Origin: Siphonodentalium dalli
Taxonomy: Eukaryota; Mollusca; Scaphopoda; Gadilida; Siphonodentaliidae
DNA: 64,000 nucleotides
Reading direction: 5' to 3'
Assembly: GCA_032622095.1 (NCBI GenBank)
Contig: CP136066.1
Span: 11,121,784 to 11,185,783, forward strand
Part shown: piece after piece, positions 1 through 64,000 of the stretch
Numbering within the stretch: the first letter of the stretch is position 1
Layout: every line of letters starts with the position of its first letter
Program-made: the position numbers and the translations under genes
The notes under the pieces: model-generated
The model's database searches: none
What the model saw: only the letters and a program-made list of their open reading frames with translations
Told to the model about the DNA's origin: nothing

Positions 1-134
1 TTTATGTATAGAGCTCTCATTGGTACATCAAACTTTTCAGCATTATATACTTGATTTAGTAATATCAACATCTATAATACTCCCAGGTTCTTCCACTAAG
101 TCGGAACTCTCAGAAAACATGGTGATAAAATGTA

Positions 135-530
135 TTAATACAAGTATTTACAAGTTAACAGCAAGGCAGCCATGGAGAACAATATATAATCATAACTTAA
201 CAAGTAGCATTCGTAGTAAGATAGATTGAGCAGAAACGAGTGTCTGGACTCTGACAAAGTATGTATATGATAAGGGTCAACGACCTGGCTTCCAGATGTC
301 GCGTTTTGATTGGAACACATGTGTAGTGCTCCCATCAAAACAGGTGAACAAAATACATTGTTTGTGAGACCAGCGAACCAGTGAGTCAATACCTGGTTGA
401 TAACAGGGGATTGTTCCATAAAGTTCCCAAACATAGAAATGTCATCATCCGGGATTAAGATTTTGTTCTGTTTTCTTTTGGCTTTCCGTATAATTGATTC
501 CGATCCAACGGTGCGAATAGTGCATGACAT
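135..530 (-). other. Unrecognised 131-codon open frame
   Basis: An open frame of 131 codons that I do not recognise. It has a basic, Lys/Arg-rich stretch near residues 16-22 (KAKRKQNK) and a more hydrophobic C-terminal third. No catalytic motif, zinc-finger pattern or transposase signature is visible. It could be one exon, a decayed element fragment or a chance frame; in AT-rich DNA of this length chance is quite possible. The rest of 1-804 shows nothing I can name. Confidence 0.15.
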
Positions 531-804
531 ACTATCCCGTTTGTCCTGTTATCATCCTGGATAATCACCTTGTTTCAGTACGAAAGTTAAATTTAAAATT
601 TCAACTTGACCTTGAATTCGTGCGTAATTTCGTTAAGGGTCAATATAATGATGTCTAGTGTAAGACTTCATATGGCCGTTGTGTAAGAAACTAAAATCAA
701 TTAAGTCTGGTTAATGGTCTTGGCATCAGCGTGTAAAACCACTATATACGTATAAAGTACGTTTCATTGCATAGAAATGCCCATAGAACCGACTAAACAT
801 TTTA

Positions 805-1195
805 GTTGGGCTTAAAGACCCTATATACCAGCATGTACAAATGATCAATAACATAAGCTTTTACAAAATCATTGGCATCGACGTGTTAAACCTCGCCGTT
901 CGCGTCATATCACTATCCCATTGTCCTGGAACGCCAATTTCAACATAACCTGTGGGTTGGGCTTAAAGGCCATATATATACCAGCATGTACAAATACTCT
1001 ATAACATGAAATTTAAAAAATCATTGGCATCGACATGTTAAACCTCGCCGTTCGTGTCATATCACTGTCCCATTGTCCTGGAACGCCAATTTCAACATAA
1101 CCTGTGGGTTGGGCTTAAAGGTCCTATATATACCAGCATGTACAAATACTCAATAACATAAAATTTTACAAAATCATTGGCATCGACGTGTTAAA
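805..1195 (+). repeat. 152-bp tandem repeat, block 1 (about 2.5 copies)
   Basis: The motif GTTGGGCTTAAAG recurs at 805, 956 and 1108 (spacing 151 and 152). Between occurrences the same string of words follows: CCAGCATGTACAAAT, ATTGGCATCGACGTGTTAAA, CCTCGCCGTTCG and TATCACTATCCCATTGTCC. A weakly related stretch (GGCATCAGCGTG) lies just upstream near 721. No coding capacity; function unknown. Confidence 0.85.
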
Positions 1196-1689
1196 GACAC
1201 GGTTGGCCTTGGCGGTGTGTATCCTGTGAAAATAGGTCCACCCGTCAAAAACCGCCACAAACAGAAAGAACATCAAAATGTAGATAGACTGTGTACGTAT
1301 ACAAATAAGAAATATCGCATAAACAGTATGTTATGGTCATATGTTTGACCATTGTTATGTAAACAAAAGCATAAAAAGTTACTTTTCTTGTGTTTGTTTA
1401 TATTATGATGGTAAACATAAAGAGCGTTCTTTGTTGGTGAATACCTGATATGGAACTAATAAAGAGCGTTTATGCCATTTGTGTGTGATTAGCCAGTAGC
1501 ATTGTGCTGTCTTCTGTAACACAATCAGGCTCTTGATTAGATAAAATATAGTAGGTCTTTATGATAACATGCTGTTTACGTGATGGTCATGGTATACATG
1601 AACGGAACTGTATGCGTTTTATTGTTTTTTCTGTTTACGGTGTTTGGAACAAATATGAATATTTTCGACAATTAAGGCTGCACGTGCCT
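1196..1689. other. Spacer between the two 152-bp repeat blocks
   Basis: This stretch does not match the 152-bp repeat and has no open frame of note apart from one running into the second block. It is AT-rich and I see nothing further in it. Confidence 0.5.
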
Positions 1690-1912
1690 TTAAACCTCGC
1701 CGTTCGTGTCATATCACTATCCCATTGTCCTGGAACGCCAATTTCAACATAACCTGTGGGTTGGGCTTAAAGGTCCTATATATACCAGCATGTACAAATA
1801 CTCTATAACATAACATTTTACAAAATCATTGGCATCGACGTGTTAAACCTCGCTGTTCGTGTCATATCACTATCCCATTGTCTTGGAATGCCAAATTCAA
1901 CATAACCTATGG
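1690..1912 (+). repeat. 152-bp tandem repeat, block 2 (about 1.5 copies)
   Basis: The same repeat resumes (CCTCGCCGTTCGTGTCATAT from about 1695, GTTGGGCTTAAAG at 1760) and decays after about 1912, where the expected motif is replaced by GGGTATCGAG. The more diverged final copy is typical of the edge of a tandem array. Confidence 0.8.
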
Positions 1913-4900
1913 GTATCGAGTCATTTCATTGACTACCGGAATCACGGGCCCTGTATTGGGCATACCCGTTGAGTTACCTATAGTTTGTCAGCCAGTAATT
2001 CTAACAACTATCCTGTAACATAACAACATATATATCAAAGACATTTATATAAATGCCATATATTTTACATACCTATTCCTTGTGAATTTTTCCTGGCAGG
2101 AATTCGATACAACGAATTATGTGAGTGATATCGCATATTCTAACTCGGACTGCCATTCACAACAGACATAAAATGTACACACTCGGAGACAATTTGATAA
2201 TGGCATATTTGTTCACATAACTAAATATGGGTCACTAATTAAAAAAAACATCCAATTCTGATATGTCCCTTTAAACCAAATCAACAGTTCACCATACAAA
2301 CTTTATTTTCCTGACCATTGCTTACTGCCAAATGGAATGTACATATATACCACTTTAATATCACAATTGAGACTGACTCCACAAACACACCAATTTCTCG
2401 AACCGGTCACTAGCGGCAATGAAAATGTTTTGTTCGCTCTAATTTGGACATACATGAATACTTTCTGTGTTAAGTTGCCTATAATCTCGAAGGCGACATA
2501 ATTAACTTAGCACACATGAATAATTACAACGGTAACTCGAGGTGTATTGCTTTTGAATTCAATAGATCTGCCGAGTGAAAGGAAATTTGGCCATGAACAG
2601 GGTTGTCCAAGTTTCTTGCTAAGAAGGCATTATGGCTAGTGGTGTCTAATTGCTTTTCAATGTTGCCTGATTTTAGATGGGGTATCACTTTGCGTGCGTC
2701 ATTGACTTGATTTCTAGTGTTATCCATTGTGGTGTAAATTGTGGTTTGTGAATTTTTCCTATCTCGACTCAAGATTTCTTGTATGCTATTTCCTTGTGGC
2801 AAGGATGTATTTATTTTTCAATGACAATGTTTTCAACTTAGCTACCATCCAACTTGACTCACTGGTTGCTATCATTCTTATGTCCTGGAAGATTACATTG
2901 TCGTGAATTACAATTGTTCCAATTATGTCTTTAATCAGTATATTCTTCAATGAAATTATCAGGACTATTCGGATAAAATTCATTTTCTTTTCTGTGATAT
3001 TTCCTTAAAGTTAAGTGTTGTCTTTTGATACCCCTAATATCTGCGTGAACCCACTTTTAAAAATAGCAGTGTTTCACTAACTTTTTTTATATTAAGTTAT
3101 TTGTTCATGATATATTCTATTCCGGATATCCTGTGCCGTCCCTAGACTCTCAGACATTATATGGAATCATGTCAGTACGTCCAGTATCACCCGCATACAC
3201 TCTAGGATCCCGTAATAGATTTAATCATGGCACCATAAATTGTCTATACATTCTGTTCTTGTGGTTACATATACATTGATCTATATATTTTTAAACATCA
3301 ACATTTTAACATAATCGGTTGTGTCGTAACACAAAATACCACTAACCATCCGTGTAGATATTCTTGCAAAACATTTGAACTATTTGGCTAACCTGAGCAT
3401 TCCCAGACAATGGTTTTGAATACTTCAAACTTCAAGTATCTATATCTTGACTACAAATTATTTAATTTGAAATTACTGGAATCACTTCAGCTAACTTCTC
3501 TCTAAAACATACATTTCTCTGGGCGCAATCAGTCCCTTGACAAACTCATAAATAACTAACGTTTTCCAATACATCATCCGAGCACAGTAAAACTAAACTT
3601 AATTTACCAACAGAACAACTGTAACTAATTTCCAAACTATGATTTGTTCAAAACCAGAACTCACTAAAATCATTCTGATTAACTTGACAACATCCTAAAA
3701 TCAGCAGTAAATTTTACATACCTATATAACCTGCATAATGGTGAGACAATTTAATACCTGTTTAACCAGAATCTCCAAGAACATTTTCGTTCAGTGATTT
3801 ACATTATTCAAAAATAATTTATTTAAACCTCAAACAACTTTACCAAAAGTGCATTAATACTATATGTAAACGCCTTCAACTTGCACAGAACAAATTACAA
3901 AGACCACAAAAGATTTATTTTAAAACCAAAACTTAGGTGTCATACACCAGACTACATTTGTTTTTGACAAACTCCTACAATATATACCATAATAGGCTTC
4001 AATAAACACTGTCTAAATACCTAACCATAACTTTGTGACAAATTTTTTTTACTCTGAAAATTTTCAACTAAATCCAACTTGTTTGAAAACAAGCAGACAA
4101 ACTAACTGTCTATTCACTGAACAACTTTTTTATATCAGAGGTCTGTGGAATGTCAAAGGAATGGGATTTATAAGTAAACAAAGCCTTGTTTTCCAGAGAA
4201 TTTAGACTTGTCGCGCTATCAAAACATTCATGTACACAATATATTAAACGACCGTATCATCACATTATATTTTTCTATCACGGTATAGAACTATATATTA
4301 AAATTTCCATATAAAACCAAGATATGTCACACTACATACTGGATGGAATACCAAACTATCAGAAAAAAATTGAAGATTTGGGCAATATTAATATCGTGGC
4401 AAATATAAAATTCCCAGCTGTCTAAAATGACCCAAACGACTCCCTTTTCGATGTGTCCCTGACAGAAAGGATTTTCAAACCCGAGACAACGTGATATTGA
4501 ACAAAACTGTGTGCATAAAAGGGATGTGGTGTTGGTGCTTACCCCTCCCCTAGCCCCCAATTATTTAAAAACTTTTCAACATTTGGAATTTTCAATAACT
4601 TAAGTTGAATATTTAATGCAAAACTTTTTTCATATCGTTTTCATAGCTTAATTTCCCAACCAATATTTAGTTTTCGTTTTCAAAAAATGTAGATTTAAAA
4701 TGGTCATGGGTTGGAATATATCCAACAATGTGGCGTTAGTGTGTAATTGTGGAGGGGAGGGGTGAGAAAGTGTAATCAAAAGTAACTTATCCTCAGGCCT
4801 AACTATGCGTTTCATTCTCATTCTTTCGCGCGTCGGTGTCATTCAAGTTATATATTCAGTTATAATTGATTATATATATATAGTCATGCTATGATATTCA

Positions 4901-5003
4901 CACTTGGTTTCTCTGTTAGTGTATTCAAATATATATGTATGGTTCCCGGAATCAATTATACAATGTAGTCGCAACGGGTGAACGAAATGGCAGTCATCGG
5001 CTC
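1913..5003. other. AT-rich intergenic DNA without recognisable genes
   Basis: About 3 kb with only short open frames. Two overlapping minus-strand frames (2786-2983, 65 codons, hydrophobic N-terminus; 2524-2802, 92 codons) sit end to end in different frames and could be a frameshifted remnant of one protein, but I recognise no family. A 77-codon minus frame at 4327-4560 is also unassigned. No RNA gene, transposon end or regulatory element is evident. Confidence 0.4.
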
Positions 5004-5035
5004 GACTTAATTTAATTGAGATGTTAAATTAAGTC
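5004..5035. repeat. 12-bp inverted repeat (hairpin)
   Basis: GACTTAATTTAA at 5004-5015 is followed after 8 bases by its exact reverse complement TTAAATTAAGTC at 5024-5035. The AT-rich stem may be chance or the remains of a small element. Confidence 0.6.
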
Positions 5036-5277
5036 TGGCATGCATAGTTGTTTAGTATAAATACTAAAATTGACGATATATGAACCTATCATTTGTAGCT
5101 AAACTAAACACACGGGTGTGAACTGTTAGTTCCGTTTGCGATCGATTAGTTTACTCCATCCAACAATATTTCACATGATAGTACGACATGCTTACTTCGG
5201 ACGACAATTAAGCTAGTAGCGGTGTCAGAATTAAACTGCGATTATACTCATCGAATTTAAACAAGCCATCGACCCGG

Positions 5278-6164
5278 AACCATATGAACATATATATTGC
5301 TATATTATTTCTATTGTATATATACTTCTAGTTAATATCTCAATATCCTTTATGTAATGTATTTACTTGGATGAGAGAATAAAGCATACCAAGTGCTGGG
5401 GTCTTTCCTCAGTAGGTAATTGTTAGTTACATGTCACTCAGTCGCGATAGAGATGGAAATGGCGCGATTTAGTGATGCATGTCATCGAACATTATCGTGT
5501 TCTCCTATAATAGATAAATATTGAATAGCTGCCCCACTTTCACACTGAAAACCCCATGTCCACTGTTGCACACCATATATTGTATTTGTATAATCACTCT
5601 GGCCGATTGTCCGGGCATGCACACCCCAGTAGAGGACACGGACCGAATAAAAGTAGCGATAGCATACAAAACCATGGCCGGCGACACTATGACATACCTA
5701 AAGTCAAAGGTTCGTCTGAAAATTATGGAATGGGAATTAAGATGATGGCGGAAGAATTCCATCTGCGAGAACTGGAAATACCTTGATCGATGATTACGAT
5801 CAAACTCATCATCACTGAGGTAATACGAGGGTTTTATACGGAAAACCAACAAACAGTCGGCTGTCTCAGATTTACTTGAACAAGTTACAGGTCGATGTGA
5901 CGATTAGTGATGCTATTCCGCTAGGAGGTAGAAAGCTAATTCAAGAGCGCTGAATAGATCGACAGCCCCGACGAAGTTAGGAGACGAAAGTTTTTCGTAT
6001 TTCGGAAATATCGTACCATGAAAACCAAACTTTATTTTGTAACGGGAGTGTTCATTGAATGGTGACGATGAATAAACCTTGGTTGGCGTATGACAATAAT
6101 GGTGCGTTCACATGAACCTGCAAGAAAATATCTGCAAGAAAATTTCAGTTTCCATCGAACTGGA
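5278..6164 (+). repeat. Tandem duplication, copy 1 (~887 bp)
   Basis: The sequence starting AACCATATGAACATAT at 5278 is repeated from about 6164 with very high similarity, including the stretch around TGGCGCGATTTAGTGATG and the one around GGTCGATGTGACGATTAGTG. Copy 1 ends with GCAAGAAAATATCTGCAAG (from about 6120), which is half of the palindrome that closes copy 2. The open frames inside (for example 5505-5852, minus) occur in both copies only because the DNA is duplicated; they show no recognisable domain. Confidence 0.85.
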
Positions 6165-7190
6165 ACCATATGAACATATCTATTATATATATTGCTATAT
6201 TATTTCTATTGTATATATACTTCTAGTTAATATCTCAATATCCTTTATGTAATATGTAATGTATTTACTTGGATGAGAGAATAAAGCATACCAAGTGCTG
6301 GGGTCTTTCCTCAGTAGGTAATTGTTAGTTACATGTCACTCAGTCGCGATAGAGATGGAGATGGCGCGATTTAGTGATGCATGTCATCAAACATTATCGT
6401 GTTGTCCTATAATAGATAAATATTGAATAGCTGCCCCACTTTCACACTGAAAACCCCATGTCCACTGTTGCACACCATATATTGTATTTGTATAATTATG
6501 TATTAATGTGATCGAGAAATTGGCCAATAAATATTTTATTTGGCCAAACTTCTTTTTACCTCAAATAGAGACGGAAAGCACATACATTTTTTTCTGTGAG
6601 TTAACTTCACCAGCGAAACTCGAAACTATCACTCTGGCCGATTGTCCGGGCATGCACACCCAGTAGAGGACACGGACCGAATAAAAGTAGCGATAGCATA
6701 CAAAACCATGGCCGGTGACACTATGACATACCTAAAGTCAAAGGTTCGTCTGAAAATTATGGAATGGGAATTAAGATGATGGCGGAAGAATTCCATCTGC
6801 GAGAACTGGAAATACCTTGATCGATGAGTACGATCAAACTCATCATTACTGTGGTAATACGAGGGTTTTATACGGAAAACCAACAAACAGTCGACTGTCT
6901 CAGATTTACTTGAACAAGTTACAGGTCGATGTGACGATTAGTGATGCTATTCCGCTAGGAGGTAGAAAGCTAATTCAAGAGCGCTGAATAGATCGACAGC
7001 CCCGACGAAGTTAGGAGACGAAAGTTTTTCGTATTTCGGAAATATCGTACCATGAACACCAAACTTTATTTTGTAACGGGAGCGTTCATTGAATGGTGAC
7101 GATGAATAGACCTTGGTTGGGGTATGACAATAATGGTGCGTTCACATGAACCTGCAAGAAAATATCTGCAAGAAAATTTCAGGTACAATT
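6165..7190 (+). repeat. Tandem duplication, copy 2, with a 133-bp insertion
   Basis: This is the second copy of the preceding unit. It differs by scattered substitutions, a small TA-rich expansion near 6180-6190 and an extra 133 bp at about 6497-6629 that copy 1 lacks. Copy 1 reads straight through that point as TATAATCACTCTGG. The copies share no terminal repeats that would make this a single transposon, so unequal exchange or segmental duplication is the simplest account. Confidence 0.85.
6497..6629. mobile_element. 133-bp insertion present in one duplicate only
   Basis: Found in copy 2 but not copy 1 of the surrounding duplication. It contains TTGGCCAATAAA and TTGGCCAAACTT about 20 bp apart. 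Similar words lie at 30590-30650, which suggests a dispersed short element. No clear target-site duplication or terminal inverted repeat is visible. It could instead be a deletion from copy 1. Confidence 0.45.
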
Positions 7191-7252
7191 GTACCCTGAT
7201 ATTTTCTTGCCTGATATTTTCTTGCTGCAAAGATTAAGCCCGTGAGAACGCG
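7135..7252. mobile_element. Hairpin MITE-like element
   Basis: The centre is a near-perfect palindrome (7154-7225): GCAAGAAAATATC and a second GCAAGAAAAT repeat on the left, GATATTTTCTTGC twice on the right, meeting at GGTACAATTGTACC. The flanks extend the fold imperfectly (GTGCGTTCACA on the left, TGAGAACGCGG on the right). The size and fold fit a miniature inverted-repeat element. The left half alone closes duplication copy 1 near 6110-6152. Confidence 0.6.
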
Positions 7253-8364
7253 GCGGTTTTGATGGCATTGATTGAGCTCAATCAGAACAGTATTAGTCGT
7301 GCTGGTTCAAGTGAATTGCGTCCGGTAAACAACCTATAGTCCATACTGGCAATTTATAATATTATGGCATTTCCAACTGTTGACGTGCATTACCGTAGAG
7401 TCGGTGGGATGAGGCACTCACCGATCTGTAGCCACGTTGCTCTCATTCACAAAGACCTTGTATATAATGAGAAAGTGTTCACCTTGCAGTTGGAAATTTC
7501 ATATCTGACACAACAATATTACACCAAAAATGGGTTGAAATTGTTCTGGTTGCCTAAATTTCCGACCAGTAATGTATGTCGAATTTGTTGTTTTAGACCA
7601 ACATTTGCATCTCTTCCTACTTTTGGTCAAAATATTCGTTTGAAATTTCCTCTCGGTCCCTCCCTCTCTGGTGTCCAGTCAAAATTCAAGTTAAAAATAA
7701 ACACAAGGCATGTGAGATACCAGGTCGGAAATTCAAAGGCGATGGGTGGGGGTGCAAATTGAATTATGTGATGTTGGGAGTTTGGCCTGGTTTGACATGT
7801 CACAGCGTAACTGAAACAAACATGCATGTATCTCGAAAAGGTGGCACCACAAAGGGACCCGATAAAAATTCGATCCCCCACTCTGTTCGATACACACAGT
7901 CAGGATCTCACACAAATCAACTAACGCCGACATGTCACATGACACCAGGTCCTATTGTTGTCTTTGCGACTTTTGGCAGTGTACACTATTCACCAAACAA
8001 ATAAATGTCTTGTAAAGTTTGTCAGTTAAACACCTGTCACACTCAGGCCGGCGCTTGCATTGCGCTGAAACGGTACCAAATATGAGTAACACGCAGGAGG
8101 AGCACGGAAAACTGTAAAAAATTGTCAAACATTTAACACAAAGTATGCTCCTATTGCGTTCCTACTTTGTCAAGTCTCACGCTCTCACTGTGCTTTATCT
8201 ACGCTATAAACGTCCTTAGTACGTTCTCAATAAGTTTGCAAAACGTTCTCTGCGTGGACGCGGAGAATATAAATAGCGCCTCATGCGTGTTCAACCATAG
8301 TCAGTTTTTAGGTTGTGGGGAATATACCCAACAATCCGCAATAAACTAGTTGTCCGATTAAACC
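7253..8364. other. Intergenic DNA, no gene recognised
   Basis: Open frames up to 132 codons (7364-7762, plus) have no recognisable domain. Near 8037-8075 there is a stray copy of the foldback end sequence (CTGTCACACTC, then GGCCGGCGCTTGCATTGCGC) that also starts the element at 8365. Confidence 0.4.
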
Positions 8365-9842
8365 ACTGTCACACTCCGCTGCGAACAGGCCGGCGCTTGC
8401 ATTGCGCTGAAAAATTATCAAAGCGCCAAGCTAAACGCATTAAGGTATCCAAGAACCGATTGGTGACGCAGGACGGACGGGAGACGGGAGGACGGGAGAG
8501 GGTCCACATGATCGCCCCTGAGCGCCAGGGCGTCGCGCTTGTTTTGTGCATGCACAAAACAAGCGCAGAGGTTCGGCGTTCTGACGTGAGCGTACCGTTG
8601 ACGTAGCAAGGATGCATACAAGCTACGTGATCGCAGCAAGAAATCATCTGTTTCGTCACTCTCCCGACCTTATTGCGCTCTTGTTGGGCTGCCACGTGGT
8701 ATTGTGGACTGCTTCTCGATCATAGAACGTCCACACGATGTTGCCACTGCAAATATGCGGGCTCTCGCTATATGTCAAAGCGTGACAAATGGCGTTCTTT
8801 CAACGTTTGCAGCAGGTTTACAGTACGATCCCACTTTGAAATGCGATCTGCTCACCCACACCATCGGATTTTGCATATATTTCGTCGCGAATGTGGCACA
8901 TAATAACTAACATGGAATACGCAATAAGAATAGTGCACGTGAAGTGGCACCTAAGTGGAATCCAATGTATTCCGTATATACATGTGCTACATAAACAACA
9001 CAAACAACTACGGGAATGGTGCTTGTCAACCTCCATAGGTCATGCCATTCAAAGATACAAAAGGGCATATATTAAGCCGATCTATTTAGCCCTGACGAAA
9101 TTCCGTGTTATCACTATCATACTATAGTGGAACATTGAATCGGAACATATGCTTAATTTAAATTATGACTATATATCCGGAACATATATAATTGGAAAAT
9201 GGACAACTAGTCAGCGTGATCGCAGCGGGGTGTGACAGGGGTATGAGCAGATCGAATTTCAAAGTGGGATCGTACTGTAAACCTGCCGTAAACGCCGGAA
9301 GAACGTCAGTTATAACGCTTGGGTGTATAGCGAGCGTCACAGTCGCAGTCGCAGCTCAGTGTGAACGTTTTATGAGCGGGAACCAGTCCACAACGCCTCA
9401 TAACGCCTCAACGCAATAAGTTTGGGAGAGAGTCGCAATGGGCGTAATAAGGACGGGGAAGGCACGTAGTGAGAGTCTGATTAAGCTTACTGCAGTCACA
9501 AAGGACAAGATTGATTTCTTGCTGCGACCACGTGTAGCTAATATGCACTCTTGCTACGTCCACATAACGCTCACGTTGCTCGCTTTGCGCTTTGATTTGC
9601 GTTGTCACGGCGAGAGTACTACGCCTTGGTCAGAACGCCGAGCCTCTGCGATTGTTTTGTGCATGCACAAAACAAGCGCGGCGCTCTGGCGCATATGGCC
9701 GACCATGGGGACCCTCTCACGTCCTACCCAGTGTCAACTGCGTCACCAATCGGTTATTGGAGACCTCAGAGCGTTTAGGTGGGCGCTTTGATACTTTTGC
9801 ATCGCAATGCAATCGCCGACCTGATCGCAGCGGAGTGTGAAA
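8365..9842. mobile_element. Foldback element with long inverted repeats
   Basis: The left arm (8365 to about 8865) pairs with the reverse complement of the right arm (about 9230-9842). The ends match as TCACACTCCGCTGCG. Inner matches include ACCGATTGGTGACGCAG, CGCTTGTTTTGTGCATGCAC, CGCAGCAAGAAATCA and GCAGGTTTACAGTACGATCC. About 360 bp forms the loop. The arms are diverged with small indels, so this is an old insertion. It encodes no transposase, so it is non-autonomous. No clear target duplication is visible. The open frames it contains, on both strands, are by-products of the repeats. Confidence 0.8.
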
Positions 9843-9857
9843 TGGGCTTTACTGTAC

Positions 9858-9933
9858 GATGACGGTGATTTCTATATGCAGTGGGGTGATTTATGGGTGG
9901 AATGATTCAACTGCACGATACATATTTGACGCC
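9858..9933. repeat. Small hairpin element, copy 1
   Basis: A diverged relative of the hairpin at 10258: GACGGTGATTTCTATATGCAG, a short AT-rich middle, then TTCAACTGCACG and TTGACGCC. It is recognised only by comparison with the better copy 400 bp downstream. Confidence 0.5.
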
Positions 9934-10257
9934 CGACAAATTCTGATATACATCATTACTCCTTGAGCAGATAACAAGAAGGGATTGCCTAAAATCCTGT
10001 ACATCATCTCGATGTTAGCATTGGCAAACGCTTCGAATATATTGTCATGGATTTAGTTACATGTGTGTTATGTATTGACGTAAGAACTGTTTCGTATTCA
10101 ATGAAATGCTATTAAAATAAGACAATATAATCGAAGTGACTTAGTCGGACAGGTGCGTAGCATAATATGCCATCCGACGCACATCGGACATGCTGCAGCT
10201 GTTTCCATTTAAAAACACGCGAATTTGTGAAATTTGCACGGATTGTGGAATGTAATG

Positions 10258-10333
10258 TCAGTGACGGTTGTTTCTAGGTGCAGTGAAATGATTGCCATTT
10301 AGAACAATTCAACTGCACGTAGAAATCACTGAC
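10258..10333. repeat. Small hairpin element, copy 2
   Basis: GTCAGTGA and TTTCTAGGTGCAGT on the left pair with ACTGCACGTAGAAA and TCACTGAC on the right, giving an ~76-bp foldback with one bulge. The order of words is shared with the copy at 9858. Too short to code; most likely a tiny MITE or dispersed hairpin. Confidence 0.6.
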
Positions 10334-10828
10334 GCCTGGCAATCACAGACACAAATGATGCCTATTACGTGTTGTAATACATTTAGTTAGTGTTTTGTGA
10401 ACAGTGAAATACTGTAACAACGATTACATATTATATCATGTAATTGCTCATTTTTCTGTTGTTGACGTTAATGGACCAAATGACGAACACAATTGCATGA
10501 AATACGTATGGACACATATTTTGAGATGGCATATGCATTGAAAAGAGTCACACAATGACAGAAATTACGTGCAGGAGGAATGAACGCGTCTCGTTCTGAC
10601 TGGTTTAGAGAGCGTCCTGCGTTATTCATCTGCATAACGGGACAGTCCATTAATTTCTCACGTCTCTATGAAATCATTACATTCGTCCAACTCTCACATT
10701 GTAAAATTATCACGGACATGTCACATTCGAATCAGTTAACTGATACTGAAGTTATCAATCAGAAACCATATCGGACGGACTGACTAACGGACAGACATGC
10801 TGATTACTACAGTCCTCCCAATATATAT
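10334..10828. other. Intergenic DNA flanking the Helitron-like array
   Basis: No gene or repeat is recognised here. The array starts abruptly at 10829 after CCTCCCAATATA. Confidence 0.4.
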
Positions 10829-12406
10829 CTATTATATATTTTGGAAGATATGTGTGTGTGTGTGTCTGTAATCGATGGACTCGAAAACGGCAGAGCCAAT
10901 TTCGATGAAACTTGGTATGTTGGGCTATTTTCGGCCGGGGAGTGACATATGCCAATTAATTTGCCCGTGCGACGTGACCTAGACCTTGAAATCGGGTAAT
11001 TTCAAGGTCAAACGCCCGAATATCACGGGATTTCGATGAAACTTGGTATGTGGGGATACCTTCGGCCGGGGAGTGGCATAAACCTATTAATTTGCAAGAG
11101 TGACGTGACCTTGACCTTGAAATCGGGTCATTTCAAGGTCAAACGCCCGAATATCACGGGATATCGATGAAACTTGGTATGTGGGACTACCTTCGGCCGG
11201 GGAGTGGCATAAACCTATTAATTTGCCCGTGCGACGTGACCTTGAAATCGGGTCATTTCAAGGTTAAACGCCCGAATATCACGGAATTTCGATGAAAATT
11301 AGTGTCTAGGGATACTTTCGTATGGGGAGTCTCATAAGCCTAGTCATTTGTCCGTGCGACGAGACGACTGGCCTTGAAATCGGGTCAATTCAAGGTCAAA
11401 TCGCGAATTTTGATGGGATTTCCACGAAATTTGATACATAGGGTTACTTTTGTCCACTGAGTATTTTGGACGGGTCAAATCGTGACCTTGACCTTCTAAA
11501 TGATCAATTCAAGGTCAAATCGGGTAAAACCGGATGGATTTCGACGGGCACGTTTGTCGGGTACTTTTGTCCGGGCAGTGTTTTGGACGGGTCAAATCAT
11601 TACCCCACCTGACCTTGACCTTCTATTATATATATTGGAAGATCTGTGTGTGTGTGTGTGTGTGTCTGTCTGTGTGATCGCGATGGACTCGAAAACGGCC
11701 GAGCCGATTTCGATGAAACTTGGTATGTGGGGTATTTTCGGCCGGGGGTGGCATGGGCCTATTAATGTTCAGATCCGAGGTCAACTTTTCACGTGCCGAG
11801 GTCAAATCTGTTTTTACGCTGTGTTACGGGACTTTCATTTGAGTTCGGTGCTTACAAATCGATTCGAAACAGCGCGAATAATAAAATGCCAGTCATAATA
11901 ATGACACTGTGAGAATCTTTCGTGTTTCCTCTTTCCAACGATATACAATGCGTATGTATCCGTTTTAGTTATCTGCCTCAATTATCAAGAAGAAGTGGTA
12001 CTATCTTCCATCAGGATAAAAACAATGCGCAACTTCTATGAGGTCATAACGTTAGATCACGTTAACGCTTAACCGGCCGATGCATTTGACTGTTTCAGAC
12101 GTCTTGGCGATATCTCGGGCACCGATAATTAATGAGCGTGTGTATATGAGGCGCGTTTATATACTTGAGTTATACTCGGGTTAAACTGGCGGATTTTTAC
12201 GGACGAAATTTGATGCATAGGGTATCTCGGTATCCGCTGGGCCGATTTCCCGGTATCCGCTGGGCCGATTTCCACCATTTTTGGGGTGTTGGTGTTTGAC
12301 CCCACCTGACCTTGACCTTCAAAATGGTCAATTCAAGGTCAAAGCCCGGACGAAGTCGGGTCACCTTCTAGTATATATATATATATATATATATATATTG
12401 AAGACC

Positions 12407-12439
<33 letters not shown>

Positions 12440-12784
12440 ATGTCTGTCTGTATGTCATTTATAGAAATCTACGATTCTCGACCGATCGGGACGAAACTTG
12501 GTAAGTCTGTGTAGTTTGATCAGGCGGTCGACGTTGTCGTATTGGCGAGCCCGTGTGCCGCCCGCTTCGCGCATGCGCAGACGAGATCTCGGAAACGGGT
12601 GGTGCTATCGACTTGAAATTTGCTATGTGAATGTATCTTGCCCCGGATACGAATTTTATCGGGTCGCCGAGACCGTGCGACGCCAGCTTAGCGCATGCGC
12701 AGACCAGATCTCGGAAACGGGTGGAGCTATCGACTTGAAATTTGGTTTTTGAATAGCCCGGACAAAGTCGGGCTCATCGGCTAG
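10829..12784 (+). repeat. Helitron-like array, unit 0 (partial: A2-C-B)
   Basis: This is the partial first unit. It starts with the 5' signature TCTATTATATATTTTGGAAG at 10829. An A2-type element (10829-11621) lacks its 3' hairpin and CTAG; it breaks at ACCTTGACCTTC and runs directly into the 5' end of a C-type element (11622-12371). C ends with a GC hairpin plus CTAG. A (TA)n tract and a B-type element (12372-12784) follow. B has a GTCT microsatellite, two GCGCATGCGC-bearing subrepeats and a terminal CCCGGACAAAGTCGGG hairpin plus CTAG. No transposase is present. Confidence 0.85.
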
Positions 12785-15325
12785 TCTATTATATATTTTG
12801 GAAGATCTGTTTGTGTGTTTGTGTGTGTGAGGGTGTGTGTGTGTGTGTGTAATCGATAAACTCGAAAACGGCATACCCGATTTCGATGAAACTTGGTATG
12901 TGGGGGTATTTTTGGCCGGGGGGTGACATAGGCCTATTGATTTGCCCGTGCGACGTGACCTTGACCGTGAAATCGGGTCATTTCAAGGTCAAACGCCCGA
13001 ATATCACGGGATTTCGATGAAACTTGGTATGTGGTTGTATTTTTGGCCGGGGAGTGGCATAAACCTATTGATTTGCCCGTGCGACGTGACCTTGTCCTTG
13101 AAATCGGGTCATTTCAATGTCAAACGCCCGAATATCACGGGATTTCGATGAAACTTGGTATGTGGGGGTACTTTCGTATGGGGAGTCTCATAAGCATATT
13201 CATTTGCCCGTGCGACGTGACCTTGACCTTGATATCTGGTCAATTCAAGGTCAAATCGCCAATTTTGATGGTATTTCGACGAAATTGTATACATAGGGTT
13301 ACTTTTGTCCACTGGGTGTTTGGACGGGTCAAATCGTGACCCCGACCTGACCTTGACCTTCAAAATGATCAATTCAAGGTCAAATCGGGTAAAACCGGAT
13401 GGATTTCGACGGGTACTTTTGTCGGGTACTTTTGTTCGGGCAGTGTTTTGGACTGGTCAAATCGTGACCCCACTTGACCTTGGCCTTCAAAATAGACAAT
13501 TCAAGGTCAAAGCCCGGACAAAGTCGGGTCACCTTCTAGTCTATTATATATTTTGGAAGATCTGTGTGTGTGTCTGTGTGATCGCGATGAACTCGAAAAC
13601 GGCCGAGCCGATTTCGATTAAACTTGGTATGTGAGGGTATTTTCGGCCGGGGACTGGCATAGGCATATTAATTTGTCCGTGCGGTGTGACCCTGCCCTTG
13701 AAATCGGGTCATTTCAAGGTCAAACGCCCGAATATCACGGGATTTCGATGACACTTGGTATGTGGGGTACTTTCGGCCGGGGAGTGGCATAGGCCTATTG
13801 ATTTGCCCGTGCGATGAGGCATATTAATTTGTCCGTGCGACGTAACCTTGACCTTGAAATCGGGTCATTTCAAGGTCAAACGCCCGAATATCACGGGATT
13901 TCGATGAAACTTGGTATGTGGGGTATCTTCGGTCGGGTAGTGGCATAGGCCTATTAATTTTCCCGTGCGACGTGACCTTGAAATCGGGTCATTTCAAGGT
14001 CAAACGCCCGAATATCACGGGATTTCGATGAAACTTGGTATGTAGGATACTTTCGGCCGGGGAGTGGCATAGGCCTATTAATTTGCCCGTGCGACGTGAC
14101 TTTGACCTTGAAATCAGGTCATTTCAAGGTCAAACGCCCGAATATCACGCGATTTCGATGAAAATTAGTGTCTAGGGATACTTTCGTATGGGGAGTCTCA
14201 TAAGCCTATTCATTTTCTCGTGCGACGTCAACTTGACCTTGATCGGGTCAATTCAAGGTCAAATCGCGAATTTTGATGGGATTTCCACGAAATTTGATAC
14301 ATAGGGTTAATTTTGTCCACTGAGTATTTTGGACGGGTCAAATCGTGACCCCGACCTGACCTTGACCTTCTAAATGATCAATTCAAGGTCAAATCGGGTA
14401 AAACCGGATGGATTTGTCCGGGCACGTTTGTCGGGTACTTTTGTCCGGGCAGTGTTTTGGACGGGTCAAATCATTACCCCACCTGACCTTGACCTTCAAA
14501 ATTGTAACTTCAAGGTCAAAGCCCGGACGAAGTCGGGTCACCTTCTAGTATTTATATATATATATTATATATATATCTATTATATATTTTGGAAGATCTG
14601 TGTGTGTGTGTGTGTGTGTCTGTGTGATCGCGATGGACTCGAAAACGGCCGAGCCGATTTCGATGAAACTTGGTATGTGGGGTATTTTCGGCCGGGGGTG
14701 GCATGGGCCTATTAATGTTCAGATCCGAGGTCAACTTTTCACGTGCCGAGGTCAAATCTGTTTTTACGCTGTGTTACGGGACTTTCATTTGAGTTCGGTG
14801 CTTACAAATCGATTCGAAACAGCGCGAATAATAAAATGCCAGTCATAATAATGACACTGTGAGAATCTTTCGTGTTTCCTCTTTCCAACGATATATAATG
14901 CGTATGTATCCGTTTTAGTTATCTGCCTCAATTATCAAGAAGAAGTGGTACTATCTTCCATCAGGATAAAAACAATGCGCAACTTCTATGAGGTCATAAC
15001 GTTAGATCACGTTAACGCTTAACCGGCCGATGCACTTGACTGTTTCAGACGTCTTGGCGATATCTCGGGCACCGATAATTAATGAGCGTGTGTATATGAG
15101 GAGCGTTTATATACTTGAGTGGAAATAAAATCGGGTTAAACTGGCGGATTTTTACGGACGAAATTTGATGCATAGGGTTTCTCGGTATCCGCTGGGCCGA
15201 TTTCCCGGTATCCGCTGGGCCGATTTCCACCATTTTTGGGGTGTAGGTGTTTGACCCCACCTGACCTTGACGTTCAAAATGGTCAATTCAAGGTCAAAGC
15301 CCGGACGAAGTCGGGTCACCTTCTA

Positions 15326-15369
<44 letters not shown>

Positions 15370-15745
15370 AAGACCTCTGTTTGTCTGTTTGTCTGTCTGT
15401 ATGTATGTCTGTATGTCATTTTTACAAATCTACGATTCTCGACCGATCGGGACGAAACTTGGTAAGTCTGTGTAGTTTGATCAGGCGGTCGACGTTGTCG
15501 TATTGGCGAGCCCGTGTGCCGCCCGCTTCGCGCATGCGCAGACGAGATCTCGGAAACGGGTGGTGCTATCGACTTGAAATTTGCTATGTGAATGTATCTT
15601 GCCCCGGATACGAATTTTATCGGGTCGCCGAGACCGTGCGACGCCAGCTTAGCGCATGCGCAGACCAGATCTCGGAAACGGGTGGAGCTATCGACTTGAA
15701 ATTTGGTTTTTGAATAGCCCGGACAAAGTCGGGCTCATCGGCTAG
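12785..15745 (+). repeat. Helitron-like array, unit 1 (A1-A2-C-B, 2961 bp)
   Basis: Sub-elements: A1 12785-13539, A2 13540-14548, C 14576-15326, B 15327-15745. Each ends in CTAG preceded by a GC hairpin (CCCGGACGAAGTCGGG in A and C). A1 and A2 are built of ~130-bp subrepeats containing GATTTCGATGAAACTTGGTA and the inverted pair GACCTTGAAA/TTTCAAGGTC. C carries a unique ~450-bp middle (GAGGTCAACTTTTCACGTG onward). B carries ~120-bp subrepeats with GCGCATGCGCAGAC. All open frames here are repeat read-through, many with Cys-Val or Ile-Tyr runs from TG and TA microsatellites. Confidence 0.9.
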
Positions 15746-18294
15746 TCTATTATATATTTTGGAAGATCTGTTTGTGTGTTTGTGTGTGTGAGGGTGTGTG
15801 TGTGTGTGTAATCGATAAACTCGAAAACGGCATACCCGATTTCGATGAAACTTGGTATGTGGGGGTATTTTTGGCCGGGGGGTGACATAGGCCTATTGAT
15901 TTGCCCGTGCGTCGTGACCTTGACCTTGAAATCGGGTCATTTCAAGGTCAAACGCCCGAATATCACGGGATTTCGATGAAACTTGGTATGTGGTTGTATT
16001 TTTGGCCGGGGAGTGGCATAAACCTATTGATTTGCCCGTGCGACGTGACATTGTCCTTGAAATCGGGTCATTTCAATGTCAAACGCCCGAATATCACGGG
16101 ATTTCGATGAAACTTGGTATGTGGGGGTACTTTCGTATGGGGAGTCTCATAAGCATATTCATTTGCCCGTGCGACGTGACCTTGACCTTGATATCTGGTC
16201 AATTCAAGGTCAAATCGCCAATTTTGATGGTATTTCGACGAAATTGTATACATAGGGTTACTTTTGTCCACTGGGTGTTTGGACGGGTCAAATCGTGACC
16301 CCGACCTGACCTTGACCTTCAAAATGATCAATTCAAGGTCAAATCGGGTAAAACCGGATGGATTTCGACGGGTACTTTTGTCGGGTACTTTTGTTCGGGC
16401 AGTGTTTTGGACTGGTCAAATCGTGACCCCACTTGACCTTGGCCTTCAAAATAGACAATTCAAGGTCAAAGCCCGGACAAAGTCGGGTCACCTTCTAGTC
16501 TATTATATATTTTGGAAGATCTGTGTGTGTGTCTGTGTGATCGCGATGAACTCGAAAACGGCCGAGCCGATTTCGATTAAACTTGGTATGTGAGGGTATT
16601 TTCGGCCGGGGACTGGCATAGGCATATTAATTTGTCCGTGCGGTGTGACCCTGCCCTTGAAATCGGGTCATTTCAAGGTCAAACGCCCGAATATCACGGG
16701 ATTTCGATGAAACTTGGTATGTGGGGTACTTTCGGCCGGGGAGTGGCATAGGCCTATTAATTTGCCCGTGCGATGAGGCATATTAATTTGTCCGTGCGAC
16801 GTAACTTTGACCTTGAAATCGGGTCATTTCAAGGTCAAACGCCCGAATATCACGGGATTTCGATGAAACTTGGTATGTGGGGTATCTTCGGTCGGGTAGT
16901 GGCATAGGCCTATTAATTTTCCCGTGCGACGTGACCTTGAAATCGGGTCATTTCAAGGTCAAACGCCCGAATATCACGGGATTTCGATGAAACTTGGTAT
17001 GTAGGATACTTTCGGCCGGGGAGTGGCATAGGCCTATTAATTTGCCCGTGCGACGTGACTTTGACCTTGAAATCAGGTCATTTCAAGGTCAAACGCCCGA
17101 ATATCACGCGATTTCGATGAAAATTAGTGTCTAGGGATACTTTCGTATGGGGAGTCTCATAAGCCTATTCATTTTCTCGTGCGACGTCAACTTGACCTTA
17201 ATCGGGTCAATTCAAGGTCAAATCGCGAATTTTGATGGGATTTCCACGAAATTTGATACATAGGGTTAATTTTGTCCACTGAGTATTTTGGACGGGTCAA
17301 ATCGTGACCCCGACCTGACCTTGACCTTCTAAATGATCAATTCAAGGTCAAATCGGGTAAAACCGGATGGATTTGTCCGGGCACGTTTGTCGGGTACTTT
17401 TGTCCGGGCAGTGTTTTGGACGGGTCAAATCATTACCCCACCTGACCTTGACCTTCAAAATTGTAACTTCAAGGTCAAAGCCCGGACGAAGTCGGGTCAC
17501 CTTCTAGTATTTATATATATATATTATATATATATCTATTATATATTTTGGAAGATCTGTGTGTGTGTGTGTGTGTGTGTGTGTCTGTCTGTGTGATCGC
17601 GATGGACTCGAAAACGGCCGAGCCGATTTCGATGAAACTTGGTATGTGGGGTATTTTCGGCCGGGGGTGGCATGGGCCTATTAATGTTCAGATCCGAGGT
17701 CAACTTTTCACGTGCCGAGGTCAAATCTGTTTTTACGCTGTGTTACGGGACTTTCATTTGAGTTCGGTGCTTACAAATCGATTCGAAACAGCGCGAATAA
17801 TAAAATGCCAGTCATAATAATGACACTGTGAGAATCTTTCGTGTTTCCTCTTTCCAACGATATATAATGCGTATGTATCCGTTTTAGTTATCTGCCTCAA
17901 TTATCAAGAAGAAGTGGTACTATCTTCCATCAGGATAAAAACAATGCGCAACTTCTATGAGGTCATAACGTTAGATCACGTTAACGCTTAACCGGCCGAT
18001 GCACTTGACTGTTTCAGACGTCTTGGCGATATCTCGGGCACCGATAATTAATGAGCGTGTGTATATGAGGAGCGTTTATATACTTGAGTGGAAATAAAAT
18101 CGGGTTAAACTGGCGGATTTTTACGGACGAAATTTGATGCATAGGGTTTCTCGGTATCCGCTGGGCCGATTTCCCGGTATCCGCTGGGCCGATTTCCACC
18201 ATTTTTGGGGTGTAGGTGTTTGACCCCACCTGACCTTGACGTTCAAAATGGTCAATTCAAGGTCAAAGCCCGGACGAAGTCGGGTCACCTTCTA

Positions 18295-18338
<44 letters not shown>

Positions 18339-18714
18339 AAGACCTCTGTTTGTCTGTTTGTCTGTCTGTATGTATGTCTGTATGTCATTTTTACAAATCT
18401 ACGATTCTCGACCGATCGGGACGAAACTTGGTAAGTCTGTGTAGTTTGATCAGGCGGTCGACGTTGTCGTATTGGCGAGCCCGTGTGCCGCCCGCTTCGC
18501 GCATGCGCAGACGAGATCTCGGAAACGGGTGGTGCTATGGACTTGAAATTTGCTATGTGAATGTATCTTGCCCCGGATACGAATTTTATCGGGTCGCCGA
18601 GACCGTGCGACGCCAGCTTAGCGCATGCGCAGACCAGATCTCGGAAACGGGTGGAGCTATCGACTTGAAATTTGGTTTTTGAATAGCCCGGACAAAGTCG
18701 GGCTCATCGGCTAG
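15746..18714 (+). repeat. Helitron-like array, unit 2 (A1-A2-C-B)
   Basis: Sub-elements: A1 15746-16498, A2 16499-17507, C 17535-18295, B 18296-18714. The unit is near-identical to unit 1, differing by single substitutions and by microsatellite length in the TG and TA tracts. Such closeness across ~2.96 kb means the whole four-element block was amplified recently, not element by element. Confidence 0.9.
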
Positions 18715-19522
18715 TCTCTTCTATATATTTTGAGAACTCCTTGTATTCGAGAGATAGCCCACACCCTCCGGATCTCAATGATATGATCGTGAATGAGTAT
18801 TGATATACCCCACTAAACTTTGACAAACACCAGTAATGGTGTGTAGATCATTTACATATCTCTCCTATATATTTTGACACAATCTATCTAATTTACATAT
18901 CTCTCATATATTTATGTTTGTGTGTGTGTTGTACTTCATACAAATCTACGATTCTCGACCGATCGGGACGAAACTTGGTAGGTGTGTGTAGTTTGACCAG
19001 GCGGTGGTCGTTGTCGTATTGGCGAGCCCGTGCGACGCCCGTGCAGCGCATGCGCAGACGAGATCTCGGAAACGGGTGGAGCTATCGACTTGAAATTTGC
19101 TATGTGAATGTATCTTGCGCCGGATACAACTTTTATCGGGTCGTGAGCCCGTGCGACGCCCGTGCAGCGCATGCGCAGACGAGATCTCGGAAACGGGTGG
19201 AGCTATCGACTTGAAATTTGCTATGTGAATGTATCTTGCGCCGGGTACAAATTTTATCGGGTCGCCGAGCCCGTGCGACGCCCGTGCAGCGCATGCGCAG
19301 ACGAGATCTCGGAAACGGGTGGAGCTATCGACTTGAAATTTGGCATGTGAATGTATCTTGCGCCGGGTACAAATTTTCATGCGCAGACCAGATCTCGGAA
19401 ACGAGTGGAGCTACCGGGTACAAATTTTCCTTATTGAAACGCGTGGAGCTAAAAATTAAAAAAATATATATATAAAAATGTCATGTTTCGGACAAGCCGC
19501 CAGTGGCGGGCTAACCTGCTAG
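18715..19522 (+). mobile_element. Extra Helitron-like element D, present in one unit only
   Basis: It lies exactly between the CTAG of B (18711-18714) and the TC start of the next A1 (19523), and no other unit has it. It begins TCTCTTCTATATATTTTGAG and includes further TC-TATATATTTTGA-like starts near 18863-18900. It has four diverged ~120-bp B-like subrepeats with GCGCATGCGCAGAC, and ends with the hairpin CCGCCAGTGGCGG before CTAG. It is related to B but clearly diverged in both ends and interior. Confidence 0.75.
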
Positions 19523-21334
19523 TCTATTATATATTTTGGAAGATCTGTTTGTGTGTTTGTGTGTGTGAGGGTGTGTGTGTGTGTGTGTAATCGATAAACT
19601 CGAAAACGGCATACCCGATTTCGATGAAACTTGGTATGTGGGGGTATTTTTGGCCGGGGGGTGACATAGGCCTATTGATTTGCCCGTGCGACGTGACCTT
19701 GACCTTGAAATCGGGTCATTTCAAGGTCAAACGCCCGAATATCACGGGATTTCGATGAAACTTGGTATGTGGTTGTATTTTTGGCCGGGGAGTGGCATAA
19801 ACCTATTGATTTGCCCGTGCGACGTGACCTTGTCCTTGAAATCGGGTCATTTCAATGTCAAACGCCCGAATATCACGGGATTTCGATGAAACTTGGTATG
19901 TGGGGGTACTTTCGTATGGGGAGTCTCATAAGCATATTCATTTGCCCGTGCGACGTGACCTTGACCTTGATATCTGGTCAATTCAAGGTCAAATCGCCAA
20001 TTTTGATGGTATTTCGACGAAATTGTATACATAGGGTTACTTTTGTCCACTGGGTGTTTGGACGGGTCAAATCGTGACCCCGACCTGACCTTGACCTTCA
20101 AAATGATCAATTCAAGGTCAAATCGGGTAAAACCGGATGGATTTCGACGGGTACTTTTGTCGGGTACTTTTGTTCGGGCAGTGTTTTGGACTGGTCAAAT
20201 CGTGACCCCACTTGACCTTGGCCTTCAAAATAGACAATTCAAGGTCAAAGCCCGGACAAAGTCGGGTCACCTTCTAGTCTATTATATATTTTGGAAGATC
20301 TGTGTGTGTGTCTGTGTGATCGCGATGAACTCGAAAACGGCCGAGCCGATTTCGATTAAACTTGGTATGTGAGGGTATTTTCGGCCGGGGACTGGCATAG
20401 GCATATTAATTTGTCCGTGCGGTGTGACCCTGCCCTTGAAATCGGGTCATTTCAAGGTCAAACGCCCGAATATCACGGGATTTCGATGAAACTTGGTATG
20501 TGGGGTACTTTCGGCCGGGGAGTGGCATAGGCCTATTAATTTGCCCGTGCGATGAGGCATATTAATTTGTCCGTGCGACGTAACTTTGACCTTGAAATCG
20601 GGTCATTTCAAGGTCAAACGCCCGAATATCACGGGATTTCGATGAAACTTGGTATGTGGGGTATCTTCGGTCGGGTAGTGGCATAGGCCTATTAATTTTC
20701 CCGTGCGACGTGACCTTGAAATCGGGTCATTTCAAGGTCAAACGCCCGAATATCACGGGATTTCGATGAAACTTGGTATGAAGGATACTTTCGGCCGGGG
20801 AGTGGCATAGGCCTATTAATTTGCCCGTGCGACGTGACTTTGACCTTGAAATCAGGTCATTTCAAGGTCAAACGCCCGAATATCACGCGATTTCGATGAA
20901 AATTAGTGTCTAGGGATACTTTCGTATGGGGAGTCTCATAAGCCTATTCATTTTCTCGTGCGACGTCAACTTGACCTTAATCGGGTCAATTCAAGGTCAA
21001 ATCGCGAATTTTGATGGGATTTCCACGAAATTTGATACATAGGGTTAATTTTGTCCACTGAGTATTTTGGACGGGTCAAATCGTGACCCCGACCTGACCT
21101 TGACCTTCTAAATGATCAATTCAAGGTCAAATCGGGTAAAACCGGATGGATTTGTCCGGGCACGTTTGTCGGGAACTTTTGTCCGGGCAGTGTTTTGGAC
21201 GGGTCAAATCATTACCCCACCTGACCTTGACCTTCAAAATTGTAACTTCAAGGTCAAAGCCCGGACGAAGTCGGGTCACCTTCTAGTATTTATATATATA
21301 TATTATATATATATCTATTATATATTTTGGAAGA

Positions 21335-21365
<31 letters not shown>

Positions 21366-22071
21366 CTGTGTGATCGCGATGGACTCGAAAACGGCCGAGC
21401 CGATTTCGATGAAACTTGGTATGTGGGGTATTTTCGGCCGGGGGTGGCATGGGCCTATTAATGTTCAGATCCGAGGTCAACTTTTCACGTGCCGAGGTCA
21501 AATCTGTTTTTACGCTGTGTTACGGGACTTTCATTTGAGTTCGGTGCTTACAAATCGATTCGAAACAGCGCGAATAATAAAATGCCAGTCATAATAATGA
21601 CACTGTGAGAATCTTTCGTGTTTCCTCTTTCCAACGATATATAATGCGTATGTATCCGTTTTAGTTATCTGCCTCAATTATCAAGAAGAAGTGGTACTAT
21701 CTTCCATCAGGATAAAAACAATGCGCAACTTCTATGAGGTCATAACGTTAGATCACGTTAACGCTTAACCGGCCGATGCACTTGACTGTTTCAGACGTCT
21801 TGGCGATATCTCGGGCACCGATAATTAATGAGCGTGTGTATATGAGGAGCGTTTATATACTTGAGTGGAAATAAAATCGGGTTAAACTGGCGGATTTTTA
21901 CGGACGAAATTTGATGCATAGGGTTTCTCGGTATCCGCTGGGCCGATTTCCCGGTATCCGCTGGGCCGATTTCCACCATTTTTGGGGTGTAGGTGTTTGA
22001 CCCCACCTGACCTTGACGTTCAAAATGGTCAATTCAAGGTCAAAGCCCGGACGAAGTCGGGTCACCTTCTA

Positions 22072-22113
<42 letters not shown>

Positions 22114-22489
22114 AAGACCTCTGTTTGTCTGTTTGTCTGTCTGTATGTCTGTCTGTATGTCATTTTTACAAATCTACGATTCTCGACCGATCGGGACGAA
22201 ACTTGGTAAGTCTGTGTAGTTTGATCAGGCGGTCGACGTTGTCGTATTGGCGAGCCCGTGTGCCGCCCGCTTCGCGCATGCGCAGACGAGATCTCGGAAA
22301 CGGGTGGTGCTATCGACTTGAAATTTGCTATGTGAATGTATCTTGCCCCGGATACGAATTTTATCGGGTCGCCGAGACCGTGCGACGCCAGCTTAGCGCA
22401 TGCGCAGACCAGATCTCGGAAACGGGTGGAGCTATCGACTTGAAATTTGGTTTTTGAATAACCCGGACAAAGTCGGGCTCATCGGCTAG
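19523..22489 (+). repeat. Helitron-like array, unit 3 (A1-A2-C-B, 2967 bp)
   Basis: Sub-elements: A1 19523-20277, A2 20278-21286, C 21314-22072, B 22073-22489. A1 and A2 have the same lengths as in unit 1 (755 and 1009 bp). The junctions read CTAG directly followed by TCTATTATATATTTTGG. Confidence 0.9.
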
Positions 22490-25030
22490 TCTATTATATA
22501 TTTTGGAAGATCTGTTTGTGTGTTTGTGTGTGTGAGGGTGTGTGTGTGTGTGTGTAATCGATAAACTCGAAAACGGCATACCCGATTTCGATGAAACTTG
22601 GTATGTGGGGGTATTTTTGGCCGGGGGGTGACATAGGCCTATTGATTTGCCCGTGCGACGTGACCTTGACCTTGAAATCGGGTCATTTCAAGGTCGAACG
22701 CCCGAATATCACGGGATTTCGATGAAACTTGGTATGTGGTTGTATTTTTGGCCGGGGAGTGGCATAAACCTATTGATTTGCCCGTGCGACGTGACCTTGT
22801 CCTTGAAATCGGGTCATTTCAATGTCAAACGCCCGAATATCACGGGATTTCGATGAAACTTGGTATGTGGGGGTACTTTCGTATGGGGAGTCTCATAAGC
22901 ATATTCATTTGCCCGTGCGACGTGACCTTGACCTTGATATCTGGTCAATTCAAGGTCAAATCGCCAATTTTGATGGTATTTCGACGAAATTGTATACATA
23001 GGGTTACTTTTGTCCACTGGGTGTTTGGACGGGTCAAATCGTGACCCCGACCTGACCTTGACCTTCAAAATGATCAATTCAAGGTCAAATCGGGTAAAAC
23101 CGGATGGATTTCGACGGGTACTTTTGTCGGGTACTTTTGTTCGGGCAGTGTTTTGGACTGGTCAAATCGTGACCCCACTTGACCTTGGCCTTCAAAATAG
23201 ACAATTCAAGGTCAAAGCCCGGACAAAGTCGGGTCACCTTCTAGTCTATTATATATTTTGGAAGATCTGTGTGTGTGTCTGTGTGATCGCGATGAACTCG
23301 AAAACGGCCGAGCCGATTTCGATTAAACTTGGTATGTGAGGGTATTTTCGGCCGGGGACTGGCATAGGCATATTAATTTGTCCGTGCGGTGTGACCCTGC
23401 CCTTGAAATCGGGTCATTTCAAGGTCAAACGCCCGAATATCACGGGATTTCGATGAAACTTGGTATGTGGGGTACTTTCGGCCGGGGAGTGGCATAGGCA
23501 TATTAATTTGCCCGTGCGATGAGGCATATTAATTTGTCCGTGCGACGTAACTTTGACCTTGAAATCGGGTCATTTCAAGGTCAAACGCCCGAATATCACG
23601 GGATTTCGATGAAACTTGGTATGTGGGGTATCTTCGGTCGGGTAGTGGCATAGGCCTATTAATTTTCCCGTGCGACGTGACCTTGAAATCGGGTCATTTC
23701 AAGGTCAAACGCCCGAATATCACGGGATTTCGATGAAACTTGGTATGTAGGATACTTTCGGCCGGGGAGTGGCATAGGCCTATTAATTTGCCCGTGCGAC
23801 GTGACTTTGACCTTGAAATCAGGTCATTTCAAGGTCAAACGCCCGAATATCACGCGATTTCGATGAAAATTAGTGTCTAGGGATACTTTCGTATGGGGAG
23901 TCTCATAAGCCTATTCATTTTCTCGTGCGACGTCAACTTGACCTTGATCGGGTCAATTCAAGGTCAAATCGCGAATTTTGATGGGATTTCCACGAAATTT
24001 GATACATAGGGTTAATTTTGTCCACTGAGTATTTTGGACGGGTCAAATCGTGACCCCGACCTGACCTTGACCTTCTAAATGATCAATTCAAGGTCAAATC
24101 GGGTAAAACCGGATGGATTTGTCCGGGCACGTTTGTCGGGTACTTTTGTCCGGGCAGTGTTTTGGACGGGTCAAATCATTACCCCACCTGACCTTGACCT
24201 TCAAAATTGTAACTTTAAGGTCAAAGCCCGGACGAAGTCGGGTCACCTTCTAGTATTTATATATATATATTATATATATATCTATTATATATTTTGGAAG
24301 ATCTGTGTGTGTGTGTGTGTGTGTCTGTGTGATCGCGATGGACTCGAAAACGGCCGAGCCGATTTCGATGAAACTTGGTATGTGGGGTATTTTCGGCCGG
24401 GGGTGGCATGGGCCTATTAATGTTCAGATCCGAGGTCAACTTTTCACGTGCCGAGGTCAAATCTGTTTTTAAGCTGTGTTACGGGACTTTCATTTGAGTT
24501 CGGTGCTTACAAATCGATTCGAAACAGCGCGAATAATAAAATGCCAGTCATAATAATGACACTGTGAGAATCTTTCGTGTTTCCTCTTTCCAACGATATA
24601 TAATGCGTATGTATCCGTTTTAGTTATCTGCCTCAATTATCAAGAAGAAGTGGTACTATCTTCCATCAGGATAAAAACAATGCGCAACTTCTATGAGGTC
24701 ATAACGTTAGATCACGTTAACGCTTAACCGGCCGATGCACTTGACTGTTTCAGACGTCTTGGCGATATCTCGGGCACCGATAATTAATGAGCGTGTGTAT
24801 ATGAGGAGCGTTTATATACTTGAGTGGAAATAAAATCGGGTTAAACTGGCGGATTTTTACGGACGAAATTTGATGCATAGGGTTTCTCGGTATCCGCTGG
24901 GCCGATTTCCCGGTATCCGCTGGGCCGATTTCCACCATTTTTGGGGTGTAGGTGTTTGACCCCACCTGACCTTGACGTTCAAAATGGTCAATTCAAGGTC
25001 AAAGCCCGGACGAAGTCGGGTCACCTTCTA

Positions 25031-25070
<40 letters not shown>

Positions 25071-25568
25071 AAGACCTCTGTTTGTCTGTTTGTCTGTCTG
25101 TATGTCTGTCTGTATGTCATTTTTACAAATCTACGATTCTCGACCGATCGGGACGAAACTTGGTAAGTCTGTGTAGTTTGATCAGGCGGTCGACGTTGTC
25201 GTATTGGCGAGCCCGTGTGCCGCCCGCTTCGCGCATGCGCAGACGAGATCTCGGAAACGGGTGGTGCTATCGACTTGAAATTTGCTATGTGAATGTATCT
25301 TGCCCCGGATACGAATTTTATCGGGTCGCCGAGACCGTGCGACGCCAGCTTCGCGCATGCGCAGACGAGATCTCGGAAACGGGTGGAGCTATCGACTTGA
25401 AATTTGGTATGTGAATGTATCTTGCCCCGGATACGAATTTTATCGGGTCGCCGAGCCCGTGCGACGCCAGCTTCGCGCATGCGCAGACCAGATCTCGGAA
25501 ACGGGTGGAGCTATCGACTTGAATTTTGCTTTTTGAATAGCCCGGACAAAGTCGGGCTCATCGGCTAG
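22490..25568 (+). repeat. Helitron-like array, unit 4 (A1-A2-C-B, 3079 bp)
   Basis: Sub-elements: A1 22490-23244, A2 23245-24253, C 24281-25031, B 25032-25568. B is about 120 bp longer than in the other units because it has three GCGCATGCGC subrepeats instead of two, a subrepeat gain or loss by slippage or unequal exchange. Confidence 0.9.
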
Positions 25569-27206
25569 TCTATTATATATTTTGGAAGATCTGTTTGTGT
25601 GTTTGTGTGTGTGAGGGTGTGTGTGTGTGTGTGTAATCGATGAACTCGAAAACGGCATACCCGATTTCGATGAAACTTGTCATGTGGTTGTATTTTTGGC
25701 CGGGGAGTGGCATAAACCTATTGATTTGCCCGTGCGACGTGACCTTGACCTTGAAATCGGGTCATTTAAATGTCAAACGCCCGAATATCACGGGATTTCG
25801 ATGAAACTTGGTATGTGGGGGTACTTTCGTATGGGGAGTCTCATAAGCATATTAATTTGCCCGTGCGACGTGACATTGACCTTGAAATCTGGTCAATTCA
25901 AGGTCAAATCGCCAATTTTGATGGTATTTCGACGAAATTTTATACATAGGGTTACTTTTGTCCACTGGGTGTTTGGACGGGTCAAATCGTGACCCCGACC
26001 TGACCTTAACCTTCAAAATGATCAATTCAAGGTCAAATCGGGTAAAACCGGATGGATTTCGACGGGTACTTTTGTCGGGTACTTTTGTTCGGGCAGTGTT
26101 TTGGACTGGTCAAATCGTGACCCCACTTGACCTTGGCCTTCAAAATAGACAATTCAAGGTCAAAGCCCGGACGAAGTCGGGTCACCTTCTAGTCTATTAT
26201 ATATTTTGGAAGATCTGCCAGTGTGTGTGTGTCTGTGTGATCGCGATGAACTCGAAAACGGCCGAGCCGATTTCGATTAAACTTGGTATGTGAGGGTATT
26301 TTCGGCCGGGGACTGGCATAGGCATATTAATTTGTCCGTGCGGTGTGAATCTGCCCTTGAAATCGGGTCATTTCAAGGTCAAACGCCCGAATATCACGGG
26401 ATTTCGATGAAACTTGGTATGTGGGGTACTTTCGGCCGGGGAGTGGCATAGGCCTATTAATTTGCCCGTGCGATGAGGCATATTAATTTGTCCGTGCGAC
26501 GTGACCTTGACCTTGAAATCGGGTCATTTCAAGGTCAAACGCCCGAATATCACGGGATTTCGATGAAACTTGGTATTTGGGGTACCTTCGGTCGGGTAGT
26601 GGCATAGGCCAATTAATTTGCCCGTGCGACGTGACCTGGAAATCTGGTCATTTCAAGGTCAAACGCCGAATATCACGGGATTTCGATGAAACTCGGTATG
26701 TAGGATACTTTCGGCCGGGGAGTGGCAAAGGCCTATTAATTTGCCCGTGCGACGTGACTTTGACCTTGAAATCAGGTCATTTCAAGGTCAAACGCCCGAA
26801 TATCACGCGATTTCGATGAAAATTAGTGTCTAGTGATACTTTCGTATGGGGAGTCTCATAAGCCTATTCATTTTCTCGTGCGACGTGACCTTGACCTTGA
26901 TTGGGTCAATTCAAGGTCAAATCGCGAATTTTGATGGGATTTCCACGAAATTTGATACATATGGTTACTTTTGTCCACTGAGTGTTTTGGACGGGTCAAA
27001 TCGTGACCCCGACCTAACCTTGACCTTCAAAATGATCAATTCGAGGTCAAATCGGGTAAAGCCGGATGGATTTCGACGGGTACTTTTGTCGGGTACTTTA
27101 GTCCGGGCAGTGTTTTGGACGGGTCAAATCGTGACCCCACCTGACCTTGACCTTCAAAATGGTCAATTCAAGGTTAAAGCCCGGACGAAGTCGGGTCACC
27201 TTCTGT
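25569..27206 (+). repeat. Helitron-like array, unit 5 (partial: A1-A2)
   Basis: This is the last, more diverged unit. A1 (25569-26192) is 624 bp, one ~130-bp subrepeat shorter than its relatives. A2 (26193 to about 27206) carries scattered changes and ends CTGT where the others have CTAG, followed by (TA)n and non-repeat DNA. Greater divergence at the edges than in the middle is typical of a homogenised tandem array. Confidence 0.85.
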
Positions 27207-29367
27207 TATATATATATATATATGAATGACGACTGGTTGCTTGGGTATAATACAGGTATTAATTCTAAGATAAATGGTACCTGAACATTCCCCATTTTTT
27301 TTAATAAAACGACTCAGTTCTGGTTATCGGGCTCACGGAACCACAAACCAACTGTCCACATTACATTGAATGTTCGGCCCATTTCGCAACAACGATAGCG
27401 CATAATGATATGATGTTGGCTACCTTGCCTATATATCGCGGCATTGCGAACACTTTGGGGTTTTGTTATAATAACTAATAGATTGTCATGATATTGAAGC
27501 ATTTGAATGATATGTAAAGGTCAGATTATACCTGCACATTCCATATACAATTCGCTTAATTTTGGTGCGATTCATATTCTTGATTACACGAAGGTGGTGA
27601 ATTAGTCTGCACATTAACACATATTTGTGTATATTTTACGAATACACGAACGTGTAATGACGTTGTCGGCTCTTCGCAATATATAACACTTTACATTACG
27701 TGTCGCCCAATTAATGCCAAATAAACAATCGGTTGATGTTAACAATCGGACAATAAACTCATACATTTTCACTTGTGACACATACAGAAGTTAAGGAGAC
27801 AGTTTTAAATATGCATGTACATGTACAACCAAAATCGACATCCCATGACAATGATGACATCTCTCTTAACGGGGTACTTCCGCACATAGCACACCTTTTC
27901 AGATCGAATTTATGAGAAGACATATTTAGGCACAATGAACCGTAAAATACAGTCTATCTATCGTTGTTTCTCCAGTTAACGAACATAGACAATTGCGATA
28001 TTGTCGTCCCAATTGTGACATAATATGTCTTATCCACACATATCTTAGCCAAGTTTACTTCTGTGGACATATGTGGTTTTATTGGATATACTGTGTCTAA
28101 AATATAGGCATATATATATGGTCCTGGATCCAGGGACTTTGTGGTGTGCGAGGCCATCTGCCGGGGCCTCATTGTTTTGGGTTTTCAATATGATTCTACA
28201 TCAAACTACCAATGGCGGCAGGGTGGGGTTGGGTATAATTTTCCCCAATCATTTGTCTGTGAGTCTCTGCCGAAAAATTCCAACCCAAGTGGTGCAACTC
28301 GAAGCTGGTACTTGTAGGACATTTCGGGACTAGCCATTCAACATTCATGTAGTGATACCCAAGGAGGCACTTGCAGTCACGACCCCTTCGTCAATATAAG
28401 GCGATGGTGCACATACGACCTGTAGTTTTTATATCAGTAAATTCTCACGCAAGTATACGCAATTTAATCGCAAAATATAACATACAGCCCCCACCCCAAA
28501 TGCAGTGTTGTTACTTGCGGAGTCGAATAAAAGTCGCTAAATGTTAATAAGAATACCTTGTTTGATTCAGACAGGATCTATAAGTTCAATGACGTGACAT
28601 TTCGAAGATATAGTTATGTTTAAATGGGTCGAAAGGAACATATCATTACTGTGCGATTCCTGTACAACATCGCAACTGGCGATTGTCGTCGTACACAACT
28701 AGGCGTACAGAGACTGGCGAGTGGGGTGTCCACATCAATAGTCTCTACTTTCAGATTGTGAATACACCCGAGCCAAAGTAATGTCAATATATGTTGCACA
28801 CACAACGGCCTTTCCGTTGCGATATAGTGGGATTTCCGACAGATGCTGTATATGGGTTAAAATTATATTTGAAGAGGGAATTTTTGCGAGAAAATAATTT
28901 TCTGAAGTGATCAAAGGTCGTTTTTATCTGTACAAAAAAGAGTCCTTCGCTCAAATGGAGCCCCATTTCGATCGGCAAATGGGTATGTACAATTTATACT
29001 TACGGTTGTTGCTGTGGGGAAACCGTCTAACCCGTCTGAAAACTTGTTTTTATGGTGTTGTTTTGATTCTTCAGTAGTATTTATGTTCTAAAAATAGAAT
29101 TTTTCGTCGCACTTCCGATTATATGTTTGTACGGTTTAGCCACTGTCAATCCCTTAGAGATTATTTTACAGATACCGATGACCACCAATCAAGGTGAACA
29201 CATATTACACACAGGCGACAACATACCCGTTCACTGCCTCCATCGGATATTTTCCTGTTTTATTTTTTTCATTGGTCAAGTAAGTCACATGGGGCATACC
29301 TGATTAACTCCACCGGTGTATACTGTGGCCCAAATTATAAAATTCCGTGATCCCATGTAGGATTGGG

Positions 29368-29460
29368 TCGCTTTAAAAGCTGTAGTGCTACCCCGAATGC
29401 GGTTATTTTGGGACGCGTTAAAGTTGTACTGCGACCCCGATTCCGGTTAAAGCTGTAGTT
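29368..29460 (+). repeat. Degenerate short tandem repeat
   Basis: Three similar words follow each other: TTAAAAGCTGTAGTGCTACC, GTTAAAGTTGTACTGCGACC and GTTAAAGCTGTAGTTGG. Two of them are followed by a CCCGA..GCGG or CCCGA..CCGG tail. Short, diverged, of unknown role. Confidence 0.4.
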
Positions 29461-30584
29461 GGAATGTCCAAGTTCGTGAAAGTTCTATTGACTATGCCGA
29501 TGATTTGAGAAGCTTTATTATTTTAGGATATTGTAGAAAGGCTAATCTAGCCGTGTCAAATTGAGCTATAGCGATGGGATATCTCGCAGGACAACACATT
29601 TCGGGTTTTCGTGGGGTGTGTATTCGCTGGATGTCTTAAAGTTGCAGTATGTAACCATTATGACCGCGTTAATTGCTTTCGACGTTTAGGTATGAACCAT
29701 GGATGGGCCATGCACTCTTGGTGGGAATACAATACCTCCGATTTTTTTTCCGCATTTAGAAGCTTTCTGGTGTGGTGAATGAGAAACCTGCAGTAAAAGC
29801 CGTAGTTTTTTGTAATAATTAGTTGTTTTAACGGAATTCTGAGGCGGTACATTCATGTAACCAATATATTTTATATTATAATCTATACTTATGGGTAATA
29901 ATATGATCTTGGTGGCGTTACCATTTCTCACTATGGTTTTCTTGTATTGTCTTGCCCGTCATGTGTACGCGCCATAAGAAGGGTGTGATGTTCTGTGGTG
30001 TGTGCATTCAGGCTGGCGTGATTAACCATTTCGTGGCTGGCTGCACAACATTGAAACTGTATATAATCAAATTTCACCAGACAGCACCAGGTAAGCTCTA
30101 ATATTTAACCAGCCATTTCAAATAATATTGGATTTAAAACACTAATCGTCAAAACGCTTAATCTGTACACTGGTTAAGTAATTTTTTGTTGATTAGGCAG
30201 GTTGTAAGATAATATACCTAAATGTATTGTCCCATAATTGGATGTGTAGACTAGTAGTACTTAACTCAATGGTTACGTAATGTGTCATAAACTGCATCCC
30301 GTATATTAACAACAACAATTCACATCATAAAAGTCTGAATACAATAGATATTCAACAATTATCACCTCACGATAATAAGCAACATTTTGTTTAATCTCGG
30401 CGAAAATTGCGATGACAACTAAAACACCTCATTACTTTATTAGTTAGCGACCTAACGCATACCTATATGTTCATATACTATTTCGTTTTTAAAGTTGTTT
30501 TAATTATGATTTTTTTCTGAATAACAAATAAAGTTTAAAACAAATATCTTAGTCATCAATTGTGAACCGCCCATAAAATGAGGA

Positions 30585-30655
30585 TTTAATTTGGCCAAAG
30601 TTTTTTTTAATTTGGCCAATAAAATTTTCACTTGGCCAAACTTTTGGCCACAAAA
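30585..30655. repeat. TTGGCCAA-rich short repeat
   Basis: Three TTTGGCCAA/TTGGCCAAA words within ~70 bp, in the same order and spacing as words inside the 133-bp insertion at 6497-6629. This may mark a dispersed short element. Confidence 0.35.
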
Positions 30656-31885
30656 TGTTTCGGTCCAGCGCAAACACTGATATTGCGGAAACCAACCCAT
30701 CCATAAACATTGTGGATTTCCTTGTACAACTATCCTTTGTCCACATCTTCACTTAATATTGAAATGATACCATTTCAGTTCGTACCACAACGGCTATCAT
30801 ATTCGTCATATTGTAACATCCTAGAGAATGTTATGTGGGCATTTTTCCATGTGGCCGATTTGGGTATTCAAGAATAAAACAATTATTTCAACGAAAGAAC
30901 GTTTCTTACCTGTTTTCCTGGATGAGGGATATCCGGTATAACTGAGGAAAGTAAAGTGCAACCTTAATCACCCCTAGATCCTGTCCGGATCAGGTCCAAT
31001 GACGATGCACTACACCTAGTGTCCCTCTGTTACCGTTAATGTTTTCAATATAAATATGATTTTGTGTGATATAGAGGTGGAAAATGATAAATTCGCAACG
31101 TGTGCATTGTGTTGTCATCATAATTTGCATAAATAAACACCAAAATATGATGCGCATAACGAGTTATGATAATGTATACGTGATATGCATAAATGTCCGA
31201 TAGCCAGGGATCGAGTGTTCTCGACCTGGAGTGATATGCATTTCTATTTGATTATGGCTATATATTTTTCAGAAGGGTAAGGTAAATACTCCACAATTCT
31301 ATCGGGCCTTGACATCCCCTTTGCCATGATGGCATACACCATAAAACATATACTTATCGTCGCTAGGGCTACCTACTGCAGATAGCTTTCGGGTTTTGAC
31401 GTTTAACAGCTTATTTTATAAAGTCTTATTATGTTTAGTTATATTTAACCCCTTAGTTCAATGACTGACTCTTTTTATTTACATTAATAATTTATTTTGC
31501 TGATATTCATGGCGTTATATCTTTTGGGCAGCCGGTTTTTGGCATTTCCGCGTGATGTGTGTGCAATATAGAATGGCTGTATGATTGTGACATAAAATAT
31601 ATAGATATATATATATATATGCAACGTTAACTTTACCAGAACAAACTTACAATATCATATACATCATGGTTTATGATGCGACCAATATACTATTCTTTTA
31701 TATTACAATCATATAATGCACGGACTACATGTGGGAACGAGCTGATTTATTATACAGAAAGAAACGCTCGTTATACTAACAACACCTGTGACATCACATA
31801 TAGCAGGATCAGATTCAATTGCGAACATAAACTTACTTTACTGACAGGTCTAAGATCATAAGTTCAAAACTATGGAGTCCAGATC

Positions 31886-32572
31886 TATATATCTAAACGT
31901 CATGATGCCTATCAGATTATAAAGAAATAATTGTGTTTGCAGCACGTTATATTAACAATATATTAATGCCCATTTACAAACGACAACCTATTCTATATAT
32001 ACATTGAAAAAGTTGTTTTGTTAACGATAACCTATTAATACCTATTCACAAACAACATTGTGTTTGCTTTATTAGGGTTCATAGTCGTTCCGGCCACTGG
32101 GCCACGCGCGACATTATCAATTTTAAGGGTGGAGGAAAGACCGCGCGGGTCTTAATTTCGCCGAGATATATAGTCCCGCTGCGTATGGGGGGCCGCCGAT
32201 CACCGGAAAGCAACTCACAAACTTGCCCACCAATCTACCGACTGGACCACGGGGGGGGGGACTCCAACAAACGACAACCTATTTTATATATACATTTAAA
32301 AAAATTGTTTCATTACTCTATATATTGCCTATTTCAAATATCTATATATTACCCTGTTCCAATAAGAAACTGTTGACTATGATTATCTAATTTACGATAC
32401 TATATCCACAATCACCCCCACCCCACCCGGGTATTACCCACTGTCCGCGTTTCATATACTTTAAAAACGCTTTCTATGATATATTCACGGCACATGACAT
32501 GTTTAAATTATAAATATTTCTTTGCTGACTTTCGTGTCTATACTCATCGTGACATCAATTACTATTCCTTTC
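31886..32572. repeat. 840-bp tandem duplication, part of copy 1 (left arm)
   Basis: This segment matches 36180-36840. It is the portion of duplication copy 1 lying beyond the LINE insertion. It contains the words CACGTTATATTAACAATATA, CTATTCACAAACAACATTG, CACGCGCGACATT and ATATAGTCCCGCTGCGTATG. It ends at CATCAATTACTATTCCTT, where the LINE 3' end begins. Confidence 0.8.
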
Positions 32573-32951
32573 AATTCTTTATTCTCATGACCTATAATAC
32601 ATAGGTATCGAGATAACATTTGTACACTATTTACATATATCATGGTACATATATAAGCATATTATACACATTATTATAAATAAATATAAATAAACACATT
32701 ATAAATAAATATCAATAAACACATTATAAATAAATATAATAGCACTATCATTGCTATATATGTATAACATTATTTATTAATAGTAATAATATATTTAGAA
32801 GTGAACATATACATTTTGTGCACACATACACACACAGAGTTATTTATCAGTGTATCAATACTACATATTCCTTACATACAAGGCGGTACGTCAAGTTATC
32901 TTTATAATACCATATGGAGTATTACAATCGCTTCAGTATTTTATATTATAA

Positions 32952-34265
32952 TCATTCAATATTCGATAGTTCGCGGTTAACAATTTTAATAAAATCACAT
33001 AGTCGTCGTAGGCTTGTTGGATTTTTCTGATTAAGTAGTTCGCTCATAGTGATTGTATTGGGTCGTTTGTCCGATAGCATTGTTAATAAACGGCGCTTGG
33101 CTTTAGATAAGCTTTCGCACTCGAGAAGGTAGTGGAACTCGTCTCCAATTTTACCGGATTTGCAGAGTTGGCATACACGATGGGATTGTTCGGAGTTTCT
33201 CCAACGGCATATTTCAATCGGGAGTCGATGATTGCTTGTTCTAAATTTACACAAGATGAAACGATTTGTTGTGTTGAGTGTTACAAGATAATTTTCGAAT
33301 GATAAATCGTGCTTGAAAATTCTATATATGCGGCCACGGCTCGAGTTATTTAAATCCTTTTCCCATGATTTTCTAAACTGGGATATTAAACTACATTTCA
33401 TGTATGAGATAAGTTGGTTGCTATCCGGTATCTGTTCCATGTGCCAATAGAGTATTTGTCCGTTGTCTTCTAATATATTATAAACTTTATGCAACCAGGG
33501 GAATCTGTCGTCGTTTATATCGAACATCGAATGTGCTAGTTTGAAAATTAGCCTTTGATATCTACCGCCGTTACTGTTCATAATCTTACTCCAGAACTTC
33601 ATCATTCTTGTATATATCTGTATCTGCAATGGTAGTCTTCCACATTCCCCGTACAACATATAATTAGGGGTTGATGGCCTAAGTTTAAGGACGTGTTTAA
33701 GAAATGTACGGTGGACTTTTTCCAGAACATCATTGTTGCCAAACCCCCATACATCACAACCATATAGCAATATCGGGGTAACATGCAAATCGAACAAGTC
33801 CAGTTGATTTTTAACAGAAAGGCAGTGTTTGCGTGATTTCCCGATTATGGAGTACATGGCACGAGTGGCTTTTTCTACCAATGTTTTTTTCGCCATCGTA
33901 AAGGACCCTGATTTACAAAATATTATGCCAAGGTAATTAAAGTTGTTAACGGTATCAATTTTCTTCCCTTTAAACAGAAACGAGACTTTCTTGGATAGAC
34001 TCGCTTTAGATAAATTTAATATTTTTGTTTTATCCACATTGACTGTTAATTTCCATTGACTACAATATTTTTCAAAAATATCGAGTTGTTGCTGTAACCC
34101 TTTAGGTGTTTCCGCCATAATAACTGTATCGTCGGCGTAAAGAATCATGAATATTTTCAAATGGTAGTTCAATTTGTCACCTATCTCCGCGTCTACAGTT
34201 TTCAGTCCCACTGCGCAGTTTTCAAGGAAAAATTCTTCCAAATCATTCAAATACAAGGAAAACAA
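32952..34265 (-). pseudogene. LINE reverse transcriptase catalytic and C-terminal part (left arm)
   Basis: A 437-codon frame that picks up 19 bp before the previous frame ends. It holds the catalytic YADD (43-46), the downstream YLG motif and LLYGCDVWGF, typical of the thumb region of LINE polymerases. A C-terminal CX2CX9HX4C zinc knuckle follows (C365, C368, H378, C383), then the stop. The true C-terminus is intact; function is lost only through the upstream frameshifts. Confidence 0.9.
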
Positions 34266-35335
34266 CAGTGGGGATAAGTTTCACCTTGGCGAACCCCCGC
34301 ATAACAGGGGAAATAAGCTGATAGCTCACCATTTACCCGGACACATGATTTCACATGGTTATACATGTTGACGATGACCCTAAACAATTTCCCATTGATT
34401 CCACTTTTTACAATTTTGGACCAGAGCCCCTGTCTCCACACGGTATCAAAGGCTTTCTGGAAGTCAACAAACGCACATATTAGTTTCTTTTTCAATTTTC
34501 TACTAATTTCGAACAACAAGTGCAGCACAAATATATTGTCGAGGGTTGAATAATTTTTTCTGAAACCGGTCTGGTTTTCTGAGAGTATTTCATATTTTTC
34601 GACATATTGTGTGAGCCTATTTGACAATATCTTTGTAAATAACTTACCAAAACAACTCAAGATCGTTATAGGCCTATAATTACCTGGGTCACTTAAATTT
34701 CCTTTGTTTTTATAGAGAGGGACAATCGTTCCAGTTACCCAGTCTTCGGGTATGAGACCAGTATCCAGTATGATATTAAATAACTTACAGTATATGCTGA
34801 CAAAGACTTCGGATGAGGCAATGATATACTCATTGACAATGCGGTCGTGGCCGGATGATTTATTGTTTTTCAAAGTATTAATCGACTGTTGTATTTCGAA
34901 CTCGGTAATTGGCATGTTTAGTTCAGGGTTTGCATCAATGCTAACGTGTTCCTTTATAGTTCTCTCTACAATAGGGTCATCATCGTGTCTAATAGCGTTG
35001 ACATCGCGAAAATAATTAGCTATGTCATCTAAAGTAACACCAATACGGTTAGAGTTACTGTCCCTAAGTCTTTTCCAAAATTGTTTTGGATTACTTCGCT
35101 GCATGGACGTCATTTCATAAGTCACAAGATCACGGTGCGATTTAATTGCTTTATCCATCTCTGATTTATAAGAGCGTGCAGCGGATTTCATTTCTCGATC
35201 GGAGCTGGATGACCGCAATCTATGGTTCTCTCTTGTAGCTTTGCGGTATAACTTGCGTGCATTACGACACGCATCATTGAACCATGGTTTTGTCTTGATA
35301 GACGCGCGTGGCCGTGACTTCCTATTATTAAACAC
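34247..35335 (-). pseudogene. LINE reverse transcriptase, N-terminal part (left arm)
   Basis: A 362-codon frame overlapping the endonuclease frame by 8 bp in another phase. A basic linker (residues 1-90) is followed by reverse transcriptase blocks: SSGHDRI (160-166), NYRPITILS (219-227), GFRKNYST (257-264), FVDFQKAFD (289-297, holding the first catalytic Asp) and GVRQGE (347-352). Immediately after GVRQGE the frame shifts and ends. The same break occurs in the right arm, so it predates the separation of the arms. Compared with the right arm this copy retains two codons (Asp-Trp, near residues 198-199). Confidence 0.9.
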
Positions 35336-35998
35336 CTAGTGTCTCCACAGCGGCTGTTGTCATAACGTTGGCAATTGAACGAGTCAGTTCGTTTATCGTG
35401 CCTGGGCTAATATCTTCTGCATTGATCAAATCTAACAAGTGCCCTATTCCGGCAATGTCGTGGTAGTTAATATTCGCGATAAATTCTAAGCGTTTTTCGG
35501 GGTCCCATCTTTTTACACTATTTTCGCAGCTAGGTGATAGATCTTCAAAATTATCGCATGTGCGGGTGTCGTTAAATTTCAAGGTGGCTATAATGCCACA
35601 ATGAATATCAGAAGTCAGTGGATTAAAAGGAAGTACCTGGAAGTCTGATATATAAGGCAGTGCTGCAGCATGGCATATGCTATAGTCGATAAGGGACGCC
35701 GCTCGGCTTGTTACGGCCCCGTATCCATTATCACTACCTGCTCTACCATTCAAGATAACAAATTCATGATGTCGACACAAATCTAGCAGTTGGGTCCCAT
35801 ATACGTTTTTGGATAGATCCTGACTGTGTCTGTGCACAGGCATACATGTTACATTCAGATAAAATAACTGCTCTGAAAACAAAATGGAATCAGAATTGCA
35901 TTGAAACGCTTCGAAATTTTCATCAATAATGTTGATGTCAGTGGAACATGCTGTACGCGCATTGAAGTCGCCTGTTAGGAAAATGTTATTTGTGCGAT
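35328..35998 (-). pseudogene. LINE endonuclease domain fragment (left arm)
   Basis: This is the C-terminal part of an apurinic/apyrimidinic-type endonuclease, which nicks target DNA to prime reverse transcription. The reading frame is open from the 5' truncation, before the first usual start codon. It includes GDFNAR (35955-35972), then in the 184-codon portion LNGR (residues 44-47), IDY (65-67) and SDIH (91-94), matching the order of conserved APE motifs. The first half of the domain is missing. The frame stops at 35328, where a frameshift separates it from the reverse transcriptase frame. Confidence 0.8.
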
Positions 35999-36005
35999 TA
36001 GTCGG

Positions 36006-37060
36006 TATTTAAGTCAGGACTGGTGTGAAAATTTTAGCTACCCCCTCCTGTTTCATAACTCGTACCACGACAGTACAGTCATGGTACCATGCATGCTATG
36101 CCATGCATGCATAATATTACTGTTGAAACTATAATATTTTATATCAATCATGATCTAAGCGTCATGATACCTATCAGATTATAAAGGAATTAATTGTGCT
36201 TGTAACACGTTATATTAACAATATATTAATGCCTATTTACAAACGACAAACGACAACCTATTCTATATATACATTGAAAAAGTTGTTTTGTTAACGATAA
36301 CCTATTAATACCTATTCACAAACAACATTGTGGTTGCTTTATTAGGATTCATAGTCGTTCTAGCCACTGGGCCACGCGCGACATTGTCAATTTTAAGGGT
36401 GGAGGAAAGACCGCGCGGGTCTTGATTTCGCCGAGATATATAGTCCCGCTGCGTATGGGGGCGCCGATCCCCGGAAAGCAACTCACAAACTTGCTCAGCA
36501 ATATACCGACTGGACCACGGGGGGGGGGGACTCCAACAAACGACAACCTATTTTATCTATACATTTAAAAAATTGTTTCATTACTCTATATATTGCCTAT
36601 TTCAAATATCTATATATTACCCTGTTCCAATAATAAACTGTTGACTATGATTATCTAATTAACGATACTATATCCACAGCCACCCCCACCCCACCCGGAT
36701 ATTACCCACTGTCCGCGTTTCATATACCGTAAACAAGCTTTCTATGATATATTCACGGCACATGACATGTTCAAATTATAAACATTTCTTTGCTGACGTT
36801 CGTGTCTATACTCATCATGACATCAATTACTATTCCTTGGTTTGGTATTTAAGTCAGGACTGGTGTGGAAATTTTAGCTGCCCCTCCTGTTTCATAACTC
36901 GTACCACGACAGTATACAGTCATGCGTGGTACCATGTATGCTATGTCATGCATGCATAATATTACTGTTGAAACGATAATATTTGATATCAATCATGATC
37001 TAAGCGTCATGATATCTATCAGATTATAAAGAAATTAATTGTGTTTGCAACACGTTATAG
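36006..37060. repeat. 840-bp tandem duplication: rest of copy 1 and copy 2 (left arm)
   Basis: From 36006 to about 36220 the sequence is the remainder of copy 1 beyond the LINE (GGTATTTAAGTCAGGACTGG onward). Copy 2 (about 36220-37060) is uninterrupted and shows the empty LINE site near 36835-36845. The duplicated DNA contains a poly-G run and a hairpin-prone GC patch (GACCGCGCGGGTC). On the minus strand, TGGTCCAGTCGG followed ~47 bp later by GGATCGGCGCC resembles the A and B boxes of a tRNA-type promoter. Confidence 0.75.
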
Positions 37061-37070
37061 CGAGCCCGAA

Positions 37071-37093
37071 ACGAGACCCCGCAGGGGTCTCGT
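37071..37093. repeat. GC-rich perfect hairpin
   Basis: ACGAGACCCC and GGGGTCTCGT form a 10-bp stem around a 3-base loop. It sits exactly at the outer edge of the 840-bp duplication. Mirrored in the right arm near 59873-59895. Confidence 0.6.
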
Positions 37094-37207
37094 TCGCGAG
37101 CGATAAGCATATACGTGTATGCGAGATCTACCCTATACTATTCGATGTTTTGGCGGGAAATCTATAAATAGACTATATATATAGTATATATGGTAATTTA
37201 TTACTAA

Positions 37208-37390
37208 ATATAGATGTCGGAGACCCACGAACCTACTTCGTGATGTTGTCGGAGACCCACTAACCTACTTCGTGATTTTCTCGGTTTTCCGAAGTTCTAT
37301 GTCGCTGACCAATCAAAATTAACATTACTGATCAATTACCAATCAAAATTAACGTTACTTATTAATTACTATGGTTGACTTTGACTCCAT
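37208..37390 (+). repeat. Two short tandem duplications (~32 bp each)
   Basis: GTCGGAGACCCAC.AACCTACTTCGTGAT occurs twice in a row (about 37214-37277). ACCAATCAAAATTAAC then occurs twice (about 37308-37370). Both pairs recur in the right arm at about 59596-59758. Confidence 0.7.
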
Positions 37391-38054
37391 TTCCATTGCT
37401 CGAGTTCCACCTCGAATTTCATAATAATTAGCATAACTGATTACAGTGGCCATGAGCGAATATAAATGTCTTTTTCAGCAAAGGTGAGTTATACTCCATT
37501 ACATAGTAAATACCATGAACATGAATGGCGAAACATATTGTAAATTTGCTGACGATATGTTTCATAAAATTTATCAAAAACGTCAAAACTACAAAAGACG
37601 AAAAGTGCTGAAATTCGGAAACGGGAATTGTAAAAGTTTTGTCTACTTATTTCATTCAATTATTAAAACTGTTTGCCTCAAAACACAATTCTAGTTTTCA
37701 TCTTGGACATTTGGAGCTTGGCTTTAAATTTCTATCGATGTTTTCGCCTAGAACATTGATGGAGGATTGTCAAAGCTCGAAGCCGACAAACGAAAATTCA
37801 AACTTCAGAGCGATACACTTTCAGCTGTTTCCCTTTAAATTTAAAATGAACGGTTGCCAAGGAAATCCATTGTACTGCTCGTCGTAACATCGGCGAGAAA
37901 AAAAATAGTTCCCAACATTTTAATCATTTGAGTCATTATATTCACAAAATAAAGACAGAATATAAATTATGTGATTATAATTATTGATGACTGGTTGACA
38001 ATTTATGTATTTGTATAACGAGCGAATGAAATTACGAGTTTGTTTTGAATTAGT

Positions 38055-38135
38055 GTCGGCGCACACGATCCCGGTTGTTCCCGGTTTACCCCGCAGCTGG
38101 GTAAAACGGGGACAACCGGGATCGTGTGCGCCGAC
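38055..38135. mobile_element. Hairpin MITE, family H1 copy 1 (left arm)
   Basis: An 81-bp near-perfect hairpin. GTCGGCGCACACGATCCCGG and TTGT pair with ACAA and CCGGGATCGTGTGCGCCGAC, and the inner part (GGTTTACCCC / GGGTAAAAC) also pairs imperfectly. It is non-coding. Its sequence relationship to 38668-38763 shows that this is a small family. Confidence 0.7.
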
Positions 38136-38142
38136 GCTTTGG

Positions 38143-38212
38143 GCCGGTTTTTGTCGGATCCGATTTAACCGGACCGATCAAACTGAGTTTGATTTCATCC
38201 GGAAAAACCGGC
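38143..38212. repeat. Second hairpin abutting the H1 MITE (left arm)
   Basis: GCCGGTTTTTGTCGGAT pairs imperfectly with ATCCGGAAAAACCGGC. The middle (ATCAAACTGAGTTTGAT) is itself a palindrome. Only 7 bp separate it from the preceding hairpin, so the two may be one compound element. Confidence 0.55.
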
Positions 38213-38667
38213 TCGTGACGATGGCAACGCGCGTGTTTTGCTTGTCACATGACCAAAACATCATTCAAAATGTCGGAATAGTTAGCAGCGACCGCTATTC
38301 GAAAATTATGTCTAGAATTCTGATAAATCGACAAGTAACAACTGCTGGTAGACCTATGGGCAGAAAATAGGTGCGCGTATATGGTAATCGCAACAAGAGG
38401 GCGGTAGCTGTGGAAAGGTAGTTTACGCCAATTTACGGCTATTGGCAGTATTCACAGTATTTCCCGTGACCTCAAATTCAATATATTATTATTAATAGTA
38501 TATATTCATTCAGTTTATTATTAATAAATATTAGTCTCTATAAATACATATTAATATAAATCACCACGACTAGCTATAGTAAATGTCTAGATCGGCTGAC
38601 CACACCAGTTGGCTATTTACTACAGTGACCATCTATAGGCATAGCATGCATATGACGGGAGTGAAAA

Positions 38668-38763
38668 TCGGACTCGTGTGCGCTGAACCCCCCGATTTTA
38701 TCGGGCCCGATTTATCCCGCAGCCGGATTTACCGGACACAATCGGGATCGTGTGCGCCGACAC
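38668..38763. mobile_element. Hairpin MITE, family H1 copy 2 (left arm)
   Basis: A diverged relative of the 38055 hairpin. The left end CGGACTCGTGTGCGCTGA pairs with the right end ATCGGGATCGTGTGCGCCGA only as a family-type match, while inner CCCGATTTTATCGGG and CCCGATTTATCCCG segments fold on each other. Mirrored at 58203-58299. Confidence 0.6.
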
Positions 38764-39401
38764 TTAGGCTAGTAGTAATTGTACGCAAAAATAGTCCGGT
38801 GATAACATTACAAAAAAATCTAAATAATGGGTGCTGAATACGTGTACGATAATCGGATCAGTTAATAACAATAGAAAGAACATCCATAGTTGCCCAGACG
38901 GAGTATATGCATAGCACCGAGGTAAGCATTATGTGCCGAGTTACGAATACCAGTTGAACAACATATTTGATACCAAATTTTAGACAGAGAAGTCACAAGG
39001 TCACGTAGTACATGACCGCTTTCGCAGATTGCTGCTTATACGCACTACGTTCATGACTGAACTAAAGGTCACGGTGTTCAAAATCAAAGGTGCAAAGGTT
39101 GCCGACCATTTTCGCACAAAAAATCACAAATGCCTTCGTTTCTCACGATGAACTAGATATAATATTTGATGCAAAATAGCATGACAATATGAAAATCGGT
39201 ATTAAAACAGAAGTTTATCAAACTTTAATCATATTGACATTATTGTTGGAAATTAATATATTCCTAATTTCGCGGCATCTGTATATAATATAGTGTATTC
39301 TGTGTCTGTTGATATTTCACAAATTTTCAGTGCAGCAACAAATTCTGGTTATAGACAACAATGGTCCAGGTGCTACCACGACCGCATAACTTCACAGTGT
39401 A

Positions 39402-39771
39402 CCACGCTGGACAAAACAAGTGTCTATTGGCACCGCGGTGTATTTGCCGTTCGGCCGCTGTGTCAGAGTTAGTAACTGCAGTTCAGCACCGCGGCCGAAC
39501 GGCAAGTACACTGCGGCCAAACGGCAAGTTCACTGCGGCCAAAAGGCAACTACCCTCGCGGTCGAATGGCATGTACACCGTGGTTATATTTCTGGTTTGT
39601 ATTGTCTTTTTTCAGTTTGATGAAAATACACAGTGGCAACTACACCATGCCGAATTGCAATTACACCTCGGCCCAACTGTAGTTAGCTGGTGGAGCCACA
39701 GTGTAGTTGCATTTCGGCCGCGGTGGCAACACTCACCGCAGTTAAGTGGACACTTGTTTTGTCCAGCAGGG
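39402..39771 (+). mobile_element. Tc1/mariner-type MITE, copy 1 (left arm)
   Basis: A ~370-bp element bounded by terminal inverted repeats of the type CCCTGCTGGACAAAACAAG and its complement, flanked by TA on both sides. The interior is built of ~24-bp words (GCGGCCGAACGGCAAGTACA) in both orientations, with a unique TTTCTGGTTTGTAT centre. It has no transposase frame, so it would depend on one supplied elsewhere. The 147-codon open frame across it is repeat read-through. Confidence 0.85.
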
Positions 39772-40004
39772 TACATCTACGGTATAAGTTATATAACCAC
39801 GTAGTGACTCAAGTTCAGTTCTTTAACATGCACACCGATGCATATACATGTACGCAGTTCTTGGAAATTTGTGTCAAAATTTGACAAAAAAAACCTGGGA
39901 AAAAAAAGATATCCCCACCCCTATTTATTATTATCCTATTGACAAGTACAAAAGATGCGCGAAGGGAAGGGCTTCACGAAATTTATGATTTCATGCAATT
40001 CGTA

Positions 40005-40095
40005 TGTAGCAAATTTAGTGGGCGGGGCCAAACTTTAACACTGAGGCCTATGGAAACAATTTGGTACAAGTACATAGTTCCTTCTAACCTAAAGC
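40005..40095 (+). repeat. Dispersed ~90-bp repeat (left arm)
   Basis: GTAGCAAATTTAGTGGGC, GGGGCCAAACTTTAACACTG, AGGCC and TAGTTCCTTCTAACCTAAA recur in order at 42430-42510. Related surrounding words (ACGAGTCATTTTGGGGTCA followed by TGGC..CCAT..TTGGATTT) occur twice, at about 42200 and 42525. This points to a broken-up longer repeat. Confidence 0.55.
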
Positions 40096-40672
40096 ACAAA
40101 AAATCAAGTTTTTCGTATTTCGGCCTACCGGTATGTTGGAATATAATCTAATCGTTGTTGTCAGTTTGGCATACATACATGTAGTTAGACATTATACTAC
40201 ACCAGATTTTGATTTTATGGCCATTTTTCGCGGTGTGGAGAATATTTGCACCTAATGACCTCAGTGAGATTTTCGCACATTTATCACCAAATGTTCTGTA
40301 TCTGGTGTGCTCATTTAAGTGAGGAACCACTTCACATCGATATCTTAATATCTATTGGTGGATAACTGACTATCGAAAAATACTCGATATCCCGAACAGT
40401 TTTAACCTTGTAGCTGCCAACTTGTCGACCACATGGAAATTCATAGCTTCCAGGTACGGGGGGGTGTTATAAAAATCTGCCATTTTATTCAGAAACCCGG
40501 GAAGTTCAGTGTTTAACGAAGCATATAATCTGAAAGAGGATTAACACACATTGTCTATGTCGTTCAGTGCCTGTGCACCGTGGACATTAAAGGCATCTTC
40601 TGCTCGATTAATGATTATTTGTTACCCAAATTTCCACCGATTTTGAGACATTTTCCAAATAAGGTACTAGTA

Positions 40673-41427
40673 CCCTGCTGGACAAAACAAGTGTCCATTG
40701 GCACCGCGGTGTATTTGCCGTTCGGCTGCGGTGTCAGAGTTTGTAACTGCAGTTGGGCACCGTGGCTGAACGGCAAGTACACCGCAGCCGAACAGCAAGT
40801 ACACTGCGGCCGAAAGGCAAGTACACCGCGGCCGAACGGCATGTACACCGTGGTTAGATTTCTGGTTTGTATCGTTTTTTTTCTTCAGTTTAATGGACGT
40901 ACACCGCGGCAACTACACCATGGTTGAACGGCAAGTACCCTGCTTGACAAAACAAGGGTCCACCTAACCGCGGTGCAGTTAGCGTTGCCAACGTGGCTGA
41001 AATGCAACTACACTGCGGCTCCACCGGCTAACTACAGTTGGGCCGCGGTGTACTTGCCGTTCGGCCATGGTGTAATTGCCGCGGTGTACGTTCATTAAAC
41101 TGAAAAAAGACGATACAAACCAGAAATCTAACCATGGTGTACATGCCGTTCGGCTGCGGTGTAGTTGCCTTTCGGCCGCAGTGTACTTGCTGTTGGGCCA
41201 CAGTGTACTTGCCGTTCGGCCGCGGTGCTCAACTGCAGTTACAAACTCTGACACCGCGGCCGAACGGCAAATACACCGCGGTGCCAATGGACACTTGTTT
41301 TGTCCAGCGGGGTACACCGCGGCCCAACTGTAGTTAGCCGGCTGAGCTGCGGTGTAGTTGCATTTCAGCTGCGGTTGCAACGCTAACCGCACCGCGGTTA
41401 AGTGGACACTTGTTTTGTCCAGCAGGG
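40673..41427 (+). mobile_element. Tc1/mariner-type MITE, copy 2, interrupted by copy 3 (left arm)
   Basis: The 5' part is 40673-40935 and the 3' part 41315-41427, with TA at 40671-40672 and 41428-41429. The two halves join colinearly with copy 1 once the internal 40936-41314 block is set aside, so copy 3 inserted into copy 2. Confidence 0.85.
40938..41312 (-). mobile_element. Tc1/mariner-type MITE, copy 3, nested in copy 2 (left arm)
   Basis: A 375-bp element in reverse orientation, flanked by TA at 40936-40937 and 41313-41314. Copy 2 has a single TA at the corresponding place by comparison with copy 1, so this is a TA target-site duplication. That is the signature of Tc1/mariner transposition and confirms the element's true ends. 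The 193-codon open frame over this region is read-through. Confidence 0.85.
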
Positions 41428-41836
41428 TATGTGGTGACCACGAGGCATCCATCATTTTTAATGTTGAACTGCAGACGATACTGATCAATTCCCGAATATT
41501 ACTTCTTTGATTAATGAACGGACATTCCCATAATTGCCGATGGCAAGGACAAATTTCCATCGAAATTTTCCTGGTAAATCAGGGGGGTGGGGTTGGAAAT
41601 ATTTTTCAGGCATGTATGCTGATTGTTTTCTTTCGACCCTTCTTGGGGACCCACCCACCCCGCGTCCAAAATTTGTTCTGTTTTCGGCAGTTTTTGCCGA
41701 CCATTCTTGGACACCCACCCCCTTAACACTAACAGAGATTTGCAGAGCCCCTGGGGGGGGGAATTCACTGTAAACAGCTGTATATGAATTTCTGTGCATA
41801 CTATTAGTCATGGATGTTAACATTGACATGTAAATA

Positions 41837-42195
41837 CCCTGTTGGACAAAAAAAAAGTGTCCATTGGCACCGTAGTGTATTTGCCGTTCAGCCTCTGTGT
41901 CAGAGTTTGTAACTGCAGTTGAGCACCGCGGCTGAACGGCAAGTACACCCAGACACTGCGGCAAAACAGCAAGTTCACTGCAACTTCCCTCGCAGTCTAA
42001 TGGCATGTACACCGTGGTTAGATTTCTGGTTTGTATTGTCTTTTTTCAGTTTGATGAAAGTACACTGTGGTAACTACACCATGCTGAATGGCAATTATAC
42101 CGCTGCCCAACTGTAATTAGCCGGTGGAGCCGCAGTGTAGTTGCATTTCGGCCGCGGTGGCAACGCTAACCGCACCGCAGTTTTGTCCAGCAGGG
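41837..42195 (+). mobile_element. Tc1/mariner-type MITE, copy 4 (left arm)
   Basis: Ends CCCTGTTGGACAAAAAAAAA on the left and TTTTGTCCAGCAGGG on the right, flanked by TA at 41835-41836 and 42196-42197. It is shorter and more diverged than the others, with the ACTTG part of the right terminal repeat lost. Confidence 0.8.
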
Positions 42196-43109
42196 TAGGA
42201 ACGAGTCATTTTGGGGTCATTCGGCCAAAAAAACAATGGCTGCCAGTGGCTATGTTGGATTTCAAAATTCGACCATTAGCATGGGCTACAGGCTACATAT
42301 ATACTGTTTGTCTGATCTGACATCATGAAATTTGTCATTTAGGTTAATATTAACATATAGATGTGTTTTAAGCCAAACTCATTGCAAAAACAGTCAAAAA
42401 GACTTGCCGGAAAAATATTTTTGAGCCGCTGTAGCAAATTTAGTGGGCAGGGCCAAACTTCAACACTGAGGCCTTTTAGGCCCATTTAGTTCCTTCTAAC
42501 CTAAACATTGACATGTAGAAGGGAACGAGTCATTTTGGGGTCAATCGCCAATAAAACATGGCCGCTGGCAGCCATCTTGGATTTTGCTCTTTGCATGACT
42601 AAATTGTTTGGCGCCGGCTACATGTTGTTCCTTTGGTCGGATAATTCTAAAAAATAAGTCATAGCTGTTAAAGGTACTCAATCCGATCAGACCCTCATAA
42701 ATTACTAAATTATATTTCTTTGTCTTCGGGGGTAAACAAAATATTTGATTGGAGTCCAAGGAACCTACGTGTACCCATCAACGCTCAGAATGATCAGATA
42801 TCAATTTTTGAAGTTTTGTTATTTCTATTGTTTCTGGCCCAGAAACACGCCATCAAAAGGATGGTCTCGGTCAAAATTGCGTTATTATTACCACTTGATT
42901 TTAGAGTTATCCATCTTCGTCCGTTTGAATAAGTGTTTCTGGAGCAATTATTAGTACACATCTCGAGAAATAACAAACTTCAAAAATCAATATCTGATCA
43001 CTCTGAGATTTGATGGGCGAGTAATTTAGGGGCGCTTAATCGGACTGAGTACGGTACCTTTAACATTGACATGTGTGGTAGATGTCTAAGAAGAATTTGG
43101 TTCTATATC

Positions 43110-43519
43110 TCATATATATTTTGAAGACCTCTGTTTGTCTGTCTGTCTGTATGTATGTTTGTTTGTCTGTCATTGATACAAATCTACGATTCTCGACCGA
43201 TCGCGACGAAACTTGGTACGTGTGTGTAGTTTGACCAGGCGGTGGACGTTGTTGTATTGGCGAGCCCGTGCGGCGCCCGTGTCGCGCATGCGCAGACGAG
43301 ATCTCGGAAACGGGTGGAGCTATCGACTTGAAATTTGGTACCGGGTATGTGAATGTATCTTGCCCCGGATACGAATTTTATCGGGTCGTCGAGCCCGTGC
43401 GACGCCACCTTCGCGCATGCGCATACCAGATCTCGGAAACAGGTAGAGCTATCGACTTGAAATTTGGTTTTTCAATAGCCCGGATGAATAGCCCGGACAA
43501 CGTCGGGCTCACCGGCTAG
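43110..43519 (+). mobile_element. Helitron-like B element (left arm)
   Basis: Starts TCATATATATTTTGAAGACC, carries a GTCT/GTAT/GTTT microsatellite, then two ~120-bp subrepeats with GCGCATGCGCA, and ends with a GC hairpin plus CTAG (43516-43519). It is the same family as the B elements at 12-25 kb, about 18 kb away. A partial internal duplication lies just before the 3' end (AATAGCCCGGA occurs twice). Confidence 0.8.
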
Positions 43520-44422
43520 TCTATTATATATTTTGGAAGATCTGTTTGTTTGTTTGTTTGTGTGTAGTCGATGAACTCGAAAACGGCGGACCCGATTTCG
43601 ATGAAACTTGGTATGTGGGGGTATTTTCGGGCCAGGGGTAACATAGGCCTATTGATTTTCAGATCCGAGGTCAACTTTTCACGTGCCGAGGTCAAATCTG
43701 TTTTTACGCTGTGTTACGGGACTTTCATTTGAGTTCGGTGCTTACAAATCGATTCGAAACAGCGCGAATAATAAAATGCCAGTCATAATAATGACACTGT
43801 GAGAATCTTTCGTGTTTCCTCTTTCCAACGATATATAATGCGTATGTATCCGTTTTAGTTATCTGCCTCAATTATCAAGAAGAAGTGGTACTATCTTCCA
43901 TCAGGATAAAAACAATGCGTAACTTCTATGACGTCGTTAGAGGTCATAACGTTAACGCTTAACCGGCCGATGCATTTGACTGTTTCAGACGTCTTGGCGA
44001 TATCTCGTGCACCGATGGTAATTTATCTTTACATTGAAACTTGATAATTAATGAGGGTGTGTATATGAGGCGCGTTTATATACTTGAGTGGAAATCAAAT
44101 CGGGTTAAACTGGCGGATTTTTACGGACGAAATTTGATGCATAGGGTATCTCGGTATCCGCTGGGCCGATTTCCCGGTATCCGCTGGGCCGATTTCCACC
44201 ATTTTTGGGGTGTTGGTGTTTGACCCCACCTGACCTTGACCTTCAAAATGGTCAATTCAAGGTCAAATCGGGTAAAACCGGATGGATTTCGACGGGTACT
44301 TTTATCGGGTACTTTTGTTCGGGCACTGTTTTGGACAGGTCAAATCGTGACCCCACTTGACCTTGGCCTTCAAAATAGACAATTCAAGGTCAAAGCCCGG
44401 ACGAAGTCGGGTCACCTTCTAG
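43520..44422 (+). mobile_element. Helitron-like C element (left arm)
   Basis: Begins TCTATTATATATTTTGGAAG directly after the CTAG of the B element and ends CTAG at 44419-44422. It has the unique C-type middle (GAGGTCAACTTTTCACGTG onward) but finishes with an A-type tail (GGTAAAACCGGATGGATTTC onward), so it is a C/A chimera compared with the array elements. Confidence 0.8.
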
Positions 44423-44454
44423 TATTGATATAATACCACTCATGTTGGTACTAT

Positions 44455-44580
44455 CCACTCTCGGAACCTAAATGTTACCCACGTGACGGCATCACGTGAT
44501 AATTTATTTGGTACTAGGCTATCTCGGAACCCAAGTGTTACCCACATGATGGCATCACGTGATAATTTATTTGGTACTAG
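44455..44580 (+). repeat. 63-bp direct duplication, two copies (left arm only)
   Basis: GGCATCACGTGATAATTTAT, TTGGTACTAG and CTCGGAACC.AA.TGTTACCC occur twice in tandem. The right arm has only one copy (about 52219-52300). Confidence 0.85.
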
Positions 44581-46269
44581 CCGATCTCGATAAAATGGCG
44601 GCGTCCAGCCACTTCAAGTTGAGGCGATTGAGATTTTATTTTACAGTATATAAACAAACAAACATCAGGCTTAGACATTTTATGTTGGAATCGATCTCGG
44701 ACTCGACTTACATGCTGTAGCATATGTCGGTTTAGGTACGTTGTTCGCTCGCTGGGTGGATTTAAGATTAGGGAAGTAACTTCTCTGAAATTCATCAACA
44801 TATTTTTTGTGTGTGTGAAATTGGACCTAACTGGCTTCTCAATAACCTAGAATATTGTCAGCACTGTGTGGATTATGGTTGTACATGGACGGGACAAGAT
44901 GATATATAACCTCCGAAAAAATAACGGGCGTTAACATTATTGAAAGCAGCAATTTTCGGTGAACTGAGACAGACCAAGTTCAAAAGTCATTGAGTGCAGT
45001 GGGGTTACATGTTGCATGCACAACAGTATTATGAATTACAAAAGACAGATACTTAAGTTTCACATCGTTATAAACCGCCCAATTAACTCACAAGAGTCAA
45101 CCACTGGTGACTATGATTACGAGACATCCAATTCTGTAGAAATTAGTCAGAGTTATTACGTCACAGATCAGTCATGACTCATGAGTCAGTAACAAGTTTA
45201 CGGAGTCTGCTATTCTTTTGATCGAAACGCCTGTGATGCTGTGATTTTGTTCTGATATATTTATGGAATGGTGGATAATCTCGGAGATACGGATCCAATT
45301 CTGGGACACATGTTATAGCTGAATCAATCGCAAGCTTTTAGTAACGTACTACAGCTACACTCTAATTAATCATCCCCCTTTAACAAGGTTGTATGGTGTT
45401 AATGACACCGGTTATACCATACCGCCGTTCAATCATGGTCAAGTGGTTGATATGTGGCAACCGCAGATAATCTTTATACAGTCTTATGAATAATATTTTG
45501 CGACCACTGTACTCCGCACTAATTTTTCACATGGACACCTTGTAAACATCCAGTCCAGCTTTTCATCAGCGCCATGCACCATATTAACTATACACAAAAC
45601 AATATTTCAATTAATAATTTGTTTACGGTTTAATTAACATTAAAAGTTGGTCACTGACCGACATTCGCAACTACATGTACTGGTAATATCGGTGGCCAAT
45701 GTCGTTAGGGGGGTCAATTAGAGCTTAGCTGTATACATACATGAACATGTAGACCATTCCAATGTCCAGATGCTTCATGTTCTTATCAAAACATGTCTGG
45801 CTACATGTGTGGTTATCATTCTGAGCGATTCGGCCATTTCCGCTTTGCTAGGAAATAACCTCATCCATAACTGGAAACCATATTAGCGAAATTCTACATT
45901 ATATGGCTCTGGTGATCAGGCAATGCCATTGACTTGTTGACGCATAGATGCGAATGGAGAATAATTTATTAACTATGGCTTTACCAAACTTTATCATATA
46001 TTAAATACATTAAACTCTCTTTGTGTTACATGTATCTTAGTATTTGTTCATTTACTGATACAGCGCATTGGAAGTGTACGATAAGCAAAACACTGAACAC
46101 CGTGGCAATTTTTTGGGAGAGTGATAATAATTCTGGTAACCCATTCAACAACTCCTTGTAGCGAGGACTAGTGAGCGCTATAGCGGTATTTTTCAAACAG
46201 TTTTAATTAACCAAAGTTAATGGTCTCCCCATTTTTGAGTATTTTGCTTATCGCACACTATTTACAAAG
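44581..46269. other. Palindrome arm DNA with no recognised feature (left arm)
   Basis: No gene or repeat family is recognised. It matches 50533-52217 in inverted orientation almost base for base. Confidence 0.4.
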
Positions 46270-47600
46270 GTTTGGGAGTTATCGCAAAGATTTGCTCCCC
46301 TGGCTGTGAATGACCGATCGGTCTATATTAGCATGTCCGGGCAATTATAGATTGATAGGTTGTTCACTCAGACCTGTTTAAGATGTCTGGTTTATAATGT
46401 TCACAGACGCCCATTATCGGCAAAAAGCCTTTGCGACAAATCTTAAACATCTTTGCGATAAATCGCAAAATATAATCACCCAGTACGTAGTCTGAGAGTT
46501 ATCGTAAAGATTTTTGAGATTTATCGTTAAGGTTTGTGTGTTATCGCAAAGGTGTTTGTGATTTATCGCAAAGGTTTGCTCCCTCAATACCCTCATCACT
46601 CATGCATCTGGCTGTGAATGACTGATCGGTCTATTTTAGTCCGACCAGGCATAGATTGATAGGTTGTTCACTGAGACCTGTTTAAGATGTCTGATTTATA
46701 ATATTCACAGAAGCCCATTAGTGCCAAAAAACCTTTGCGACAAATCTCAAACATCTTTGCAATAAATCAAAAAATTTATTCACACAGTACGTAGTCTGAG
46801 ATTTATCGTAAAGATGTTTGAGATTTATCATAATGGTTTGCGTGTTATCGCGAAGGTGTTTGTGATTTTTCGCAAAGTTTTGCTCCTCTCACCATTCTTG
46901 CATCTGGCTGTGAATGACTGATCGGTCTATTTTAGCCCGACCGTTCAATTATAAATTGATAGGTTGTTCACGGAGACCTCTTTAAGATGGATGATTTATA
47001 ATGTTTACACACAAATTAAGAAATTTTTAGCACTAAAAAAGTTTGCCACAAATTTCAAACATGTTTGCGATAAGTCGCAAAATATAATCACCCAGTACGC
47101 AGTCTGAGAGTCATCGTAAAGATGTTTGAGATTTTTCGTAAAGATTTGCGAGTTATCGCAAAGGTGTTTGTAATTTTTCGCAAAGTTGTTTTGTGATTTA
47201 TCGCGAAGGTTTGCTCGCCTTATCCCACATGCATGCTGGCTGTCAAAGAACGATCGGTCTATTTTAGCCCAACCATGCTATTATAGATCGATTGGTGGTT
47301 TACCCAGACCTGTTGAAGATGTCGGATTATATTTATATTTATACGGTCCAAGCCAATGCATGAAAATATATCTGCGATAAATCACAAACCATTGCGATTA
47401 ATCGCAAACCTTTTGTAATCAATCGTAAACCTTTACACTAAATCGCATATACCGGTACTTATTGCAAAGTTGTTTGTGATTCACAAAGGTTTGCGATTTA
47501 TCGCAAGGTAGTTTTTTATTTATCGGCCTATTCATGATCAATTGGTGTTTCATCCAGACCTGTTTCAAGATGTTTGATTTATAATGTTTACTTTAATATT
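46270..47600 (+). repeat. ~300-bp satellite with TTTGCGAT/ATCGCAAA inverted repeats (left arm)
   Basis: About five diverged units. The landmark TGTTCAC..AGACCTGTTTAAGATG occurs near 46361, 46665, 46965, 47296 and 47547, giving periods of about 304, 300, 331 and 251. Each unit contains several copies of the perfect hairpin TTTGCGATAAATCGCAAA or degenerate forms (TTATCGCAAAGG, TTTGCGACAAATC), plus ATCGGTCTATTTTAG. The first unit is the best preserved and the last two decay. Non-coding. Confidence 0.85.
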
Positions 47601-48070
47601 ATTGCACACAAATTAAAAAATTCAGACCAATTTTACTCCACATGCAGGGAACAGTTCATGAGAATCCTGAAATCGAGATATTAAACTTTGAATTAAGTAC
47701 AAAATCACGATCAAGGTTCTATACTAATAAAAGTAATGCATGTATAACTCGGATTATCTCAATATCAATATGCAATGGAGTCCATGTGGTTTTGTACTTT
47801 ATTCAATGTTTAAACGCCATAGCATCATTTGGAATCTAACATGCCACATTGTTAAATTTGCTATCGGCCATGTTTCGTAATTTCGAGTGCTTGGTATCTG
47901 GGCAGGTTCTCCACTTAGTACCTACGGTATATGTTTGGTTCTCTGAAGTACCAAATTGCTGGGTACTATGCATAGTACCTAAATACTTCAGAGTACCTGT
48001 CTTTATATTCGGTACTTCATATAATATAATGGGTGTGTCAAGAAAGAGGGGGGTATCCGTAGTCCCATTG
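47601..48070. other. Palindrome arm DNA near the centre (left arm)
   Basis: Short open frames only. It contains the palindrome GGTACTATGCATAGTACC near 47968 and several GGTACT/AGTACC words around it that can pair with each other. I recognise no gene. Confidence 0.4.
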
Positions 48071-48135
48071 GGACAGTCACACCTCTAGTTATAATTAGAT
48101 GTGGACAGTCACACCTCTATGTTATAATTAGATGT
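48071..48135 (+). repeat. 32-bp direct repeat, two copies (left arm)
   Basis: GGACAGTCACACCTCTA then GTTATAATTAGATGT, twice, about 35 bp from the inner end of the arm. The mirror pair is at 48669-48733. Confidence 0.8.
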
Positions 48136-48168
48136 AGGTATTGTCAGTGTTTCCTCAGTTCCTCCCAT

Positions 48169-48635
48169 AAGACGGATCGCATCCGTCCTCAGGCTGTGTC
48201 ATTCGTGTTTCTAATGTGAAGGGGTAGATTGCTTGAGACCCCACCACAGTTCAATTCACACAAGGTTCTCAGCTTCTGTAAATGTCAGATTACATCTGCC
48301 ATGTAATTCTACAAACAGGTCCACAGGTGATCAATGTCTTAAATTACATCTACAATTATAGATCAAAAATCAATTTCCATTGCCTAATTGCCATGAAACC
48401 GACCTTTCTCACAGAACAGAATTATGGAACAAAGTTATGTGCCTTGAAAATTAGCCTAAATTAATGTGGGTACCAATATGTGAATTCACCTTGCCAAAAG
48501 ATAACACACTTTGATAATTAACACCTGAATTACGGTACACTCTGATATGGTAGGACAGACAGAGCTCTTGACTACGTCTACCCGTATATGCCCCCGACCC
48601 CCCCCCCCCTGTAGGCATATGGTAATCATAATAAC
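48169..48635. other. Unique spacer at the palindrome centre (467 bp)
   Basis: This is the only part of 32960-64000 without an inverted partner. Its left edge carries the perfect hairpin GACGGATCGCATCCGTC (48171-48187). Its right part carries a C tract (about 48595-48609) next to GTAGGCATATGG. No gene is recognised. Confidence 0.85.
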
Positions 48636-48668
48636 ATGGGAGGAACTGAGGAAACACTGACAATACCT

Positions 48669-48733
48669 ACATCTAATTATAACTAGAGGTGTGACTGTCC
48701 ACATCTAATTATAACTAGAGGTGTGACTGTCCC
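48669..48733 (-). repeat. 32-bp direct repeat, two copies (right arm)
   Basis: Mirror of 48071-48135. It differs from it by about one base pair of length in the second unit. Confidence 0.8.
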
Positions 48734-49202
48734 AATGGGACTACGGATACCCCCCTCTTTCTTGACACACCCATTATATTATATGAAGTACCGAATATAA
48801 AGACAGGTACTCTGAAGTATTTAGGTACTATGCATAGTACCCAGCAATTTGGTACTTCAGAGAACCAAACATATACCGTAGGTACTAAGTGGAGAACCTG
48901 CCCAGATACCAAGCACTCGAAATTACGAAACATGGCCGATAGCAAATTTAACAATGTGGCATGTTAGATTCCAAATGATGCTATGGCGTTTAAACATTGA
49001 ATAAAGTACAAAACCACATGGACTCCATTGCATATTGATATTGAGATAATCCGAGTTATACATGCATTACTTTTATTAGTATAGAACCTTGATCGTGATT
49101 TTGTACTTAATTCAAAGTTTAATATCTCGATTTCAGGATTCTCATGAACTGTTCCCTGCATGTGGAGTAAAATTGGTCTGAATTTTTTAATTTGTGTGCA
49201 AT

Positions 49203-50533
49203 AATATTAAAGTAAACATTATAAATCAAACATCTTGAAACAGGTCTGGATGAAACACCAATTGATCATGAATAGGCCGATAAATAAAAAACTACCTTGC
49301 GATAAATCGCAAACCTTTGTGAATCACAAACAACTTTGCAATAAGTACCGGTATATGCGATTTAGTGTAAAGGTTTACGATTGATTACAAAAGGTTTGCG
49401 ATTAATCGCAATGGTTTGTGATTTATCGCAGATATATTTTCATGCATTGGCTTGGACCGTATAAATATAAATATAATCCGACATCTTCAACAGGTCTGGG
49501 TAAACCACCAATCGATCTATAATAGCATGGTTGGGCTAAAATAGACCGATCGTTCTTTGACAGCCAGCATGCATGTGGGATAAGGCGAGCAAACCTTCGC
49601 GATAAATCACAAAACAACTTTGCGAAAAATTACAAACACCTTTGCGATAACTCGCAAATCTTTACGATAAATCTCAAACATCTTTACGATGACTCTCAGA
49701 CTGCGTACTGGGTGATTATATTTTGCGACTTATCGCAAACATGTTTGAAATTTGTGGCAAACTTTTTTAGTGCTAAAAATTTCTTAATTTGTGTGTAAAC
49801 ATTATAAATCAGCCATCTTAAAGAGGTCTCCGTGAACAACCTATCAATTTATAATTGAACGGTCGGGCTAAAATAGACCGATCAGTCATTCACAGCCAGA
49901 TGCAAGAATGGTGAGAGGAGCAAAACTTTGCGAAAAATCACAAACACCTTTGCGATAACACGCAAACCATTATGATAAATCTCAAACATCTTTACGATAA
50001 ATCTCAGACTACGTACTGTGTGAATAAATTTTTTGATTTATTGCAAAGATGTTTGAGATTTGTCGCAAAGGTTTTTTGGCACTAATGGGCTTCTGTGAAT
50101 ATTATAAATCAGACATCTTAAACAGGTCTGAGTGAACAACCTATCAATCTATGCCTGGTCGGACTAAAATAGACCGATCAGTCATTCACAGCCAGATGCA
50201 TGAGTGATGAGGGTATTGAGGGAGCAAACCTTTGCGATAAATCACAAACACCTTTGCGATAACACACAAACCTTAACGATAAATCTCAAAAATCTTTACG
50301 ATAACTCTCAGACTACGTACTGGGTGATTATATTTTGCGATTTATCGCAAAGATGTTTAAGATTTGTCGCAAAGGCTTTTTGCCGATAATGGGCTTCTGT
50401 GAACATTATAAACCAGACATCTTAAACAGGTCTGAGTGAACAACCTATCAATCTATAATTGCCCGGACATGCTAATATAGACCGATCGGTCATTCACAGC
50501 CAGGGGAGCAAATCTTTGCGATAACTCCCAAAC
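49203..50533 (-). repeat. ~300-bp satellite with TTTGCGAT/ATCGCAAA inverted repeats (right arm)
   Basis: Mirror of 46270-47600, unit for unit. No copy-number change between arms is visible here, unlike at other repeats. Confidence 0.85.
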
Positions 50534-52218
50534 CTTTGTAAATAGTGTGCGATAAGCAAAATACTCAAAAATGGGGAGACCATTAACTTTGATTAATTAA
50601 AACTGTTTGAAAAATACCGCTATAGCGCTCACTAGTCCTCGCTACAAGGAGATGTTGAATGGGTTACCAGAATTATTATCACTCTCCCAAAAAATTGCCA
50701 CGGTGTTCAGTGTTTTGCTTATCGTACACTTCCAATGCGCTGTATCAGTAAATGAACAAATACTAAGATACATGTAACACAAAGAGAGTTTAATGTATTT
50801 AATATATGATAAAGTTTGGTAAAGCCATAGTTAATAAATTATTCTCCATTCGCATCTATGCGTCAACAAGTCAATGGCATTGCCTGATCACCAGAGCCAT
50901 ATAATGTAGAATTTCGCTAATATGGTTTCCAGTTATGGATGAGGTTATTTCCTAGCAAAGCGGAAATGGCCGAATCGCTCAGAATGATAACCACACATGT
51001 AGCCAGACATGTTTTGATAAGAACATGAAGCATCTGGACATTGGAATGGTCTACATGTTCATGTATGTATACAGCTAAGCTCTAATTGACCCCCCTAACG
51101 ACATTGGCCACCGATATTACCAGTACATGTAGTAGCGAATGTCGGTCAGTGACCAACTTTTAATGTTAATTAAACCGTAAACAAATTATTAATTGAAATA
51201 TTGTTTTGTGTATAGTTAATATGGTGCATGGCGCTGATGAAAAGCTGGACTGGATGTTTACAAGGTGTCCATGTGAAAAATTAGTGCGGAGTACAGTGGT
51301 CGCAAAATATTATTCATAAGACTGTATAAAGAATATCTGCGGTTGCCACATATCAACCACTTGACCATGATTGAACGGCGGTATGGTATAACCGGTGTCA
51401 TTAACACCAAACAACCTTGTTAAAGGGGGATGATTAATTAGAGTGTAGCTGTAGTACGTTACTAAAAGCTTGCGATTGATTCAGCTATAACATGTGTCCC
51501 AGAATTGGATCCGTATCTCCGAGATTATCCACCATTCCATAAATATATCAGAACAAAATCACAGCATCACAGGCGTTTCGATCAAAAGAATAGCAGACTC
51601 CGTAAACTTGTTACTGACTCATGAGTCATGACTGATCTGTGACGTAATAACTCTGACTAATTTCTACAGAATTGGATGTCTCGTAATCATAGTCACCAGT
51701 GGTTGACTCTTGTGAGTTAATTGGGCGGTTTATAACGATGTGAAACTTAAGTATCTGTCTTTTGTAATTCATAATACTGTTGTGCATGCAACATGTAACC
51801 CCACTGCACTCAATGACTTTTGAACTTGGTCTGTCTCAGTTCACCGAAAATTGCTGCTTTCAATAATGTTAACGCCCGTTATTTTTTCGGAGGTTATATA
51901 TCATCTTGTCCCGTCCATGTACAACCATAATCCACACAGTGCTGACAATATTCTAGGTTATTGAGAAGCCAGTTAGGTCCAATTTCACACACACAAAAAA
52001 TATGTTGATGAATTTCAGAGAAGTTACTTCCCTAATCTTAAATCCACCCAGCGAGCGAACAACGTACCTAAACCGGCATATGCTACAGCATGTAAGTCGA
52101 GTCCGAGATCGATTCCAACATAAAATGTCTAAGCCTGATGTTTGTTTGTTTATATACTGTAAAATAAAATCTCAATCGCCTCAACTTGAAGTGGCTGGAC
52201 GCCGCCATTTTATCGAGA
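50534..52218. other. Palindrome arm DNA with no recognised feature (right arm)
   Basis: Mirror of 44581-46269. No gene or repeat family is recognised. Confidence 0.4.
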
Positions 52219-52317
52219 TCGGCTAGTACCAAATAAATTATCACGTGATGCCGTCACGTGGGTAACATTTAGGTTCCGAGAGTGGATAGTACCAACATGA
52301 GTGGTATTATATCAATA

Positions 52318-53197
52318 CTAGAAGGTGACCCGACTTCGTCCGGGCTTTGACCTTGAATTGTCTATTTTGAAGGCCAAGGTCAAGTGGGGTCACGATTTGA
52401 CCTGTCCAAAACAGTGCCCGAACAAAAGTACCCGATAAAAGTACCCGTCGAAATCCATCCGGTTTTACCCGATTTGACCTTGAATTGACCATTTTGAAGG
52501 TCAAGGTCAGGTGGGGTCAAACACCAACACCCCAAAAATGGTGGAAATCGGCCCAGCGGATACCGAGATACCCTATGCATCAAATTTCGTCCGTAAAAAT
52601 CCGCCAGTTTAACCCGATTTGATTTCCACTCAAGTATATAAACGCGCCTCATATACACACGCTCATTAATTATCAAGTTTCAATGTAAAGATAAATTACC
52701 ATCGGTGCACGAGATATCGCCAAGACGTCTGAAACAGTCAAATGCATCGGCCGGTTAAGCGTTAACGTTATGACCTCTAACGACGTCATAGAAGTTACGC
52801 ATTGTTTTTATCCTGATGGAAGATAGTACCACTTCTTCTTGATAATTGAGGCAGATAACTAAAACGGATACATACGCATTATATATCGTTGGAAAGAGGA
52901 AACACGAAAGATTCTCACAGTGTCATTATTATGACTGGCATTTTATTATTCGCGCTGTTTCGAATCGATTTGTAAGCACCGAACTCAAATGAAAGTCCCG
53001 TAACACAGCGTAAAAACAGATTTGACCTCGGCACGTGAAAAGTTGACCTCGGATCTGAAAATCAATAGGCCTATGTTACCCCTGGCCCGAAAATACCCCC
53101 ACATACCAAGTTTCATCGAAATCGGGTCGGCCGTTTTCGAGTTCATCGATTACACACAAACAAACAAACAAACAGATCTTCCAAAATATATAATAGA
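52318..53197 (-). mobile_element. Helitron-like C element (right arm)
   Basis: Mirror of 43520-44422. CTAG lies at 52318-52321 (complement orientation) and the TC 5' end at 53196-53197, directly abutting the next CTAG. One of the two tandem CGGTATCCGCTGGGCCGATT words present in the left arm is missing here. Confidence 0.8.
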
Positions 53198-53905
53198 CTA
53201 GCCGGTGAGCCCGACGTTGTCCGGGCTATTCATCCGGGCTATTGAAAAACCAAATTTCAAGTCGATAGCTCTACCTGTTTCCGAGATCTGGTATGCGCAT
53301 GCGCGAAGCTGGCGTCGCACGGGCTCGACGACCCGATAAAATTCGTATCCGGGGCAAGATACACTCACATACCCGGTACCAAATGACTAGCCGATGAGCC
53401 CGACGTTGTCCGGGCTATTCAAAAACCAAATTTAAAGTCGATAGCTCTACCTGTTTCCTTGATCTGGTCTGCGCATGCGCGAAGCTGGCGTCGCACGGGC
53501 TCGGCGACCCGATAAAATTCGTATCCGGGGCAAGATACATTCACATACCAAATTTCAAGTCGATAGCTCCACCCGTTTCCGAGATCTCGTCTGCGCATGC
53601 GCGAAGCTGGTGTCGCACGGGCTCGGCGACCCGATAAAATTCGCATCCGGGGCAAGATACATTCACATAGCAAATTTGAAGTCGATAGCTCCACCCGTTT
53701 CCGAGATCTCGTCTGCGCATGCGCTGCACGGGCGCCGCACGGGCTCGCCAATACGACAACGTTCACCGCCCGGTCAAACTACACACACGTACCAAGTTTC
53801 GTCCCGATCGGTCGAGAATCGTAGATTTGTATCAATGACAGACAGACAGACAAACAAACAAACAAACAAACAAACAAACAGAGGTCTTCAAAATATATAT
53901 GAGAT
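53198..53905 (-). mobile_element. Helitron-like B elements, tandem or nested pair (right arm)
   Basis: About 700 bp where the left arm has 410. Two B-type 3' ends are present (complement CTAG at 53198-53201 and at 53397-53400, each followed by a GC hairpin). A short B fragment (53198-53396) therefore precedes a fuller B (53397-53905) with three GCGCATGCGC subrepeats and an expanded (CAAA)n tract in place of the GTCT-type microsatellite. Confidence 0.75.
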
Positions 53906-54816
53906 ATAGAACCAAATTCTTCTTAGACATCTACCACACATGTCAATGTTAAAGGTACCGTACTCAGTCCGATTAAGCGCCCCTAAATTACTCGCCCATC
54001 AAATCTCAGAGTGATCAGATATTGATTTTTGAAGTTTGTTATTTCTCGAGATGTGTACTAATAATTGCCCCAGAACACTTATTCAAACGGACGAAGATGG
54101 ATAACTCTAAAATCAAGTGGTAATAATAACTCAATTTTGACCGAGACCATCCTTTTGATGGCGTGTTTCTGGGCCAGAAACAATAGAAATAACAAAACTT
54201 CAAAAATTGATATCTGATCATTCTGAGCGTTGATGGGTACATGTAGGTTCCTTGGACTCCAATCAAATATTTTGTTTACCCCCGAAGACAAAGAAATATA
54301 ATTTAGTAATTTATGAGGGTCTGATCGGATTGAGTACCTTTAACAGCTATGACTTATTTTTCAGAATTATCCGACCAAAGGAACAACATGTAGCCGGCGC
54401 CAAACAATTTAGTCATGCAAAGAGCAAAATCCAAGATGGCTGCCAGCGGCCATGTTTTATTGGCGATTGACCCCAAAATGACTCGTTCCCTTCTACATGT
54501 CAATGTTTAGGTTAGAATGAACTAAATGGGCCTAAAAGGCCTCAGTGTTGAAGTTTGGCCCTGCCCACTAAATTTGCTACAGTGGCTCAAAAATATTTTT
54601 CCGGCAAGTCTTTTTGACTGTTTTTGCAATGAGTTTGGCTTAAAACACATCTATATGTTAATATTAACCTAAATGACAAATTTCATGATGTCAGATCAGA
54701 CAAACAGTATATATGTAGCCTGTAGCCCATGCTAATGGATTGAATTTTGAAATCCAACATGGCCACTGGCAGCCATTGTTTTTTTGGCCGAATGACCCCA
54801 AAATGACTCGTTCATA

Positions 54817-55120
54817 CCCTGCTGGACAAAACTGCGGTGCGGTTAGCGTTGCCACCGCGGCCGAAATGCAACTACACTGCGGCTCCAAAGCTAACTACAG
54901 TTGGGCAGCGGTATAATTGCCATTCAGCATGGTGTAGTTGCCACAGTGTACTTTCATCAAACTGAAAAAAGACAATACAAACCAGAAATCTAACCACGGT
55001 GTACATGCCATTAGACTGCGAGGGAAGTTGCAGTGAACTTGCAGTGAACTTGCTGTTTTGCCGCAGTGTCTGGGTGTACTTGCCGTTCAGCCGCGGTGCT
55101 CAACTGCAGTTACAACAGGG
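54817..55120 (-). mobile_element. Tc1/mariner-type MITE, copy 4, deleted end (right arm)
   Basis: Mirror of 41837-42195 but shorter (304 versus 359 bp). The end carrying the GTGTCCATTGGCACC region is lost, leaving only ACAGGGTA before the flank. The opposite end keeps CCCTGCTGGACAAAAC. Confidence 0.75.
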
Positions 55121-55532
55121 TATTTACATGTCAATGTTAACATCCATGACTAATAGTATGCACAGAAATTCATATACAGCTGTTTACAGTGAATTCCCCC
55201 CCCCCCCAGGGCCTCTGCAAATCTCTGTTAGTGTTAAGGGGGTGGGTGTCCAAGAATGGTCGGCAAAAACTGCCGAAAACAGAACAAATTTTGGACGCGG
55301 GGTGGGTGGGTCCCCAAGAAGGGTCGAAAGAAAACAATCAGCATACATGCCTGAAAAATATTTCCAACCCCACCCCCCTGATTTACCAGGAAAATTTCGA
55401 TGGAAATTTGTCCTTGCCATCGGCAATTATGGGAATGTCCGTTCATTAATCAAAGAAGTAATATTCGGGAATTGATCAGTATCGTCTGCAGTTCAACATT
55501 AAAAATGATGGATGCCTCGTGGTCACCACATA

Positions 55533-56286
55533 CCCTGCTGGACAAAACAAGTGTCCACTTAACCGCGGTGCGGTTAGCGTTGCAACCGCAGCTGAAATGC
55601 AACTACACCGCAGCTCAGCCGGCTAACTACAGTTGGGCCGCGGTGTACCCCGCTGGACAAAACAAGTGTCCATTGGCACCGCGGTGTATTTGCCGTTCGG
55701 CCGCGGTGTCAGAGTTTGTAACTGCAGTTGAGCACCGCGGCCGAACGGCAAGTACACTGTGGCCCAACAGCAAGTACACTGCGGCCGAAAGGCAACTACA
55801 CCGCAGCCGAACGGCATGTACACCATGGTTAGATTTCTGGTTTGTATCGTCTTTTTTCAGTTTAATGAACGTACACCGCGGCAATTACACCATGGCCGAA
55901 CGGCAAGTACACCGCGGCCCAACTGTAGTTAGCCGGTGGAGCCGCGGTGTAGTTGCATTTCAGCCACGTTGGCAACGCTAACTGCACCGCGGTTAGGTGG
56001 ACCCTTGTTTTGTCAAGCAGGGTACTTGCCGTTCAACCATGGTGTAGTTGCCGCGGTGTACGTCCATTAAACTGAAGAAAAAAAACGATACAAACCAGAA
56101 ATCTAACCACGGTGTACATGCCGTTCGGCCGCGGTGTACTTGCCTTTCGGCCGCAGTGTACTTGCTGTTCGGCTGCGGTGTACTTGCCGTTCAGCCACGG
56201 TGCCCAACTGCAGTTACAAACTCTGACACCGCAGCCGAACGGAAAATACACCGCGGTGCCAATGGACACTTGTTTTGTCCAGCAGG
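55533..56286 (-). mobile_element. Tc1/mariner-type MITE, copy 2, interrupted (right arm)
   Basis: Mirror of 40673-41427. Flanking TA is at 55531-55532 and near 56287. The nested copy 3 splits it at the same TA. Confidence 0.8.
55648..56022 (+). mobile_element. Tc1/mariner-type MITE, copy 3, nested (right arm)
   Basis: Mirror of 40938-41312, with TA at 55646-55647 and 56023-56024. The shared nested insertion proves that it occurred before the two arms separated. Confidence 0.8.
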
Positions 56287-57194
56287 GTACTAGTACCTTA
56301 TTTGGAAAATGTCTCAAAATCGGTGGAAATTTGGGTAACAAATAATCATTAATCGAGCAGAAGATGCCTTTAATGTCCACGGTGCACAGGCACTGAACGA
56401 CATAGACAATGTGTGTTAATCCTCTTTCAGATTATATGCTTCGTTAAACACTGAACTTCCCGGGTTTCTGAATAAAATGGCAGATTTTTATAACACCCCC
56501 CCCCCCCCCCGTACCTGGAAGCTATGAATTTCCATGCGGTCGACAAGTTGGCAGCTACAAGGTTAAAACTGTTCGGGATATCGAGTATTTTTCGATAGTC
56601 AGTTATCCACCAATAGATATTAAGATATCGATGTGAAGTGGTTCCTCACTTAAATGAGCACACCAGATACAGAACATTTGGTGATAAATGTGCGAAGTCT
56701 CACTGAGGTCATTAGGTGCAAATATTCTCCACACCGCGAAAAATGGCCATAAAATCAAAATCTGGTGTAGTATAATGTCTAACTACATGTATGTATGCCA
56801 AACTGACAACAACGATTAGATTATATTCCAACATACCGGTAGGCCGAAATACGAAAAACTTGATTTTTTGTGCTTTAGGTTAGAAGGAACTATGTACTTG
56901 TACCAAATTGTTTCCATAGGCCTCAGTGTTAAAGTTTGGCCCCGCCCACTAAATTTGCTACATACGAATTGCATGAAATCATAAATTTCGTGAAGCCCTT
57001 CCCTTCGCGCATCTTTTGTACTTGTCAATAGGATAATAATAAATAGGGGTGGGGATATTTTTTTTTTCCAGGTTTTTTTTGTCAAATTTTGACACAACTT
57101 TCCAAGAACTGCGTACATGTATATGCATCGGTGTGCATGTTAAAGAACTGAACTTGAGTCACTACGTGGTTATATAACTTATACCGTAGATGTA

Positions 57195-57564
57195 CCATGC
57201 TGGACAAAACAAGTGTCCACTTAACTGCGGTGAGTGTTGCCACCGCGGCCGAAATGCAACTACACTGTGGCTCCACCAGCTAACTACAGTTGGGCCGAGG
57301 TGTAATTGCAATTCGGCATGGTGTAGTTGCCACGGTGTATTTTCATCAAACTGAAAAAAGACAATACAAACCAGAAATATAACCACGGTGTACATGCCAT
57401 TCGATCGCGAGGGTAGTTGCCTTTTGGCCGCAGTGAACTTGCCGTTTGGCCGCAGTGTACTTGCCGTTCGGCCGCGGTGCTGAACTGCAGTTACTAACTC
57501 TGACACAGCGGCCGAACGACAAATACACCGCGGTGCCAATAGACACTTGTTTTGTCCAGCGTGG
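57195..57564 (-). mobile_element. Tc1/mariner-type MITE, copy 1 (right arm)
   Basis: Mirror of 39402-39771, with TA at 57193-57194 and 57565-57566. A few substitutions distinguish it from the left copy. Confidence 0.8.
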
Positions 57565-58202
57565 TACACTGTAAAGTTATGCGGTCGTGGTAGCACCTGG
57601 ACCATTGTTGTCTATAACCAGAATTTGTTGCTGCACTGAAAATTTGTGAAATATCAACAGACACAGAATACACTATATTATATACAGATGCCGCGAAATT
57701 AGGAATATATTAATTTCCAACAATAATGTCAATATGATTAAAGTTTGATAAACTTCTGTTTTAATACCGATTTTCATATTGTCATGCTATTTTGCATCAA
57801 ATATTATATCTAGTTCATCGTGAGAAACGAAGGCATTTGTGATTTTTTGTGCGAAAATGGTCGGCAACCTTTGCACCTTTGATTTTGAACACCGTGACCT
57901 TTAGTTCAGTCATGAACGTAGTGCGTATAAGCAGCAATCTGCGAAAGCGGTCATGTACTACGTGACCTTGTGACTTCTCTGTCTAAAATTTGGTATCAAA
58001 TATGTTGTTCAACTGGTATTCGTAACTCGGCACATAATGCTTACCTCGGTGCTATGCATATACTCCGTCTGGGCAACTATGGATGTTCTTTCTATTGTTA
58101 TTAACTGATCCGATTATCGTACACGTATTCAGCACCCATTATTTAGATTTTTTTGTAATGTTATCACCGGACTATTTTTGCGTACAATTACTACTAGCCT
58201 AA

Positions 58203-58299
58203 GTGTCGGCGCACACGATCCCGATTGTGTCCGGTAAATCCGGCTGCGGGATAAATCGGGCCCGATAAAATCGGGGGGTTCAGCGCACACGAGTCCGAT
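58203..58299. mobile_element. Hairpin MITE, family H1 copy 2 (right arm)
   Basis: Mirror of 38668-38763, starting GTGTCGGCGCACACGATCCC. Confidence 0.6.
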
Positions 58300-58753
58300 T
58301 TTCACTCCGGTCATATGCATGCTATGCCTATAGATGGTCACTGTAGTAAATAGCCAACTGGTGTGGTCAGCCGATCTAGACATTTACTATAGCTAGTCGT
58401 GGTGATTTATAATAATATGTATTTCTAAAGACTAATATTTATTAATAATAAACTGAATGAATATATAATATTAATAATAATATATTGAATTTGAGGTCAC
58501 GGGAAATACTGTGAATACTGCCAATAGCCGTAAATTGGCGTAAACTACCTTTCCACAGCTACCGCCCTCTTGTTGCGATTACCATATACGGGCACCTATT
58601 TTCTGCCCATAGGTCTACCAGCAGTTGTTACTTGTCGATTTATCAGAATTCTAGACATAATTTTCGAATAGCGGTCGCTGCTAACTATTCCGACATTTTG
58701 AATGATGTTTTGGTCATGTGACAAGCAAAACACGCGCGTTGCCATCGTCACGA

Positions 58754-58911
58754 GCCGGTTTTTCCGGATGAAATCAAACTCAGTTTGATCGGTCCGGTTA
58801 AATCGGATCCGACAAAAACCGGCCCAAAGCGTCGGCGCACACGATCCCGGTTGTCCCCGTTTTACCCAGCTGCGGGGTAAACCGGGAACAACCGGGATCG
58901 TGTGCGCCGAC
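58754..58911. mobile_element. Hairpin MITE, family H1 copy 1, plus abutting hairpin (right arm)
   Basis: Mirror of 38055-38212. The 81-bp hairpin is at 58831-58911 and the CCGGTTTTT hairpin at 58754-58823. The fold appears fully preserved in this arm too. Confidence 0.65.
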
Positions 58912-59872
58912 ACTAATTCAAAACAAACTCGTAATTTCATTCGCTCGTTATACAAATACATAAATTGTCAACCAGTCATCAATAATTATAATCACATAAT
59001 TTATATTCTGTCTTTCTTTTGTGAATATAATGACTCAAATGATTAAAATGTTGGGAACTATTTTTTTTCTCGCCGATGTTACGACGAGCAGTACAATGGA
59101 TTTCCTTGGCAACCGTTCATTTTAAATTTAAAGGGAAACAGCTGAAAGTGTATCGCTCTGAAGTTTGAATTTTCGTTTGTCGGCTTCGAGCTTTGACAAT
59201 CCTCCATCAATGTTCTAGGCGAAAACATCGATAGAAATTTAAAGCCAAGCTCCAAATGTCCAAGATGAAAACTAGAATTGTGTTTTGAGGCAAACAGTTT
59301 TAATAATTGAATGAAATATGTAGACAAAACTTTTACAATTCCCGTTTCCGAATTTCAGCACTTTTCGTCTTTTGTAGTTTTGACGTTTTTGATAAATTTT
59401 ATGAAACATATCGTCAGCAAATTTACAATATGTTTCGCCATTCATGTTCATGGTATTTACTATGTAATGGAGTATAACTCACCTTTGCTGAAAAAGACAT
59501 TTATATTCGCTCATGGCCACTGTAATCAGTTATGCTAATTATTATGAAATTCGAGGTGGAACTCGAGCAATGGAATTGGAGTCAAAGTCAACCATAGTAA
59601 TTAATAAGTAACGTTAATTTTGATTGGTAATTGATCAGTAATGTTAATTTTGATTGGTCAGCGACATAGAACTTCGGAAAACCGAGAAAATCACGAAGTA
59701 GGTTATTGGGTCTCCGACAACATCACGAAGTAGGTTCGTGGGTCTCCGACATCTATATTTAGTAATAAATTACCATATATACTATATATATAGTCTATTT
59801 ATAGATTTCCCGCCAAAACATCGAATAGTATAGGGTAGATCTCGCATACACGTATATGCTTATCGCTCGCGA

Positions 59873-59895
59873 ACGAGACCCCTGCGGGGTCTCGT
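59873..59895. repeat. GC-rich perfect hairpin (right arm)
   Basis: Mirror of the 37071 hairpin (ACGAGACCCC / GGGGTCTCGT), again at the edge of the 840-bp duplication. Confidence 0.6.
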
Positions 59896-59905
59896 TTCGG
59901 GCTCG

Positions 59906-60960
59906 CTATAACGTGTTGCAAACACAATTAATTTCTTTATAATCTGATAGATATCATGACGCTTAGATCATGATTGATATAAAATATTATCGTTTCAACA
60001 GTAATATTATGCATGCATGACATAGCATACATGGTACCATGCATGACTGTATACTGTCGTGGTACGAGTTATGAAACAGGAGGGGCAGCTAAAATTTCCA
60101 CACCAGTCCTGACTTAAATACCAAACCAAGGAATAGTAATTGATGTCATGATGAGTATAGACACGAAAGTCAGCAAAGAAATGTTTATAATTTGAACATG
60201 TCATGTGCCGTGAATATATCATAGAAAGCTTGTTTACGGTATATGAAACGCGGACAGTGGGTAATATCCGGGTGGGGGTGGCTGTGGATATAGTATCGTT
60301 AATTAGATAATCATAGTCAACAGTTTATTATTGGAACAGGGTAATATATAGATATTTGAAATAGGCAATATATAGAGTAATGAAACAATTTTTTAAATGT
60401 ATAGATAAAATAGGTTGTCGTTTGTTGGAGTCCGCCCCCCCCCCCCCGTGGTCCAGTCGGTATATTGGTGAGCAAGTTTGTGAGTTGCTTTCCGGGGATC
60501 GGCGCCCCCATACGCAGCGGGACTATATATCTCGGCGAAATTAAGACCCGCGCGGTCTTTCATCCACCCTTAAAATTGACAATGTCGCGCGTGGCCCAGT
60601 GGCCGGAACGACTATGAACCCTAATAAAGCAAACACAATGTTGTTTGTGAATAGGTATTAATAGGTTATCGTTAACAAAACAACTTTTTCAATGTATATA
60701 TAGAATAGGTTGTCGTTTGTCGTTTGTAAATAGGCATTAATATATTGTTAATATAACGTGTTACAAGCACAATTAATTCCTTTATAATCTGATAGGTATC
60801 ATGACGCTTAGATCATGATTGATATAAAATATTATAGTTTCAACAGTAATATTATGCATGCATGCCATAGCATGCATGGTACCATGACTGTACTGTCGTG
60901 GTACGAGTTATGAAACAGGAGGGGGTAGCTAAAATTTTCACACCAGTCCTGACTTAAATA
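59906..60960. repeat. 840-bp tandem duplication: copy 2 and start of copy 1 (right arm)
   Basis: Copy 2 runs from ATAACGTGTTGCAAACAC at about 59908 to about 60747. Copy 1 starts with ATAACGTGTTACAAGCAC at about 60748 and runs to the LINE insertion near 60961. The A-box-like TGGTCCAGTCGG (60449-60460) and B-box-like GGATCGGCGCC (60496-60506) lie on this strand. A C tract near 60434-60447 differs in length from the left arm. Confidence 0.75.
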
Positions 60961-60967
60961 CCGACTA

Positions 60968-61638
60968 ATCGCACAAATAACATTTTCCTAACAGGCGACT
61001 TCAATGCGCGTACAGCATGTTCCACTGACATCAACATTATTGATGAAAATTTCGAAGCGTTTCAATGCAATTCTGATTCCATTTTGTTTTCAGAGCAGTT
61101 ATTTTATCTGAATGTAACATGTATGCCTGTGCACAGACACAGTCAGGATCTATCCAAAAACGTATATGGGACCCAACTGCTAGATTTGTGTCGACATCAT
61201 GAATTTGTTATCTTGAATGGTAGAGCAGGTAGTGATAATGGATACGGGGCCGTAACAAGCCGAGCGGCGTCCCTTATCGACTATAGCATATGCCATGCTG
61301 CAGCACTGCCTTATATATCAGACTTCCAGGTACTTCCTTTTAATCCACTGACTTCTGATATTCATTGTGGCATTATAGCCACCTTGAAATTTAACGACAC
61401 CCGCACATGCGATAATTTTGAAGATCTATCACCTAGCTGCGAAAATAGTGTAAAAAGATGGGACCCCGAAAAACGCTTAGAATTTATCGCGAATATTAAC
61501 TACCACGACATTGACGGAATAGGGCACTTGTTAGATTTGATCAATGCAGAAGATATTAGCCCAGGCACGATAAACGAACTGACTCGTTCAATTGCCAACG
61601 TTATGACAACAGCCGCTGTGGAGACATTAGGTGTTTAA
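60968..61638 (+). pseudogene. LINE endonuclease domain fragment (right arm)
   Basis: Same content as 35328-35998: GDFNAR at 60994-61011, then LNGR, IDY and SDIH in order, ending in a stop at 61638 just past the start of the next frame. It differs from the left arm by an Ala-to-Asp change near residue 145. The frame is open upstream of its first start-like codon, so the apparent start at 61084 has no meaning. Confidence 0.8.
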
Positions 61639-62713
61639 TAATAGGAAGTCACGGCCACGCGCGTCTATCAAGACAAAACCATGGTTCAATGATGCGTGTC
61701 GTAATGCACGCAAGTTATACCGCAAAGCTACAAGAGAGAACCATAGATTGCGGTCATCCAGCTCCGATCGAGAAATGAAATCCGCTGCACGCTCTTATAA
61801 ATCAGAGATGGATAAAGCAATTAAATCGCACCGTGATCTTGTGACTTATGAAATGACGTCCATGCAGCGAAGTAATCCAAAACAATTTTGGAAAAGACTT
61901 AGGGACAGTAACTCTAACCGTATTGGTGTTACTTTAGATGACATAGCTAATTATTTTCGCGATGTCAACGCTATTAGACACGATGATGACCCTATTGTAG
62001 AGAGAACTATAAAGGAACACGTTAGCATTGATGCAATCCCTGAACTAAACATGCCAATTACCGAGTTCGAAATACAACAGTCGATTAATACTTTGAAAAA
62101 CAATAAATCATCCGGCCACGACCGCATTGTCAATGAGTATATCATTGCCTCATCCGAAGTCTTTGTCAGCATATACTGTAAGTTATTTAATATCATACTG
62201 GATACTGGTCTCATACCCGAGGTAACTGGAACGATTGTCCCTCTCTATAAAAACAAAGGAAATTTAAGTGACCCAGGTAATTATAGGCCTATAACGATCT
62301 TGAGTTGTTTTGGTAAGTTATTTACAAAGATATTGTCAAATAGGCTCACACAATATGTCGAAAAATATGAAATACTCTCAGAAAACCAGACCGGTTTCAG
62401 AAAAAATTATTCAACCCTCGACAATATATTTGTGCTGCACTTGTTGTTCGAAATTAGTAGAAAATTGAAAAAGAAACTAATATGTGCGTTTGTTGACTTC
62501 CAGAAAGCCTTTGATACCGTGTGGAGACAGGGGCTCTGGTCCAAAATTGTAAAAAGTGGAATCAATGGGAAATTGTTTAGGGTCATCGTCAACATGTATA
62601 ACCATGTGAAATCATGTGTCCGGGTAAATGGTGAGCTATCAGCTTATTTCCCCTGTTATGCGGGGGTTCGCCAAGGTGAAACTTATCCCCACTGTTGTTT
62701 TCCTTGTATTTGA
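61631..62713 (+). pseudogene. LINE reverse transcriptase, N-terminal part (right arm)
   Basis: 360 codons with the same reverse transcriptase blocks as the left arm copy, up to GVRQGE and the shared frameshift. It lacks 6 bp relative to the left arm, removing Asp-Trp after LIPE in frame, and has Ile for Asn near residue 136. The small deletion postdates the split of the arms. Confidence 0.9.
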
Positions 62714-64000
62714 ATGATTTGGAAGAATTTTTCCTTGAAAACTGCGCAGTGGGACTGAAAACTGTAGACGCGGAGATAGGTGACAAATTGAACTACCATT
62801 TGAAAATATTCATGATTCTTTACGCCGACGATACAGTTATTATGGCGGAAACACCTAAAGGGTTACAGCAACAACTCGATATTTTTGAAAAATATTGTAG
62901 TCAATGGAAATTAACAGTCAATGTGGATAAAACAAAAATATTAAATTTATCTAAAGCGAGTCTATCCAAGAAAGTCTCGTTTCTGTTTAAAGGGAAGAAA
63001 ATTGATACCGTTAACAACTTTAATTACCTTGGCATAATATTTTGTAAATCAGGGTCCTTTACGATGGCGAAAAAAACATTGGTAGAAAAAGCCACTCGTG
63101 CCATGTACTCCATAATCGGGAAATCACGCAAACACTGCCTTTCTGTTAAAAATCAACTGGACTTGTTCGATTTGCATGTTACCCCGATATTGCTATATGG
63201 TTGTGATGTATGGGGGTTTGGCAACAATGATGTTCTGGAAAAAGTCCACCGTACATTTCTTAAACACGTCCTTAAACTTAGGCCATCAACCCCTAATTAT
63301 ATGTTGTACGGGGAATGTGGAAGACTACCATTGCAGATACAGATATATACAAGAATGATGAAGTTCTGGAGTAAGATTATGAACAGTAACGGCGGTAGAT
63401 ATCAAAGGCTAATTTTCAAACTAGCACATTCGATGTTCGATATAAACGACGACAGATTCCCCTGGTTGCATAAAGTTTATAATATATTAGAAGACAACGG
63501 ACAAATACTCTATTGGCACATGGAACAGATACCGGATAGCAACCAACTTATCTCATACATGAAATGTAGTTTAATATCCCAGTTTAGAAAATCATGGGAA
63601 AAGGATTTAAATAATACGAGCCGTGGCCGCATATATAGAATTTTCAAGCACGATTTATCATTCGAAAATTATCTTGTAACACTCAACACAACAAATCGTT
63701 TCATCTTGTGTAAATTTAGAACAAGCAATCATCGACTCCCGATTGAAATATGCCGTTGGAGAAACTCCGAACAATCCCATCGTGTATGCCAACTCTGCAA
63801 ATCCGGTAAAATTGGAGACGAGTTCCACTACCTTCTCGAGTGCGAAAGCTTATCTAAAGCCAAGCGCCGTTTATTAACAATGCTATCGGACAAACGCCCC
63901 AATACAATCACTATGAGCGAACTACTTAATCAGAAAAATCCAACAAGCCTACGACGACTATGTGATTTTATTAAAATTGTTAACCGCGAACTATCGAATA
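62695..64000 (+). pseudogene. LINE reverse transcriptase catalytic and C-terminal part (right arm, partial)
   Basis: The frame contains YADD and the CX2CX9HX4C zinc knuckle as in the left arm. It runs to the last base of the window, a few bases short of the stop seen in the left arm. Confidence 0.85.

Follow-up and report, generated by a model that had tools for sequence, protein, structure and literature searches.

The window, a 64,000-nucleotide stretch of DNA from the scaphopod Siphonodentalium dalli (GenBank assembly GCA_032622095.1, contig CP136066.1), contains the axis of a large inverted repeat. In a self-comparison of the window, positions 32960-41844 align in inverted orientation with positions 64000-55113 (99.2% identity), and positions 44508-48168 align with positions 52295-48636 (99.45% identity). 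The intervening pieces align at 96-97% identity. When flanking sequence is added, the inverted chain runs from window coordinate -119555 to 169394. The inverted repeat therefore corresponds to C6:11002228-11291177, about 289 kb, of which the left arm takes up about 168 kb and the right arm about 121 kb. An earlier note on the window had described a 31-kb palindrome with 15.2-kb arms and a 467-bp spacer. The inverted repeat and its spacer are confirmed, but the size is an effect of the window, because the window end cuts the right arm. We reject a 31-kb palindrome, since the mirror is about nine times longer once neighbouring sequence is added. The mirrored stretch is present in the assembly, and chance matching is not an issue at such lengths and identities.

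Mirroring on the Mb scale about the same axis is also rejected. Probes at C6:10.970 and 11.360 Mb match repeat families only, and the probe at 11.660 Mb partners not with the left flank but with 12.290 Mb, making a second inverted pair on C6 (0.6 Mb apart, 96%).

The features are listed below in window coordinates, with strand and basis.

1..48168, strand +, left arm, in-window part; the whole arm runs from -119555 (C6:11002228) to 48168 (inverted alignments)
10840..25739, strand +, tandem array of ~3-kb units, the left-arm version being the expanded one; right-arm counterpart ~2.4 kb (71226-73609)
32955..36008, strand -, reverse-transcriptase element (LINE-like), left copy, broken frames (RVT_1 at 7.5e-15 and 2e-20 in two of three frames)
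40670..41315, no strand, inverted-repeat (MITE-like) element, left copy (self-inverted match, 85%)
46300..47185, strand +, 304-bp tandem repeat, left copy (repeat comparison)
48168..48169, no strand, deletion scar with 1-bp overlap; left repeat copy lacking segments B and g (~332 bp)
48169..48635 (C6:11169952-11170418), no strand, spacer, 467 bp (inverted alignments and repeat-copy comparison)
48169..48311, strand +, segment C of the dispersed repeat, left-arm orientation (comparison with other copies)
48312..48314, no strand, fold-back junction, as seen at sequence level; the ends of B and C overlap by 3 bp (TTG/CAA); loop ~160 bp
48312..48635, strand -, segment B of the dispersed repeat, right copy only (comparison with other copies)
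48636..64000, strand -, right arm, in-window part; the whole arm runs to 169394 (C6:11291177) (inverted alignments)
49616..50503, strand -, 304-bp tandem repeat, right copy (repeat comparison)
55645..56290, no strand, inverted-repeat (MITE-like) element, right copy (inverted alignment)
60958..64000, strand +, reverse-transcriptase element (LINE-like), right copy, continuing beyond the window end (match to left copy)

As the earlier note had described, the reverse-transcriptase element, the inverted-repeat element, and the 304-bp tandem repeat are each found in both arms. Since their formation, each arm has acquired insertions of its own and the satellite lengths have come to differ; many insertions are present in one arm only. 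In particular, the Gypsy element inserted into the left arm has the TSD GGTA, and the right arm carries the exact empty site. The Gypsy element of the left arm contains a 17.8-kb mobile element, which is made from 8.4-kb inverted repeats, carries IAP-like and PC4 ORFs, and has 24 more copies (95-100% match). No host gene is recognised among the ORFs scanned, and no known RNA family matches the window at gathering score. We propose no function, because the recognised arm content consists of transposons and satellites.

Anatomy of the axis

The axis sits within a dispersed repeat (48 matches among 40 candidates scored), and seven further copies of this repeat served as the reference for a base-by-base reading. 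The segment order is A-B-g-C in the seven copies and A-C-rc(B)-rc(A) in the window. The latter order requires a strand switch with a 3-bp overlap and the loss of B and g in the left copy only. Two inverted copies thus flank an unduplicated loop, the arrangement expected of a fold-back inverted duplication. The short inverted overlap at the strand switch (3 bp, TTG/CAA) is also expected of a fold-back, but is weak evidence alone. In addition, a 32-bp tandem duplication and a T>G change occur in both arms but in none of the seven other repeat copies. The remainder of the axis repeat past C is not found in the right flank examined, and the original DNA past the axis is not located there. As read from the sequence, the axis anatomy fits a fold-back inverted duplication followed by a central asymmetric deletion.

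A genuine inverted duplication might also arise by exchange between inverted copies of a dispersed repeat, or by fusion of sister ends, with the centre rearranged later. The position of the axis inside a dispersed repeat is in line with such a route. However, repeat exchange should produce a hybrid repeat whose switch point shows long homology, whereas the switch here uses 3 bp, and sister fusion predicts no loop, whereas a loop is observed. We consider this route far-fetched.

The axis also bears on an assembly artefact, in which the arms would be the two haplotypes of a single locus, one on each side of the axis, joined head to head and bridged by a fold-back chimeric read. A fold-back or chimera from a single library molecule is rejected, because segment B is on one side only and the arms differ from 1 kb outward. 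In the case of a haplotype join, a one-molecule fold-back would put segment B on both sides; its presence on one side means that a heterozygous 332-bp deletion must by chance fall no more than about 150 bp from the chimeric point. A join based on overlap does not fit, as 3 bp cannot serve as an assembler overlap.

Arm divergence, outer ends, and copies elsewhere

The arms differ by substitutions and indels, as the earlier note had it, and therefore do not represent an exact fold-back read. Counted without satellites and aligned pieces shorter than 500 bp, the divergence is 0/999 in the first kb from the axis, 134/20215 (0.66%) within 20 kb of the axis, first kb included, and 638/31196 (2.05%) at 37-75 kb from the axis. 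The similarity does not fall smoothly: the segment at window positions 41.8-47.2 kb differs at 61/5385 positions (1.13%), compared with 73/13831 (0.53%) in the farther-out segment at 28.0-41.8 kb. Polarising the arm differences with the other repeat copies gave nothing, the stretch having only six differences.

The divergence and the insertion differences look allelic, and about 2% divergence with many one-arm insertions, which counts against a genuine duplication, is also expected of two haplotypes in a diverse animal. However, uniform allelic divergence would not yield 0.66% near the axis and 2.05% outside. In a hybrid of the two readings, the palindrome would be genuine but short, each arm measuring about 21 kb, and its outer 100-150 kb of mirror would be the exit of the assembler via the other haplotype. 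Consistent with this, the divergence rises in a step (0.66% to about 2%) some 20-21 kb from the axis. The step coincides with the expanded tandem array, where an assembler could naturally switch between haplotypes. It is not a sharp one, however, because the local divergence bins vary widely (variance/mean of about 5 inside and 2.8 outside), and the outer mirror ends without N bases and without flank homology. Such a hybrid is very unlikely.

The homology stops abruptly at -119555 and 169394. N bases occur in one of the 51 loci examined, and none occur in the arms or the surrounding sequence. Comparison of the flanks (10.4 kb on the left with 4.6 and 8 kb on the right) gives no homology even at E 0.01. 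If two haplotypes were joined, the flanks past the arm ends should be alleles, yet nothing is shared at this threshold, at which larger one-sided insertions could hide homology, and the outside probes at C6:10.970 and 11.360 Mb likewise match repeat families only. A fold-back is expected to lose the DNA past the break or to show a new join where the copy ends. The stop at 169394 is abrupt, but the right outer edge falls where a dispersed 0.5-kb repeat ends (at least 13 copies). On C7, one locus matches the initial 3.3 kb of the right flank with its order preserved (93-98%). Given the repeat end and this locus, the right edge could be an insertion border concealing more homology.

For a 10-kb right-arm probe, every match above 1.2 kb lies at the mirrored place (39 candidates scored). 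The presence of only two copies among these candidates is in favour of a haplotype join, and the second inverted pair nearby on C6 could likewise indicate unpurged haplotype contigs. The search with L041 gives no partner among 39 candidates scored; the matches listed, from which its own position is absent, are all to one 2.4-kb repeat. Seven of ten 2-kb probes were searched, among them those at C6:10.970, 11.360 and 11.660 Mb; several of the probes are mostly transposon (L029, L031, and L038). One of the seven (L036) has a full-length partner at 95% or more. Probe L033 has a direct copy on C6 (92%/89%) and a partial 96% match on C3, probe L031 has partial 97-98% matches at several places, and the other four have repeat-family matches only, up to 96%. 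Taken together, the head-to-head join of two whole haplotype arms is unlikely.

Origin of the inverted repeat

The earlier note had left two explanations standing, a genuine palindrome partly homogenised and a head-to-head join of haplotypes. We favour the genuine inverted duplication because of the base-level anatomy of the axis, the closer arms within 20 kb, and the outer ends without N bases or flank homology. The artefact keeps a lesser weight, and a haplotype join, whole or partial, is somewhat unlikely. The 289-kb repeat is probably a genuine inverted duplication made by fold-back.

In the fold-back, a chromosome break would leave a 3' end inside the dispersed repeat. The 3' strand would then turn back on itself, leaving a loop of about 160 bp, pair by three bases (CAA on TTG), and be copied outwards to give the right arm, the end of which would be joined to other DNA. 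The one-sided loss of about 332 bp may be a central asymmetric deletion, an event known to make palindromes more stable soon after they form. The closer similarity of the inner arms may result from arm-to-arm conversion near the centre, from recombination between the outer arms and chromosomes that lack the duplication, or from both.

More tentatively, the locus possibly preserves at base resolution a two-step palindrome birth in a germline animal chromosome, namely a 160-bp snap-back on three bases and a 332-bp one-sided loss. The inner 20 kb would then have been homogenised while the outer arms diverged, in DNA rich in transposons and satellites and without a recognised gene for selection. 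If the palindrome is genuine, the sequence of a naturally occurring large example records both how it formed and how it was stabilised early on, and arm similarity could be measured against distance from the centre. If the mirror is an artefact, it shows that ~0.3-Mb fold-back joins find their way into chromosome-scale assemblies of repeat-rich animals, where they would distort duplication counts.

Comparison with known systems

The locus resembles the human fold-back inverted duplications described by Hermetz et al. 2014 (PMC3907307), in which inverted copies surround an unduplicated spacer and the switch has an inverted overlap of a few bases (2-8 bp in 13 of the 21 junctions sequenced). The human cases, as described there, come from patients, adjoin terminal deletions, and are Mb-sized, whereas the duplication here is interstitial, about 0.29 Mb, and up to 2% diverged. 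The loop (about 160 bp) and the spacer (467 bp) are below the range of that series (766-70,466 bp; minimum loop 766 bp), which counts against a genuine duplication.

Mammalian sex-chromosome palindromes are also inverted repeats of tens of kb around a spacer, as in human P8 (arms of 38.0 and 37.4 kb, spacer of 3.4 kb; PMC6790999), and homogenisation of their arms is documented in mammals. Their arms are often gene-bearing, and those of human Y palindromes are more than 99.9% similar (PMC3723533), whereas the arms here are 98-99.5% similar, with no host gene recognised.

The one-sided deletion at the centre is like the asymmetric central deletions of palindromic junctions. According to a review (PMC8701086), deletions make up 93% of 118 rearrangements analysed, and loss of symmetry makes a palindrome 25 times more stable. 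The cases given there are transgene palindromes in mice and cell lines, whereas the event here is inferred from one sequence.

An inverted repeat extending beyond the window

Self-comparison of the window confirms the inverted repeat described in the earlier note, with a 467-bp spacer at 48169-48635. The two largest blocks align arm to arm at 99.2-99.5% identity, the intervening pieces at 96-97%. Mirror-image copies of a 304-bp tandem repeat, a reverse-transcriptase element, and an inverted-repeat element occur in the two arms. The size of 31 kb in that note is an effect of the window end; the inverted chain continues into the flanks. The window occupies C6:11121784-11185783 in a genome of 2.23 Gb in nine contigs (C1-C9). 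The comparison took in 130 kb of flank on the left and 110 kb on the right, together with a detached 8-kb stretch (175.4-183.4 kb). Inverted collinearity extends from the axis to -119555 on the left and 169394 on the right (plain and negative positions are window coordinates), and the whole palindrome measures about 289 kb. In the chain to -112907 and 163287, 82 kb is aligned, out of 161 kb in the left arm and 115 kb in the right arm, and the remainder is one-arm sequence. A 10-kb right-arm probe has matches longer than 1.2 kb only at the mirrored place among 39 candidates scored, so two copies of the arm, and no third, were seen there.

Arms of the inverted repeat and elements that differ between them
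C6:11002228-11169951, left arm, about 168 kb, from the inverted alignment
C6:11170419-11291177, right arm, about 121 kb, from the inverted alignment
-99182 to -70438, left arm only, 28.8-kb block, LTR element with Gypsy-type pol domains
-96031 to -78273 (C6:11025752-11043510; flank pieces L028:3969-10000, L027, and L026:1-1727), palindromic element, 17,759 bp
-68.5 to -37.9 kb, left arm, 32-bp-period satellite, about 31 kb (about 21 kb longer than in the right arm)
10.8-25.7 kb, left arm, expanded array of about 3-kb units
103423-115556, right arm only, 12.1-kb block
127.7-138 kb, right arm, 32-bp-period satellite, about 10 kb

Axis, outer ends, and probable origin of the second arm

The spacer lies inside a repeat that is dispersed in the genome; 40 candidates scored gave 48 matches to it. 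Seven other copies of this repeat (L002-L008) have the segment order A-B-g-C, and the window has A, C, rc(B), rc(A). Read inwards, the right arm follows the repeat up to ...GGACCTGTTTG and then continues on the opposite strand from the end of C, with an overlap of TTG (3 bp) and a skipped loop of about 160 bp. In the left copy of the repeat, B and g (about 332 bp) are missing, and the sequences on either side of the loss overlap by 1 bp. Two features that none of the seven other copies has are common to the arms, a T>G substitution and a tandem duplication of 32 bp. In the simplest order, a fold-back would first have produced arms mirrored almost perfectly about a 160-bp loop, and a one-sided deletion at the centre would have followed. 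To judge from how C is oriented, the left arm would be the older of the two. A search with each of the seven copies found no continuation of the repeat past C in the right flank (4.6 kb plus 8 kb).

A 3-bp switch cannot be an assembler overlap; therefore, some molecule carried the strand switch. We consider a genuine fold-back duplication probable, and a genuine duplication formed by another route very improbable. Library fold-back of one molecule predicts B on both sides and identity over the read length, neither of which is seen.

The arms are identical in the first kilobase from the axis (0/999 mismatches). Excluding aligned pieces shorter than 500 bp, the tandem array, and satellites, they differ at 134/20215 positions (0.66%) within 20 kb of the axis, first kilobase included, and at 638/31196 (2.05%) at 37-75 kb; all non-satellite pieces pooled give 930/56254. 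The naive z for inner versus outer divergence is 12.6, which is overstated since the bins are overdispersed. The inner divergence has no smooth gradient (61/5385 at 41.8-47.2 kb versus 73/13831 at 28.0-41.8 kb). The greater similarity of the inner 20 kb counts for a real duplication, as do arm ends free of N and flanks in which no allelic match was seen. An assembly artefact that joined two haplotypes is unlikely, even though the 2% divergence with many insertion differences is haplotype-like, the divergence step is located at the tandem array, and C6 has another inverted pair at 11.660/12.290 Mb (96%). Somewhat less likely still is a short real palindrome whose outer arms are artefactual.

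The homology of the arms ends abruptly at AGTAAAACCAATC..., with unrelated sequence and no N beyond, and 10.4 kb of left flank has no match at E 0.01 in 4.6 kb plus 8 kb of right flank. The first component of the right flank is a dispersed repeat, about 0.5 kb long (at least 13 copies among the matches listed). Other repeats follow, and a 32-bp satellite array close to the arm (172.6-174 kb); at a C7 locus, the initial 3.3 kb of this flank recurs in unchanged order at 93-98%. Given the opening repeat and the order kept on C7, the right edge may be the border of an insertion. With 10 kb of left flank as query, all matches listed (39 scored, its own place not among them) fall on one 2.4-kb repeat, a weak negative result.

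Of seven 2-kb probes placed beyond the arms, one has a full-length partner at 95% or more, so second copies did not look general, although three of the seven are mostly transposon. Probes L029 (C6:10.970 Mb) and L035 (C6:11.360 Mb) gave repeat-family matches only.

The members of the other inverted pair (C6:11660185-11662184 and C6:12290122-12292069) match at 96% over the full 2-kb probe and lie about 0.6 Mb apart; between them, the 12.160 Mb probe gave repeat-family matches only. C6 also has a direct duplication (9170185-9172184 and 8861442-8863651, two pieces at 92% and 89%), and C3 has a partial match to it at 96%. The outside probe L031 has mirrored, equally scored matches at C9:168249307-168260993, which suggest another palindrome there.

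Mobile elements and coding content

The LTRs of the Gypsy-type element in the left arm differ at 5 of 1,169 aligned bases, and its target duplication is GGTA. The corresponding site in the right arm, near 139.9 kb, is exactly empty (AAAAGGTAGTATAG). With this insertion and the other one-arm sequence and length differences, the two arms have had separate histories. The pol is a 1286-aa frame; a second frame of 835 aa, with no Pfam match, is a putative gag by position.

This element is host to the 17.8-kb palindromic element, which is little more than two inverted repeats of 8,381 bp (1 mismatch) around a spacer of 997 bp. Its ends are TGCTGCATAGACG...CGTCTATGCAGCA (also given as TGCTGCATA..TATGCAGCA), and the target duplication is TGTATG (6 bp). 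Searched with its inner 4.7 kb, the nine contigs, every one of them, yield full-length matches at 95-100%, 23 more in all and each with its own inverted partner, besides one match over 3.9 kb and two that are rearranged. The predicted ends of four other copies were examined. Those on C4 and C5 have the same ends and 6-bp duplications (CTGATG and GCATAA); the C7 copy has ends alike for the first nine bases and changed beyond, with the duplication CCCGTC; on C1, such an end was not seen at the predicted place. Each arm of the element carries one PC4-domain frame (9.2e-13) and one BIR and RING frame (2.6e-17), an IAP-like arrangement, the closest PDB chains being IAP proteins. Six frames of the element were scanned (these two and four others), and none shows an integrase, transposase, or polymerase. 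The 6-bp duplication is shared with Mavericks, but the AGT- or AG-type ends of those (PMC8097293) are lacking here. In a thin search, no such element stood among the entries listed. The element merits a study of its own.

In the 264 kb surveyed, 70 ORFs (stop to stop) reach 170 aa or more; 24 frames, one slightly shorter, were scanned against Pfam, and no host gene was recognised among them. Reverse transcriptases account for four, Gypsy-type pol for one, and the PC4 and BIR and RING frames of the palindromic element for one each. One tandem-repeat frame matches Pfam Mucin-like (5.6e-08, above the cut-off; flank piece L012), and four frames have weak or repeat-driven matches (L014, DUF7129 and others above the cut-off; L018, DUF6830 just above; L021 and L016 below). 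The remaining 12 have no match. The tandem-repeat stretch of that frame, at 99092-100933 (L012:5092-6933) on the right and -17106 to -16564 (L020) on the left, is open in all three forward frames; the right-arm copy reaches 614 aa, and the left-arm copy is shorter. The structure is explainable without any function.

Comparison with known palindromes

In earlier work, 21 sequenced junctions of human inverted duplications have unduplicated spacers of 766-70,466 bp, with inverted overlaps of 2-8 bp in 13 (Hermetz et al. 2014, PMC3907307); fold-back priming at breaks is supported in yeast (PMC10622511); and palindromic junctions mostly have asymmetric deletions, believed to be stabilising (review, PMC8701086). 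The present locus would resemble all three in how it works, but differs from them in being interstitial and diverged and in having a short loop. With sex-chromosome palindromes (PMC6790999), it has the layout in common.
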